Source of the DNA: Prorocentrum cordatum
Taxonomy: Eukaryota > Sar > Dinophyceae > Prorocentrales > Prorocentraceae
NCBI GenBank assembly: GCA_963575745.1
Contig: CAUYUJ010017807.1
Coordinates: 144,501-208,500, forward strand
Length of the DNA: 64,000 nucleotides
Reading direction: 5' to 3'
Shown: in pieces, positions 1 through 64,000 of the stretch
Numbering within the stretch: the stretch's first letter is position 1
Layout: each line of letters begins with the position of its first letter
The notes under the pieces: model-generated
What the model was told of the DNA's origin: nothing
The model's database searches: none
What the model saw: only the letters and a program-made list of their open reading frames with translations
Translations under genes and position numbers: made by a program

Positions 1-797
1 CACCCAATTCGGCACACCCCTCGCACGTTTCGTGGCCCCATGGGGAGCTCCGCCGAAGGCCCCTGCGCTGCCGCCTGCATGCGTCACGCGCACCCAATTC
101 GGCACACCTCTCACACGTTTCGTGGCCCCAAAGGGAGCTCCACCGAAGGTCCCGGTGGGTGTGCCCGCATGCGTCCCGCGCATTCATTTCGGCACACCCA
201 TCGCACGTTTCGTGGCCCCATGGGGAGCTCTACCGAAGGCCCCCAGCGCTGCCGCCCGCATGCGTCCCGCACACCCATTCCGGCGCACCCCTCGCGCGCT
301 TCGTGGCCCCATAGGGAGCCCCGCCGAAGGTCCCAGTTGGTGCGCCCGCATGCGTCCCGCGCACACATGTCGGCATACTCTTCACAAGGTTCGTGGCCCC
401 GTAGGGAGCTCCACCGAAGGCCCCAGTGGGTGTGCCCGCGTGCGTGCCGCGCGCCCAATTCGGCGCACCCCTCACGCGTTTCGTGACCCCTCACACGCTT
501 CGTGGCCCCATAGGGAGGTCCACCGAAGGCCCCGGCGGGTGTGCCCGCATGCGTCCCGCACACCCAATTCGGCACGCCCCTCGCGCGTTTCGTGGCCCCG
601 TAGGGGGTTCCACCGAAGGCCCCAGCGGGTGTGCCTGCATGCGTCCCGCACACCCATGTCGGCACACCCCTCGCACGTTTCGTGGCCCCATAGGGAGCTC
701 CACCGAAGGTCCCAGCGGGTGTGCCCGCATGCGTCCCGCACAACCATTTCGGCACACCCCTTGCACGTTTCGTGGCCCCATAGGGAGCGCCACCGAA
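1..797. repeat. 90-bp tandem satellite, about 8.5 copies
   Basis: The marker CGTGGCCCC recurs at about 31, 121, 211, 302, 392, 502, 591, 681 and 771, a period of 89-91 bp. An 18-bp partial duplication of the marker segment lies near 484-501. The array starts outside the window. Since 90 is a multiple of three and the unit has few stop codons, long open frames appear on both strands; I do not regard them as genes. Confidence 0.95.
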
Positions 798-834
798 GAA
801 GATATTCACACTTGCGGCATTCACAATTGCATAT

Positions 835-1290
835 GGCTGGGCCCTTCGCCAGGATAATTTCGACACGCGAATTTGAAACCCACCGAAACCGATGTGTTTT
901 GAAGGATTCCGGCGTGCGCGCGCAACGACGCGCGCGTCTGCACTTCGCCCCGTCTTGTGCCGAGGATTCTCGCGACGGCACGCGCGCAAGGGCGTTCGAC
1001 AGATTTCGACATGCGCGCGCGACGCCTGTTTGGCAGCGCGCTGTGAGAACCCCTAGAAACTTCTTTCTGGTTTTCTACAGATTTCGCAAGAGCTCGCGCG
1101 TAAGCTTATTCAGCCAATCATTGGTGCGAAACCATGTGTTTTTTTGCATGTGTTTTGGAAGCTCGATTGCGAAATCCTTCCGGCACCAAAGGTTTTTGAA
1201 GGATTGCGGCACGCGCGCGCGCGACGACGCGCGCGCGTGCATTCCGTCCAGTTTTTTGCAGGGGATTCGTGCAGCAGTGCTATGGTGAAA
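835..1290. repeat. CG-hairpin dispersed repeat, first cluster
   Basis: Two related units carry a core of alternating CGCGCG flanking a short GACGA spacer (about 915-935 and 1209-1240), preceded by a GATTYCGGCA-like lead and followed by TCGCGACGGCACGCGCGC. The core can fold into a GC stem with a five- to six-base loop. The same unit recurs at 2150-2900. No gene is credible here. Confidence 0.7.
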
Positions 1291-1489
1291 CAAAAAATGT
1301 CACCGCGTAGTGTTTTCTACAAGGGAACCTCAGGGGTTGGGAACCGGTTGGCCTGGGACATTTTGATTTCATAATTAAGATGGACATGTGGTCAGAATCG
1401 CATGCGATTTACATAGCCGAAAGGGGGGGCGATCACGCCGGGGGTGGGGGGTAGAGTCTATCGTCTTTATAGAAAGGAGAATCAACGCT

Positions 1490-1765
1490 GTGCGAAGTAT
1501 GTGGTGCAATGTATGCGACGCAAACAGTGTAGCGTAGCATATGCAGTGCGATGTATGCGAAGCAACGTATGTAATACAACCCACGCGGTGCAATGCATGT
1601 GGTGCAATGTATGCAACCACTGCAGTGCAGTCTTTGCGGTGCAATCTGCGTAGTACAACGTATGCGATGCAAACTGCGTAATCGAGTCTTTGCGGTTTGC
1701 CATGTATTCGATGCAACCTGATGCAACTTATGCAATGTAATCCGCGCGGTGTAATTTGCGTTCTC
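1490..1765. repeat. Degenerate TGCGATGCAA short tandem repeat
   Basis: Imperfect 10-15 bp motifs of the type TGYGRTGCAA follow one another for about 270 bp. The array has no stable reading frame and sits in a gene-free stretch. Related TGCTATG-type arrays occur near 22540-22640 and 23960-24080. Confidence 0.7.
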
Positions 1766-2149
1766 TTACAAGCGATTCGACGCATTCCATGCCCCTGCAA
1801 ACGCCCCGCCCACCATCCGCATCTCGGTTAGCAAAACCCACGCGGTGGCGATTGCAATGAGTGCTTGGGCATGGCTGGTGCATGTCTGCGGCCGCACCAA
1901 CCGAAGCACGCGCGCGCAGCGGCCAGCTAATGTGGCGCGGCGCGACCGACGCGGCCGCCGTGGCGCTGGCCGTTTGGCACGTCCCAGCTGGCACTTCAGT
2001 GCGAGGCGGCCACTAGGGCGCGCGCGGTGCCGCGGCAATTTCGACGGCGGTAGGCGCAATGATGGCAGCAGCGATGTTTGCGACAATCCATGTTGCCAAC
2101 GACGACGGCGCGGCCGGCGCGGGCGTCGATGCTGATCGCGCCGACGACG

Positions 2150-2900
2150 ATGACGGCGCCCTCGCGTCGGCGACGAGGGTTTTGGAAAGAGTTCGACACG
2201 CGCGTTGCCGACGCGCGAGAGTGACTTGCATGGCATAATTTGGCGCGGATCGCCGCCCCCCCACCCCGCCCCAGCACGCGCGCAAGGGCGCGCGGGCGAT
2301 TTCGGCATGCTGCGCCACAGGCCCGCCTGGCAGAATTCAGCGAAACTGTTGAAAAGAGCACCGTTTTCTGTTTGGAAAAATCGCAAGCGCGCGAGCGTTT
2401 TTTTTTTGGGGGGGTACTTTGAAAATTGATGTTGCGAAACCATATGGTTTTCAATGTTTTGCTGCGACACTTGCGCTCTCTGCAAGATTCCGGCACGCGC
2501 GCGCGACGGCGCGCGCGCTCAGTTCGTCGCACGTTTGCGCAAAAGGGTTCTCGCGACGGCACGCGCGCAAGGGCGTTGAAACGATTGTAACCTGCGCGCG
2601 CGCGAAGCCCGATTGGCAACGCTTTCTGAACGTCCTGAGAAACAGACGGTCGCTTGAAAACCCGCGCTGCGAGACTCTTTGTTTCTATGTTTTTCTTGGG
2701 CTCTTGTGGGATGGATTTCGGTATGTCGTCATCTTTGCGACCCAGGCTTGCGACCCAGGTTTGTTGTTGGATGGATTTCGGCATGGGCGCGCGACGACGC
2801 GCGCGCGTGCTCTTCGCCGCGTTTTGTTGCAAGTGATTCATGGCAAATGATGGCGCTCGACAGTCGAGTGCGCGCGCGTTTTTTGTTGCAGAGGATGAGG
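2150..2900. repeat. CG-hairpin dispersed repeat, second cluster
   Basis: At least three diverged copies of the 835-1290 unit lie here, with hairpin cores near 2485-2520 and 2785-2812 and the GGCACGCGCGCAAGGGCG segment near 2555-2575. A short duplication of GGATGGATTTCGG occurs near 2709 and 2770. The long reverse-strand open frame over this stretch is rich in Arg/Pro/Ala and has no recognisable domain. Confidence 0.65.
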
Positions 2901-3044
2901 GGGGCGCGGGCTCGGCGGGGACGGTGCGAAGTCGTATTCGAGATGGGCGATGGGGCAGAGTCATATGTAAGTTGCACATACCCTGAGAGGGTGCGATAAG
3001 TCCGGCCTCGGGAGGGCTGTGGGTTTTTTCTTTGAAACGAGAAT

Positions 3045-3375
3045 GTATGCGACGCGGCGACGGCGACGGGTTGCGACGGGCCGCGCGGGCGGCGACGGGC
3101 AGGGGCGGCGGCGACGGGCGGCGACGGGCGGCTGCGTTTTGCGGCGACTGTCGGGGGCGGCGGCGACGGGCGGCGACGGCGACGGGCGGCGACGGGCGGC
3201 GCGGCTGCGCTTTGCGGCGATGGCCCCGAGGCGACGGCGACGCGCGGCACGGGCGGCGACGGGCGGCCTCGGCGATTGGCGGCGACGGGCGGCGCGGGCG
3301 GTGGCGGGCGGGGATGGTGGCGACGGGCGGCGACGGCGACGGGCGGCGACGGGCGGCGACGAGCGGCGTGGCGGC
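3045..3375. repeat. GGCGAC/GGGC minisatellite
   Basis: About 330 bp is built almost entirely of GGCGACGGGC-type 6-12 bp motifs. It is strongly G-rich on the + strand and open in several frames as Arg/Gly/Ala-rich translations, which I treat as artefacts. Confidence 0.9.
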
Positions 3376-3499
3376 GATTGTTAACGCAAGTAAGAACCTA
3401 AGTGCAAGCACCCGTTTGGGGAACTTCTTGCCATCTTCGACTTGGCGCCGCCGACGCAGAAGAGGAAATCGGATGATTGTCGGGGGGCGAATGGAGTGA

Positions 3500-6400
3500 T
3501 GGCGAAATGAGGGGATCCCTTGCGGCCGTTCAACGTCCGCCTGTGCCTTGCGAGCATGGACCGACCAAGGAAATTGATGTAGATGATTTTCTTGAACCAC
3601 GCGTTCGCCCTTGCGCGCGACGGACTGACGCCGATCCTAATGCTGACCCCCTAGCGGGCACGTCCTTCGGGCCCGAACTGACCGATCTGGAGGGTGGCCA
3701 GTGGGGCCCAGGGGGGGCGTCATTCCGCCGGCAGAGGAAGTGCTGGCGGAGGTGCTAGACACGTTTGCCCCCGCTGGCCCGCCACATTCCAGAAATCGCG
3801 GTCCCCTGTTGTCCCGCGGGATCAACGGCCGACCCCCTGCAGGCTGTCCTGGGGCAGGCGAGGCAGCAACTAGTGGAGGCCTCAACCCGTCTATAAACCG
3901 CCTCCTTCCGGCATCTGCTCAAGCACAGGCGCATTGCCTGGCCCGGCGACTTCCCCGCTGGCAAGTGCACTCAATCTTGGCCGCAGTGCCGCCCAGTCGA
4001 TGGGCGGGCGGCCCCAACAATGCCCGTCGCCGGATTAATTGGAGGCCATGCTGTAACGGATGCGGGGGGAAGGTCAACAGATGTTGACGTGAGAGATGGT
4101 ACCGATCTTTGTTCAGCCAGGGTCGGCAGCGTTGTCCTACGTGCAGGGCCCACAGGGAGCCCGAAGGAGGTTCGGCCAGCAGCGTCAGTGCAAGCCGCTA
4201 GCGCGCCATCGATCTCGCCGCATGCGGCCGACACTCGGGGCCTGGGAAACCCGCGCGAGAGCACTCGAGGAAACGGCTCCCGTTATAAAGGATATCGGGG
4301 CAGTGTGGAAGCTAATATTGAGCTGCATGCGGTGCCGATCAGTATCGACTTCGTCCTTGACGCCTCCCTGATGAGTCAGGGGGAAGTTATGGTTTTGCTA
4401 GTCCAAGTCTACAACTACAGATTGATAAAGGCCAGCAGCTATATAGAAGAAGGAAAACTTGAGAGGACACGGCGCCGTTGCATGCGAATGTACCAAGAAA
4501 ACAGAGCATACATTCTGGCAGGCTCGTTCTAACTCGGCACCCAATGCGCTTTTGAAGAGGGGTTCCATTTTTCACGCCCGAGAAAACGAAGGGGGCGTTG
4601 AGATGGGGGGGGCCCGCGCTTGCTGACGCCCCTGGCTCGGCTTCCGACATTCGCGAGGCTGTCGCCTATGGTCGTGGGCGGCGCCGGGTCATCCGGCGTC
4701 GCGCCTGCGCCTGTAATTGTTGCCCGGAGGCTTGAGTTTGCGGGCCCGGCTGAGACGCTGGCCGAAGATTCAAACGACATGGTCGTGGGACCAGGGCGCT
4801 GCCCTGGGCATTCCTGCAGTCGGCCTTCCGGCGCCCCCGGAGGCAGCTCAGCCGCCCGCGGGAGAGGTCGTTGAAATTGGAACGGAACCTCGGATTTGCA
4901 TCCGACGGCGGAGCATTGCGAGACTAAGGCGTGGACTCCCGATGGAGAACTCGCAGTGATTGGAGCGAGTCCGAACAACATATAGGGGCACTAATTGGGC
5001 GCGCGGCGCTGGACTGGTTTTGAACGATCTCGCAGCCATCAGGAATTTTACGTGCCAAACTTTATTTAACGCGGCCCGTTCCGCCCAGGACCCCATTTTT
5101 GCATCATGGAAGACTTCTCCGCGAGAACATTTCCAAATGGCAGTTTTAAACGTTCGAGCAATATGGCTTTCCGACGAGATTGTCGACGTCGTTTGGTACG
5201 ACACGTTGGCGAGTATAGTCCCACTCTGTCCATGCCTTTCCAGTCTCAAGGACAATTAAACGGAATGGGCGCGGAAGAGTGTCGGGGCGCGCTCAGCCAT
5301 CGGGAGAGCAAAAAGTCCAAGACCATTGGGAAGTTGATAGTGCATCTTCTCAGACACTGTTCGTGCCATCGCAGGAACTCGCGAGAATTGTGCCCATTGA
5401 GTGACGCCCTGTGCAACGCGTGAAGTGATGAGTCCGATTGCCCGATCGCGGCTCTGGCGATGCACGGATTATTAGTGGCACCGCCAAGTTGTGTCCAGAT
5501 TTGGGGAGCCCAGGCAAATGATCATCAGTTGTGCGGCCAGACATTTTCGAAAATTATCGGCGCAGGCGCGCGAGAGCAAGCATGTGCCAAACGACTCATT
5601 GCGGTGCACGTTCGACCATCGCCCAATTCCCGCGTTGGTCCGGGCCGTCACGGGTCGTTCCATTCGCGTCGTAGACATAGAAGTGTATCGAATGTTGCGC
5701 CATATAGTTACATCATCCTGTCATCTTCTCACGGCCCGCTGCTGCATGACACATCAAAGAACGCTGTGCTCCAATTGAAATTGGGAGACAGACTGCCCTG
5801 CGAAGAACGGGGGATGGTTTGCGAGCCCTGATCCCAATTTGTTGCGGTTGCTCCCCACGATGAAATACGCTTCATCAGAGGTCGATGACGGCCCGATTCC
5901 CCGTTGGCTCAGCTCGCGGGGGCAATCCGTCGACGGCGGCCCACCCTCGGCAATTGCACTTTCTGAGCGCGCCGAACGTTCGTTGATGGGGCTTCTGGAC
6001 CCAGAGATAGCCCGCAGACTGTGGATCGTACACCCAGAGCACCAATCATAGTGGGAGAGCGCTCTGGTTCTCCGCGATAAGGTGCACCTGAACAGCGATG
6101 ATTCCCGGGTGACTCCTGACGGAACGTTCATTGCCAAGCAGAGACCCGCATGTGCTTACATGTCCCATGCCGTTGCTCTAAGACTAGGTGAAGATATTCC
6201 AGGTACGGCGTGGACTAAGCTGTCCGATCAGATCTGGGTCGACCTGGAGATCGCGCTTGACCCCGATATGATCATGACCGGTCTCCATTATGACGAGCGT
6301 TTTTGTTCCCGAGTGGTTGCGGTGCCATCAAAGATGCAGACCGCAGACTTTGCAATCTCTCATGGGCTGACGACGGGCGGCGTGCTTGCACGAATTTGCG

Positions 6401-7500
6401 CTGCTTTCTTTCGGGATGTTGTTTATGCCCGCATTGCGAGAGAATTTTCTCGTGGCTCTGCAACGCACGCGCGCATCAATCCATCTCTGTCTCCAGAGGC
6501 GTGGTCTTCGCGCGACGCGCCTAACCCGGAAACTAACATTCGTCAGTCGCGAAAAGGCGCACGTTGCAGGACAATTCTTCGACGGCTGCCACCATCAAGT
6601 CGCAGGAATATGACAAACACCAGAAACAATTTATTGAGATGGCAAAGGCGCGACCCATAACACCGAATGCAGGTATTACCGATATCGCCAAAGGGCCCTG
6701 GCTTGACTTATCGTAGAGGGTCGAGAAAGCCAGCGACAAGTCGCCCATGCGCCACGAATCATGCTTCCGCCTTTTTGGGTCATTCCAAAAGAGGGAGACG
6801 GTGCGACGGCCGTTGATTGGCGGCCTGTTCTCTGGCAGCGCATCGACCAGACTGCCGCGCCGACGTCGCGCCCGCCGTTGGCTTCATTCGCAGGGTTAAG
6901 CGTTGGAGATGACCAAGTTCTTTCTGCAGGCGAGTTGGAGATCTGGGAGGGTGAATTGACGGCAGGTGGGACTCACCCCCTCGCTGCCACCTGGCTGGTG
7001 GACTTCTTCCTCAGCGGGCCCAACAGACCATGCGTGCGAGGCGCAGCCATCGCCTTCGCTTGATTCGTTAGCGTGTTACCCGGCAATGAACGTGAAGGTG
7101 TTTCGGGACAGCCCACATCGCGCATCGAACTCAATGGCGGGACATCAGATGTCTCTGTGGTCCTGGGGCCCGATCGGGCAAACTTCCATGGCAAAGACAT
7201 GCCTCCGATGAGTCCAGGTCCGCAGGGTGTTCAACATCCTGCGACCGTCCAACTCAAAGAATCACAGGATGGCGGGGACGATAAAGATGGTCAGTCGTTG
7301 CTCAATCTTGCACGCGCAGAGGCGAACTCGCCAGGGACAAAACAGTGGGGGATGATCTTGAAGAAGGAAGATACGTTGGTACTCGATTTCAATATCCGGT
7401 GGATGTATGTACTGATCCCACTGCGGAGATCGCCGTTAAACATATGTGCACGCTGCAAAGACAATTGCACGTCGATACATGATGGAATCTGTGAATGAAG
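3500..7500 (+). pseudogene. Probable long decayed protein gene, family unknown
   Basis: This 4-kb stretch has no tandem repeats and a lower GC content than its surroundings. On the + strand the frame with codon starts at positions 1 mod 3 has only about eight internal stops from 4717 to 6660 (about 648 codons), where roughly 25 would be expected by chance. Protein-like text continues in another frame around 6560-6710 and in the 2 mod 3 frame from 6761 to 7498 with a single stop. Other protein-like pieces lie at 3477-3758, 3701-4087 and 4020-4532. The translations have mixed, globular-looking composition, unlike repeat-derived frames, but I see no family motif. I infer an old gene or element broken by stops and frameshifts. 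Chance, or many introns, are alternatives. Confidence 0.35.
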
Positions 7501-7904
7501 GAGAGAGCACCGATGCCGCAGCCGCCGATCAACAACTCACAACATGTAGGCACGTTCTGGGGCAAACAGATGACCGACCGCGTCGCGTGAGGTCACTTAG
7601 GACCTTAGGCATCGTTCGAGAATGCGTTGCAGGCTATCTTCCAAGGCAACGATACGTGGCTTCCCTGGACGGACCAGTCGTCTCGGAAAACTCATTCGGA
7701 CCGTGACATGGCCCCAAACAGATGAGGAGAGACGCCTAACCAGAATACCGCCACGATTGCAGATGGAATTCTGCCAGCGCGCAAGCAGCGCGGTGGACGC
7801 GATGTCGGTCCAACCAATACTGCTGGAATTCCAACGGATGTTGAGATGCACGTGGTCGCAGCGAGCGCAGAAATTCAGGCGCAGATCGACCTTCGAGCTC
7901 AACG

Positions 7905-8250
7905 CCGGCCCAGTCCGCCGCGCGCGCGGCGGTCCAGGCCCGTTCTGCATGGGAAAATGCGTAGCGCGTGCAGAGGCCCTGGCCCATTCTTTGTGGGAAA
8001 GTATATCATGCGCGAGGGGCCAGAGCCGCCGCGCGCGCGGCGGCCCTGGCTCGTTCTGCATTGGAAAATGTATAGCGCGCGCGGCGGCCTTGGCCCATTC
8101 TGTGCGGGAGGAGGATGCCATGCGCGAGGAGCCAGGGCCGCCGCGTGCGCGGCGGCTCTGGCCCGTTCTAGATTGGAACATGCAAAGCGCGTGCGGTGGC
8201 CCTGGCCCATCCTGTGCGCGCGAAGGCCCTGGCCCGTTCAGTGCATAGTG
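7905..8250. repeat. 111-bp tandem repeat with GC hairpins, about 3 copies
   Basis: The segment CGTTCTRSATKGGAA recurs at about 7939, 8050 and 8162, giving a 111-bp unit made of two similar half-units. Each unit contains a near-perfect inverted repeat around CCGCCGCGCGCGCGGCGG (about 8020-8052 and 8131-8162). Confidence 0.8.
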
Positions 8251-8261
8251 CGTGCGGCGGC

Positions 8262-8475
8262 CCTGGGCCCCCGCAGGCGCTGGGCCGCCGCTGCCGCCCT
8301 GGCCGGCGGCGGTTTCCGCCGCCACTGCTGCCGCCGCTGCCGCTGCCGCTGCCGCTGCCGGCTCCCCGGCGGCAGCGGCGGCGGCGCAGGGCGCGGTGGC
8401 CGGCGCCGCCGCGGTCGCCCCCGCGGCCGCCGGCGGCGCGGCCGCCGCCGGTGCTGCCGCCGCTGCAACACGATG
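8262..8475. repeat. GCC/GCG/CTG trinucleotide-rich block
   Basis: A 210-bp run of GCC, GCT and GCG triplets translates as poly-Ala, Pro or Arg in different frames. The frame open from 7846 to 8751 runs through it into 8473-8751 (starting MEGAASSASG), which is less repetitive. I cannot tell whether that end is coding. Confidence 0.75.
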
Positions 8476-8756
8476 GAGGGCGCTGCCAGCTCAGCCAGCG
8501 GCGCCGCTCATGCTGGGCCACGGGAAGCAATGGAAATAGAGACCGGGGCTAGCGAGGCCACCGGATCAGCCGGTGACCACTGGCATGTCTTCCAGAACGC
8601 TACGTTATTGCTGCCTGCGCCGAAAGCTGCGGCCGCTGATGGGCGGCCCCTCTGGCAGCCTTCGCCGCCTGGGCAGCCGCTGCTCCGTGCTGGGCCGCGG
8701 GGGTGCCGCTGCGCCGTCGGCGGAGAGGCGCCCGGGCTTGTATGGAACTAATCCTC

Positions 8757-9060
8757 CTCGCTCTGCAAAACCAGGAAACCTTGAAAATACTACAAAAATA
8801 GTCCCAGAATGCACTTTGGACACTTATGTTAAAATATTCCAAAAATACTCTTGGAATTATCAACAAATCCTTTTGCTAAACTAAATTTTCTGATCGATGT
8901 CCCAGCACCCCGCGCGCCATATAATGATGTAGAACAGCGTTGCACAAAAACCGTATTATCATATCACCACAACACAACACAACACACCACAACACACATA
9001 ACACAACACAACACAACAACACAATACCATGGCATACCACAAAACAAAACCATAACAGGG
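8757..9060 (+). repeat. AT-rich dispersed repeat, copy 1
   Basis: Positions 8757-8895 match the reverse complement of about 62640-62785 at close to 88% by eye, including CACTTTGGACACTTATGTTA and the end CTGATCGATG. The adjoining 8920-9050, an (AACAC)n-rich stretch after CATATAATGATGTAG, resembles 47990-48180. It is much more AT-rich than its surroundings and has no coding signal. Confidence 0.75.
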
Positions 9061-9107
9061 CGTTGCGTAGCCACCTACCCTATGACCGCGCCCAGCTGAT
9101 TGTGAGG

Positions 9108-9347
9108 ATGTCTCGAGCGATGCGCTGGTTCCAGCCCACCCAGGGGGGAGCCGCCAGGGGGGTAGGACAGTCCCCCGGCACCCTCCCCGACGGCCTGTTC
9201 CGACGACCTTCCCCGTCACTTGCTGTTTTGGATCGAACCCTTCCCGACGGCCCTTCCCGACGGGCCCTTCCCGACTGCCTTTCCCGACGGCCCTCCCCGA
9301 CGCCCGCCATGACGGGCGATCCGTTGACCGAACCGATCCTCATCTAA
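9108..9347 (+). CDS. Upstream open frame, 79 codons, in duplicated block
   Basis: ATG at 9108 (MSRAMRWFQ...) opens a frame ending in TAA that overlaps the ATG of the next gene as TAATG. Its middle is encoded by a CCGACGGCCCTTCC minisatellite (LPDGPSRR-type repeats). The same frame, with nearly the same length and the same overlapping stop/start, occurs at 48809-49051. I recognise no function. It could be a short peptide, a regulatory upstream frame, or simply the leader of the gene below. Confidence 0.35.
   Translation: MSRAMRWFQPTQGGAARGVGQSPGTLPDGLFRRPSPSLAVLDRTLPDGPSRRALPDCLSRRPSPTPAMTGDPLTEPILI
9190..9320. repeat. CCGACGGCCCTTCC minisatellite
   Basis: About nine imperfect 14-15 bp copies of CCGACGGCCCTTCC lie inside the upstream open frame. 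The matching array in the duplicate is at 48884-49012. Confidence 0.8.
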
Positions 9348-10221
9348 TGAAGCGGCGCCCTGCCGCCGATCGTGATTCGGGCAAGTTGGCCGACGAGATT
9401 GCGTTGCTTGGTCACAACGGCGAGCTCAACGTGACAGCGAGAGACGGGCATTGGACAAACAGTGGGGTCATTGGAAACCGTGGCCTGAGGACAGAGAGAA
9501 ACGGATACTGACGCACCATCGAGCCTTGAAGGCGGCCCGAACAAGCAGCAGCGACGACAGCAACACCGACGACAGCGACAGCGACGACACGTCAGACAAC
9601 CCGCCAGGGCCGTCGGCGGCGCCATCAGCCGCGGCACCGACATCTTCGGCGTCGGCGGCAGCATCAACCACAGCATCGGCCTCATCGGCGGCAGCATCGG
9701 CGGCGCCAGCCGCAGCACCGACATCTTCGGCGTCGGCGGCGCCATCAGCCGCAGCACCAACCACAGCATCGACCTCATCGGCGGCAGCCTCGACGGCACC
9801 AGCCGCCGCACCAGCGCCAGCACCAGCCGCGCCGCCGACGGTGACTACCTCGTTCAATGTCGACGTTGGGGGGGCAAATGCGCCAGGCAAGATTACTTAC
9901 TATCCAAATCGTGGAGGGCGCTTTGAGGCAGTGCGCTATTTCCATGGGTCCCAATGTCGCCGCTCGCGGTCAGCGGCTTCACCAAAAGGTAAGCGAATCC
10001 TTTCTAATCCAGGTCAGGGCCGTTGCATCGGTGAGCTCATTGCGTGGTTGAAGGCTGGGCCGAAGCTCCCAGCAGAGCAGCATCAGTGGTTTGATTCAGA
10101 TAAGGTATCACGAGTTTTGGCCAGGTCCGAAGCAAAGCAGTCGGCCCACGGTCAAGCAATCCTTGCGCGCGAGCGCACGAGGGAGATGTTCTCAGACAGC
10201 GAGCCCGAGGGGCCGTTCTAG
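9347..10221 (+). pseudogene. Small Cys/His protein of dinoflagellate multicopy type, copy 1 (frameshifted)
   Basis: Start ATG 9347 is set by comparison with the intact copy at 49048. An N-terminal segment of about 60 residues leads to a Ser/Asp acidic stretch, an Ala/Ser/Pro/Thr linker of about 90 residues, and a conserved C-terminal domain with GKITYY, FEAV.YFH, CRRSR and GQGRC.(G/S)ELIAWL, ending in SEPEGPF. Near 9464-9469 this copy has two more bases than copy 2, so the first 39 codons are out of frame with the rest. I recall a similar domain, with a CxxTR-like motif followed by GRPxGxLxAWL, from many dinoflagellate predicted proteins. A nucleic-acid-binding or mobile-element role is only inference. 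The large gene follows on the same strand. Confidence 0.6.
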
Positions 10222-10258
10222 GCGATCGGCCGCTCCCAAAACAAGACCATTGGCAGCC

Positions 10259-11030
10259 TTGCATCATTGCCTGTTTCGGCCCGCCCCTGGCCACAGCAAG
10301 GCCCTTGCATCCTGCCACGTGGGCCCGTCCATGGCCAACCCATAGCTCTGGACAGTCCGTTTTCGGATTTGCTGGCCCAGGGCCTTGCATCCTTACATCG
10401 CGCTCGTGATGTGAGTTCGTTGGGTTGGATTGCATTGCGTTGGGTGCCCATCCACCCCGTGCCCCCGCATGTCGAATCCGTTGTCAAGGGTCTTCCCAGC
10501 GTGCTTGAGTCGGATTGGATTGCGTGCCTGCTTGTTCCCCATGTTCTTGGATTGTATACCCACCCCTCCAATCTTGCACGATTCATCCGAGACGCTTCGC
10601 GTGCCAGCCCGTCCAGAAACGATGCCCATGATGGACTGCCTGGAAGAAGCTCTTGGGGCCATCTTGCACACTGCCATGTTGGCCCCTCTCGGGGCTATTT
10701 CGGGAGATGTATTGGCCCGCCCCCGTCTGCCCTGAGTGTTGAGCAATCTTGGATGGCATCTCACTGCTCCTTGATGAGGGTGATCGCGGGGCCACCTTGG
10801 GGCACCTTGGGGGTTCAATTGCCGCATCAGGCCCCGCCCAGACCGCAGGGGCGGGGGGTTCGGGGGGCGATGAAACCACCCCCGAATGGGAATGGTGGGT
10901 GGTGGAAGAGAGAAAACCGCCATATGCGTGAGAACAGTTCGCCCGAGGGGGTGGTGAGGGGCCAGTTGCACTTTGGTTGGGGTCCTCGCCGTTTTGGCTC
11001 GTTGCGGCTTCGAAGCCTCGTCGCCCCCTC
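10259..11030. other. Spacer between small and large gene, with a degraded dispersed-repeat fragment
   Basis: No convincing gene. From about 10620 to 10925 the text (CTCTTGGGGCC, ACCTTGGGG, then an AAACC...CCCCGAA...GTGGAAGAG pattern) resembles the 3' half of the element at 17245-18107 and 60644-61495. The frame open through here is continuous with the large gene, but its composition becomes protein-like only after about 11030. Confidence 0.45.
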
Positions 11031-14000
11031 GCGCGTGAATGTAGTGCCCAGGTTGGGCGACAGGCGCGGCGGCGACCTCGCCCTTGCGAGGGCGGCCGCG
11101 TTGGGGAGCAAGCGCCAGCGCAACGATATTGCTCAGCAGGAAAAGTTGTTTCGAGAGCAGTTTCAGGCGCCGCCCCACGTGATCACCCAGAGCTTCTCGA
11201 ACAGCTCGTTCCTCGTGGCACCGCCGCTCATCGACCACGTCGGGAACTTCTTCGCCCGTTGCAGACAGCGGGAAGATTGGGGGGTGGAGAGTGGTGAAAA
11301 CGTTCGCAGTGTCGCTGCTATTCTTTTCGAGAAGCAGGACTTTGGCTTCGCACTTGCAACTTCGAGGGTCCAGTCGCATGAGCTCGGCGTGCATAGACAA
11401 TTTCTCGGAAAGACGAGCAAGCTGCTGTGCGCTGCGACTTGGCTTCTGGATCGGTTCCGCCGCCGCTTGTTCGGACAGGCAGCTGTAGCCAACACATCAA
11501 TCAGAGCCCTGCAGTTCGTGGACAGTGTTGGGTACGACGAAACTCCATTAAAACTCAAGGATGGCGCACCGAAGACCGACAGAGGCGTTAAGGCTGATGG
11601 TAGGCCTCTGCCGAAAAAGGTATTGGAGATGTTGCCAGAAGACAAAAGGCGATTCCCACCAAGGTGTTACAGACGCAGCAGAGATTCGGCATGTTGTTCG
11701 CGCGTGGCCCTCCAGGCGATCTGCAATCTTACACCATAGTCATTGGTCGGACAATGGCCCAGGTCCAGCCCCTATGGCGGAACACCCCAGGCTGTATCAT
11801 GGCTGCCCTGAGAGATACGTGCGCCACGTCGCTCACCGAGTGCAGGTTTGATGAGTTTAGCCGCATCGCCGCCGTGGATCGACACCCGAGCAATCTGTGC
11901 GTCGAGCGCCGCATCAATCGGAGGACACAGAAACGTTTTGACAATTGGACGTCTATCCTTTTCAAATGTGAACAGCACATGTTGCAGAGTGCGCGGGTAT
12001 TGGCAACGTGGAAGTTCTCCCACACGATCACGGGTATGATCAACTTGTCTTTGTCGCTGGACCACCAGAACAATTTAGCGATATTCAGACAATGCATGTA
12101 CGAAGTCCTGATGCACCGTTGCAAGGTAATCGACACGCCTTCCAGCCCAGATGCAGTGATGAGGAAAAGATTGATTTTGTCGTGGTTCGTATCTAAGAAA
12201 GCTAACACTGACGTAATTGTGCGGGGTCTGCTTGACTTGTTCGCGTCGGGGGATTGGAACAGCAATATATTGGAGATCTACGTTCCACCTGGCACTGAGT
12301 ATGACGAGCAGTCGTTGTTCAGTACAGTTTCGAGCGGCATTGCGAAGGCCCTCGTATTCAGAAACTTCACGGTGTACCAGCGGAAGAAATGGATGGGCGC
12401 AGACGAGGCGCGCTGCGACTTCGCGTTGCCCCTTCCGTTAGGGAACGTGCTGGTTGAGGCGCACAAGGTTTTCTGCGATCGCATCAACGGCCTGCCATAT
12501 CGACCTGCTGCGCACCATCCAGGTGGCGATGCTCCAGCGGCAGCCGCGCTCGGCGCCTTGCTCGACGCTGGAGCCCTCCCCGACGAGGAGGCGATGGAGG
12601 CTCGGCGAGACGATGCAGTCATCGACCCGAGGGGGCTGGCCCCCATTGCCGTAGCAGCGGCCGAGGTCGCGAGGAAGCGCAAGGTAGCTTTGGATTGGCT
12701 GATGTGCAGGACCAGAAATTCGCCATGTTCCCAGGTCGCGGTGCTCAAGATGATACTGTCTATCTTGCAGACAATGCAGGCGGAGGAACTCTACATCGGG
12801 CCCAAGAAGTGGGAGCGGCGCCAGGAGGCGCAGGCTGCGCGGCTGGCAGGGCAACCCAATACGGGCAAACTGCTTCGCACATACGCAGTGTTGGTGCACG
12901 CGGAAGGCGAGATCGAAGCTCGAGCATTGAAGAGAATGCGGACCCTTCTTTTCGAGCATCGCATTTGGATACTGTTGCGGGATGGAGATATGACAAACGA
13001 TTTGAAAGCAGACGCATTTACAAGCTTATCGCCGGCAGGGGCCTACATCGAGGACTTGATCGCGGGCCCGCATTCCCAACCACCGTGGACTTTGTTTCTC
13101 ATGCTTAACCATCCCGAGCTCGCAGATGCAATCCAGCAGACGCCGAAATGCCATTTGGACAGATGGGGTAGGAAATTCTTGGAAAGAAATGACATCCGCA
13201 CAGGCGAGGCCAAAATGAAGCTCTTGGTGCACGCCATCCTCATTTCAACGAACACTGATCACCTCGAGGTCTCGAACTCACATATTCGCCGGATTGTGAA
13301 AAAGCATGTGCAATGCCAGCAGGCTGATCCAATTGGGCTCTACGAAATTGATGGCTGCTTGCATTCGCGCCTGGAGTACGGCGCCACGAGTTTCTGTGGA
13401 TTCTGGGGCAGACACCGAGGGCACCGACGAACACAATCCTGGCGGTCCAAAGTATGGTGGCGGCGGCGCATGGCGTGCTTTCGCGAGGAAGCAGAGGTCG
13501 AATGATCTGGCAGAGGTTGGTCGCCTGTATCGGGCCCTCAAGGACACCGTCGGTTCTGAGGTGCTGGAGCAGTGTATCGCGGAGGGCAAGGCGACCACAG
13601 CGAGGCGGCGAAGGGGGGAATCAGTGTTCGGCATGAAGCGTAGCAAGGTCGATCGCCTGCAAGAGCAACGGTACTTGGTGGCCAGGATGTCGGAGGGCAA
13701 TCTTGAGAGTGCAGTCGACAAGGTGATCAGCGACGCGCAGACGTATTCCTACGATGTCGCCGAGACGATGCTGCTGACCAATAGATTGCGCAATACTCGT
13801 GCTGCAAAGCGACGCGAGGAGGAAGATAAGGACTCCATGGACATTGCCGCCTTCGAGGCAGCTGCGGCCGAAGCTCGGCGGGGCGAGCTCGCCAGTCAGA
13901 TGCCCGAGGCTGCCAGCCATGTTTCAGGACTGAGAGTGGCCCCTGGCCCCATCCACGGCATGGGGGTGATGGAAGCCGACGTTGGGTCGGCTTGTGCAGA

Positions 14001-14509
14001 CGCCACGGGTTTGATTCAGTACGTGAATGATATGCAGAAACATCAGAAGAATTTCATGGCATCTTTGGGTAATTCTTGGAACTTCCTTCACAGGACGATG
14101 CGCGACGATGCCGCTGATGCAGGCAAGTCGAGCGATGAGGAGGAGGAGCATCGCCATGGTTGCTGCTGGGGCCTGGGCGTCTGCATATGCTCGGATGCTG
14201 GGGCGCAGCTTTGGCGTTTTCGGAACTCCGTGCTGCTCGCCATGAAGGCCATGTGCCCGAGGAGCGGGTGCAACCGCAGGACGCTGCTCAAGGACGGTCA
14301 CATCGTCCTGCGATTCGAGTCGTCGCTTGCTGACGGTGCAGATGATGCTTTGGCTGACTTCTGGGGTCTCGGCACGGACGTCCGCTATTGGCGCGTCAGC
14401 AGCCAATCCTTGGCGCCATTTGTGCCGCGCGTGCAGGAGATGACCGTGGCCAGTGATGAGGAGGCACTTGGCGCCAACCGAAGGGGAGATGAGATTGCAC
14501 CCAAGGTGG

Positions 14510-15332
14510 GTCGTGCGAACTGGGGCGTGGGGGCATGTGGTTGGGGCCCAGAGCTACAGAGCCACATCTTGTTCCATGGGGCCCCTGGCGCCTAGCTTGC
14601 CCCCATCATCAATTCCATTGGCGATGTCCACGAGGGCAGTCTGGGGGTCTGGAGGAGCGGCGCTGGCCGCGGGCACTAGCATGTTCAAGCAATAGCGCCG
14701 ACAATGGTGAAGTGAGGCCTTCGGGGGGCCTCTGGGCTCTTGGCTCTTGGCCCGTGGTGCTATCTTGGGCCTTGGGATCTTGGGTATTTGGTCTTGTGCA
14801 CTATTTGATAGATTCGGGCTTTTGCCACCCCCACCATTGGGGCTCTCCTTGATCTCCTCGGGAGTTTCGGGCCATTTTCTGAGTTGTAGCCTGTAGGCCT
14901 GTAGCCTGTAGGCTGTAGGCTGTAGGCTGGACCGGTGGATATCATTAGTTTGCGCATCACCGCTCGGATGTGGCATAGCGCACAACATCATGTTTATGGC
15001 CTCTTGTTGCACTCTTGGGTCATGGCGTCTTGACTCTAGGGTCTACTGTCTAATGTCTAGGGTCTTGGGTCTAGGGTTTAGGGTCTAGGGCTCGCATGGT
15101 GCCACCTGGAGCCTGGGCCCCCCTGGAGCTGTCTCTGCACGCATCACACCCTTCTGAGGCCTCGCGATCTTGGGGCAATCTTGAGGCATCATTGGCTTAT
15201 GGGGCCCATCGGTAGCGACACTGTGATAAAGAATAGTGCGCAGGGAACGTCTATATTCTATATATTACTATGTCTGGTGCTTTCTAAGCTATGGGCCCCG
15301 AGCCGCATTCCCGCTGCGCTCTCGGAGGGCAG
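14510..15332 (+). other. Probable intron or insertion in the large gene, with minisatellites
   Basis: The coding frame ends at 14595 if unspliced and resumes in a different frame at about 15333. The interval contains a TGTAGGC repeat (14886-14935), a GGTCTAGGG/TTTAGGG repeat (15037-15092) and CTTGGG-rich text (14710-14790) like the dispersed element. The exact splice sites are uncertain. Confidence 0.4.
15037..15092. repeat. Telomere-like GGTCTAGGG minisatellite
   Basis: Six or so 7-10 bp copies of G(G/T)TCTAGGG, with one TTTAGGG, form a short interstitial array. It is too degenerate and short to be a telomere end. Confidence 0.6.
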
Positions 15333-15934
15333 CGACTGATTGGTGCAACCTGTATGTGATGGCTGAGCGGTTTTCGTTCAACCTGACCTGGCGCATGTCC
15401 TTGTTGGAGCTCGCCACGCACGCACGTTCATGCCCTCGTTTCCAGCCCGCGGTGCCTCTCTTCAAAGAGTTTTACCCGCCCGTGGAGCAGCGACAGGTAT
15501 GGCCTGCACTGCCGCGCAGCAGGGGTCGGCCTGGACCTCGGGGCGGCCGTGGTGGAGGCGACGGCGATGGCCGCGGGCGCGCGCGCGGCCGCAGTGGTGC
15601 CCGCGGGAGAGGGCGAGGGCGCCGCGGGCGCGCCGCTGCCGCGCCTGCCGCGCCCGCGCCGCAGCCAGAGGCGGGGCGCGGGGCTGGGGCGCGCGGCCGC
15701 GGCCGCGGTGGAGGCGACGGCTACGTGCATGAGCCGTGGCTGGAGGGCTCGGACGTCGGCTCCGATGACGGCATGGGCGGCGGAGACGACGTGCGCATCG
15801 ATGCACACTTCGACGAGCGCGACGAGGCCGAGGGGTCAGACGTCGGCTCCGACGGCGCGGGCTCGGGCGCGAATGATTCAAGCTCGGACGGATCTTGGGA
15901 ACAGCACGGCTCCGACGAGGAGCTCGGTCTTTAA

Positions 15935-16660
15935 TTACACCAGCCCACCTCCCCCATCCTTCCGGTTTCGGATGGGGTGAGGGGAGGGACATATACGGGG
16001 GCGGGGGGTAGGGTAGGGTCAAGCCGTCAAGCCAGCTCGAGCGAGTCAAGCATTGCATGCCCAGTCCCATGCGCCCTCCCACAACATGAGAAACAGTGAT
16101 GGGTGGGACGCGGTGGTAACGGGATGGGAAATCGGTGGGGTGGGGTGTAGTGTGTAGTGGGCATGGGGTGGGGTAGGGTAGAAGGGGGGAAGGCTGTGGG
16201 AAGCGGCGGGAGGAGCGGATGAGCAGTGATCATGATGGTGGGGGCGGAATGCGATGGGGAGGGTGGGTGGGTGGGGGGGGGGGAGGATAAGGATGCGTTG
16301 ATGGCCCGAGCAGGTTGGGGGAGAGGGGTGAGGGAGGGGCGATGCGCGAAGTAGTATTGGGAATTAGGAACTAGGAACTATGATGCTAGGTTATAGGAGC
16401 TAGGAGCTAGGAGCTAGGAGGCAGGGCAAGGATTGATAATTGGTGAAGCGCGTGGGTAATGCAACGCGGAAGGCTAGGGGCTACGGGCTAGGGGCTAGGG
16501 GCTAGGAATATGGCGGGGATCGTGGAGATGGGGTGCCGATGAGGGCGATGATGCTGAGGGGGGTTGCGAGGGGCGAGGAGGAGAGCAAGGGCGGGGAAGA
16601 GGGGGTTGCAGGATGATGGGTAGGAGGAAAGGGGGTAGGACACGGTGGAACTCAAAGAGG
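15935..16660. repeat. G-rich stretch with GCTAGG minisatellites
   Basis: Strong G over C skew with many GGGTGGG runs, including a G tract near 16268-16281. GGAGCTAGGAGCTAG-type minisatellites lie at 16355-16425 and 16475-16510. Several spots could form G-quadruplexes. No gene. Confidence 0.7.
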
Positions 16661-17240
16661 CTGGCGGCCCGCCCTCCCCAGACAAATCCGCCCCCCTCCC
16701 CCTCTCCCCCCCGCCGCCCCCACCCGCCGCGCCATTCCCGCCTCAGGAGACTGACGACTCAGGGTTGTCGTGGGCGGGGGGCGCGGAGGAGGAGGACACC
16801 GAGGAGGAACCATCTAACGGCTTTTCGGTCATTCCGCTGCCCCTCGGGTTCGCATTGATGGTGGTTTCGCCTCAGCGCCTCAGCACATGTCACGCTCCAG
16901 CTCCTGATGTGGGCGGGGGGCTTCAGAGTTGCGCGGTCTCGTTAGCGCGCGCGCGCTTTTCGAATTGCGCTTTCGGCTCGGCGCCAGCCTCGCCCCTGCC
17001 ACTCTGCTGCCCTGCAGCCGCGTGTTGCGATTGCCACTCTTCTGCATCCCCCTGGCGGTGGCTGCGCGGTTGACCCCCCCCCCCCCCCCGCCATGCACAC
17101 ATACTTTGCGCAGCTCGTGCGTCGAATTCGTCGGCGACGTGCGCGCTGCCCGCCCGCTTATGCGGAAACGTGTCTGCGGCGGGCGGCCGCCGCATACTGT
17201 ATGTTTCGCGCGCGCGTTAAATTCTCAACGCTTCGTGCAA
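16661..17240. other. No supported gene; C-rich then mixed sequence
   Basis: A C-rich run at 16670-16740 is followed by GC-rich DNA and a C homopolymer at about 17079-17092. A frame at 16645-17073 is open but ends in Ala/Cys/Ser text with no family resemblance. Confidence 0.4.
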
Positions 17241-17244
17241 CGTG

Positions 17245-18107
17245 TAACCCGACCTGCATATTCAGAAGCCATGCCCATGAGAGCTGACGGGGAATGTCAA
17301 GAAGGGACACATATAATGAACCAAAGTGGGCAATGAGAGAAGAGTGGTCAGGGTGTTGGAATGTTGGAGCCCTCTCTGAGCTCTTTTGGAAGGTCTCTGG
17401 GCCTTCTTGGGATTCTTGGGCGGGCGGGGGGGGGGGGGGTGCATCGGGGCCCTCTTGATGCCCTTCTGTGGCTCTCTTTTGGGCTTTTTGGGAGCCCTGG
17501 AGGACCTCTTGGGGCTGTCGTGGAGGGTGTCGGTTAGAAGATATGGCGTCTTCCCGTGGTGTCCCCCTCTGGGGCAATCAAGATAGCCCCTTGGGACGTT
17601 CTTGGGCCTCTGTTGGGGCGCTATTGGGCGCTCTTGGGGCCGTCACAGGGCATAGGGCCTCTTGGGCTCTTCTTGGGGCTTTCTTATGCCATCTTAAGGC
17701 TTGAGAAGCGCATCGGGAGAGAAACGGCGAGAGAGCAAACATGATAACACTTTCTTGCGTTTGTTGAAGGTCTGGAGTCTTGGCTTCTCGGGGAGGTCCT
17801 GAGGGGTCTGCAAAAGCACCTTCAACCGTCTTGTGTCTTGTGGCCCTCTTAAGGCCTTTTGGAAGCATGGTGGAGCTCATCTTGAGCGACCTTACACTGT
17901 CTTGAGCCATCTTGGAGGCCATCGATGAGCCCTCTTGGAGCCATCTATGGGCATCTTGTGCGCCCCACCCCCTCGCGGGGACCCCCGTCCAGGTCCAGGG
18001 GAGGGGGTATGGGGAGGGGTAAACCCGTCCCCGAAGGGGAAGAAGGGGTTGTGGAAGAGGAACCAGGAACATCGTTAAACCGCCTGTCGCCCAAATGGCT
18101 GGCGGGA
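17245..18107 (+). mobile_element. Dispersed TIR element, copy A
   Basis: Matches 60644-61495 over its whole length: ATTCAGAAG near the left end, GGTCAGGGTGTTGGA, CCCTGGAGG.CTCTTGGGG, CCGTCCAGGTCCAGGGGAGG, then ACATCGTTAAACCGCCTGTC at the right end. Text of the CTTGGGGCC type fills the middle. The left end (17245-17263) and the reverse complement of the right end (18093-18107) are degenerate inverted repeats. It contains a G homopolymer near 17426-17440 and no long protein frame, so it would be non-autonomous. Confidence 0.65.
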
Positions 18108-18109
18108 TT

Positions 18110-21100
18110 TTAGCGGCTGGTGGCTGCGGGCAGAAGTGCCTTGGGTGTTGGCTTGAGGCTTGAATTTGATGTGCACGTATTTCGATAGTTCGGCATTTTT
18201 TGGCTTAAGCTTTCGGTAGTAGGTAGTAGGTGGTAGGTTTTAAGTGCTGCGATTACGCGTCGGGCGTAGGCTTAGACTGGGCCCCCTTGTAGGTGTAGGT
18301 GCGTAGGTTTTGTAGGGCTTGCCACGGCGCCACCAGCCGTGTACATGCAATGCAATGTAGGGTCTCAGCGAGCGCTTTGCATTTATCGCGCTCATGTTTG
18401 TTTCTTGTAGCTTGTAGCTTGTAGCGTGTAGCCAGCGCTGGCCGCTGGCGAACATTTGCTGCCCGCGTTGTCCTTGCTGCGGCCCCGACGCAGATGCGCG
18501 GAAAGGCGCGCGGCAGGTGTTGTCATGAAAATCTCGAGCCCGCCAGTGCCTAAGACAGCGCGTGCGCCCGCTGTTGCGCGCGGTTTGTTGTTAGGTCTGG
18601 CAATGGTAGGCTTGTCATCAGCGCTGGCAGGCACTCACGCAAGCACGCTAGTCGCTAGTATACTGCGCTGCGCTGCCATTATTTCACGCGCGCGGTGTTG
18701 GTTCACAAGTCGATGCGCCGCGCAGCGCCGCGTCGCCGTATGCGGCATGCTTACAGGCATCCGCGGCGTGGGGAACATTTTCTGAATATGCAGCTTCACC
18801 TTGCCGTTCTTGCGCGCTGGTGCATCAACGCATTCGCCTGGCGGAAGTTGCATTGTATGAGCCGTTGATGTTGGGCCGTGGGCCCTGCGGCAATTCGGCA
18901 AATGGCTCGCGCGCCCCAGCCACCAGCATCCCAGCAGCTCAATGGGTCGCGCGCCCCAACTCCCAGCAGCTGGGCTGCGCGCGGGGCCGCGCCGCGTAGT
19001 TCCCGCCCACCTGGCGGCGCGAATTTCCTCTGGCTGCAAGAGCACTTGCGCTTGCGACGGGCCAGCTGGCCAGCTGGCCAGCTGCTGGCTATGGGCTATG
19101 GTTTGGGCGTCTCGATCGGTTTGTGTTTGCGCCCAGGCGCGTTGTTTGCAGCGTGGCCTGCGCGTCTGTTCATGGTTCAACTGTCAATGTTGAGCATGAT
19201 GGCGTTGGCGATCGTTTACTTGCCCGACCGCGGCCTGAGTTATGAGTGGCGCCATTGGCTTCGGGCATTATCGAAGCGCGGGTTCTTGGTCCTCGGCTGC
19301 CCTGCAGTCGCGGCAGGCCCGAGGTCAGAGGTGATTTGGTTATAGATTCGATGGGCGGGCATGTGCGGGCTCGCCATTTCGGGGCCGCGCGCTTTTGCAC
19401 CTGCCGCGGCACATTCGGCGGGCGGTATGGGCGCGCGATTGCCGTGAGAGCTGTTGTTGCGTTTGTCGTACCATTGCATTTTCGTTATTTCTGGGCGCTC
19501 TGCTGTTTTCCGTGCTCCCACTTCCAAGCGCCTAAGCGGCTAAGGTCTAAGCTCTAAGCCTCTCATGTTTAAATCTCTAAGGTGCACTGTTCCAGGCTTA
19601 CGCGTTGAAGGTCGGGCTTCAAGCTACAGCGGCGCCCTGGGCAGCTAGAATACATGTTCAAACGGCCAACGTTCCAACTCCTCCCTGCTTAAGCGTTGCC
19701 AGGTGCTCAGTTACCGATGGTATGTGTGCCCTTTGTGTACCGAGTTCCTACGCATCTGAACAGTTCGGTGCAGCGCGCGGCTCGCGCGCGTGCCAGCGCG
19801 CGCCTGGCCAGCGCGAGCGCGACGCGCGGGCGATGATTTCGTCTACGGTCTACGCGCCCAGCTTCCATAAGCACAGAGCAGACGTCACGCGCGCGCAAGT
19901 CGCAAGTCGCAGAGCAAGTCCACAGCGACGCTTGCTGACTGCGTGGAAATGCGAGAGAAGATGTGGCGCGCGCCAGAGCGAATTCGGGTTGCCCGCGTCG
20001 CATGGCCGCTTGGCCCGTGGGCGGATTATTGAGAGATGGTAGCTGGCAGCTAGGAGCTTGGTGCGGGTTGCTAGTTGGTAAATTTAAATTTGGTAGCTGG
20101 CAGCTGTTAGACGCTCGCTCGCTAGCTGCTAGCTGCTCGCTGATCGCTGATGGTTCGTCAGCGACCAGCTGCTAGCATGCTAGCTGATCGCCGCTAGCTG
20201 CTCGCTGCGAAGTGCTAGCGGCCCGTGCCATTGCGCTGTCGGCTCAAAAAGCGCGGCAGCGCGCAGCGGGCGTGCAAACCGCCCGCGTGCGCGCGCGGGG
20301 AGGTGCGCATTCCCGCCGCATAGGAATAGCCATGCTGGTTGAGGCTCCGCGATATGGAGTCTTGGGCTTAAGGTTGGCCCATAGCGCCTGGCCCCATGGC
20401 GCCCAGCGCCTGGCGCCTAGCGGGCATCTCCGAGCGGCCCAGCGCATCGCGCGCCGACATGGCTCTCAACGCGTCGCGCGGTGCTCGCCCGCCTGCCCGC
20501 CGTGCAACGTGCAGCGCGCGCTTGGATCGCCTGCGCGCGCCAGCGGACGGCCCAGCAGTTTGCAACCTCCCAGTTGAAAGGCTGCCGCTTTGGCCTGGGG
20601 TCTAAGGTCTAAGCCCCAAGCCTTACCCCAAGCTTAGACATTGATGTGACTCCTGGGCGCCCACGCATATGGCCCCCGAGGTCCAAGTTGCTTATGTGTC
20701 TACTTCACCGTGGTCTTCGCCACGCGGCTTCACGCGCCCATGGCGCCGCGCGTCGGTCGAGGCGAGCGCGCGCGGGGCGCTCCGCAGACACGCCGCAGAG
20801 ACCGCCTTGTATGTTGTAGGCGTCGAAGTGACATTTGCATTAGCCATCCTTCGCCATTAATCCGCAGCCCCTGGTGCCCTGATGCCTCCTAGTGCCTAGT
20901 GCCTGGTGCCCAGTGCGCGCCCGCTGGGTACTGCAATTTGCAATGCGGCTTTCACGCGCGCGGCGCATGGTGCAACGCGCGCCAAGCGCGCGGGGCGTCT
21001 GAGTTCTTGGTTGCCAATCAGCAGCGTCGCAGCGTTTGCCTCGGGCTTGGGCATTGCAGCTGCGCCTTCAACTTAACGCTTGGCCCTTTCGCGGGGCGCG

Positions 21101-21550
21101 TGCACGCGGCCACGGCGCGCGACATCCAGCGCGCGCTACAACGCGCGGCGCGACCATGCGCGCTTAGCGCTTGGCTTTTACCGCGCGCCGATGTCGCAGT
21201 CTTGCAACGTGCACCGCCCCCTCTGCCCCACGCCCGACCGCCCCTCGCCCGCGCGCGGGAACGCATTGCATGCCGATATACTTCCACGCGGCGCATGGCA
21301 GACGGCAGCGCGGGGTATCGCGCCGCCATATATTATTGAATTCTGAGGCGTTGTATTCGCGTTGCAAAGAAGTGGGTGCCCGTTGCATTTGCGTTGCATT
21401 GGCGTTGCGGCGCGCTTGGTATGTAATTTGAATAACCTGTGTTCGAGGTTGGGTGTCAGGGTTTGGTGGCCGCGCAGTGTATTGCGTACAACATCTAGAT
21501 TACATATGAACACTGAATTGTGGGGCATTGCACCAATATTGCATTTGCAT
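18110..21550. other. Gene-poor stretch with short minisatellites
   Basis: No supported gene over 3.4 kb. It contains GTAGTAGGTAGTAGG at 18217-18240, a CTTGTAG repeat at 18405-18432, GCTAGCTGCT-type palindromic repeats at 20035-20215 and GGCGCC-rich text at 20390-20440. Open frames here are Arg/Ala-rich on both strands. Confidence 0.45.
20035..20215. repeat. GCTAGCTGCT short repeat cluster
   Basis: Repeated GCTAGC palindromes and AGCTGCTAGC units, degenerate, over 180 bp. Confidence 0.6.
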
Positions 21551-21559
21551 TGCAACAGG

Positions 21560-22393
21560 GTGCCCGCGTCGGTGCTTACATGCCTTGTGCTTTGCTTTGC
21601 AAGGCACGCGGGCCTGGTCCAGTTCCCCTTCCAACCCCGCCGCCGACGGGAGCGGCCACATCTTCTTCGTCTGGGTCTGGGCCGCCACCCCCGCCACCCG
21701 CGGGCCCAGTGGAACGGGTGAAAGCAGACGTAGTGTTCTTTGTCGATTGCGGTCCAGGCAAGAAGCCCGGCAAGATCACATGGTATATTGCGGCCTTGCG
21801 GTTCCCGCGTGGATACTAATCGGTGCCCTTTTGCCAATGAGGGATCGCATCTGGGTTTTATGTTCTAGGTTTCACTTTTTAGACAGGGGGCGGCGTAGCT
21901 GGAACAGGAGTTTGGAGGATGAGGAGAATTAGGGGGGCAATTGGCAATGGCGAGGGCGACAACAAACACTACCCACTACCTGGTACAAAAGCGAAGAAGA
22001 GGGCGGCGACGACGACAGGAAAGCTGGCCCAAAGGACGCGCCATGCACCTTTGGCCTCGTCTGGAGGCGCGCGCGGATTGTAAGAGCGGGAATTTTGAGG
22101 CTGTTTGCAAAAATTGTACAGGGTTGTGCCGTCGCACAAAAAAACGTCTTATCCCCCTTAAAAGGGGGAGGATAGTGACTCACCCTGGACAGGGCCGCCC
22201 CGTCGGCGATCTTGTTGCTTGGCTCTTGCACGGTGCGACAAACCCAGCCGTTCATAAGGGTCACGATCCGCCGCGCCCTGCCAGGTTAGATGGCAGGGCT
22301 CTTGCTAAACTGTCTGTTTCAGGGCGGCAGGTGCTCGCGCAGGAACGCCCGAAGGGCGCAGACCCTGGCAGCGAGCCCAATTCGCCCATATGA
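21560..22393 (+). CDS. Small Cys/His protein, copy 3, interrupted by an intron or insertion
   Basis: The 5' part (to about 21785) gives a Pro/Ser linker and VDCGPGKKPGKITWY, matching the GKITYY motif of the copies at 9347 and 49048. The 3' part (about 22075-22393, different frame) gives KSGNFEAVCKNC, GLCRRTK, HPGQGRPVGDLVAWL and the end SEPNSPI, matching FEAV..., CRRSR and GQGRC..ELIAWL. Some 290 bp between them has no counterpart in the other copies, is not in frame, and starts next to a GT (about 21781). It is either a spliced intron or an insertion. Sequence outside the domain is strongly diverged. No start codon can be assigned. Confidence 0.5.
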
Positions 22394-23250
22394 AGCTACA
22401 GTGTGCCCGCTCGCCTGGCCGTGCGAACTTGCTGCTTAACATGTTACGTTCCAACTGGAGACTGGAAACTGGAACGCAAAACAATATTTTGGCAGTCTGG
22501 TGACTGGTATCTGATAGATTGGTACGTGCATTGTGTGTGATGCGTTATGTTATATGTGCTAAGCGTTAGGCGCTATGCCATGCTCTGCCATGACGTTCCC
22601 CCGCGCCACGGCAGTGCTATGTGCTATGCTGCTATGCGATGTTACGTTCAGCCCAGCGCGAAGGCTATGAGCCGATGCAACATGTTTGTATGTTGCCGCG
22701 TATGCGTTTCCCACTCCTCAATGCAATATGCTATTCGCTGTGTTCGACAAATGCGGAGCTGTGAACTGCGTCCTGCTGCGAGTGCCCGTGTCGGTATGTG
22801 GGTCCTAGGACGAGACGGTATGGCAAGCGATTGTGTTTACCATTTCGGGCGGTTGGCTCTAGCGGGTCCAGATGGCAAACGCATGTGCTTAATCCAGCGC
22901 CCTAGCCCCAAGCCCCCAGCGGGTGCAGAATCCATTTTGCACAAGGCGAGATGGTGAGATTCCAAACGCATGTGTTCGCCTTACAGGGTGGTGGGAGATT
23001 AGGCGGTGTAGTGTTGCAAACGCTTGTGCTTGCCCTTGTGGGTGGCGGATTGAACATCGCTGCACAATTCAATGCTGCAAACACGCGTGCTTATTTAACG
23101 CATCGGCCTGGCGGGTGGTGGGTTTCAAGCAATGCAGGGTTTAAACATTGCAAGCGTTTGTCCTTACCCTGGGCCCTCCAAAGGGCCGTGTATTTGAAAA
23201 CGAGGTAAGGTCCCATTTGCAAGTGCTGTAAACGGTTTCGCTCAGACCGT
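22394..23250. repeat. TGCTATG and GCAAACGCNTGTGCTT degenerate repeats; no gene
   Basis: At 22540-22650 short GCTATGC-type motifs recur. From about 22875 to 23170 a degenerate unit of roughly 70 bp, marked by CAAACGC.TGTGCTT and GGTGG.GG, recurs about four times. No protein-like frame. Confidence 0.55.
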
Positions 23251-23369
23251 CAATATGATTGACGGTTCGCTCCTTGCTTGTGGCACATCTTCCGTTTACA
23301 GAATCTCTGTGTTCATTACCCAGCACGTTGGAAGCTCTTTCTTCGATTTGCCATCCAGCTCTAGCAGCG

Positions 23370-23837
23370 ATGAGCACGACGTCATTAAACTCGAGTCTGT
23401 CCAGAATGAAGAAGCCCGAACTCGCCGAGCATTGCCAATGGCTTCGCAAGGAGATTAGAAATGAAAGGAAGAACAACAAACAGCTTGGAGAGTTCCTGGA
23501 CTCTGTCGTCGAGCTGGTGGGCGGTAGCACATCCAGCGCGGTCATCCAGGCGCGCGAGAAGGTGAGGAAGAAGAAGCTCGCGAAAACCAAGTCCATTGGG
23601 GTCCAGACCAGGCCGACGCCCCTTGGGAGGTTGCAGAAGTTGTGGACGGGTCCGAAGATACTCGCTGCCGACGACGCCCAGAGCCCAGACTGGTCTGAAC
23701 CACAGCTTCTCCCCGCACGACTACATCGATCACAAGCCTGGCGGCCTGCACTGACCAGGGGAGCTTATAGTGTACAGCGTCAGGTTTGCGCATATTTCAA
23801 GCGCCCGCCGCCGAGCGGACCATCGATGTTGTTCTAA
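23370..23837 (+). CDS. Small basic coiled-coil protein, unrecognised
   Basis: ATG 23370 (MSTTSLNSSLSRMKKPEL...) opens 155 residues. An internal ATG at 23406 is an alternative start. Residues about 13-75 are a charged amphipathic stretch (KKPELAEHCQWLRKEI, then KNNKQLGEFLDSVVELVGG), followed by a basic run REKVRKKKLAKTK. The last third is low in family character and may be read into an intron or untranslated region. It follows the third small Cys/His copy by about 1 kb on the same strand. A short SAP-like or nucleic-acid-binding role is possible but unproven. Confidence 0.4.
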   Translation: MSTTSLNSSLSRMKKPELAEHCQWLRKEIRNERKNNKQLGEFLDSVVELVGGSTSSAVIQAREKVRKKKLAKTKSIGVQTRPTPLGRLQKLWTGPKILAADDAQSPDWSEPQLLPARLHRSQAWRPALTRGAYSVQRQVCAYFKRPPPSGPSMLF

Positions 23838-24395
23838 TCATCAGAAAGACACGTGTACATATGCTTGTTATCGTTTCCAGCGTATCATGCAAGTGCCATA
23901 GTGACCTTGTGCAGCAGCAGCTCGGCGATTGGCGGCAGAACAGAAATGTAAGACCAAGCAGTGTGTGCTATGCTGTGTGGTGCTATGTCATGCCATGTGA
24001 TAAATGCTATGCGATATATCCAAGTTCTATGCTATGCAACGCTATGCGATGCTATGTGGTATGAGATGCATTGATATGCTATGAACGGCGTGCCCCATCG
24101 ATAAAAACGCGACTGCAGTGCCAACTGCAAGCCCAAAGTCGGCGCTTAGGAGCGCGAGGCCAGTCGGGGCGCCAGGGGAACGCCGATGCATCTAACTAAG
24201 GACAGTCGGGCACGCATCGGTCGGATGCCATGCGCCGTGAGGCCTCATGCTTCATGCTCTCATTACTTGCCATCGCTTTGCGATGCGCATGGCCGATTCG
24301 TTGCCATCGCTTCGCGATACGCCTGGCCTAGTGCCTAGTGCCTAGTGCTCAGTCGCAGCACAGATCCCACCATATCACTTAGCACACCAGGGCAC
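23838..24395. other. No gene seen; TGCTATG repeats and short palindromes
   Basis: A GCTATGY-type short repeat occupies 23965-24085. GCCATCGCTTYGCGAT occurs twice at 24268-24325, and CCTAGTG repeats lie at 24325-24350. Confidence 0.5.
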
Positions 24396-24399
24396 GCTG

Positions 24400-25015
24400 A
24401 GGGCTTCCAGAGGAGGCATCCTGAGGGCTTCCTGAGAGCCACCTGAGGGCCTCCTGAGGGCCTCCTGATGGCCTCCTCAGGGCGGCACCCTGAGGGCTTC
24501 CTGAGAGCTTCCTGAGGGCATCCTGAGGGCCTCCTGAGGGCACCCCCAGGGTGCATTCTGAATGCTTCCTGAGGGCCTCCTGAGGGCCTCCTCAGGGGGG
24601 CACCCTGAGGGCTTCCTGAGAGCTTCCTGAGGGCATCCTGAGTGCCTCCTGAGAGTCTCCTCAGGTGGCATCCTGAAGGCATCCTGGGAGCATCCTGAGG
24701 GCCTCCTGAGGGCCTCCTGAGGGCCTCCTCAGGGGGGCACCCTGAGGGCTTCCTGAGAGCTTCCTGAGGGCATCCTGAGGGCCTCCTGAGGGCACCCTCA
24801 GGGTGCATTCTTAATGCTTCCTGAGGGCTTCCTGAGGGGCTCCTGAGGGCCTCCTCAGGGGGGCACCCTGAGGGCTTCCTGAGAGCTTCCTGAGGGCATC
24901 CTGAGTGCATCCTGAGAGTCTCCTCAGGTGGCATCCTGAAGGCATCCTGGGAGCATCCTGAGGGCCTCCTGAGGGCATCCTCAGGGGGCATCCGGAATCC
25001 TGAGGGCACCCTGCG
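24400..25015. repeat. CCTGAGGGC 10-11 bp array with higher-order units
   Basis: Over 50 copies of an about 10-bp CCTGAGGGCN motif are arranged in higher-order units of about 115-135 bp, marked by CACCCTGAGGGCTTCCTGAG at 24486, 24601, 24738 and 24865. The reverse strand reads as PSGCPQEALRK-type repeats; I consider that frame an artefact. Confidence 0.9.
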
Positions 25016-25399
25016 GGCCCACTCACCCTGGGGGTGAGAGGTGAGAAGGCGGAGGAGGGGGTGGGGGGCGGGACAAGGAGGAGTGGGGGGAGGGGGTGCG
25101 GGGGAGGATGAGGAGGAGGAAAGGGGAGTGCGGGAATGGTGTTCGTGACCATCTGGTCCGCGGTGCGAGCCCGCGGGTTGGGGTCGTGACCGTTGTGCTC
25201 CCCCACCGTTTTTGCTCCGACTATTTTTGGATTATTTTTGGACTATTTGAATAGTCCAAAAATAGTACAAAAATAGTCCAAAAATACTCCGCCAACAAAG
25301 TTGTGTTCCTGCTAAGTGGGCTTCTGTTCTGCTAAGTGGGCTCCCGATGTGCTTGATCCTGTTGCCAGCTCCGCCTCCTGCTGCTGGTCCTGTTTTTCT

Positions 25400-25640
25400 T
25401 CTCGTCATCCTCCTCGTCCTCCTCCTCCTCCTCCTCCTCCTCCTCCACTTCCTCCTCCTGTCCTCCTCCCCATCCTTCCTCTTGTCACGTCCTACCATTC
25501 CCTCCTTCTCCTCCTCCTCCTCCTCCTCCTCCTCCTCCTCCTCCTCACTCTTCCTTGTCACCTCCTCCTCCCTCTCCTCCTCCTCCTCCTCCTCCTTCTC
25601 CTCCTCCTCCTCCTCCTCCTCCTCCTCCTCTGCCTCGGCG
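25400..25640. repeat. (CCT)n microsatellite, left arm
   Basis: Nearly pure CCT/CTC triplets with interruptions. The mirror (GAG/AGG)n block is at 45310-45700. Poly-Leu and poly-Ser translations are artefacts. Confidence 0.9.
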
Positions 25641-26029
25641 GCCTTCGGCGGCCGTCGTCGTCGGTCGTCGTCGCCGCCGCCGTCGCCGAAAGCGTCCTCT
25701 TCCTGCTAAGTGAGCTTCTGGCATGCTAAATGCGCTTCGTTTGCTTGATCCTGTTGCCAGCCCTGCCTCCTGCTACTGGTGTTGCACAGTGGTTCATGCC
25801 AAGCTGCATGGGGAGCTCTGGAAAAACAACTACACCTCCTCCTCCGTGCTCCTCCTTTCCCTCTCTATCTCTATCCCGCATCTCACGCAGTGGAAGCCAC
25901 TGTCTGTTCCCATTGCATGGAGGGCCTTTGCGTTGCATTGCATGGCATTGCATTACAACGCATGGCATTGCATTTCTGTTGCGTCACTTCCCATGGCACT
26001 GCATTACATTGCGTTGAGAGATCGTCGCA

Positions 26030-27390
26030 ACTCTGGGCTCCGCGTTGCGGGGGGCAAGATGGCCTGGCCCATTTCGCATGATACATCCTCGCAACTCTGG
26101 AATCCAAGATGCCACGCGCGAAGTGGTCCGGTCCGTTTCGCCATCTTCGCAATTCTGGGCTCAGATATGCCCCTAACCTGAGTAGGTCCAGCCCGCTTCG
26201 CCTTAGACATCCTCACGACTCTAGGCTCAGACATGCCGCGCGCGAGGTGATCTGGACAATTCTACTTCAGACATTCTCGCCTGAGATGTCCTCCCAACTC
26301 TGCGAGATGCCGCGCGCGAGGTGGTCTGGTCAATTTAGCCTGAGACATCTTCGCAAGTCTGGGCTCCTAGATGCCGCGCGTGAAGAGGTGCGGCCCGGCT
26401 CGCCTGAGGATCCTCGCAACTCTGGGCTCATCTATGTCCTGGCTTGATGTGGTCCGACCCATGTCGCTTGAGACATCCTCACAACTCTTGGCTCAGAGAT
26501 ACCTTTCGCGAGGTGGTCTGGCCCATTTTCGCCAGAGGCATCCTTGCACCTCTGGGATCGGAAATGATCTGACCTGAGTTGGTCTGATTCGCCCTGGACA
26601 TCCTCGCAACTCTTGGCCTAGATATGCCCTGACCTGAATTGGTCCGGCCCAGGTCGCCCAGGGCATGCCCGCAATTCTGGGATCCGAGTTGCCAGGCACG
26701 AGGTGGTCCAGCCAAACTCGCCTCACACGTCCTCGCAACTCTTGGCTCCGAGAGACCGCGTGCGAAGTGGTCCGGCGGATTTTGCATGCGACGTCTCTGG
26801 GCTGCAAGATGTCGCGCGCGGGCTCAGATTTACTCTGACCTAAGCTGGTCCAGCCCGTTCCGCCTGATACATCCTCGCAACTCCAGGTTCAGAGATGCCG
26901 CGCGCGAGGTGGTCTGGCCGATTTCGCCTGAGACATCCTCGCAACTCTGGTCTCAGAATTGAATTGTTGTGGCCTGAGGTGATCTGGCCCGTATCGCCCG
27001 AGACATCCTCACAACTCTAGGCTCGAAGTTGCGACGCGCGAGGTTGTCCTGTCCGGTTCGCCTGAGACATCCTCGCAACTCTGGGCTTCGAGATGCTCCT
27101 GACTTGAGGTGGCCTGGCCAATTTCGTCTGAGACGTCTTCGCAACTCTGGGCTCAGACATGCCGCGCCTGAGGTCGTTTGGCCAATTTCGCTTGATGCGT
27201 CCCTGCAACTCCGGGCTCAGAGATGATGCGCTCGAGGTTCTCGGGCCAGATTCGCCTGATCCATCCTCGGAACTCTGGGGTCGGGCCAATTTCGCTTCAG
27301 ACCTCCTCGCAAGTCTGGGCTCGCTCCGAGATTCAGCGCGCGAGGTAGTCCGGTCAGTTTGCCTGGGACATCCTCACAGCTGGGCTCCCA
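26030..27390 (+). repeat. About 62-bp satellite, array L1
   Basis: About 21 copies of a 60-66 bp unit are marked by TTCGCCTGAGACATCCTCGC then AACTCTGGGCTCAGA and a GCCGCGCGCGAGGTGGTC segment. The orientation is defined here as forward. The same satellite forms arrays L2, R2 and R1 in alternating orientation. Confidence 0.93.
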
Positions 27391-27394
27391 GGGG

Positions 27395-28420
27395 TGGGGG
27401 GGAGGAGTCAGACGGGGCCAGGCACAAGCTACCTGTTACAGTACCCTGCTGATGCCGAATTGTGCCCCAGTAGGGGCCCAGGCGCCCCTGCCCCGAGGGA
27501 ACAGTTAGCCGGCGCCGAGGCGAGAGCATGATTTCTGAGTCATGTGGAAGGAAGTCTCAGGCGGGGGGGCGCCATGCCTTAGTTAGTACATGTTGACATC
27601 TTCAGCGAGAGGAGAACTTGGAGGGCGAAGAGGAGAACCAGGAGTACGAGGGGCGAGAAGAACCAGGGGAAGAGCAGCAGGAGCACGATGACGAGAATGA
27701 GGAGAAGAAGAGAAGGGGGAATAATAACGACGAGGATAATGAGGAATGGAATGAGTCGGGGGAGGAGAAGGAGTGGGAGGAGAAAGAGCAGGAGGGATGC
27801 GCGGGAGGGGGAGAGGGCAAGAAGTATGGCAATGAGGACGATGTCAGCAATGACGACGACAGTGATGGCGACAAGGGCGCAGGCAAATCAGCAATATGTG
27901 GAGCCATCCTGCCTCAAAATCGTTGTTGGGGATGCTGGACTGAGGCTATAAATCGGTCTGTTGGTGCTGCTTCTCCGCCTCGTCTTCCTCCTTGTCCTGG
28001 TCCTCCTGCTGCTGCCTCCTCCATATCCCCCCCAACCCCTCTTGCTCCTCCTTGCAGGCTCCCCTCCTCGTCCTCATGTTCCCTCCCCGCTCCCCCCTTT
28101 TCCTCCATATTCTCGCAAGGATTGTGTTGATGTTGGTGCTAAGAAAGGCGCTGCGCCTGACGGTGCCGGTATCGATATCGATGCCGGTGCCGGTACCGAT
28201 GCCGGTATCGGTACCGGCACCGGGCCATGATCGGCATCGGTATCTCAGCAGAAGATACAGCCAACACCAAAAGCGTTTCGCTTCCGATCGCGCTTCCTGC
28301 CCCTTGGGTCTTAGGCGTTCGCCACGTCCTACGCGTTCTCAGCAGACGTGGTGCGGCGAACGCCTAAGATCTACAAGGCGGCCTGTGCTGAGATGAGGCC
28401 TGCGCTGCAAGGGTCTTCTC
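27395..28420. other. Unique plus GA-rich part of left arm; no gene
   Basis: 27400-27600 is low-repeat and holds CCGAGGCGAGAGC. 27610-27880 is a GAG/GAC-rich purine run. 27880-28300 contains a GGTATCGGTACCGG palindromic cluster (28165-28225). All parts have mirror partners at 42170-42998. Lys/Glu-rich open frames here are repeat artefacts. Confidence 0.6.
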
Positions 28421-28450
28421 AGCAGGGGCACCCGGGTGCCCCTGCTGAGA
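28417..28450. repeat. Perfect 34-bp palindrome
   Basis: The sequence TCTCAGCAGGGGCACCC and its exact reverse complement are joined without a spacer. A one-mismatch version lies at 41850-41883 in the right arm, and diverged versions flank the sub-centre at 28570-28600 and 41995-42025. Confidence 0.97.
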
Positions 28451-28699
28451 GGAAGTGGGTCTGACCCTGGGATCGTCGTCTGGATCTGATGAGACAAGCT
28501 CCATTTGGGGGGCGTCGTCTCAGCAAGCCCAGCCGACGATCCCGGAGGCAGACCCGCGCCCTCTCTGCAGAGGCACCTGGGTGCCCCTGCTGAGAAGAGC
28601 TCTGCAGCGCAGGCCTTCTTTCAGCAGAGGCCACAGTGTGGATCTTGGGCGTTTGCCGCGGCCTCGGCCGGCCGTTCGCTTTTGCCGCGGCGGGCGGCC

Positions 28700-28920
28700 G
28701 CCCGTTCATCCGATTCGTCGTCGTCGTAGTCGTCGCCGTCGTCGTCATCATCAGGACCCTCGTCATCGTCATCGACGACAGTATCATCGTCGGAGACGCC
28801 ACCATAAGAATCATCGTCGTCAACATCGTCGTCATCATCGTCGTCGTCATCGTCATCATCACCGTCGCCATCGTGCCCGCCGTCACAGTCACCCTCGCAA
28901 TCGACATCATGAGCCGTCAT
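28700..28920. repeat. GTC/ATC trinucleotide block
   Basis: Interrupted CGTCGTCATCATC repeats. The mirror CGA/GAT block is at 41575-41740. Poly-Asp translations on the reverse strand are artefacts. Confidence 0.85.
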
Positions 28921-29880
28921 TCCAATCGTTGTCGTCGTCACCGTGAGCGCCGATGCCGCTGGCATATATTGCAGTCGCCATGATCGGTGGATCGTCGCCA
29001 TCAGCGAGATCCACATGATGACGACTACCATCATCTTTATCATATCCATCCTCCTGTTTATCTTCTGCCTTCTGATGCGCAGTGCTTTTTATGCCCCCCT
29101 GATCCTCTGTACTTATTCCTTGGGCAATCGTAGAAAGTGAGGAACAATAAGTGAGGAGAAGGACGGGGAGTGAGACGTGAGAAAAGAGCAGGAGTTGGAG
29201 GAGCAGCGGGGGGAGGATTGGGGATGGAAGAGGGGCAGTAGCAGAAGGAGGACCAGGACAAGGAGGAGGAGGGCGCGGAGCAGCAACACATGATGAATAA
29301 GTGATAGCCAGGGGCCAGCATCCCCAGCAGAAATGTTAAATCCAACGTTGATTCAAAGCTTGTTCGCGAGTCCTCCGAATCATCGTCATCCTGTTCCTGA
29401 TTGGCATGCGCCCGTCTCGTGATCACTGTCGTCGTCGTTGTTGTCGCCGTCGTCATCATCATGTTTCTTGCCGCCTACCCGCCCACGCAACCTCATCGTC
29501 CTCACTTTCCTCCGCCTCCTCATGCCGTTCCTCTCTCTCCTCGCCGTTTTGTTCCTCCTTCTCCTTTTTATCATCATTCTCGTCGTCGTGCCCCTGATGC
29601 TCTTCCTCATCATGTCCCTCCTCGCCCCTCATCGTACTCTGGGTTCTCCTCCTTGCCTTCATATTTATCCTCTCGTTGGAGATTTCTTCAACATTTATTC
29701 CGGCCTAGCGCTCCCGCGTGAGACGCCCTTCCAAATGACACAGAAGTCCTGCTCTCGCCTCGGCGCCAGCTAACTGCCCACTCGGGCCAGGGGCGCTTGA
29801 ATCCCCTCCTGGAGGACGATGCGATAACAGCAGTGTAATCAAACTGGTTGTTTGGTCCTGGCCCCGTCTGGGAACCCAGT
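28920..29880. other. Low-repeat and CTC-rich part of left arm; no gene
   Basis: Mirror of about 40610-41560. The segment 29640-29860 is also an inverted, roughly 75-80% identical copy of 27430-27640, which shows the smaller palindrome nested in this arm. Confidence 0.55.
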
Positions 29881-31015
29881 TGCGAGGATGTCTCAGGCGA
29901 GCAGGCTGGGTCACCTAGCGGGCCACATCTCAGAGCCCAAAGTAGCGAGGATGTCTCAGGAGAAACAGGCCAGGCTACCTAAAGTCAGGGCATCTCTGAG
30001 CCTGGAAATGCAATGATGCCACAAGAATCTGGCCAGACCACCTCGCGAGCAGCATCTGAGCCTGGTGTTGCGAGGAAGTCTCTGGCGAAGCGCGTCAGCC
30101 AACCTCGCGCGCGGCACGTCTGAGCCCGGAGTTGCGAAAATGTCTCGGGCGGAACGGGCCATACCACCTCAGGTCAGAGCATATATCAGCCCAGAGTTGC
30201 GAGGATGTCTCAGGCAAAGTTGGCCAGACCACATCGCGCGCGGCATGGTGGAGCCCAGAGTTGCGAGGATCTCGCAGGCGAAAATGGCAAAACCACCGCG
30301 CCCGCGACACTTGGGAGCCAAGAGTTGCGAGGATACCTCAGGCGAAACTGGCTGGACCACCTCGCCCCTGGCATCTCGAAGACCAGAATTGCGAGAATGT
30401 CCCAGGCGAGCTGGGCAGGACCACCTCAGGTCAGGGCATATCTGAGATTGGAATTGCGAGGATGTTTCAAGCGAATCGGGCCGGACCAGTTCATGTCAGA
30501 GCATCTCCAATCCCAGAGCCGCGACGATGTCTCGGGCGAGAATGGCCGGTCCGCTTTGTGCGCGGCGCGTCTGAGTCTGAGCCCAGATTTGCAAGGGTGT
30601 CTCAGGCAAAATGGGCCAGACCACCTCGCGCGCGGCATATCTGAGACCAGAGTTGCGAGGACATCTCAGGCGAAATGGGCCATACCACATCAAGCCAGGG
30701 CGTACCTGAGCCCAGTGTTGCGAGGATGCTCAGGCGAGCCCGGCCGCACCATCTCGGGCGGAGTTGGCAAGACTACCTGGCGCATAGCATATCGGAGCTC
30801 AGAGTTGGAAGATGTCTCAGGCGAAACGGGCCAGGCCACCTCAGGTTCAGGCATCTCTGAGGCCAGAGTGGCGAGAATGTGTGAGGCAAAATTGGCTGGA
30901 TCACCTCGCGCGCGGCATGTCTGAGCCCAGAGTTGCGAGGATGTCTCAGGCGATTTGGGCTGGACCTGCTCAGGTCACGGCATCTCTGAGCCCAGAGTTG
31001 CGAGGATGCCTCTGG
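29880..31015 (-). repeat. About 62-bp satellite, array L2 (inverted to L1)
   Basis: The same unit as L1 in reverse complement (AGAGTTGCGAGGATGTCTCA and GACCACCTCGCGCGCGGCAT), about 18 copies. Confidence 0.93.
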
Positions 31016-31019
31016 CTTC

Positions 31020-31770
31020 CACTGTAGGGGCCAGCGGGCCTCGCAAGGTCAGCGACCTCGGTGATCGGTGACCTGCCAGAGCCTCCAAGAGGCCTCGTGA
31101 GGTCACCGACGTCGGGGACCTGCCGCGGCCATCAACGGGCCTCGCGAGGTCACCGACCTCGGTGACCTGCTGGGGCCTCCAGCGGGCCATGCAAGGTCAC
31201 CGGCCTGTGTTCGATATACGGTGGCCTGCCAGGGGGTCCAAAGAACCTCGCAAGGTCTCGGTGACATGCGGGGCCTTCAAAGGGCCCCTTTAGGTCACCC
31301 ACCTCGGTGACCTTCCCGGGCCTCCAGCGGGCTTCGCAAGGTCACCAGCCTGGGTTTAAGACTCGGTGATCTGCCGGAAGCTCCAAAGGGCCTCGCAAAG
31401 TCACCGACCTCGGTACCCTGCCGGGGCCTTCAACGGGCCTCGCGAGGTCACCGACCTCGGTGACCTGCCAGGGCCTCCAGCGGACCTCGCAGGGTCACCG
31501 GCTTGTGTTCGATATGCGGTGGCCTGCCGGGGGTCCAACGAGCCTCGCAAGGTCACCGACCTCGGTGACCTGCCAGGGCCTTCAACGGGCCTCGCAAGGC
31601 CACCGACCTCGGTGACTTGCTGGGGCCATCAACGGGCCTCGCGAGGTCACCGACCTCGGTGACCTGCCTGGGCCTCCAACGGGCCTCGCAAGGTCACCGT
31701 CCTGTGTTCGACATTCGGTGACCTGCCCAGGCCTCCAGAGGGCCTCGCGAGGTCAACAACGGCTGCCAGG
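31020..31770. repeat. About 52-bp GGTCACCGACCTCGGTGACC satellite, left
   Basis: About 14 copies of a 50-54 bp unit are marked by GCCTCGCAAGGTCACCGA and TCGGTGACCTGCC. Each unit holds a hairpin (GGTCACCGA, two bases, TCGGTGACC). The mirror array is at 38820-39490. Confidence 0.92.
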
Positions 31771-31779
31771 GCCTCAAAC

Positions 31780-31859
31780 GGGCATCGTCGTCATCGTCGT
31801 CATGGCCGTCGTCGTCGTCATGGCCGTCGTCGTCGTCGTCGTCGTCGTCGCGCCGTCGC

Positions 31860-31891
<32 letters not shown>

Positions 31892-32455
31892 CACTATAGA
31901 ACGGTTCTCGCGCGCTGGACACCGGACACCGAACACTGGACACCGGACACCGGGCACTGGACACCAAGCAGCGGGCACCGGACACCGGACACCGGACCCG
32001 GACATTGATGGTGATGTTTATGTTGGCGTCGATGACGACTACGGTGATGATTGCGATGTTGATAGTGACGTTGGTCGTGACGATGCAGACGGCGACGGTG
32101 ATATGATTATGATGGTGACGAAGTTGACAATAAAGTTGACCATGATGGTGATGGTAATGACGATGATGACGATGACGATGTTGATTGTTACGATGATTGT
32201 GATGTCGCTGCTGATGATCATAGCGAATATTATGCTTTTGCTGACTGATAAAGTGGAGGAGGAGGAGGAAGAAGAGGGAGGAGGAGGACGGGTCGTCGTC
32301 GCGGTCTTCGTCGTCGTCGTCGCCTTCATCGTCGTCGTCGTCGCCTTCATCGTCGTCGTCGTCGTCGTCGCCTTCATCGTCGTCGTCGTCGTCGCCGACG
32401 CCCTTCGTCGTTTTCGTCTCCCTCGTCGCCCTCGCGGAGGTCCAGCAAGACATAT
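31780..32455. repeat. GTC microsatellites, GGACACC minisatellite and GAT-rich DNA
   Basis: (GTC)n lies at 31785-31890, a GGACACC-type 7-10 bp minisatellite at 31915-32005, GAT/GAC-rich text at 32010-32250 and (GTC)n again at 32290-32425. Mirror partners lie at 37890-38820. Confidence 0.85.
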
Positions 32456-32459
32456 TGAA

Positions 32460-32660
32460 CACTATTTTAATGTCTCGCCCCGACCGACCCGCCCCGCCCG
32501 CCCGTTAGGGTCCGCCCGCCGGACCCGACCCGCCCGTTAGGGCACGCGCGTGCCAACTCGATGATGTTTCCTACTTTAATGTCCCGCCCGCCCGACCCGA
32601 CCCGCCCGTTAGGGTCCGCCCGCCCGACCCGACGCGCCCGTTGGGGCCCGCTCCTGCTGC
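32460..32660. repeat. CCCGCCCGTTAGGG repeat, left
   Basis: A CCGACCCGCCCGTTAGGGTC motif recurs four times among CCCGCC-rich text. The mirror is at 37690-37880. Confidence 0.8.
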
Positions 32661-32664
32661 TCCT

Positions 32665-33340
32665 CATCCTCCTGATCATCCCCCCACTCCTCCTCCTCCT
32701 CCCCCTCCTCCTCCTTCTCCCCATCCACCTCCTCCTCCTCCTCCCCCCTCCTCATCCTCTTCATTCCCCCTCATCCTCATCATCATAATCCTCATTATGC
32801 TGCTGTTCTTCCTCCTCCCCATCCTCATCATCCTCCACATCCTCTACCTCCCCCTTCTCTTCATCATCGCCATCATTATCATCCTCCTGCTGCTCCTTCC
32901 CCTCCTCATCCTGATCCCCCTCCTCATACTCCTTATGCTGCCATCCTGCTGCTGCTGCATCCTCGTCCTGCTGCTTGTCCTCCTCCTGCTCATCATCGTC
33001 ATTATAATCATATAGCTCCCCCTCATCATCCTTATCATCCTCCTCAACATCCTCATCCTTCTCCGTCTTCTCATCCTCCTCATTATCTTCAGCCTCATTC
33101 TCCTGATCCCCCTCCTTATCCACCCCTTCCACATCCTCCCCCCGTCCTCCTCATCCTCCTCATCCTCTCCTCCACCTCAGCCTCCTCCTCCCCCTCATCC
33201 TCCTGCTGCTTATCCTCATCCTCATTCTGATTACTGTTATCCGTTATCCTCCTCCTCCTCCTCCTCCTCCTCCTCATCACCATCATCATCCTCATCCTTC
33301 TGCTGCTGCTGCTCCTCCTCCCCGGCCTCATGCTCTGCAA
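32665..33340. repeat. CTC/ATC pyrimidine-rich block, left
   Basis: Long CTCCTC and CATCATC runs with scattered interruptions; the mirror is 37010-37680. Asp/Glu-rich frames on the opposite strand are artefacts. Confidence 0.8.
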
Positions 33341-33344
33341 CTGA

Positions 33345-33590
33345 AGCCAGACACTGGACACCGGACACGGGACCGGACTCCGGACTCGGGACACCGGACT
33401 CCGGACACCAGCAGACACCAGACACCGGACGCCAAATGCCAGACTCCAGACTCTGGACGCCGGACGCCAGACACCAGACACCAGACACCGGAAACCGGAC
33501 ACCGGACGCCGGATGTTGGACGCCAGACGCCGGACACCGGACACCGGACACCGGCACTGGACACGTGTCACCGGGCACCGCAAGAATCGT
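33345..33590. repeat. GGACACCGGAC minisatellite, left
   Basis: Repeats of 7-10 bp (GGACACC, GGACGCC, CAGACACC) over 240 bp. The mirror, read as GGTGTCCGG, is at 36795-37015. Confidence 0.9.
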
Positions 33591-34425
33591 CCATACTTTC
33601 GTCGTCGCAGTCGTCGTCTCCATCGTCGTCTTCGTCGTCGTCGTCAGCGTCGTCGCCTCGTCGCGTCGTCGTTGTCGTCTTTGTCGTCGTCGTCGTTTGT
33701 CGTCGTCGTCGCCCTCGCCGTCGTCGTCGTCTTCGTCGTCATCGTCGTCGTCGTCGAGTCGTCGCCGTCGCTTTCGTCGTCGTCGTCGCCCTCGTCGTCG
33801 TCGTCATCGTCGTCTTTCTCGCCCTCGTCGTCAGCGTAGTCATCGTAGTCGTCGTCGTCGTCTTCGTCGACGTAGTAGTAGTCGTCTTCGTCGTCGTCGG
33901 CGTCGTCTTTGTCGACGTCGTTGTCGTCGACTTCGTCGTCTTCGTCGTCGTCGCTTTCGAAGCCGTCGTCGTCGTCGTCGTCGCCCTCGTCGCCCTCGTC
34001 GTCGTTGTCGCCATGGTCGTCGTCGTCGGCGGCGTCGTCGTCGTAGTCGTCATCGTCGCCCTCAGCGTTGTCGTCGTCGGCGTCGTCGTCGTAGTCGTAG
34101 TCGTCGTCGTCGCCGCCGCCGCTGCCGTCGTCGTCGTCGTCGTCGTCGTCATCGTCGTCGTCGTCGTTCTCGTCGCCTTCGTCGTCGTCGTCGTTGTAAT
34201 CTTCGTCGTCCTTGTCGTCGTCGTCGTCCTCGTCATCGTCGTCGCTTTCAAAGCCGTCGTCGTCGTCGTCGTCCTCGTCGTCGCCGTCTTCGTCGTCGTC
34301 GTCGTCGTCGGCGACGTTGTCGTCGCCGCTGTTGTTGTCGTCGTCGCCGCTGTCATCATCGTCGTCGTCGTCGCCGCCATCGTCCTCGACGTCGTCGTCG
34401 TCGTCGTCGCCTTCTCTCTCCGGCG
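33590..34425. repeat. Long (GTC)n block, left
   Basis: About 830 bp of interrupted GTCGTC. The mirror (GAC)n block at 36250-36795 is about 290 bp shorter. Open frames of 285-415 codons here are poly-Asp, poly-Thr, poly-Val or poly-Arg artefacts. Confidence 0.95.
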
Positions 34426-35345
34426 ACCCCCACCCATAGGAAAAGTCCAGGAGAAGTCCAGTTGGACTTGTCCTATTGGCTCTCCGGCGACCCCCACCCA
34501 TAGGAGAAGTCCAGCTGGACTTGTCCTATGTGTCTCTCCGGACCCCCACCCATAGGAGAAGTCCAGCCTGGACTTGTCCTTGGATGGGTCTTTCCGGCGG
34601 ACCCGCACCCATAGGAAAGTCCACCGGAGGCCCCCCCTATGGATGGGGTGCTTGGCTCTCCGTCGACCCCCACCCATTAGGAGAAGTCCATCTGGACTTG
34701 TCGTATTTGGCTCTCCGCGACCCCCACCCATATGAGAAGTCCAGCCTGGACTTGGTGGGGTTGCTCGGCTCTCCGTGACCCCACCCATAGGGAGAAGTCC
34801 AGCTGGACTTGTCCTATGGGTGGGGTGCTTGGCTCTCCGGCACCCCCCACCTCTATAGGAGAAGTCCAGCTGGACTTGTCCTATGGGTGGGGTGCTTGGC
34901 TCTCCGGCGAGCCCCACCCATAGGAGAAGTCCAGCTGGACTTGTCCTATGGGTGGGGTGCTTGGCTCTCCGGCGACCCCCACCCATAGGACAAGTCCAGC
35001 TGGACTTGTCCTATGGTTGGGGTGCTTGGCTCTCCGGGCACCCCCACCCATAGGAGAAGTCCAGCTGGACTTGTCCTATTGGCTCTCCGGCGACCCCCAC
35101 CCATAGGAGAAGTCCAGCTGGACTTGTCCTATGGGTGGTTTGCTTGGCTCTCCGGCAACCCCCACCCATAGGAGAAGTCCGGCTGGACTTGTCCTATGTG
35201 AGGGGTGCTTGGCTCTCTGGCGACCCCCACCCATAGGAAAAGTCCAGCTGGACTTGTCCTATGTGTGGGGTGCTTGGCTCCCCGGCGACCCCCACCCCCA
35301 CCCATAGGAGAAGTCCAGCTGGACTTGTCCTATGGGCGGGGTGCT
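34425..35345. repeat. About 65-bp self-complementary satellite, left of centre
   Basis: About 14 copies of a 64-66 bp unit are marked by GGCTCTCCGGCGACCCCCAC and AAGTCCAGCTGGACTT. Each unit is itself an inverted repeat around GTCCAGCTGGAC. In the copy at 34983-35016 the palindrome is perfect over 34 bp. Confidence 0.95.
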
Positions 35346-35666
35346 TTTCGCTCAGCGCTAAAAGCAAGCGAAATTTCTCCTATGGGGGGGGGGGGGTTCC
35401 CCCAGACCCCCCCCCCCCCATAGGAGAAGTCCAGCTACAGACTTCTCCTCTGGGGGTGGGGGTCTGGGGACCCCCCCCCCATAGGGGATCGCCCTCACAT
35501 ATTGATTCCCTAAGTTAGGCATCACCCCTATGGGGGGGGGAGGTCCCCAACCCCCCCCCCCCAATAGGAGAAGTCCAGTGGACATCTCCAATGGGGGGGG
35601 GGTCTGGGGACCCCACCCCACCCCATATGAGAAATTTCGTTTTGCTTTTCGCGCTAGCGAAAAGCA
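35344..35666. repeat. Centre of the giant inverted repeat
   Basis: A motif found only here, GCTTTTCGC...GCGAAATTTCTC (35344-35384), is mirrored at 35622-35666. Between them lie poly-G/poly-C tracts (for example 35386-35399 and 35405-35419) and diverged halves of the 65-bp unit. The symmetry axis falls near 35505, in a short AT-richer sequence. Confidence 0.85.
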
Positions 35667-36245
35667 CCAACCCAATAGGACAAGTCCAGCTGGACTTCTC
35701 CTATGGGTTGGGGTGGGGTCGCCGGAGAGCCAAAGCACCCACCCATAGGACAAGTCCAGCTGGACTTCTCCGATGGGGGGGGGTCGCCGGAGAGCCAAGC
35801 ACCACACCCTAGGACAAGTCCAGCTGGACTTCTCCTATGGGCGGGGTCGCCGGAGAGCCAAGCAAACCACCCATAGGAGAAGTCCAGCTGGACTTCTCCT
35901 ATGGGTGGGGGTCGCTGGAGAGCCAAGCACCCCACCCATAGGACAAGTCCAGATGGACTTCCCCTATGGGTGGGGGTCGCCGGAGAGCCAAGCACCCCAC
36001 CCACAGGACAAGTCCAGCTGGACTTCTCCTATGGTTGGGGGTCGCCGGAGAGCCAAGCACCCCACCCATAGGGCAAGTCCAGCTGGACTTCTCCTATGGG
36101 TGGGGGTCGCCGGAGAGCCAAGCACTCCACCCACAGGACAAGTCCAGCTGGACTTCTCCTATGGGTGGGGGTCGCCGGAGAGCCAAACACCCCACCCACA
36201 GGACAAGTCCAGCTGGACTTCTCCTATGGGTGGGGGTCCCCGGAG
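35665..36245. repeat. About 65-bp self-complementary satellite, right of centre
   Basis: Nine or so copies of the 65-bp unit in inverted orientation, ending in CCCGGAGAGCGA where the (GAC)n block begins. This array is about 340 bp shorter than its left partner. Confidence 0.93.
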
Positions 36246-36249
36246 AGCG

Positions 36250-36617
36250 AAGGCGACGACACCGATGACGATGTCGAGGTCGATGGCGGCGACGAGGACG
36301 ACGACGACGACGACAGCCGCGACGACGACGAAGACGATGACGACGACGATAAAGACGACGACGGCGACGACGACGACGACGAGGGCGACGACGACCACGA
36401 CGGCAGCGACGACGACTACGATTACGACGACGAGGGCGACGACGACGACGACGACGATAAACACGACGACGACGACGACGACGACGGGGGCGACGACGAC
36501 GACTGCTTCGATGGAGAAGACGACGAAGACGACGACGACGACGAAGGCGACAACAACGACGACGATGACGAAGACGACGGCGACGACGACGAAGACGACT
36601 ACTACTGCGACGACGAA

Positions 36618-36649
<32 letters not shown>

Positions 36650-36795
36650 CGACCAGGGCGACGACGGCGACGAGGGCGACGACGACGACGAGGGCGACGA
36701 CGACGACAAAGACGATAAAGACGACGATGAAGACGACGACGACGAGGGCGACGACGCCGACGACGACGACGACGACGACGAGGGCGACGACGACT
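36250..36795. repeat. (GAC)n block, right
   Basis: Interrupted GACGAC triplets, the mirror of 33590-34425. Confidence 0.95.
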
Positions 36796-37513
36796 GAGAC
36801 GACGTCCGGCGTCCGGCGTCTGGCGTCCGGCGTCCGGTGTCCGGTGTCCTGTTTCCAATGTCCGGCGACCGGCGTCCAGCGTCCGGCGTCTGGCATTTGG
36901 CGTCCGGTGTCCGGTGTCTGGTGTATGGTGTCCGTTGTCCTGTGTCCGGAGTCTCGTGTTCGGTGCCCCTGTCCGGGCGCCTGGTGTCCGGTGTCCGGTG
37001 TCTGGCGTCAGTTGCAGAGCATGAGGCGGGGGAGGAGCAGCAGCAGCAGGAGGATGAGGATGATGATGGTGATGAGGAGGAGGAGGGTACCAAAAATCAT
37101 AATGAGGATGAGGATAAGCAGCAGGAGGACGAGGAGGCGGATGTTGAGGTGGAGGAGGGGGTTGAGGAGGATGAGGAGGATGGGGGGGAGGATAAGGAAG
37201 GGGTGGATAAGGAGGGGAATCAAGAGAATGAGGCTGAAGATGATGAGGAGGATGAGGAGACGGAGAAGGAGGAGGATATTGAGGAGGATGATGAGGATGA
37301 TGAGGAAGAACTATATGATTACAATGACGATGATGAGCAGGAGGACAAGCAGCAGGACAAGGATGCAGCAGCAGCAGGATGAGGAGAATGAGGATGAGGA
37401 GGAGAAGTAAGGAGCAGCAGGAGGATGATGATGATGATGCGATGATGAAAAAGAGGGGGAGGTAGAGAAAGAGGAGGAATATGGGGAGGAGGAACAGCAG
37501 CAGAATGAGGATT

Positions 37514-37567
<54 letters not shown>

Positions 37568-38820
37568 GGAATGGAGAGGATGAGGAGGAGGGGAAGGAGG
37601 ATGAGGAGGAGGTGGACGGGGAGAAGGAGGAGGAGGAGGAGGAGGAGGAAGAGTGGAAGATGATCAGGAGGATGAGGAGCAGCAGGAGCGGGCCCCAACG
37701 GGCGTGCCGGACCGGCGGGTGGACCGTAACGGACGGGTCGGGTCGGGCGGGCGGGACATTAAAGTAGGAAACATCATCGAGTTGGCACGCGCGTGTCCTA
37801 ACGGGCGGATCGGGTCCGGCGGGCGGACCCTAACGGGCGGGCGGGTCGGTCTGGGCGGGACATTTAAATAGTGTTCAATCTGTCTTGCTGGACCTCTGCG
37901 AGGGCGACGAGGGAGACGAAAACGACGAGGGCGAGGACGACGACGACGACGACGATGAAGGCGACGACGACGACGACGACGATGAAGGCGACGACGACGA
38001 CGAAGACCGCGACGACAACCCGTCCTCCTCCTCCTCCTCCTCCGCCTCCTTCTCCTCGTCTCCTCCTCCTCCCTCTTCCTCCTCCTCCTCCCCCACCTTC
38101 ACAGTCATCAGAGCGTAATACTCGCTATGATCGTCAGCAGCGGCATCAACATCATCATAATCATCACCAGCATCGTCATCGTCATTATCATCACCATCAT
38201 CACCATCACCATCATCACCATCATCACCATCATCATCATCATCACCATCATAACCATCATCACTACCATCACCATCATCACTACTACCACCACCACCATC
38301 ATCATCACCATCATCACCATCATCACCACCGACATCCTTATCGTCATCATCATCATCGTCGTCATCATCATCGTCATCATCATCATCATGGCATGGTCAA
38401 CTTCATTGACAGCTTCGTCATCACCGTAATCATCATCACCGTCGTCGTCGTCGTCTGCATCCAACGCACTCATTACCGTAGTCGCCATCAACACCAACAT
38501 AAACATCATCATCGACGTCCGGGGCCGGTGTCCAGAGTCCGGTGTCCGGTGTCCGGTGTCCAATGTCATGTGTCCGGTGCCCGGTGTCCAATGTTTGGTG
38601 TCCGTTGTCTAGTGTCCGGTGCCCGATGCCCGGTGCCCGGTGTCCAAGGCCCGGTGTCGGGTGTCAAGTGTCCGGTGTCTGGTATCCGGTGCCCAGTGTC
38701 CAGCGCGCGAGAATGGTTCTATAGTGCGACGACGACGACGGCGGCGGCGACGGCGGCGACGACGAAGACGACGGGGGCGACGACGACGACGACGGCGACG
38801 ACGACGATGACGACGATGCC
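36795..38820. repeat. Right-arm mirror of 31780-33590: minisatellites and trinucleotides
   Basis: In order: GGTGTCCGG minisatellite (36795-37015), GAG/GAT-rich block (37015-37680) with a pure (GAT)n at about 37514-37566, TTAGGG/CGGGCGGG repeat in reverse (37690-37880), GAC block (37895-38010), CCT block (38025-38100), CATCATCAC block (38130-38400), second GGTGTCC minisatellite (38520-38705) and GAC/GGC block (38725-38820). No gene. Confidence 0.88.
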
Positions 38821-39490
38821 GAGGCCCCGGCAGGTCACCGAGGTTGGTGACCTCGCGAGGCCTTTTGGAGGCCTGGGCGGGCCACCGAATGGTGACCTTG
38901 CGAGGCCCGTTGGAGGCCCGAGGCCCGTTGAAGGCCACGGAAGGTCACCGAGGTCCGTGACCCTGCGAGGCTCGTTGGAACTCCTGGCAGGCCACCGCAT
39001 GTCAAACACGGGCCGGTGACCTTGCGTGGCCCGCTGGAGGCCCGGGCAGGTCACCGTGGTCGGTGACCTCGCGAGGCCCGTTGAGGGCCCCGGGAGGTCA
39101 CCGAGGTCGGTGATTTTGCGAGGCTCTTTGGAGCCCCTGGCAGGTCACTTAGTCTCAAATCCAGGCCGGTGGCCTTGCGAAGCCCGCTGAAAGCCCGAAG
39201 GTCTCCGAGGTCGGTGTCCTCATGGGGCCCGTTGAAGGCCCCGGCATGTCACTGAGACCTTGCAAGGCTCTTTGGACCCCCCGGCATGTGACCGTATATC
39301 GAACACAGGCCAGTGACCTTGCGTGGCTCGCTGGAGGCGCCAGCAAGTCACCGAGGTCGGTGACCTCGCGAGGCCCGTTGAGGGCCCCGGGAGGTCGCCG
39401 ACGTCGGTGACCTCGCGAGGCTTTTTGGAGGCCCTGGCAGGTCACCGATCACCGAGGTCGGTGACTTTGCGTGGCTCGCTGGCCCCTACA
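38820..39490. repeat. About 52-bp GGTCACC satellite, right
   Basis: The inverted partner of 31020-31770, about 12 copies, with GGTCACCGAGGTCGGTGACC as the typical hairpin. Confidence 0.92.
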
Positions 39491-40600
39491 GTGGAAGCCA
39501 TAGGCATCCTTGCAACTCTGGGCTAAGAGATGTCGTGACCTGAGCAGGTCCAGTCCAAATCGCCTTAGACATCCTCGCAAGTCTGGGCTCAGACATGCCG
39601 CGCGCGAGGTGAACCAGACAATATTGCCTCGGACATTCTCGCGACGCTGGCCTCAGAGATGCCTGAACCTGAGGTGACCTGGTCAGTTTCGCCTGAGACA
39701 TCTCCGCCGCAAATTTGAGCTCCCAGATGCCATGCGCCAGGTGATCTGGCCAGTTCCGCCTGAGATATCTTCGCAACTCTGGGCTTAGATGCCGTGCGCG
39801 AGATGGCGCGGCCGGGCTCGCGTGAGCATCCTCGCAACACTGGGCTCAGATACGCGCTGACTTGATGTGGTACAGCCCGTTTCGACTGAGATATCCTCGC
39901 AACTCTAGGCTCAGAGATGCCTTTCGCGAGGTGGTCTGGCCCATTTTGCCTGAGACACCCTTGCAGTTCTGGGTTGAGACTCAGACATGCCGCGCACGAA
40001 ACGGTCCAGACATTCTCGCCCGAGACATCATCGCAGCTCTGGGATTGGAGATGCTCTGACCTGATTTGGTCCGGCCCGATTCGCTTGAAACATTTCCGCA
40101 ACTCCAAACTCAGATATGCCCTGACTTGAGGTGGTCCGGCCCAGTTCGCTTGGGACATTCTCGCAACTCGGGTCTCCGAGATGCCAGGCGCGAGGTGGTC
40201 CAGCCAGTTTCGCCTGAGGTATCCTCGCAACTCTGGGCTCCTAGATGCCGCGCGCAGGGTGGTTTAACCATTTTCGCCTCCGACATCCTCGGAATTCTGG
40301 GTTCCTCCATGCCGCGCGCGAAAGTCTGGCCAACTTTCCCCGAGACATCCTCGCAATTCTGGGCTCAGAGATGCCGCGCGCGAGGTTGGCCGGCGCGCTT
40401 CGCCTGAGGCATCCTCGCAACTCCAGCCTCAGAGACGCTGCGCGCGAGGTGGTCTGGCCAGGTTCAAGGATGCCCTGAATTGAGGTAGCCCGGCCAGTTT
40501 CGCCTGAGACCTTTTCGCAACGCTGGGCTCCGAGATGTGGCGCGCTAGGTGGCCCAACCCGTTCGCCTGAGACATCCTCGCAAAAGGGCTCCCAGACGTG
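39490..40600 (+). repeat. About 62-bp satellite, array R2
   Basis: Same orientation as L1, about 18 copies; the mirror of L2. Confidence 0.93.
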
Positions 40601-40743
40601 CCAGGACCACACGACTAGTTATCGAGTCGTCTTCCAGGAGGGGTTCAACCGCCCTTGGCCCGAGGGGGCAGTTAACCGTGCCGAGGCGAGAGCCGGATTT
40701 CTGATTCATGTGGAAGGACGTCTCAGGCGGGAGCGCCAGGCCA

Positions 40744-40745
<2 letters not shown>

Positions 40746-40776
<31 letters not shown>
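40746..40776. repeat. (AT)n microsatellite, right arm only
   Basis: About 30 bp of alternating A and T. The left-arm partner near 29680-29705 lacks it, so it expanded after the duplication. Confidence 0.95.
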
Positions 40777-40779
<3 letters not shown>

Positions 40780-42990
40780 AGGAAATCTCCGGCGAAAGGA
40801 GAAAAATGAAGGCAAGAAGGATAACTTTGAGTACGAGGAGGGGCGAGGAGAACCCGGATGAGGAAGAGCATCAGGAGCACGATGATGAGAAGGATGATAA
40901 AGAGGAGGAGGAGGAGGAGGAGGAGGAGGAGGAAAGTAACGGCGAGAAGTAGGAGGAACGGCATGAGGATGCGGAGGAGAAGGGAGGGCGATGAGGTTGC
41001 GTAGGAGGGTGGACGGCGAGAAACACGATGAGGACGGCGACATAAACAACGACGACGACATTGATAACGACAAGGGCGCACGCAAATCAGGAACAGGAGG
41101 ACGGTGACTCGGAGGACGAGAACAAGTTTTGAAGCCACATTAAATCTAGAGTCGCTGATGAGGATGCTGGACCCTGGCCTTAATATATTCCTCCTTCGTC
41201 GCTGCTCCGCGTCATCCTTCTGCTACTGCTGCCCCTCACATCCCCCATCCCTCCGCTGCTCCTCCACGTCCTGCTCTTTTCTCACGTCTCGCCCGCCGTC
41301 CCCCCCCCCCACACACACACTTCTCGCTCCTCACTTTCCACGCTTGTCCAAGGATGAATTAAAGAGGATCAGATGGGCCGCAGATGCGCAGAGTATCAGA
41401 AGGCAGAGGAATATACAGCGGAGGATGAAGATGAATAGTATGATTGCCGTGACGAGGTGGATCGCAACGATGGCGGCGACCCGCCGACCATGACGACTGC
41501 AATATATCACAACGGTATCGGCGCTCAAGGTGAGGACGACAACGTTTGCAATGATTCGTCATGAAGTTGATTGCGAGTGAATTTGATGATGAGCACGGTG
41601 GTGATGACGATGACCACGATGATGATAAGGACGATGATGATGATGACGACGATGGCGATGATAATGATGATAACGTCGACGACAACGACGAGGGTCCTGA
41701 CGACGACGGCGACGACTACGATGAAGACGAATCGGATGAACGGCCGGCCGCCCGCCGCGGCAGAAGCGGACGGCCGGCCGAGGCCGCGGCAAACGCCCAA
41801 GAGATCTACGCGGCGGCCTCTGCTGAGAAAGTCTGCGCTGCAAGGCTCTTCTCAGCAGGGGCACCCGGGTGCCTCTGCTGAGAAGGCGCGGGCCTGATCC
41901 CGGGATCGCCCGCCGGGCGTGATGAGACGACGCCCTCCAAGTAGAGCTTGTTTCATCAGGGCCAGACGACGATCCCAGGGTCAGACCCACGTCCTCTCAG
42001 CAGAGGCACCCGCGTGCCTCGGTGGGAAGACCCCTACAGCGCAAACCTCATCTCAGCAGACGCCGCCGTGTAGATCCTAGACGTTCGCCGCGCCACGTGC
42101 TCTCAGCAGGGCCGCTGGGTTGGCCTTGCCGAGAACGCGTAGAATGCGGCAAACGCCTAAGACCCCAGGGGCAGGGGGCTCGATCGGAAGCGAAAAGCTG
42201 TTGGTGTTGGCTGTATCTTCTGTTGAAATACCGATGCCGATCATGGCTCGGTACCGGTACCTGTACCGGCATCGGTACTGGTATCGATAGCGATACTGGT
42301 ACCGACAGGCGCAGAACCGTTCTTAGCATCAACATTCGCACAGTCGGAGAGAGGGGGCTGCAAGGAGGAGCAGGAGGAGTATGGGGGGAGATGGAGGAGG
42401 CAGCAGCAGGAAGAGGACCAGGACAAGGATGGTGACGAGGCGGAGAAGCATCACCAACATACCGATTTATAGGCTCAGTCCAGCATCCCCGACAGCGATT
42501 TTGAGCCAGGGCGGCTCCAAACATTGTTTGCGCGTCCACCGAATCATCGTCCTCCCGCCCCTGATTTGCCTGCGCCCTTGTCATCATCACAGTCGTCGTC
42601 ATTGCTGGCATCGTCCTCTTTGCCGTGCTTCTTGCCCTTTCCCCCTTCCCAAACCTCCTTCTCCTCCCCCTCCTTCTCCTCCCCCCGTCATCCCGTTCCT
42701 CTTTCTCCTCGTTTTTCTTCTTCCTCGTCCTCTTATTTTCCTCGTTATCACCATCGTGTTCCTGATGTTATTCCTCCTGGTTCTTCTCGCCCCACCTCGT
42801 TCTCCTGGTTCTCCTCCTCGCCCTCGAAGTTCTCCTCTCGCTGGAGATTTCAACGTGTACCAGGGCGTGTCCGAAATTCATGTTCTCGCCTCGGCGCCGG
42901 CTAACTGCCCCCTCGGGGCAGGGGCGCCTGGACCCCTCCTGGGGCACAACTCGATATTAGCAGTGTAGTGTGACAGGAAGCTTGGGCCTG
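40780..42990. other. Right-arm mirror of 27395-29700; no gene
   Basis: GA-rich text (40795-41060), low-repeat DNA, GAT/GAC block (41575-41740), sub-centre near 41940, the one-mismatch 34-bp palindrome (41850-41883), GGTACCGGTACC cluster (42248-42305), CTC-rich text (42640-42840) and GCCTCGGCGCCGGC (42889-42902). About 45 bp near 42515-42560 have no partner at 27905 in the left arm. No credible gene. Confidence 0.6.
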
Positions 42991-44800
42991 GCCCCGTCGG
43001 AGCCCAGTTGTGAGGATGTCTCAGGCAAAACTGACTGGACTACCTCGTGCGCGGCATCTCGGAGCCCTGAGTTGCGAGGAGGTCTCAGGCGAAATTGGCC
43101 CGACCATCTCTGGCGCGGCATTTTGGATCCCAGAGTTGCGAGGATGGATCAGGCAAATCTGGCCGGAGTACCTCGAGCGCATCATCTCTGTGCCCGGAGT
43201 TGCGGGGATGCATCAGGCCATATTGGCCAAGCGACCTCGGGCGCAGCATGTCTGAGCCCAGAGTTGCGAAGATGTCTCAGGCGAAAATGGGCCAGATCAC
43301 CTCAAGTCAGGAGCATCTCTGAGCCCAGAATTGCGAGGATGTCTCAGGCGAACTGGACCGGACAACCTCACGCGTCGCAATTTCGAGCCCAGAGTTGTGA
43401 GGATGTCTCTGGCGACATGGGCCAGATCACCTCAGGCCACAACAGTTCAGAGACCAAAGTTGCGAGGATGTCTCAGGCGAAACGGGCCCGACCACCTCGC
43501 ACGCGGCATCTCTGAGCCTGGAGTTGCGAGGATGTCCCAGGCGAAACAGGCTGGACCACCTTATGTCAGAGTATCCCTGAGCCCGCGCGCGACTTCTTGG
43601 AGCCCAGAGTTGCGAAGATGTCGCAGGCAAAATTAGCCGGACCGCTTCGCACGCGGCATCTCGGAGCCCAGAGTTGCGAGGAGGTCTGAGGCGAGTTTGA
43701 CTGGGCCACCTCGCGCCTGGCATCTCGGATCTCAGAGTTGCGTGAATGCCCCGGGCGAATGGGGCCAGACCGCCTCAGGTCAGGGCATATCTGAGCCCAG
43801 AGTTGCGAGGATGTCACAGGCGAATCGTGCTGGACCAACTCAGTCAGAGCATTTCCGATCCCAGAGTTTCGATGATGCCTCTGGCCAAACGGGCCCGACC
43901 ACCTCGCACGCGGCATTTCTGAGCCTGGAGTTGCGAGGATGTCCCAGGCGAAACAGGCTGGACCACCTTGTGTCAGAGTATCCCTGAGCCCACGCGCGAC
44001 ATCTTGGAGCCCAGAGTTGCGAAGATGTCGCAGGCAAAATTAGCCGGACCGCTTCGCACGCGGCATCTCGGAACCCAGAGTTGCGAGGAGGTCTGAGGCG
44101 AGTTTGACTGGGCCACCTCGCGCCTGGCATCTCGGATCTCGGAGGTGCGTGAATGCCCCGGGCGAATGGGGCCAGACCACCTCAGGTCAGGGCATATCTG
44201 AGCCCAGAGTTGCGAGGATGTCACAGGCGAATCGTGCTGGACCAACTCAGTCAGAGCATTTCCGATTCCAGAGTTTCGATGATGCCTCTGGCGAAAATGG
44301 GCCAGACCACCTCGCGAGAGGTATCTCGGAACCCAGAGCTGCGAGGAGGTCTCAGGCGAAGTGGGCCCGAACCACATTAATCCAGGACATATATGAGCCC
44401 GGATTTGCAAGGATCCTCAGGCGAGCCGGGCCGCACCTCTTCGCGCGCGGCATTTGGGAGCCCAGAGTTGCGAAGATGTCTCAGGCGAAATTGGCCAGAC
44501 CACCTCGCGCGCGGCATCTCGCAGAGTTGAGGAGAATGTCTCAGGCGAGAATGTCTGAAATAGGCTTTTCCAGATCACCTCGCGCTCGGCATGTCTGAGC
44601 CAAGAGTCGCGAGTATGTCTAAGGCGAAACGGGCTGGACATCCTCAGGTTAGGGGCATATCTGAGCCCAGAGTTGCGAGGACGTCTCAGGCGAAATGGAC
44701 TGGACCACTTCGCGCGTGACATCTTGGATCCCAGAGTTGCGAGGATGAGTCAGGCGAAATGGGCCAGGCCACATTGCCCCTGGCAGCTCGGAGCCCAGAG
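42990..44800 (-). repeat. About 62-bp satellite, array R1
   Basis: Orientation opposite to L1, about 28 copies, the longest of the four arrays. An internal stretch of about 420 bp is repeated directly: 43555-43905 and 43970-44320 share near-identical text, including the rare unit ending CCCGCGCGCGACTTCTTGG / CCCACGCGCGACATCTTGG. Confidence 0.93.
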
Positions 44801-44819
44801 TTGCGAGGAACTCTCAACG

Positions 44820-45008
44820 CAACGCAACGCAGCGCAATGGGAAGTGACGCAACAGAAATGCAATCCCATGCGTTGTAATGCAATGCCATGCAATGCCATG
44901 CAATGCAATGCAATGCAATGGCATTCCATGCAAGTGCAATGCAGCATATGCAAAATGCAAGTGCAGATGGGCATGAGACAGAGGCTTCCACTGTGGGGGA
45001 TGCGGGAT

Positions 45009-45075
<67 letters not shown>
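44820..45075. repeat. GCAAT-type repeat and (GA)n, right arm
   Basis: ATGCAATGCC repeats (44870-44950) mirror the TGGCATTGCAT repeats at 25920-26020. The (GA)n at 45011-45070 is much longer than the CTCTCTATCTCTATC at its left-arm partner (about 25860-25875). Confidence 0.9.
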
Positions 45076-45081
<6 letters not shown>

Positions 45082-45309
45082 AAGGAGCGCGATGAGGAGG
45101 ATGTGGAGTTGTTTTCCAGGTCTCTCCGTGCAACTTGGCATGAACCACAGTGCAACACCAGGAGCAGGAGGCGGGGCTGGCAACAGGATCAAGCACATCG
45201 GAAGCGAACTTAGCAGGAACACGACGAGGGCCGCCGAAAGCCGCCGAAGGCCGCCAGGGGCTGCCGAAAGCCACCGACGGCCGCTGAAGGCCGCCGAAGG
45301 GCGACGAGG

Positions 45310-45662
45310 CAGAGGAGGGGGAGGAGGAGGAGGAGGAGGATGAGGAGGAGGAGGAGGAGGAAGAGGAGGAGGAGGAGGAGGAGGAGGAGGAGGGGGGAGG
45401 AGGAGGCAAGGAGGAGGAGGAGGCATGGAGAGGAGGAGGTGGAGGAGGAGGAGGAGGTGGAGGGGAGGAGGAGGAGGAGGAGGGGGAGGAGGCGGAGGAG
45501 GAGGAGGAGAGGAGGTGGAGGGAGGTGAGATGGGGTGAGTAGGGGGAGGAGGCAAGGAGGAGGAGGAGGGAGAGGACGAGGTGCTAGTAGGACGTGAAAA
45601 GAGGAAGGAAGGGGAGGAGGACGAGGAGGAGGAAGTGGAGGAGGAGGAGGAGGACGACGAGG
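45310..45662. repeat. (GAG/AGG)n microsatellite, right arm
   Basis: The mirror of the left-arm CCT block, expanded relative to it. Confidence 0.9.
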
Positions 45663-45900
45663 AGGAAAAACAAGACCAGCAGCAGGAGGCGGAGCTGACA
45701 ACTGGATCAAGCACATCTGGAGCCCACTTAGCAGAACAGAAGCCCACTTAGCAGGAACACGACTTAGTGGCAGGTGAGCTGAGGCTGAGGCTGAGCAGGA
45801 AAAACAAGACCAGCAGCAGGAGGCGGAGCTGACAACTGGATCAAGCACATCTGGAGCCCACTTAGCAGAACAGAAGCCCACTTAGCAGGAACACGACTTA
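45663..45900. repeat. 104-bp direct duplication at outer end of right arm
   Basis: 45663-45766 and 45797-45900 appear identical by eye. The left arm carries one inverted copy (about 25303-25400) with roughly four differences. Each copy contains CCCACTTAGCAG twice. Confidence 0.92.
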
Positions 45901-45904
45901 ACAA

Positions 45905-47960
45905 CAGTTCTCCGATCCGCCCCGCGAATTTTCTTGGAGTGGGGACGCGACCCCTCATCCTCCGCTCGCGCCGCGTCCGTGAAAGGCATGACGCGCATCG
46001 CGTCGGCCCCGCGGTGTCGGGCACAATCGTTGATGCCGCAACGCTCCGCGCGTCGACACCGTCGGGACATCGCGCAAACAAATGCGCGATGGGCGCAAGC
46101 CAATGCACGAATGCGGCAACGACCAATGCGCGCGGGCCGCCCGAATGAAACAACGAACACGTTTACAATGATCAAAACATAGTCCCAAAATAGTCCAAAA
46201 ATAATCCAAACATAGTCCAAACATAGTCCAACAATAGTCCAAAAATAGTCCAAACATACCCCAAAAATAATCCAAAAATACTCCAACTTGCATGTTAACA
46301 TGTTTACATGTACGCATGCAGCGAGCGTCGCCGCGCGCGCTAAGTACCCCCCCCCCCCCGTTCGGGAAAAAAACATCGCCGCTTGTTTTTTCATTAAACA
46401 ATGTGGTTGCATTTGCGTGCGCCAGACGGTCTGGGGCTAGGGCCCATGCGAGCCCCATAATGCGCATTTGCAAAAAAAAAAAATGCAATCAAAAATAACG
46501 CGATGCAAACACGGACGGCCAAACCGCCAAACCTTATCTGGTGACCGTTGGCCGTTGACAGCACTGTTGTCGGATAGTCGGATAGTCTATACTCAGAGAC
46601 CAGTGCGCGCTGGCATTTGGGCCCGCAGGCGCTGCATACTTGCGCGCCGAGGCACTCGGGCAATTGCCCCGCGCCCTCAAGCGACGCGCGCATGGCGCTT
46701 GGCCACCCCGACCAATGGTTCTCGGCCCACAGGTCATCGGACCTTCTGGCAAGGTGAACATCGGTTCATGAGCCACCAGCGCCCGTTATAAGCCATGCGC
46801 CTCTTCGGTTTTAGGTCCTAGACACTTGTCCCTTAGACCTTGGATCGTAGACCCCAGACCATAAACGCGGGCCCGAAAACTCGAGGCCCTCGGGTCGTCT
46901 GCTTCGCAGATATCACTGCGACCCTGTAGGCCTATCTGCTGCAATCCAGTGGGCGCCAAGCTAGACAGCTAGACGCTAGACCGCCAGGCGCTAGACGCTC
47001 ACTGCTAGATTGCTAGATGCTGGATGCTGGATGCTGGAACTGGAAGCCACATGCCAAACGTCAGAGTAAACGAAGAGCCGCGCACCCGCCAGCGCGGCGC
47101 GACGCGCGTTGCACTTGCTGTGAGCGCTTGGTGTTAAGCACAATCATGTTTGTATCTTGCTGCCTGTAGCTTGTAGTCAGCGCTGGCCGCTGGCGAGCAG
47201 TCGCGCAAGGTTGCGCCATGGGGCCAGGTGCCTGGGAGCCAGGACCCGAAACGCAGGGCTGCGCATTGCGGAAGGGGGTGAGAGGGCAAAAGCCCGCTAC
47301 CCCGCCCGCGCCTGAGACCGTCGTCGCGCTCGCTGTTCCGCGCTATCTGCAATCGGGGGTGGCGATATCAGAGGCGCGGCATCAACGGTGTCAGACGTCA
47401 GCGCTTCGAATTTGCCGCAGCACCCGCCCAAGGCGGATGCATTTTTTTAATATTAAGTGCGCGAACCAATGCGCTTTGACAATATGGTCGAACACGTGAG
47501 CCGTAAGCTCACAAATAACAATCAACAGCCCGCAGGTGGCAACCTAATAACTACTACATGAGACTTAGCCGCTTAGTGCTAAATCCAGCAGCTCCCAATC
47601 GCTTGGCGCCTCGCCTAGCCCCGAGCCCTGAGCCCCGAGCCTCTAGTCTCTGGTCGGTCACCCGTCATAGCGGGAGCTTGCTAGCTTGCTCGGCCACCCG
47701 ACATGGAGTTGCTCCAGTCGGCGCCATGTCGGCGAGGCATGTGGCCACTTGCCGTTGCGGGGGATTCACTTGCCATCCGCCATGGTCTTAGGGCACCAGG
47801 GCGTGTTTTGTTTCAGACGTCGTGGTCTCGGGGCCTTCGGATCGGGGGCCTCAGGCTCGTAATGTTGCATGGGCCCAGGGCCCCAGGGCCTTGAAGTCAT
47901 GTGGCCCAGGGGCCGTTGGTCCTTAGGCCTTGGGCCGCAGGTGAAAAGACCAGCGCAATG
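45905..47960. other. No supported gene; ATAGTCCAAAA repeat and short minisatellites
   Basis: 45905-46180 is mixed GC-rich DNA. 46180-46290 is an ATAGTCCAAAA/ATAATCCAAAA repeat of 10-12 bp units, like the one at 25225-25295 beside the other arm end. A poly-C tract lies near 46347-46358 and a poly-A tract at 46473-46484. CGCTAGAC/GCTGGAT minisatellites run at 46965-47035. Confidence 0.55.
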
Positions 47961-47964
47961 CGCA

Positions 47965-48240
47965 AAGCCTGCAGTAGTACATCATATCACCAGCACACCG
48001 CTCACCATATAATGATGTAGCATAGCGTTGCATAAAACCGCATAACGATGTAGCATACCATGACATACCATAACACATACCACAACACCACAACGCAATA
48101 CCATACCATGGCATACCACAACACATGCCATACCATAACACAATACCACAACACCATACCATACCATGGCATACCACACACTGACTACTACTACTCTTAC
48201 TACTACTGCTAACGTTTCCTGGTTTTGCAGTGTGAGGCGT
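47965..48240. repeat. AT-rich CATACCACAACAC repeat, related to 8920-9050
   Basis: Starts with CATATAATGATGTAGCATAG, as in copy 1, and continues as CATACCAYAACAC motifs. It ends in a CTAAC, pyrimidine-rich, TTTTGCAG sequence (48208-48235) that looks like a 3' splice site. The reverse complement of a similar string lies at 8762-8784 and a related string at 62765-62785. Confidence 0.65.
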
Positions 48241-48244
48241 CTTT

Positions 48245-48580
48245 GTTTCATACAATCCTGGGAACTCTTTAGGGATGGTGGGGGACCCGCTGGGAATTCT
48301 TCGGGATGGTACAAGCCATACTGGGAACTCTACAAGTATTGTCAAGCGTCTAGCGCCCAGGGCTCACAACGAATTTTATCGGGATGGCAAAGGACCTACT
48401 ACCTACTACCTACTGGTAACTGGTAACTCTTTGGTGATGGTGCAGGACCAACTGGGATCTGTATACGGGCGGTACTGGAGCTTCCCGGAACTCTTTATGG
48501 GTGGGGCGGGATTTACTGGAAGCTTTACATGGATGGTACAGGGCCAACTGGGAACTCCGTAGGGGTGGTGCGGTGTATTG
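48245..48580. repeat. Degenerate GGGAACTCT..GGGATGGT repeat
   Basis: About seven degenerate 40-50 bp units carry CTGGGAACTCT and GGGATGGT.C. No gene. Confidence 0.6.
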
Positions 48581-48808
48581 GACCTACAGAGGGCCCTGCA
48601 TGAAAGGTACGGTGCCTAATCCTACTTGTGTATCGGTGTTACAAAGCCTGCTAGGTGCTAGGAGCTGGGATCTGGGAACCTCTAAGTCGACGCGCCCCTG
48701 CCCCAGGCCATAAGGCGGCGAGGCCAGGAGGCCACGGAGCTCAAGACTTAAAACCCAATACCTAAGGCTAGCCACCTACCCTATGACCGCGCCCAACTGA
48801 TTGTGAGG

Positions 48809-49051
48809 ATGTCTCGAGCGATGCGCTGGTTCCAGCATCCCCAGGGGGGGGCCGCCAGGGGAGTCAGACAGTCCCCTGTCGCCCTCCCCGACGGCCTGTT
48901 CCGACGGCCTTTCCCGCCATTTGCTGTTTTAGACCGAACCCTTCCCGACGGCCCTTCCCGACGGGCCATTCCAGACGGCCCTTCCCGACGGCCGTCCCCG
49001 ACGCCCGTCATGACGGGCGGTCCGTGTACGGAACCGATCCTCATCGAATGA
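48809..49051 (+). CDS. Upstream open frame, 80 codons, copy 2
   Basis: ATG 48809 (MSRAMRWFQH...) to a TGA at 49049-49051 that overlaps the next start as ATGA. It has the same frame, near-identical length and the same minisatellite-coded LPDGPSRR repeats as the frame at 9108-9347. Confidence 0.35.
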   Translation: MSRAMRWFQHPQGGAARGVRQSPVALPDGLFRRPFPPFAVLDRTLPDGPSRRAIPDGPSRRPSPTPVMTGGPCTEPILIE

Positions 49052-49923
49052 ATCGGCACCCTGCCGCCGATCGTGATTCGGGCAAGTTGGCCGACGAGAT
49101 TGCGTTGCTTGGTCACAACGGCGAGCTCAGCGTGACAGCGAAAGGCGGATATTGGACAAACAGTGGTTATTGGAAACCGTGGCCTGAGGACACAAAGAAA
49201 CAGATATTGATGCACCATCGGGCCTTGAAGGCGGCCAGAATGAACAGCAGCGACGACAGCAGCACCGACGACAGCGACAGCGACGACATGTCAGACAGCC
49301 CGCCAGGGCCGTCGGCGGCGCCATCAGCCGCAGCACCGACATCTTCGGCGTCGGCGACAGCAGCATCAACTATAGCATCGACCTCATCGGCGGCAGCATC
49401 GGCGGCGTCAGCCGCAGCACCGACATCTTCGGCGTCGGCGGCACCATCAGCCGCAGCATCAACCACAGCATCGGCCTCATCGGCGGCAGCATCGGCGGCA
49501 GCAGCCGCCGCACCAGCACCAGCGCCAGCCGCGCCATCGACGGTGAGTACCTCGTTCAATGTCGACGTTGGGAGAGCAAGTGCGCCAGGCAAGATCACTT
49601 ACTATTCAAGTCGTCGAGGTCGTTTTGAGGCAGTGTGCTATTTTCATGAAGGCCTATGCCGCCGCTCGAGGACAGCGGCAGCGCCAACGGGTGCCCGAGT
49701 GATGTCTAATCCAGGTCAGGGCCGTTGCGTCAGTGAGCTGATTGCGTGGTTGAAGGCTGGACCGCACCTCTCGCGAGACCAACATATGATTCACAATCCA
49801 GATAAGGTATCACGAGTTTCGGCCAGGTCCGAGGCAAAGCAGTCGGCCCACGGTCAAGCAATTCTTGCGTGCGAGCGCCAGAAGAGCGCAGACTCAGACA
49901 GCGAGCCCGAGGGACTGTTGTAG
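49048..49923 (+). CDS. Small Cys/His protein of dinoflagellate multicopy type, copy 2 (intact)
   Basis: 291 residues from ATG 49048. Residues 1-65 form a conserved head (LADEIALLGHNGELSV, YWKPWPED). Residues about 68-83 are acidic Ser/Asp. About 85-170 is an Ala/Ser/Pro/Thr linker probably grown by internal repeats. About 175-291 is the C-terminal domain with GKITYY, FEAVCYFHEGLCRRSR, GQGRCVSELIAWL and a charged tail ending SEPEGLL. Differences from copy 1 are mostly substitutions that keep the frame, which suggests both were under coding constraint. The Cys/His cluster could bind metal; that and any nucleic-acid role are inference. Confidence 0.65.
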   Translation: MNRHPAADRDSGKLADEIALLGHNGELSVTAKGGYWTNSGYWKPWPEDTKKQILMHHRALKAARMNSSDDSSTDDSDSDDMSDSPPGPSAAPSAAAPTSSASATAASTIASTSSAAASAASAAAPTSSASAAPSAAASTTASASSAAASAAAAAAPAPAPAAPSTVSTSFNVDVGRASAPGKITYYSSRRGRFEAVCYFHEGLCRRSRTAAAPTGARVMSNPGQGRCVSELIAWLKAGPHLSRDQHMIHNPDKVSRVSARSEAKQSAHGQAILACERQKSADSDSEPEGLL

Positions 49924-49984
49924 GCGATCGGCCGCTCCCAAAACAGGACCATTGGCAGCCTTGCATCATTGCCTGCCCCTCGGA

Positions 49985-50510
49985 AGACCACCAAATCGCA
50001 TCATGGGGCGTTTTTGGGGCGCTCTTGGAGCGTTCCTGGGCGCTCTTGTGGCCGTCCTGGGGCTAGATTGGGCCCGTCTTGGGTCTTGGGGCCCTCTTGG
50101 GCCGTCTTGGGTCTTGGAGCCATCTTGATGCCTCGGATGGCTGGATGGCCATCGGAAGCGAAAAGGCGAGACGGCAAACGTCAATGGGTTTCTGCAGGTT
50201 GTTGGAAGGGTTTGGCGTATTGGGTGCCTCTTTGGGACGCTCTTTGGCATCTCCGAGACGTCTGGTGGCGGTATTGAGGCACCTTGGAGCACCATCGGGT
50301 CCATCTTGGGGCATATTAAGCTATACCGAGCAATATTGAACCCATCTTGGTGTCTCCCATGCGCTCTTGGAGCCGTCTTGGGTCTTGGGCCATCTTAGAC
50401 GCTCCAACCCCTCGCCGCGCCTCCCGTCCAGTTCCAGGGTAGGGGTAGGGGAGGGGTAACCGATAACCCCCTCCCCAACGGGGACTAAGGTTGGAAGATG
50501 GGGCGCCCTC
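49985..50510 (+). mobile_element. Dispersed element, copy B (partial, diverged)
   Basis: GGGGCGCTCTTGG, GCATCGGAAGCGA.AAGGCGAGA and the closing GTCCAGTTCCAGGGTAGGGG, then TAACC...CCCAACGGGGA, match internal and 3' parts of the copies at 17245 and 60644. The terminal inverted repeats are not recognisable. It starts immediately after the duplicated block. Confidence 0.55.
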
Positions 50511-50633
50511 AACCCTAAACCACCATCTCAGCAATTGCAGTTTTGGCGTTTTGGCCGAACTTTGCGCCCTCCATTTCTGTGAACTGTAGTTGGATGCAAC
50601 GTGCAACCCGCAACCCGCCACTGATCATTGCAT

Positions 50634-50996
50634 ATGGCATCCGCTGATGGTGCCGCCAGACGGCGACTGCAAGGGTTGTTGAGCAATGATGGACACTGGA
50701 AAATGCACGAGACGTGGCAGGCTGAGAATCTTGACTTCCCGATGCCGCCCAAGTGGCGGCTGCGCTTGTTGGAGATTGCCGAACTCAGAAAGACGATTGG
50801 GACGAGTACATACAGCGAGTTGAAGTGCGCAGTGAAGGAAGATGCAGAGAGCCCAAGCACGCAAACACCAGGCCCGAGTTCCCTGACTCAGAGCCCGAGT
50901 TCCCAGACTCAGAGCGCCAGCACGACTCAGAGTGCCAGCCCGACTCAGAGTGCCAGTCCGACCACCCGAATGCTATTTCTAGGTTCCAGATTCTAG
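50634..50996 (+). CDS. Small Ser/Thr/Pro-rich protein, unrecognised
   Basis: ATG 50634 opens 120 residues. A head of about 70 residues (MASADGAARRRLQGLL, GHWKMHETW, PPKWRLRLLEIAELRK) is followed by a tail of SASPTQ/SPSSQTQ repeats. The layout of a short conserved head plus a low-complexity tail resembles the small Cys/His gene just upstream, and GHWK...W recalls its YWKPW motif, but there is no Cys/His domain in frame. Another frame over the tail reads as PEFPDSE repeats, so the true frame of the tail is uncertain. Confidence 0.4.
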   Translation: MASADGAARRRLQGLLSNDGHWKMHETWQAENLDFPMPPKWRLRLLEIAELRKTIGTSTYSELKCAVKEDAESPSTQTPGPSSLTQSPSSQTQSASTTQSASPTQSASPTTRMLFLGSRF

Positions 50997-50999
50997 ATT

Positions 51000-51262
51000 T
51001 CCATCGTGGCAGTGTCTCATGAGAGTTCAGCCCGCTGGAGGGCCACCGTCGTGTTTCTCGCACTCTACTTCATCGCCAAGTGAGGCTGGCTATCGCCTTG
51101 TCCCTTGTCCGCGCCCCCGTGCTGGCGCCCCACCGTGCGCATCAGCATCATTTGCAATGTTGCAGGAACTGATTATATACTAGAGGGCTGTGCGAGCAAA
51201 GCCTCACTACTCCAACCCTGGGACACCTTCTCACAGGCCTCTGGGGAGTTGGCCTGAATGGG

Positions 51263-51304
<42 letters not shown>

Positions 51305-52002
51305 TCGCCTGCAGACTTTAATCAATTTCATGGCTCACGCTATTCCGCAGACCACCAGAATAAGTGAGTGCTCGCGGCCATCGTGGAAGTTATATTATCG
51401 GCATGGGGCATGGAGCATGGAGCCTCTTGAATGCATATGAGAGGCTCTTGGGATGCATCTCAGAGGCTTCTTGGCGGGCGATTTGTGGCTTCGGGAACTC
51501 CTCGTCGAATCATTCCTCAGGACTCTTGCGCTTGCGATGTATCTCGGGGCCTTGAATCGAGGCCCCGAGGCTCGAATCAGCTGCGGGAGAGGACCGTCGA
51601 ATCCCAGAGCAGCCACAGCTCGACGCAGCTCGATCAAACTGGCGACCAGAGCGCCCACAGCCAACAAATAACACTCACGACGACTTCTGGGCACCGCTTA
51701 ATGCAATATTGGGGCTGTCTTGGGCCGCCTTGGGCGCCCCTGCTGCCGTCTCGGGGCCTTATTGGGCTGGCTTGGGTCTGGGGGTCTTATTGGAAGCCTC
51801 ATGGGCCGTCGTGGGGCGATCTCGGACCCACCGCCGCTTGTCGCCATCCCTCCACCCTCTTCTTGCTGGCGCTGAGGCACAAGCATTTTGCTTGCAAGAC
51901 TGCTGCTTACACATTGCAGCACGGGGCTTGCTTTGCTTTCAGCAGGGCACCGCCTATCGCCTATCGCCAGAGACGATATTGTTCAACGGACGTTTGACCG
52001 CA
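51000..52002. other. No supported gene; (GA)n at 51264-51299 and CTTGGG-rich text
   Basis: A pure (GA)n is followed by GC-balanced DNA. 51700-51840 has TTGGGCCGCCTTGGG-type text like the dispersed element. Confidence 0.5.
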
Positions 52003-53013
52003 ATGGCGGATGGGCGCAATTGGCCAGAGACGATGTTGATCAACGGAGTGCGCCGAGGCTCGCCGTACGTGCAGATGGTAGCAGGGCACATGAAGTGCAT
52101 TCCGTGCGATACATGGGTACAGTCGCCAGGGCATTTGCTGAATTCTCGCCACAGGCAGAAAGCGTGGTATTGGTTGTACGGGCGCGATCAGCCAGGGTAC
52201 AGAACGAGGCCGCATTGCCCAAAGGCAGATTGGGAAAGCAGGGAGATCAACGACAGGTATTGGAAGGATCACGACAGCCCTCCCAGCGACGAGCAAGGAA
52301 CCCAGGACAACGGCGACCAGTGGGCGAGGGCGGCCGCTCAAGGTCTCGGAGGTCGCGGCAAGGGAGGTCGCGGCAAGGGCGCGCCATGTGGAAGCGTCGG
52401 TCACGCTACTGGCGCAGCAGGCGGGGCCGACGGACGCGCCGCAGCAGGTAGTGATGATGGCGCAGCCCGTGGTTCAGACGGAGGTAGTGCTGCAGGTGCC
52501 GCCGATGGCTCAGCACGTGGAGCTGACGGAGGAGGCGCCGCAGCTGGCGGCGCAGCGGATGGAGCTGCCAGCGATGCATGCGACCCAATGGAGATGGACT
52601 TGGACGCCGTCAGCTGTACTCGGACTAAGCACTACCTCGACGCCATCACGCAAGACATGGGCTTGATCAAGAATGCCCTCGAAGGCGTAACCAAAGGCAT
52701 GGAGGACCGGAGGTCCGCGTTGGCGGCCATGATTACAAGCAATACGGTGCTGACAACCGAGGTCATGGAGCTCAAGACCCGCGTCGACCAGTCAATCAAC
52801 GGGCAGACGGCCATTGAAAAGCAGCTTGCGAACCTAGATACGGTGGTCCAGGGAATGTGCATGAGGGGGCGCCCGCGCCCTGCGCCTCCTGGGTTTTCGC
52901 TTTCGGCCAGCACGGGGGCGCTTCCGCCGCGCAACCAGCACGCGGATTCCAGCGACAACCTGGTGCACCAGCCACTTGCGGCTGGACCTTCGTTTTCGGC
53001 CACTGCAGAGTAG
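52003..53013 (+). CDS. Zinc-finger and coiled-coil protein
   Basis: 336 residues from ATG 52003; the frame is open upstream to 51709, so the start is a choice. Residues 32-50 carry C-x2-C-x8-H-x5-H (C32, C35, H44, H50), followed by basic RHRQKAWYW. The spacing resembles U1/matrin-type C2H2 fingers, but the middle spacer is shorter. An RGKGGRGKG stretch lies near residue 118, Ala/Gly/Asp repeats cover about 130-195, and a predicted coiled coil spans about 205-285 (MGLIKNALEGVTKGM, ELKTRVDQSI, EKQLANLDTVV). The C-terminus is Pro/Ser-rich. I recall similar fingers in dinoflagellate multicopy proteins. RNA or DNA binding with self-association is inferred. Confidence 0.55.
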   Translation: MADGRNWPETMLINGVRRGSPYVQMVAGHMKCIPCDTWVQSPGHLLNSRHRQKAWYWLYGRDQPGYRTRPHCPKADWESREINDRYWKDHDSPPSDEQGTQDNGDQWARAAAQGLGGRGKGGRGKGAPCGSVGHATGAAGGADGRAAAGSDDGAARGSDGGSAAGAADGSARGADGGGAAAGGAADGAASDACDPMEMDLDAVSCTRTKHYLDAITQDMGLIKNALEGVTKGMEDRRSALAAMITSNTVLTTEVMELKTRVDQSINGQTAIEKQLANLDTVVQGMCMRGRPRPAPPGFSLSASTGALPPRNQHADSSDNLVHQPLAAGPSFSATAE

Positions 53014-54464
53014 GGGGCGGCCTGCTCCGTTCTCTGAGTGTACCTTGTGAAGAACAAGACGTTCTCCCTGGCACCTGGCTGCAGGCGCGCTATATGTTTG
53101 TCACGGCGTCGGCGACGCTTCTATGCTATTGTTGTTTCTACGGAAGCAACGGCATCTATATTCTATATAACAGTATGGATATATGCTAAATCAACATCGA
53201 CAATTACTGTTACGACTACTGGTATATCTGCTTACACGCTGCGGCCAGAGACCAGGATTTTGTATAAGGTATAAGAGATGGCGCGCATCTGCTGTTCCAG
53301 GACGTCGTCCCAAAATTGGGAATATGACGGCTGGCGGGTCAGCATGCATTCGGGTTCGTTTGTTATGCGCCGACGCTTTCCTATCTCAAGTTGCGAGCGG
53401 CGGCTCGCCAGCAGAGCCGCCTAACGCTCAGCGCTAGAACTGATCTTGTGCGTCGTCTCGGCGCGCCCCAGCGAGATCTTAGAGCTTAAACCTCTCCCCG
53501 CACTTGACCCTCGACCCTCGGCCCCTCCCCATCGACCCTCGGCCCCCAATCCTCAGTCATCGATCCTTCATTCGTTTAAACCCGCAGGGCTTCATAAGGG
53601 GGCATACTCCTACTGCGAATGCAAACCTTAGATTTGGCCAAGTGGCTTGGAGGATTGTGTGTCCAGCTAGCCAAGGCTAGCCATCATTTGCGACGCAATG
53701 GGTTGGAGTTTCGTGTTATAGGCTATTGGATTGAGGCTTCCGATTAGACATTAGGCATTAGACATCACTGCTACTGCAGTTCCGCCTCGCACCCCAGGAT
53801 TTTCGTGGTGCGTTATAGGGCGTAGGTGGGTTGGTGGCCTGGTGGTGGCGGGGTGGGTGTGGGGGTGTGGGTGGAGAGTGGGGAGGGCGTGCGGGATGCG
53901 GGGGGGTGGGATGGCTCCTTAGGCAGCGACGTTATTGGCAAGCCCATGTGCACAGGAGCGTTTGCCCACAGCGAATTGTATTCGCCACGCCGTCTAAGGG
54001 GCCACACTAGGGTGTGGTGAGGTGCCAGTGGCACTCTATGCAGCAGGAATGTGAGCTGCCAAGTAAATTTTATTTTCCTTAGGCAGCGCTTTGAGTGTAA
54101 ACTCAGGTTAGATTTTGAGTTAGGCTAGGTATGGAGTTGGCTTCTTTGGGGTCGTGGTTGGTGCCCAAGCACTGCAGTCGAGCCGAATCCAGAAGAGTTG
54201 TCTAGCCGTCTAGCCCCTAGCCATATAGCCGAGTCCTCTCGCTCCGACTCCCTTTGTAACATAGCAATCAGCAGGCCCCTCTCTCTTTCTCTTCCTCTCC
54301 TTCTCCTCTTTCTCATTCTCCTCTTTCCTCTCCCATGGCATCTTCCCTTATCCGTTTCCTCCCCCTCGTCTATTCTCGCCCCCCTCACCCGCCTCCTTCA
54401 AGAGGGATCGATAGATGATAGATGATAGAAGGGTAGATATATAGAGTGAGAGAGATGGGGGGTG

Positions 54465-54525
<61 letters not shown>

Positions 54526-54726
54526 AAAGGAGGAGGCGGGGGAGGCACGTACATGCCACTTGGCGCCACCGCCTGCCCTCCGTCCGTGGGCTTTCGCGGG
54601 GAGATGCCCCACGCTTGTGGGGCGGCGGGCGGTTGAGCCCCACTTGGGGGCCCACATTCGTGGGCGGCGGTTCGGGGGAGGAGGAGTCGGGGGATTAGAG
54701 GGGATTCAGGGAGAGAGATGGGGGGG

Positions 54727-54758
<32 letters not shown>

Positions 54759-55500
54759 AGAGATGAGAGAGAGAGAGAGAGACGAGAGAGAGAGAGAAGA
54801 GAGAGAGAGGAGAGAGAGAAAGAGAGAGAGAGAGAAGAGAGAGAGAGACGAAGAGAGAGAGAGCGAGAGGAGAGAGAGAGAAGAGAGAGAGGAGGAATTT
54901 TGCCCCTGGGCCCTGGCCTAGGCACCTCCTCTCGCTCCGACTCCGCGGTACTGTGTCGCGTGCTGTGGTTGCGGGTCCCGTGGAGGCGCGGCGCCTGCGG
55001 CGTCGCTCGAGGCGGAGCGGTAGATCGGCTGTCGGGGGCGCGGCGCTTGCTTGGCCGTGGTGTGATTTCGTGACCAAGGGTGGTGGGTTCGGTTGCCACC
55101 GACAGATTTTTCCGCGAGTCTTGGGCGGCGTCTTGCTCGCGACAGTCATCGGTGGCCCCTGGAGTTCTCGTGGCCTGTCTGGGACGTCTGGGTATCGGGG
55201 AGCGGGGGGGCTGGCCGAAAGAAGTTGGAGTTTGTCAATCATTGTGCTCGACGTCTCACATAGCATTGTGACTGCAAGGCTGCCGTGCAACCTGCTTGCG
55301 CTATCTTGGCGCCCTCTTATTCATTGTTTGCGCCAGTGTGGTCATCGCCCATCCAACAAGTGCCATCCGCCCCTTTCCCCCCACCGCACCCCCGCCACTC
55401 CCGCAGTCATTCAGCAGCAGCCCTGCGCGCTAGAGTCGCCCGCGAGAACAAGGTGGAGGGGGGGGGGGCGAGGGGGTGACCACATTGGAGCATACTGCTA
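53014..55500. other. No supported gene; GA-rich microsatellites
   Basis: A GGTGTGGGTGG G-rich stretch lies at 53835-53910, (GA)n at 54468-54523 and an interrupted GAGAGA block at 54727-54893. A frame at 54953-55507 is open for 184 codons with mixed composition, but nothing in it is recognisable. Confidence 0.45.
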
Positions 55501-55528
55501 CAAGTAGCTGAGATCCAGAGCTCGAACC

Positions 55529-56227
55529 ATGGCCCGTGTCTCCATGCGTTTGCAGGTGTATGTCTTTCTTATGCAGTTCATGTGGTCTCGGTGTGAGCTT
55601 GCCGTTGTCGAACTGGACGGGAGCAGCTCTACGATCGCAGAGATGAGCATGGCGAGTTTCATGAACATTTTTTTCGTCATGAGTTGCGCGATCAGCTTCG
55701 TGATCGGATTCGGTCTCGGGTGGAAGTTCAGAACGTTGTTTGAGCCAGGTGTGAAGGAGATCAGGGAGGAGAAGCATGACGAAGATACGCGCTCTGACTC
55801 GGACGTCAAACCGGTACCCAATGGCCTCAGGAAGACAATCAACTCACGCGATGCCAACGTGATTCGACAGTTTACCATCAACGACTTTCGCCAACGGGCA
55901 TCTAGGATGAACGGAGATACGTCGGGATCGAAAGAAGATCTAGTGAGCAGGCTCATCCAGATGAGGGAGCTCGAGCGCAGCAGCCAGCACCTTTTAGCAT
56001 TTTATTATGCTGCAATTAGATGTGTAACACTTCCTATCATGAGGAGGCGTGCTCAGATATTGGTAATTGAGGATGCGGTTGCTGGGGGCTGGGCCGAATT
56101 AGAGATATGTCGCCCAGGCTACATGCCAAGTGATTTGCATGGCGGTGTTCGGGTATTGCTTACTGCCAACGCGCAGGCATTGTCGAAACATCCATTGTGG
56201 AACGGTGTCGGGGCGAGCCGCTTTTGA
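55529..56227 (+). CDS. Probable single-pass membrane protein with SAP-like segment
   Basis: 232 residues from ATG 55529, in the context ACCATGG. A hydrophobic N-terminus (residues 8-19) and a clear membrane segment (about 43-63, FMNIFFVMSCAISFVIGFGL) are followed by basic/acidic text. Residues about 112-142 (INDFRQRASRMNGDTSGSKE then DLVSRL) fit the SAP pattern: helix, GxK, DLxxRL. SAP domains of known families bind DNA or RNA. The last 85 residues have no recognisable motif and may include unspliced sequence. Its place upstream of the long gene at 56870 on the same strand suggests, but does not prove, a shared unit. Confidence 0.5.
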   Translation: MARVSMRLQVYVFLMQFMWSRCELAVVELDGSSSTIAEMSMASFMNIFFVMSCAISFVIGFGLGWKFRTLFEPGVKEIREEKHDEDTRSDSDVKPVPNGLRKTINSRDANVIRQFTINDFRQRASRMNGDTSGSKEDLVSRLIQMRELERSSQHLLAFYYAAIRCVTLPIMRRRAQILVIEDAVAGGWAELEICRPGYMPSDLHGGVRVLLTANAQALSKHPLWNGVGASRF

Positions 56228-56865
56228 TTGAACAAAACATTGGGTGTTGGCCTGTGGCCCGTGGCCCGCGCGCGGTACCATGGTTTGGCATTTCGTCCTC
56301 ATGCAAGCTCCAAGCCATAAGCCATGAGAGCCAGCGAGGTTTGGTGTCTCAAGCTCGTGGGTTGCGGGCCCCATTGGCGCGAGCCTCCGTCGCAGCCTGA
56401 TTGGTTCGAGGCGCGTTGGGTTGAGTCCACGGCAGTGCCCAGGTTCTGGAACGGTGTGCATGGACATGCCCGATCTTTGATGCGGTCGCTAGCCGCGTCG
56501 TGCCATGGCTGGGTCGGCTCGGCGCCCTTCTCGGCGCGTGCCACTCGCATCCCCGCCGCCAGAAGGGCGGCGTTCGCAGGGTACTCAAGGCGCGCAGTCT
56601 GCCCGCGGAGGCGGCCGAGGCGGCGGCCGAGGTGGCCCGCGCCGTCGCCTGGGCGCTTGTGCTCGCGCCTGCGACTTGCGCGGCAAGTCCGACAGGGATT
56701 GTCGGGCCTGAACCGCCCCACCCCTACCCCCTACCCACTGCGTACCTACCCCAACCCACTGCTACCCCCAACCCGCGGGGGGTCACCAGGGACACATCGG
56801 GCGGTAACGAGAATTGTGGTTAGGCTTGTAGCGATGGTGAGAAGGCAGTCGTAGCTTTGCCCGCC
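56228..56865. other. Intergenic or intron-bearing stretch
   Basis: Mixed GC-rich DNA without a convincing frame. A CCTACCCCCTACCCACTGCG-type repeat lies at 56725-56775. The AG at 56853-56854 just before the next coding stretch could be a splice acceptor. Confidence 0.35.
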
Positions 56866-56869
56866 TCGC

Positions 56870-59800
56870 GCGCCCAAGGAGATCACGCTCTTCGATGTGA
56901 CCGCCGAGAACGCGGATATCCGCATCGGGCTCCTCGTGGAGGGCGACAAGGCGTGCGATGGTTGCGCGAAGTGGGCTTCGAAGGAACTGCCGAACCTGAC
57001 CTGGGCGCAGATCGTCAAACACCTCGACGCAGGCGACGTGGACGACCTGTTCGATAACCACCCCGTGCTGGGCACCGCGACGCCGCATCTGCACGAGCGC
57101 AGCCTGCAGCTGTTCGAGAACAAACACGTGGGGCACGAGATGTACACGAAATGTTCGGCTCTCACTGAGGGTGACGTGACCAGGATATACGAGAAGAGCC
57201 CAACGACGCTGAAGTTGGTCCCCTATTTGGTTCCGCACCGCCCGAGGCCGCTGATCATATACCCTGTGAAGTTGCCTGCTGGCGTCAAGGAAGACTACCC
57301 AGTACTGAGGATCTTCCACCATACCTCGATGGGATACGCTGCAGGCGCATTCAAGGCTCAAGCAGCTGAGCTGTTCCAGAAGCACGGGCAGGTTCTGTTG
57401 TTCGCGGCGACCGTTAAGTCGAAGGACGACGAGGGCGCAAAGGACGACCCCTCCAACACCTTCGACAGGGGCGTCTACGCGGCCATTCCGAGCCACAGTG
57501 ACGTCACCAAGCGCAAGGAGAAGGTGCTTGAGAAGGCGCGGAGGTGTGCGAAGCTGCCTCGTGCAGACCAGGACGAGGACGCCTCCAGCGAGCAGGGCCC
57601 CCTCGCCGAGGAGTTAGCAGCAGCGTCCGCCGCGCGCGGGGGGGCGGGAGATCCAGCCGCCTCATCGCTAGGGTGTGCCCCCCCTCTCACGGTCGAAAGG
57701 CTCCTCCAGCACGGCAAGGCGGGAACTGGCGCGAACCTGGGCCCAGAGGCGCGGCGCCCGAGCGGAAGTGATTTCGGTGCGAATCTCAACAAAGGCAGCC
57801 CAGGCGACAAGAGGAAGGCGGGAGATCCTTCGCCAGGGTCGGTCAAAAGCATGAGGACAACGTTTTCCGCGGTGCATGATGACCTCGGTGCAAACCCCGG
57901 CACCCTCGGCACCAAGGAGTACTGGATCCACGAATTGTCTTATTCACGCGGGTTCAATGGCTGCAAAACTGGCCGGGCTGAGCATCAGGCGAAGCAGTTG
58001 TTGACGAAGCTGAACGGGGCCGAGAAGAAGACTCTCCAGACGCATATCGACCTATTCAACAAGTCGAAGCTGTTCTCCGAGGGGTCCTCTACGAACGTCG
58101 ACGACCAGGAGCTGATCGACGCGTGGAACGACCTCCAGGAGGCCGGGGCCGTGCTGGCCCCGAGAGCCTTCAGGGGCCTCGCGAAGCGCAACGTGATGGG
58201 CCTGTGGCGCCAGCCCAACCAGCAGGAGGGCAGTGGTGCCGCCGCGCGCAAGCGAGACCTCCTGAAGCAGTTCCTGACCGCGTGCGTGGTCTGGGGAATC
58301 GAAGGTAATGCGGTCAAAAGTGGATGACCTAACAGAGGTGACGCTGGTGCAAGACTGCTTGCACGACATCGACGTCGCCTCTACGTTCGTCGAGTGGGTC
58401 TTCTCCGACACGTTCTCAAACTGGCTGGCCGCAGGTGCCGCGTCCGCTGAGGACGCCGTCTTGTTCTGCGAACTTGCTGACGACGTGTTCAGCTCCTTGC
58501 CAGAGGACGCGAACCCTGGGGAGGCGTTTGTCAAATGCTTCTTGGAGGCAACTACTGTCGTTCGCTTGCTGGTCGCACTGCGCTTGAAGTCCATCGGTAA
58601 AGATGCGGACCTGGCGATCTTCGCCGATGCCCACGTCCTCGACAAGGAGGCGAAGAGGACGACTGGTAACGCCTCGGTGATGCAGGTCATTGGCCAGTCC
58701 TTACTCACGCCAGCGGGCGGGCATTGGGAGGCAAAGCTGAAGTGGGCGATCGACACCTCGGACGCGATCAAGATCCACGGGCCGAAGCTGAAGCAGATGC
58801 TGATTGACCTGGATTGCATCAACGGCATTGTCCCCCCGAAAGAGGTACACGCAACCACCGTGCTCAAAATCGCGAAGGACATCCCTTGCTTCGAGGTCGG
58901 CCTCTACGATGGCGTATGCGATGCCGCTAAGACCGAGCTGTGGGCCAAGGCCTGCAGGATTGCAGAATCAATGCTGGCTGCCAAACCGCCCGCGCCCGCC
59001 ACCGATGACGACAGCCTTAGCATGATGGCGCTCCAGCAGTGGAAGCCTCTGTTCAAGGAGCTCACCAAGCCCTTCCCGACCAACGAGCATGTCGAGCGCG
59101 CTGGCCGCGCCATCGCCGCGAAGATTGCAGAGGTGAGCGAGCATGACAGATTCCTTCAGCTCGCGTCGTCCATCGACAATTGGGCTCATGCCGACGGAAG
59201 CTCAACGGTTTCCTTGATGACGTCGATCAAGGATAACCAGTCCATGGAGTTCCCCGAAGATGTCAAGGTTAAATGCATTGCGCTGTTCAGAAGGATTGTC
59301 GGTAGTATGTACACTGATGGGCCGACTTCGCTGTGCGCGGATACCGATAGCCGCATCTTCCTGTGTTTGGATATGGTCGCAGAGAAAGTTCCGAGTCAGG
59401 ATTGGCATTCCACAACGCAGCCCGGCGCGATGATCCACTCTTGCTGGTCGGTGCTGCAGCTGAAAAACGCCATCGCCGCGGAGCTTGGCGAGGGCGCCGA
59501 CCTGCCTAGCGATGTCGCCGAGCAGAGGGGCAATGACCTTCCGCCTGGTCAATAAAGCGAAGGTGCACTTCAAGCCGCTGGCGCTGGACGCCGTCGTGGA
59601 GAACGCTTCGCCCAGCTTGGTGACGCTGCTGCAGGAGTGTGGCGACTTCTGCGGCAGCATCGCGGAGGCCATCCGCAAAAAGCACACCGCGGATGTTGTC
59701 GAGCAGGGCTGCAACCTGCGCAAGGCAATCGACGAGACCAACGGGTGCGCGGATTGGGTGAGCAATAAGTCAAAGGCGGGTTCGCTACCAGAGCTGCTTG

Positions 59801-60157
59801 TGTTCTACGAGAAGGGCAGGAAGGACGCGCCGACCCGCGAGTGGCAGGACAAGGTTGCATCGCTCGAGGACGCCTTCGCGACCTTGCAAAAGAAATCAGC
59901 AAATTTCGGGCTTGACTACAAAAGGCGCTGGCGAGAAGTTTGCTGAGACGCCGACGGCGGCCAAGCAGATCAAGAGCCTCGTCATTGAATGCGAGTTGTG
60001 CGCGTCCTTCGCCAATCGGACGCTCGTGGGCAACAAGATTTCACTGAGGGGCGCGATGATGGGAACGCAGAACAAGCTTCGCAAGTGGGAGCTCACGCCC
60101 GACGACATCGACCCGCTTCTCGTTACGCGGTATCGCGACGCACTGCGCATGAAGTAG
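56870..60157 (+). CDS. Long unrecognised protein gene (about 1,090 codons), frame shifts at three homopolymers
   Basis: Protein-like text runs continuously from 56870 to the TGA/TAG-bounded end at 60157, but in four stretches: to about 58317, 58316-59540, 59536-59925 and 59922-60157. Each change moves the frame by +1 and falls on a four-base run: AAAA at 58315-58318, GGGG at 59526-59529 and AAAA near 59922-59925. Dropping one base at each would join the stretches. The first part has an EGDKACDGCAKWASKELPNL segment and an HHTSMGYAAGAFKAQAAELF segment, then an Ala/Ser/Gly linker. The rest is helical-looking (EEL-, KLK-, WKPLFKELTKPF). The 3' end is LRKWELTPDDIDPLLVTRYR. I recognise no enzyme motif. 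No ATG is in frame near the start, so a 5' exon is likely upstream. Confidence 0.55.
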
Positions 60158-60643
60158 GCCGTGAGCCGTTCACGCAGCTGTTCGGAACGCGATGGCGCTG
60201 CTCTCGGATGCGACGCTTCCAGACGGAGATCGGGCGGGAGGGACGAGTCGGATGACGAGTAGGAGGGCGAGAATGAGAAGCGCAATGAGGGATGCAACGA
60301 CAGGCGGGGGGAGGAGGGCTCGATAAACGCAGATCTCTCTCATGTGCAGCAGGCTGGTTTTGTTTGAAGGCCAGAACGAGTTCTGGTGGGTTGACCCGCC
60401 CAGGGGGCACCTGGGGACGCAATGCATTTAGCGCGTATGTGAACTGAACAACTGCCGCACCGTCATCGGCGTTCGCGCCACCGTCCTTCGATCCTTACTC
60501 ACAGTCCTCCGTTTCCCCTCTTCTGGCCTATTCATCGTGCCCGCCCTCCTTATCCTATTCCTGATTTTCCTCTCGGCATCCCTCGTCACTCATCCTTCTC
60601 ATCTCACCGCCCCTGTCTAACCGTAATTCTTGACGCTTCGCGT
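60158..60643. other. 3' flank of the long gene; nothing recognisable
   Basis: A short GCGGG-rich stretch, then CT-rich DNA (60470-60610). No gene or repeat array. Confidence 0.45.
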
Positions 60644-61495
60644 AACCCCGCCAGCCCATTCAGAAGCACTGCCCATGTGCTGGACGGGAAAGGCAAGAAT
60701 GGGCACACATAGCGAACCAAACAATGGCAAGGAGAGGAGGGTGGTCAGGGTGTTGGAGTGCTCTCTGAGCTCCTTTGGATTGTCTTGGGCCACTATCGGT
60801 GCTTTTTTTGTGGTGGGGGATTGGTGCCTCTTGAGGCAATCTTGGGGCTCTCTTGGGGGCTTCTCGGGAGCCCTGGAGGGTCTCTTGGGGCCGCCGTGGA
60901 GTGCGTAGGTGAAATGATGGGAGGGGGGTCCTCCCATGGTGCCCCCCCCCCCCCCCCCATCTGGAACATCGAGATAGCCTCTTGGGGCGCTCTTGGGTCT
61001 CTCTTGGGGCGCTGTTGGGCGCTCTTGGGGCCGTCTCGAGGGTTTCTTGTGCCCTTCTCAGGGCATTATTTTGCCATATTTGCGCCATCTTGAGGCATCA
61101 GAACCGCATCGGAAGAGAGACTGCGAGAAAGCAAAACTCATTATTTGGTTTATGTTTTTGACAGGTTTCGGCATCTCGGGGAGGTCCCGAGGGGTCTCCA
61201 AGAGCACCTGCAGCCGTCTTGTGGCCCTCGCGAGGCATCTTGGAAGCATGATGTAGCTCATCTTGAGCGACCTTGCACTGCATTGAGCAATCTTGGGCAA
61301 TCTTGGAGCATCGGAGGCCCTCTTATAGCAATCTTGGACCATCTTGGGCGCCCCAGCCCCTCGAGGGGACCCCGTCCAGGTCCAGGGGAGGGGGTAGGGG
61401 GAGGGGTAAACCCCTTACCGAAGGGGAAGAAGGGGTTGCGGAATAGGAAAGAAGAGCATCGTTAGACGGCCTGTCGCCCAATGGGCTGGCGGGTT
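60644..61495 (+). mobile_element. Dispersed TIR element, copy C (best preserved)
   Basis: The left end AACCCCGCCAGCCCATT (60644-60660) and the reverse complement of the right end (61480-61495) match except for one base, giving 16-17 bp terminal inverted repeats around an 852-bp body. The body matches 17245-18107 throughout and 49985-50510 in part. A C homopolymer lies at about 60943-60958. No transposase-like frame is present, so it would be a non-autonomous, MITE-like element. I see no clear target-site duplication, and some similarity between copies extends about 20 bp outside the left repeat. Confidence 0.65.
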
Positions 61496-62500
61496 CATAC
61501 CTCTACGCAGCCACTCTCCCTGGTGGCCGTCATTCTCGCACTCGTGCTTCTCCCATCGTTCAGGTCCCAACGGCATGCTTTCAATGCAGACGCGGTCACT
61601 TAACATCAAATGGGCGCCTCGCTCGATACATCGCCGCCACTTGGCCTCGAACGGGCGAGTGACCCCCCCCCTGGCGGCTTCCTCTTGGGGTGCGTCTGAG
61701 CGTGAATCCAGTGCGCGGGTCTGAGTGTGAGCCGTGTGGTGGTGAGGTGCCTGCATATGGTTGGGTCGGAGCGCGGGTGGGTCAGCGTGTAAGTGGGTCC
61801 TAGCGCCAGTGGGTCTGGGTGCGAGTGAGTCGGACCGTGGGCAAAACAAGCGCGAACGAGTATAAACGAGGGCAAGTCTGGAGCAATCGGCGGCTCATGT
61901 CTTGGTTATGGCTTTCGCCGCAACCGCCGTGGTCCGCGGTGCTGCGGGCTGTCGCCCCGTTCCTCCGCCGCGCGCGGCCCCGTTTGAGTTAGGGTGTAGG
62001 GCTCTCGCCCTCGCCGCCGCGCGCGGCCCCTCGGAGTATCGAGGCATCTGCCGAGTTAGCTCATATCTGTAGGCTGGCTAGGAGCAGGGCTTTCGCCCCC
62101 CCCGCCGCGCGCGGCCCCGTTGGACATTGCTCTAAAGGCAGTCTTGGCCTCAATACATCAGAGTCGGGCCAGGAACAAAAAGGGGCGTCTCGGGAGCCTT
62201 AGGGCGGAGTAGGAACATGATTATGACAGGCCAGCCATGGGAAGGAATGGGTAGGAGCATGACAAGGACCAGGGACCAGGGGCGGCCAGGGGTATAAGGG
62301 AACGCGAACTAATAGATTCACGGTTCCCCCCGCCGCCCGCCACCCCCATCTTAAACTCGATATCGCGTAGGTAATGCAACAATCCTAGAATGCGCGCACA
62401 ATGTTTCGTTTTTCTGGTGTTCAAACACGTTGTTCGCATTGCCGCAATCACTTGTTATTTCATTTAAACACCCAGCGGTTATCACACGTCACAAGGTTGT
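61496..62500. other. No supported gene; CCGCGCGCGGCCCC repeat
   Basis: GCCGCGCGCGGCCCC occurs at about 61968, 62018 and 62102 in a degenerate unit of roughly 50-85 bp. Otherwise mixed sequence. Confidence 0.5.
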
Positions 62501-62509
62501 ACGTGTGCT

Positions 62510-62790
62510 AAGTTATGTTTCTGATAGAGACAACGGGGTATGATGTTGTGTTATGTGGTGTTGGCGCGGTCACGTTATCATGCTGTGCTGTTCTAGGCTA
62601 GGCCGTGCTATGCCGTGTACCGCTATCATGAGTAGATGCGGCCCTGGTGCATCGATCAGATAATTGAGTTTTACAAAAGGATTTTTTGATAATTCCAAAA
62701 GTATTTTTGGAGTATTTTAACATAAGTGTCCAAAGTGTATTCTGGGAGTATTTTTGGGGTATTTTCAGCTTTCCAGTAGTTTTGCAGAAC
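62510..62790 (-). repeat. AT-rich dispersed repeat, copy 2 (inverted to 8757-9060)
   Basis: The reverse complement of 62640-62785 matches 8757-8895 at close to 88%. The flanking 62510-62640 (GTGTTATGTGGTGTTGG) is the counterpart of the AACAC-rich part of copy 1. Confidence 0.75.
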
Positions 62791-62794
62791 TGAG

Positions 62795-63035
62795 CGGGCT
62801 CAGAACTATGTAAGCGTATTCTCCCTCTGCTCTATTCCTCGCTCCCTTTCCCCTACCCCTCCCCCTCCCCTCCCTTCCCCGTTCGGTACTGCTGCTTCTC
62901 CTCCCCCCTCCCACCCCCTCCTTCTTCCCGTCATCCTCCTGCCCCTCCTCCATCCATATTTCTGATAAGTAATTCCTCGCAGACGCACCCCGAGACTTGT
63001 CGGTAGGGCGGGCCAGGCGTTTCGCTTGAGACTTC
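62795..63035. other. CT-rich stretch and one satellite-like unit
   Basis: A CCCCTCC-rich pyrimidine block (62840-62950) is followed by AAGTAATTCCTCGCAGACGC and TTCGCTTGAGACTTCCTCGC, a distant relative of the 62-bp satellite at 26030. Confidence 0.45.
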
Positions 63036-63039
63036 CTCG

Positions 63040-63612
63040 CCATCTCTGATCCTGCAGCTTCAGATTCACAAGAGTTTTACCGAGGGAGGGCGGGCCATTT
63101 TCAAAACGTGACTCTCGCCTGAGCTCCGCGCACATTCGTCTCAAACGTTGCAAGAGTTTCACGGATTGATGGCGGGCCGTTTCTAAAATGTGGCTCTTTT
63201 CGTCAGCGTCGCGTGCAGTCGGTTGAAAAGCTGCGAGAATTTCACGCGTGGAGGGCGGGTCGTTTTCAAAATGTGGCTCTCGCCTTAGCGCCGCGCGCAT
63301 TCGTTTTTACAACTTCGCAAGAGCTTCATGGATGGAGGGCGGTTCCTTGTCAATATGTGTCTCTCGCCTTAGCGCCGCGCGAATTCGTTTTAAATCCACT
63401 GATGGTGAGCGTATCGTTTTCAACATGTGGTTCTCGTTTGTGCTTTCTAAGCTTGCAAGGGTTTCACGGATGGACGGTGGTTCCTTTTCAACATGTGTCC
63501 CTCGCCTTAGCGCCGCGAACATTCGCGGTACAAGTTTGCATGAGTTCACGGACGGAGGGCGGATCTTTTTCAAAACGTTGTTCTCGCTTTAGCGCCGTGC
63601 ACACTCGTCGTA
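63040..63612. repeat. About 83-bp tandem repeat, 7 copies
   Basis: Units are marked by GATGGAGGGCGG, TTTTCAAAATGTGGCTCTCG, then CCTTAGCGCCGCGC and ATTCGT, with starts near 63075, 63160, 63240, 63327, 63395, 63465 and 63550. Open frames on both strands are artefacts. Confidence 0.9.
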
Positions 63613-63634
63613 CACATTCACGACCGTTTTAAGG

Positions 63635-63835
63635 GTTCTTGCGGTTGCCGTCCCAGGAATGGTGTTCTGGCGCGATTTAGGATTGTCAGGGTGCAACAGT
63701 CTCGTTGATTGGCAGTGTCGAAGTCTCAGGAAAGGTGTTTTGTCACGACACAGGAACGTCAGGTGCAACAGTAACGTTAATTCGCGGCGTTGAACTCCCA
63801 GGAGTGATGTTGTGGTACGGTTGAGGATTCTCAGT
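63635..63835. repeat. About 68-bp degenerate tandem repeat, 3 copies
   Basis: Units are marked by TCCCAGGAATGGTGTTCTGG / TCTCAGGAAAGGTGTTTTGT / CTCCCAGGAGTGATGTTGTG, each followed by GGATTGTCAG-like or GGAACGTCAG-like text. Confidence 0.8.
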
Positions 63836-63952
63836 CGATTGTCTTCAACGGGGCACTTCCCGCAGTTAACATACAGCCTCGTAGGGACCTGTGAAGTCGG
63901 AACTCGGAGGGAGGCTTTATTGCAACATCGCTGATGCGTCTTGGGTTTGCTG

Positions 63953-64000
63953 GTCCTCCTCCTCCTCCTCCTTCCCTCCTGTCCCTCCGCCTCCTCCTCC
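63953..64000. repeat. (CCT)n at the right edge
   Basis: CCTCCT repeats continue out of the window. Confidence 0.9.

Follow-up and report, generated by a model that had tools for sequence, protein, structure and literature searches.

Nested palindromes in satellite DNA of Prorocentrum cordatum, probable products of two rounds of hairpin-primed fold-back duplication

Large palindromes are generally held to be unstable. In the palindromes of the primate Y chromosome the arms bear genes, and gene conversion maintains their near-identity, and the large palindrome of Tetrahymena results from a programmed, developmentally regulated event on rDNA. Inverted duplications arise in yeast when DNA breaks close to an imperfect inverted repeat of 11 bp with a 6-bp spacer, and additional rounds have been suggested for them (PMC10622511). 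The human fold-back duplications described in PMC3907307 have spacers of 766-70,466 bp. Tandem repeats located within inverted repeats typify foldback transposable elements, as in the account given of Tetris (PMC4079207).

The bloom-forming dinoflagellate Prorocentrum cordatum is the source of the window, the whole 64,000-nucleotide stretch of DNA analysed in this work. An earlier sequence-only reading had claimed for it an inverted repeat of about 20 kb. Reverse-complement self-alignment, one of the checks then proposed, displays the mirror blocks, and confirms a giant inverted repeat made of approximately 20,000 bases of repeat DNA. The left arm (25298-35505, plus strand) and the reverse-complemented right arm (35507-45899, minus strand) run in the same order, and a global alignment, collinear over 25298-35346 and 45765-35662, gives 85.7% identity over 8,921 aligned bases. 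A collinear chain of nine BLAST pieces to the right arm covers 78% of the left. The best arm-to-arm match outside the central array scores 1,301 bits, the top match in 20 trials with dinucleotide-shuffled arms 32.5 bits. Limits originally set at 25240 and 45905 had to be moved to 25298 and to 45765, or to 45899 with the tandemly repeated final 134 bp included (45766-45899 duplicates 45632-45765). The end motif of the right arm is correspondingly found twice, at 45754-45765 and 45888-45899. To our knowledge of the open-licence matches listed for inverted repeats, palindromes and satellites of dinoflagellates, and for foldbacks of protists, no title suggests a structure of this kind.

The arms have diverged independently. 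Differences include 1,278 substitutions (739 transitions and 539 transversions) and 102 gap events, and the K2P distance, which refers to the duplication of the whole 10 kb, is 0.16. Blocks that do not consist mainly of satellite DNA are 84.9% (27540-28140), 87.6% (28230-28700), 78.1% (28880-29700) and 94.4% (32340-32650) identical between arms. Near-identity is not observed; about 350 bp alone (32329-32680, plus strand, mirrored at 37660-38003) look recently alike, feature identical runs of 66, 62, 45 and 36 bp, and are a possible conversion tract.

Both arms are composite. A 64-bp satellite, the unit of which was mapped by BLAST, forms four blocks alternating in strand (26033-27386, minus; 29878-31016, plus; 39518-40586, minus; 43006-44816, plus), the fourth of which includes an expansion of about 406 bp missing in the left arm. 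Moving towards the centre, a 47-bp satellite (31031-31727, plus; 38842-39482, minus) is followed by a region of TCG runs, GGACACC 7-mers and CTC-type runs (31785-34409, plus; mirror copy at 36254-38816, minus), and by a 65-bp satellite with a hairpin unit (34449-35346, plus; 35662-36252, minus). Different satellites and non-satellite DNA align in order, which bears out the claimed head-to-head duplication of a pre-assembled 10-kb composite region.

The centre, placed by the sequence-only reading at about 35505, was set at 35506 by a scan for symmetric centres. The 35.3-35.7 kb interval flagged at the time is much too wide, the unpaired part being a spacer of about 37 bp (35488-35524, extent judged by eye). 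The centre hosts poly-C and poly-G tracts, and symmetry persists up to about 19 bp from it. A still larger palindrome reaching beyond the ends was considered and rejected: among 16 flank-to-flank matches in mirror orientation, 11-mer repeats aside, the midpoint of only one, 8762-8905 versus 62788-62644, falls close to the centre. A short palindrome made of 11-bp units (25219-25290, centre 25248.5) resides directly outside the left end; 27 of its 30 positions are symmetric, a cut-off that no other site in the window reaches.

Each arm holds a second palindrome of about 5 kb, overlooked in the sequence-only reading, centred at 28506 (left) and 41939 (right). The spacers measure a few tens of bases or fewer, and all three centres are hence nearly spacerless. 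The halves, about 68-69% identical, correspond to four units of 2.5 kb: X1 (26015-28505, plus) and X2 (28507-31016, minus) are the outer and inner halves on the left, X3 (39497-41938, plus) and X4 (41940-44830, minus) the inner and outer halves on the right. They group as ((X1,X4),(X2,X3)), supported by 300 informative sites against 8 and 6 for the alternatives; leaving out the 64-bp satellite, the core alone gives 141 sites against 6 and 4, with a FastTree support of 1.000. The grouping implies that the small palindrome (K2P about 0.40) was formed first, and the whole 10 kb were later duplicated head to head. The duplication history formerly proposed therefore stands, except that it took two rounds, and not one.

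Short hairpins, defined as sites with 17 of 20 positions symmetric or better, cluster at the locus: 19 of 21 fall inside the inverted repeat, and one more at its edge. Fifteen of the 19 represent a single 65-bp unit, repeated in the central arrays, so that the enrichment outside the arrays is thin; the remaining four include one site in an AT run and two homologous copies. In folding analyses the 65-bp unit has a z-score of -6.1, the segment 28417-28466 one of -5.4. Short inverted sequences are located at or near the centres: hairpin units adjoin them, and in the left 5-kb palindrome a 34-bp hairpin (28417-28450) lies about 72 bp away from the centre. Hairpins could also have arisen, or multiplied, after the duplication.

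No gene was recognised in the repeat. Five arm ORFs scanned against Pfam reached the cut-off for no family, and a protein-coding cargo was rejected on this basis; below threshold, two matches were obtained, both to families whose function is unknown. No Rfam family at gathering threshold, tRNA or spliced-leader fragment was found in the window, and neither exact satellite patterns nor relatives were found in viral and prokaryote contig collections. A strand-switch boundary between convergent genes is unsupported, as both matches of P0001 (12240-14484; 52343-52579) are on the plus strand. Similarly, nothing was found in favour of a structural chromosome element, one of the options initially listed; fold-back amplification fits best among them.

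The best reading of the data, to which we assign a probability of roughly 0.6, is that P. cordatum satellite DNA underwent two rounds of hairpin-primed fold-back duplication, and the arm alignment indeed reveals two collinear head-to-head copies. According to this reading, a satellite-rich nuclear stretch, in which no gene is recognised, would have been duplicated head to head twice. A unit of about 2.5 kb (64-bp satellite and low-repeat core, the latter at 27540-28350 in X1) would have given rise to the 5-kb palindrome; its inner side would have gained further satellites, ending in the 65-bp array with the hairpin unit; eventually the whole 10 kb or so would have been copied into an inverted partner. 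A break or a stalled fork may have laid bare single-stranded DNA, in which a short hairpin folded back; its 3' end would have primed the copying of its own strand, and the copied arm would have been rejoined to the downstream flank. Since hairpin-shaped satellite units supply seeds, the locus would be primed for a repeat of the event. Some data fit less well. The spacers of human fold-backs (766-70,466 bp in PMC3907307) contrast with the near-spacerless centres, and hairpins are not clearly enriched outside the 65-bp arrays. Moreover, when a broken chromosome folds back, a dicentric results, and a palindrome whose two flanks differ calls for a second junction, which is not seen.

The matched ends of the arms also suit the main rival, a giant non-autonomous foldback transposon, whose terminal inverted repeats would be the arms, very long and with tandem repeats inside them, and whose transposase would be encoded elsewhere. 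The sequence AAGTYGTGTTCC, followed by a 42-bp identical run, is found at both 25298 and 45899, and exact occurrences of the full 12-bp end motif within the window are confined to this locus. The ends are flanked by the 4-bp sequence AACA, expected by chance in 0.49% of pairs before allowing for end choice. Long inverted repeats with internal tandem repeats, as in foldback elements, are evident, and a protein related to the low-repeat core (P0064) is encoded on another contig. Yet, a target-site duplication of 8-10 bp as reported for Tetris was not found, AACA being present at one choice of ends only, and the alternative right end at 45765 has no flanking match. A near-zero spacer replaces the middle domain, the arms exceed the longest Tetris repeat given in PMC4079207 (1,735 bp) sixfold, the five scanned ORFs match no Pfam family above cut-off, and the inner palindrome predates the outer. 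We regard a transposon as unlikely.

Less likely still is sister-chromatid fusion, or template switching during replication, without a hairpin seed and followed by breakage and repair. The spacer is nearly absent at all three centres, and a missing spacer is named in PMC3907307 as a mark of sister-chromatid (U-type) fusion, but such events alone leave unexplained why both rounds are centred in hairpin-rich DNA. An artefact, whether a read folded back on itself or two loci wrongly joined, may be suspected in a PacBio plus Illumina hybrid assembly (PMC10666404) with hard-to-sequence tracts at the centre, but is very improbable and was rejected; a collapsed or chimeric arm is unlikely. Divergence between the arms is 14%, mainly substitutions, plus the 406-bp array difference, a false join between diverged loci would hardly produce symmetry to about 19 bp from the centre, and separate public contigs encode proteins 97-98% identical to one arm and 72-73% to the other, each arm version being represented. 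Mostly substitutional differences mean that a folded-back long read is no explanation. Such a read should yield arms identical apart from indel-type errors.

Returning to fold-back duplication, we take the palindrome to have arisen incidentally, through replication or repair, in non-coding DNA that tolerates it, and claim no cellular function for it. More tentatively, and with doubts prevailing, palindrome formation may be self-feeding, hairpin satellites seeding head-to-head duplication, and the larger palindrome and doubled satellites favouring the next. If common, the process would be a growth route for dinoflagellate intergenic DNA distinct from retroposition and whole-genome duplication. 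Two palindrome tiers of different age persist at one locus, and because the order of events is legible from the sequence, the locus offers a natural record of head-to-head duplication occurring more than once. The finding raises the questions of whether long palindromes form, or are tolerated, more readily in dinoflagellates than in other eukaryotes, and whether they add to the very large, repeat-rich genomes of dinoflagellates.

As in primate Y-chromosome palindromes, large inverted arms flank a short spacer, but the P. cordatum arms are diverged and no gene is recognised in them. Short inverted repeats seed the large palindrome of Tetrahymena, as proposed here, yet nothing at the P. cordatum locus suggests programming. 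Tetris of Drosophila virilis, as described in PMC4079207, shares inverted repeats containing tandem satellite units, and no transposase is recognised in it or among the five arm ORFs scanned here; its repeats reach at most 1.7 kb against 10 kb for the arms, and the P. cordatum repeat lacks both a middle domain and an 8-10 bp target-site duplication, each arm being itself palindromic. There is also a likeness to the fold-back duplications described in yeast (PMC10622511) and human (PMC3907307), in which head-to-head copies are similarly centred on a short inverted sequence; the secondary rounds suggested in yeast parallel the two rounds seen here. In contrast to both, the event in P. cordatum is interstitial and old (14% divergence), left almost no spacer, and comprises two nested tiers that differ in age.

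The left arm of the large palindrome (25298-35505) aligns end to end with the reverse complement of the right arm (35507-45899, or 45765) around a symmetry point at 35506, and the mirror arrangement claimed by the sequence-only reading is borne out. So is the presence of more than one repeat family: satellites of 64, 47 and 65 bp, plus TCG, GGACACC and CTC-type runs, form the mirrored series, and the alignment also spans blocks which are not mainly satellite. From 25298, 8,921 aligned bases are 85.7% identical (K2P 0.16); the alignment of 25290-35346 includes 7,651 matches, 739 transitions, 539 transversions and 102 gap events. Dinucleotide-shuffled arms reached a best score of 32.5 bits in 20 trials. 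The unpaired centre spans, as judged by eye, only about 37 bases. Divergence between arms is uneven: in 89 windows, each of 100 aligned bases, the variance is 3.5 times binomial. Near 32329 the differences drop abruptly, from 25-32 per 100 ahead of that position to 4-5 per 100 in 32410-32614, pointing to a short conversion tract, constraint acting locally or replacement of the adjacent sequence.

Each arm hosts a palindrome of its own, at 26015-31016 (centre 28506, 67.8% identity in the best local alignment) and 39497-44830 (centre 41939, 69.2%), and the 64-bp satellite is consequently found in four blocks of alternating strand. When symmetric centres were scanned over 100 bp on either side, 28506 was the best of the whole window (75%), 41939 and 35506 scoring 65% and 64%; low-complexity sites outside the repeat reached 60% (8365) and 57% (24622), and three base-shuffled windows peaked at 45-49%. 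The inner palindromes consist of 2.5-kb units, X1 (26015-28505) and X2 (28507-31016) on the left, X3 (39497-41938) and X4 (41940-44830) on the right. Identity is 87.5% for X1-X4, 83.8% for X2-X3, and 69-70% for the other four pairs; informative sites favour ((X1,X4),(X2,X3)) by 300 versus 8 and 6. Since satellite register could mislead, the grouping was re-run on the low-repeat core, leaving out the 64-bp array, and obtained 141 versus 6 and 4 sites (FastTree support 1.000), the 141 being inflated by a stretch, in the printed part of the alignment, where X1/X4 and X2/X3 look non-homologous. Even so, the contrary core sites are so few that another grouping has little room. K2P is about 0.40 across the small palindrome (0.52-0.57 in the core, where the same stretch inflates the X1-X2 distance), and 0.14-0.18 across the large one (0.16-0.24 in the core). 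The four-unit grouping therefore dates the small palindrome before the large one. Nothing in the four units points to the halves of an arm having been homogenised afterwards.

We favour two rounds of hairpin-primed fold-back duplication. All three centres are nearly spacerless. Short symmetric sites (at least 17/20) number 21 in the whole window, and none in one base shuffle of it; 19 lie within the repeat, while 25248.5 sits on its left edge and 8034.5 elsewhere. Hairpin enrichment in the repeat is weaker than this count implies, because the 65-bp unit, through its copies, accounts for 15 of the 19, and among the other four 40760.5 sits in an AT run, and 28433.5 and 41866.5 are mutual counterparts. 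Stricter cut-offs leave only the 65-bp arrays (34449-35346 and 35662-36252) and 25248.5, and 25/30 leaves 25248.5 alone. Folding z is -6.1 for the 65-bp unit and -5.4 for 28417-28466, and unremarkable for the 47- and 64-bp units (-1.3 and -1.4); the centre pieces 28440-28570 and 35432-35581 score -7.1 and -7.5, strong folding being obligatory for palindromes. The right flank does not mirror the left one, and the copied arm would have been rejoined to it.

The 11-bp repeat CAAAAATAGTC is found just outside both ends of the large palindrome, as a short palindrome on the left (25219-25290) and, on the right (46173-46286), in copies that share one orientation, at a distance of about 270 bp. Another 11-bp satellite, CTGAGGGCTTC, whose units are in part self-complementary, occupies 24397-24988, immediately left of the large palindrome. 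A 1.2-kb direct duplication containing similar ORFs is placed on either side (9068-10273 and 48769-49975, 88.7%); a second direct pair is at 17241-18106 and 60639-61493 (74.7%). A 146-bp inverted pair (8762-8905 and 62644-62788, 87.7%), with midpoint around 35775, some 270 bp off the centre, may be a coincidence or a dispersed element. The only protein matching the ORF at 11604-13502 is P0001 of Prorocentrum cordatum. Its identity is 95-96% to 12240-14484 and, over residues 1-79, to 52343-52579, so another copy of the gene is its probable source. As the 52-kb piece precedes the other in P0001, the two seem partial copies of one gene family. G+C is about 59% in the window, in agreement with the 59.7% reported for the genome in PMC10666404, and the window is taken to be nuclear DNA of P. 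cordatum.

On short public contigs, 62 proteins are related to the 64-bp satellite of the left arm (30124-30921), one of them carrying the label Pyramimonas (eukaryote set), so the satellite belongs to a wider family. P0002 has 97.9% identity with the left arm against 71.8% with the right, while for P0005 the closer arm is the right (97.2%, versus 73.5% for the left); P0030 is 91.3% identical to right-arm 42982-43500 and 53.8% to its left counterpart; the remaining 59 reach at most about 72% in the best four pieces listed per protein. By these identities, both arm versions occur on separate public contigs. The protein P0004, compared by eye, resembles the right arm over some 140 residues and the left arm thereafter, which may reflect a crossover between arms, another copy or a chimeric contig.

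A giant foldback transposon is an unlikely source of the structure. AAGTYGTGTTCC and an identical run of 42 bp recur at both ends, for one choice of ends there is a flanking AACA (expected by chance at 0.49% per pair), and the public protein P0064 is similar in pieces (56-81%) to the low-repeat core, so that a related core exists elsewhere, in P. cordatum or another species; yet none of the five arm ORFs scanned reached the Pfam cut-off. Tetris elements are described in PMC4079207 with 8-10 bp duplications, a middle domain and inverted repeats up to 1,735 bp. Sister-chromatid fusion, joining arms with no hairpin seed, is quite improbable, but stays a candidate because the human cases in PMC3907307 have spacers of 766-70,466 bp, and a missing spacer is there taken as the mark of such fusion. 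A folded-back read predicts arms identical save for read error, and is rejected, as most differences between the arms are substitutions, transitions outnumbering transversions; array lengths differ by up to 406 bp, and each arm version has its own close match on a separate contig. The favoured fold-back duplication has its counterpart in yeast, where, according to PMC10622511, breakage close to a short, imperfect inverted repeat gives rise to inverted duplications via hairpin-capped ends, and triplications or quadruplications in some clones are put down to additional rounds.
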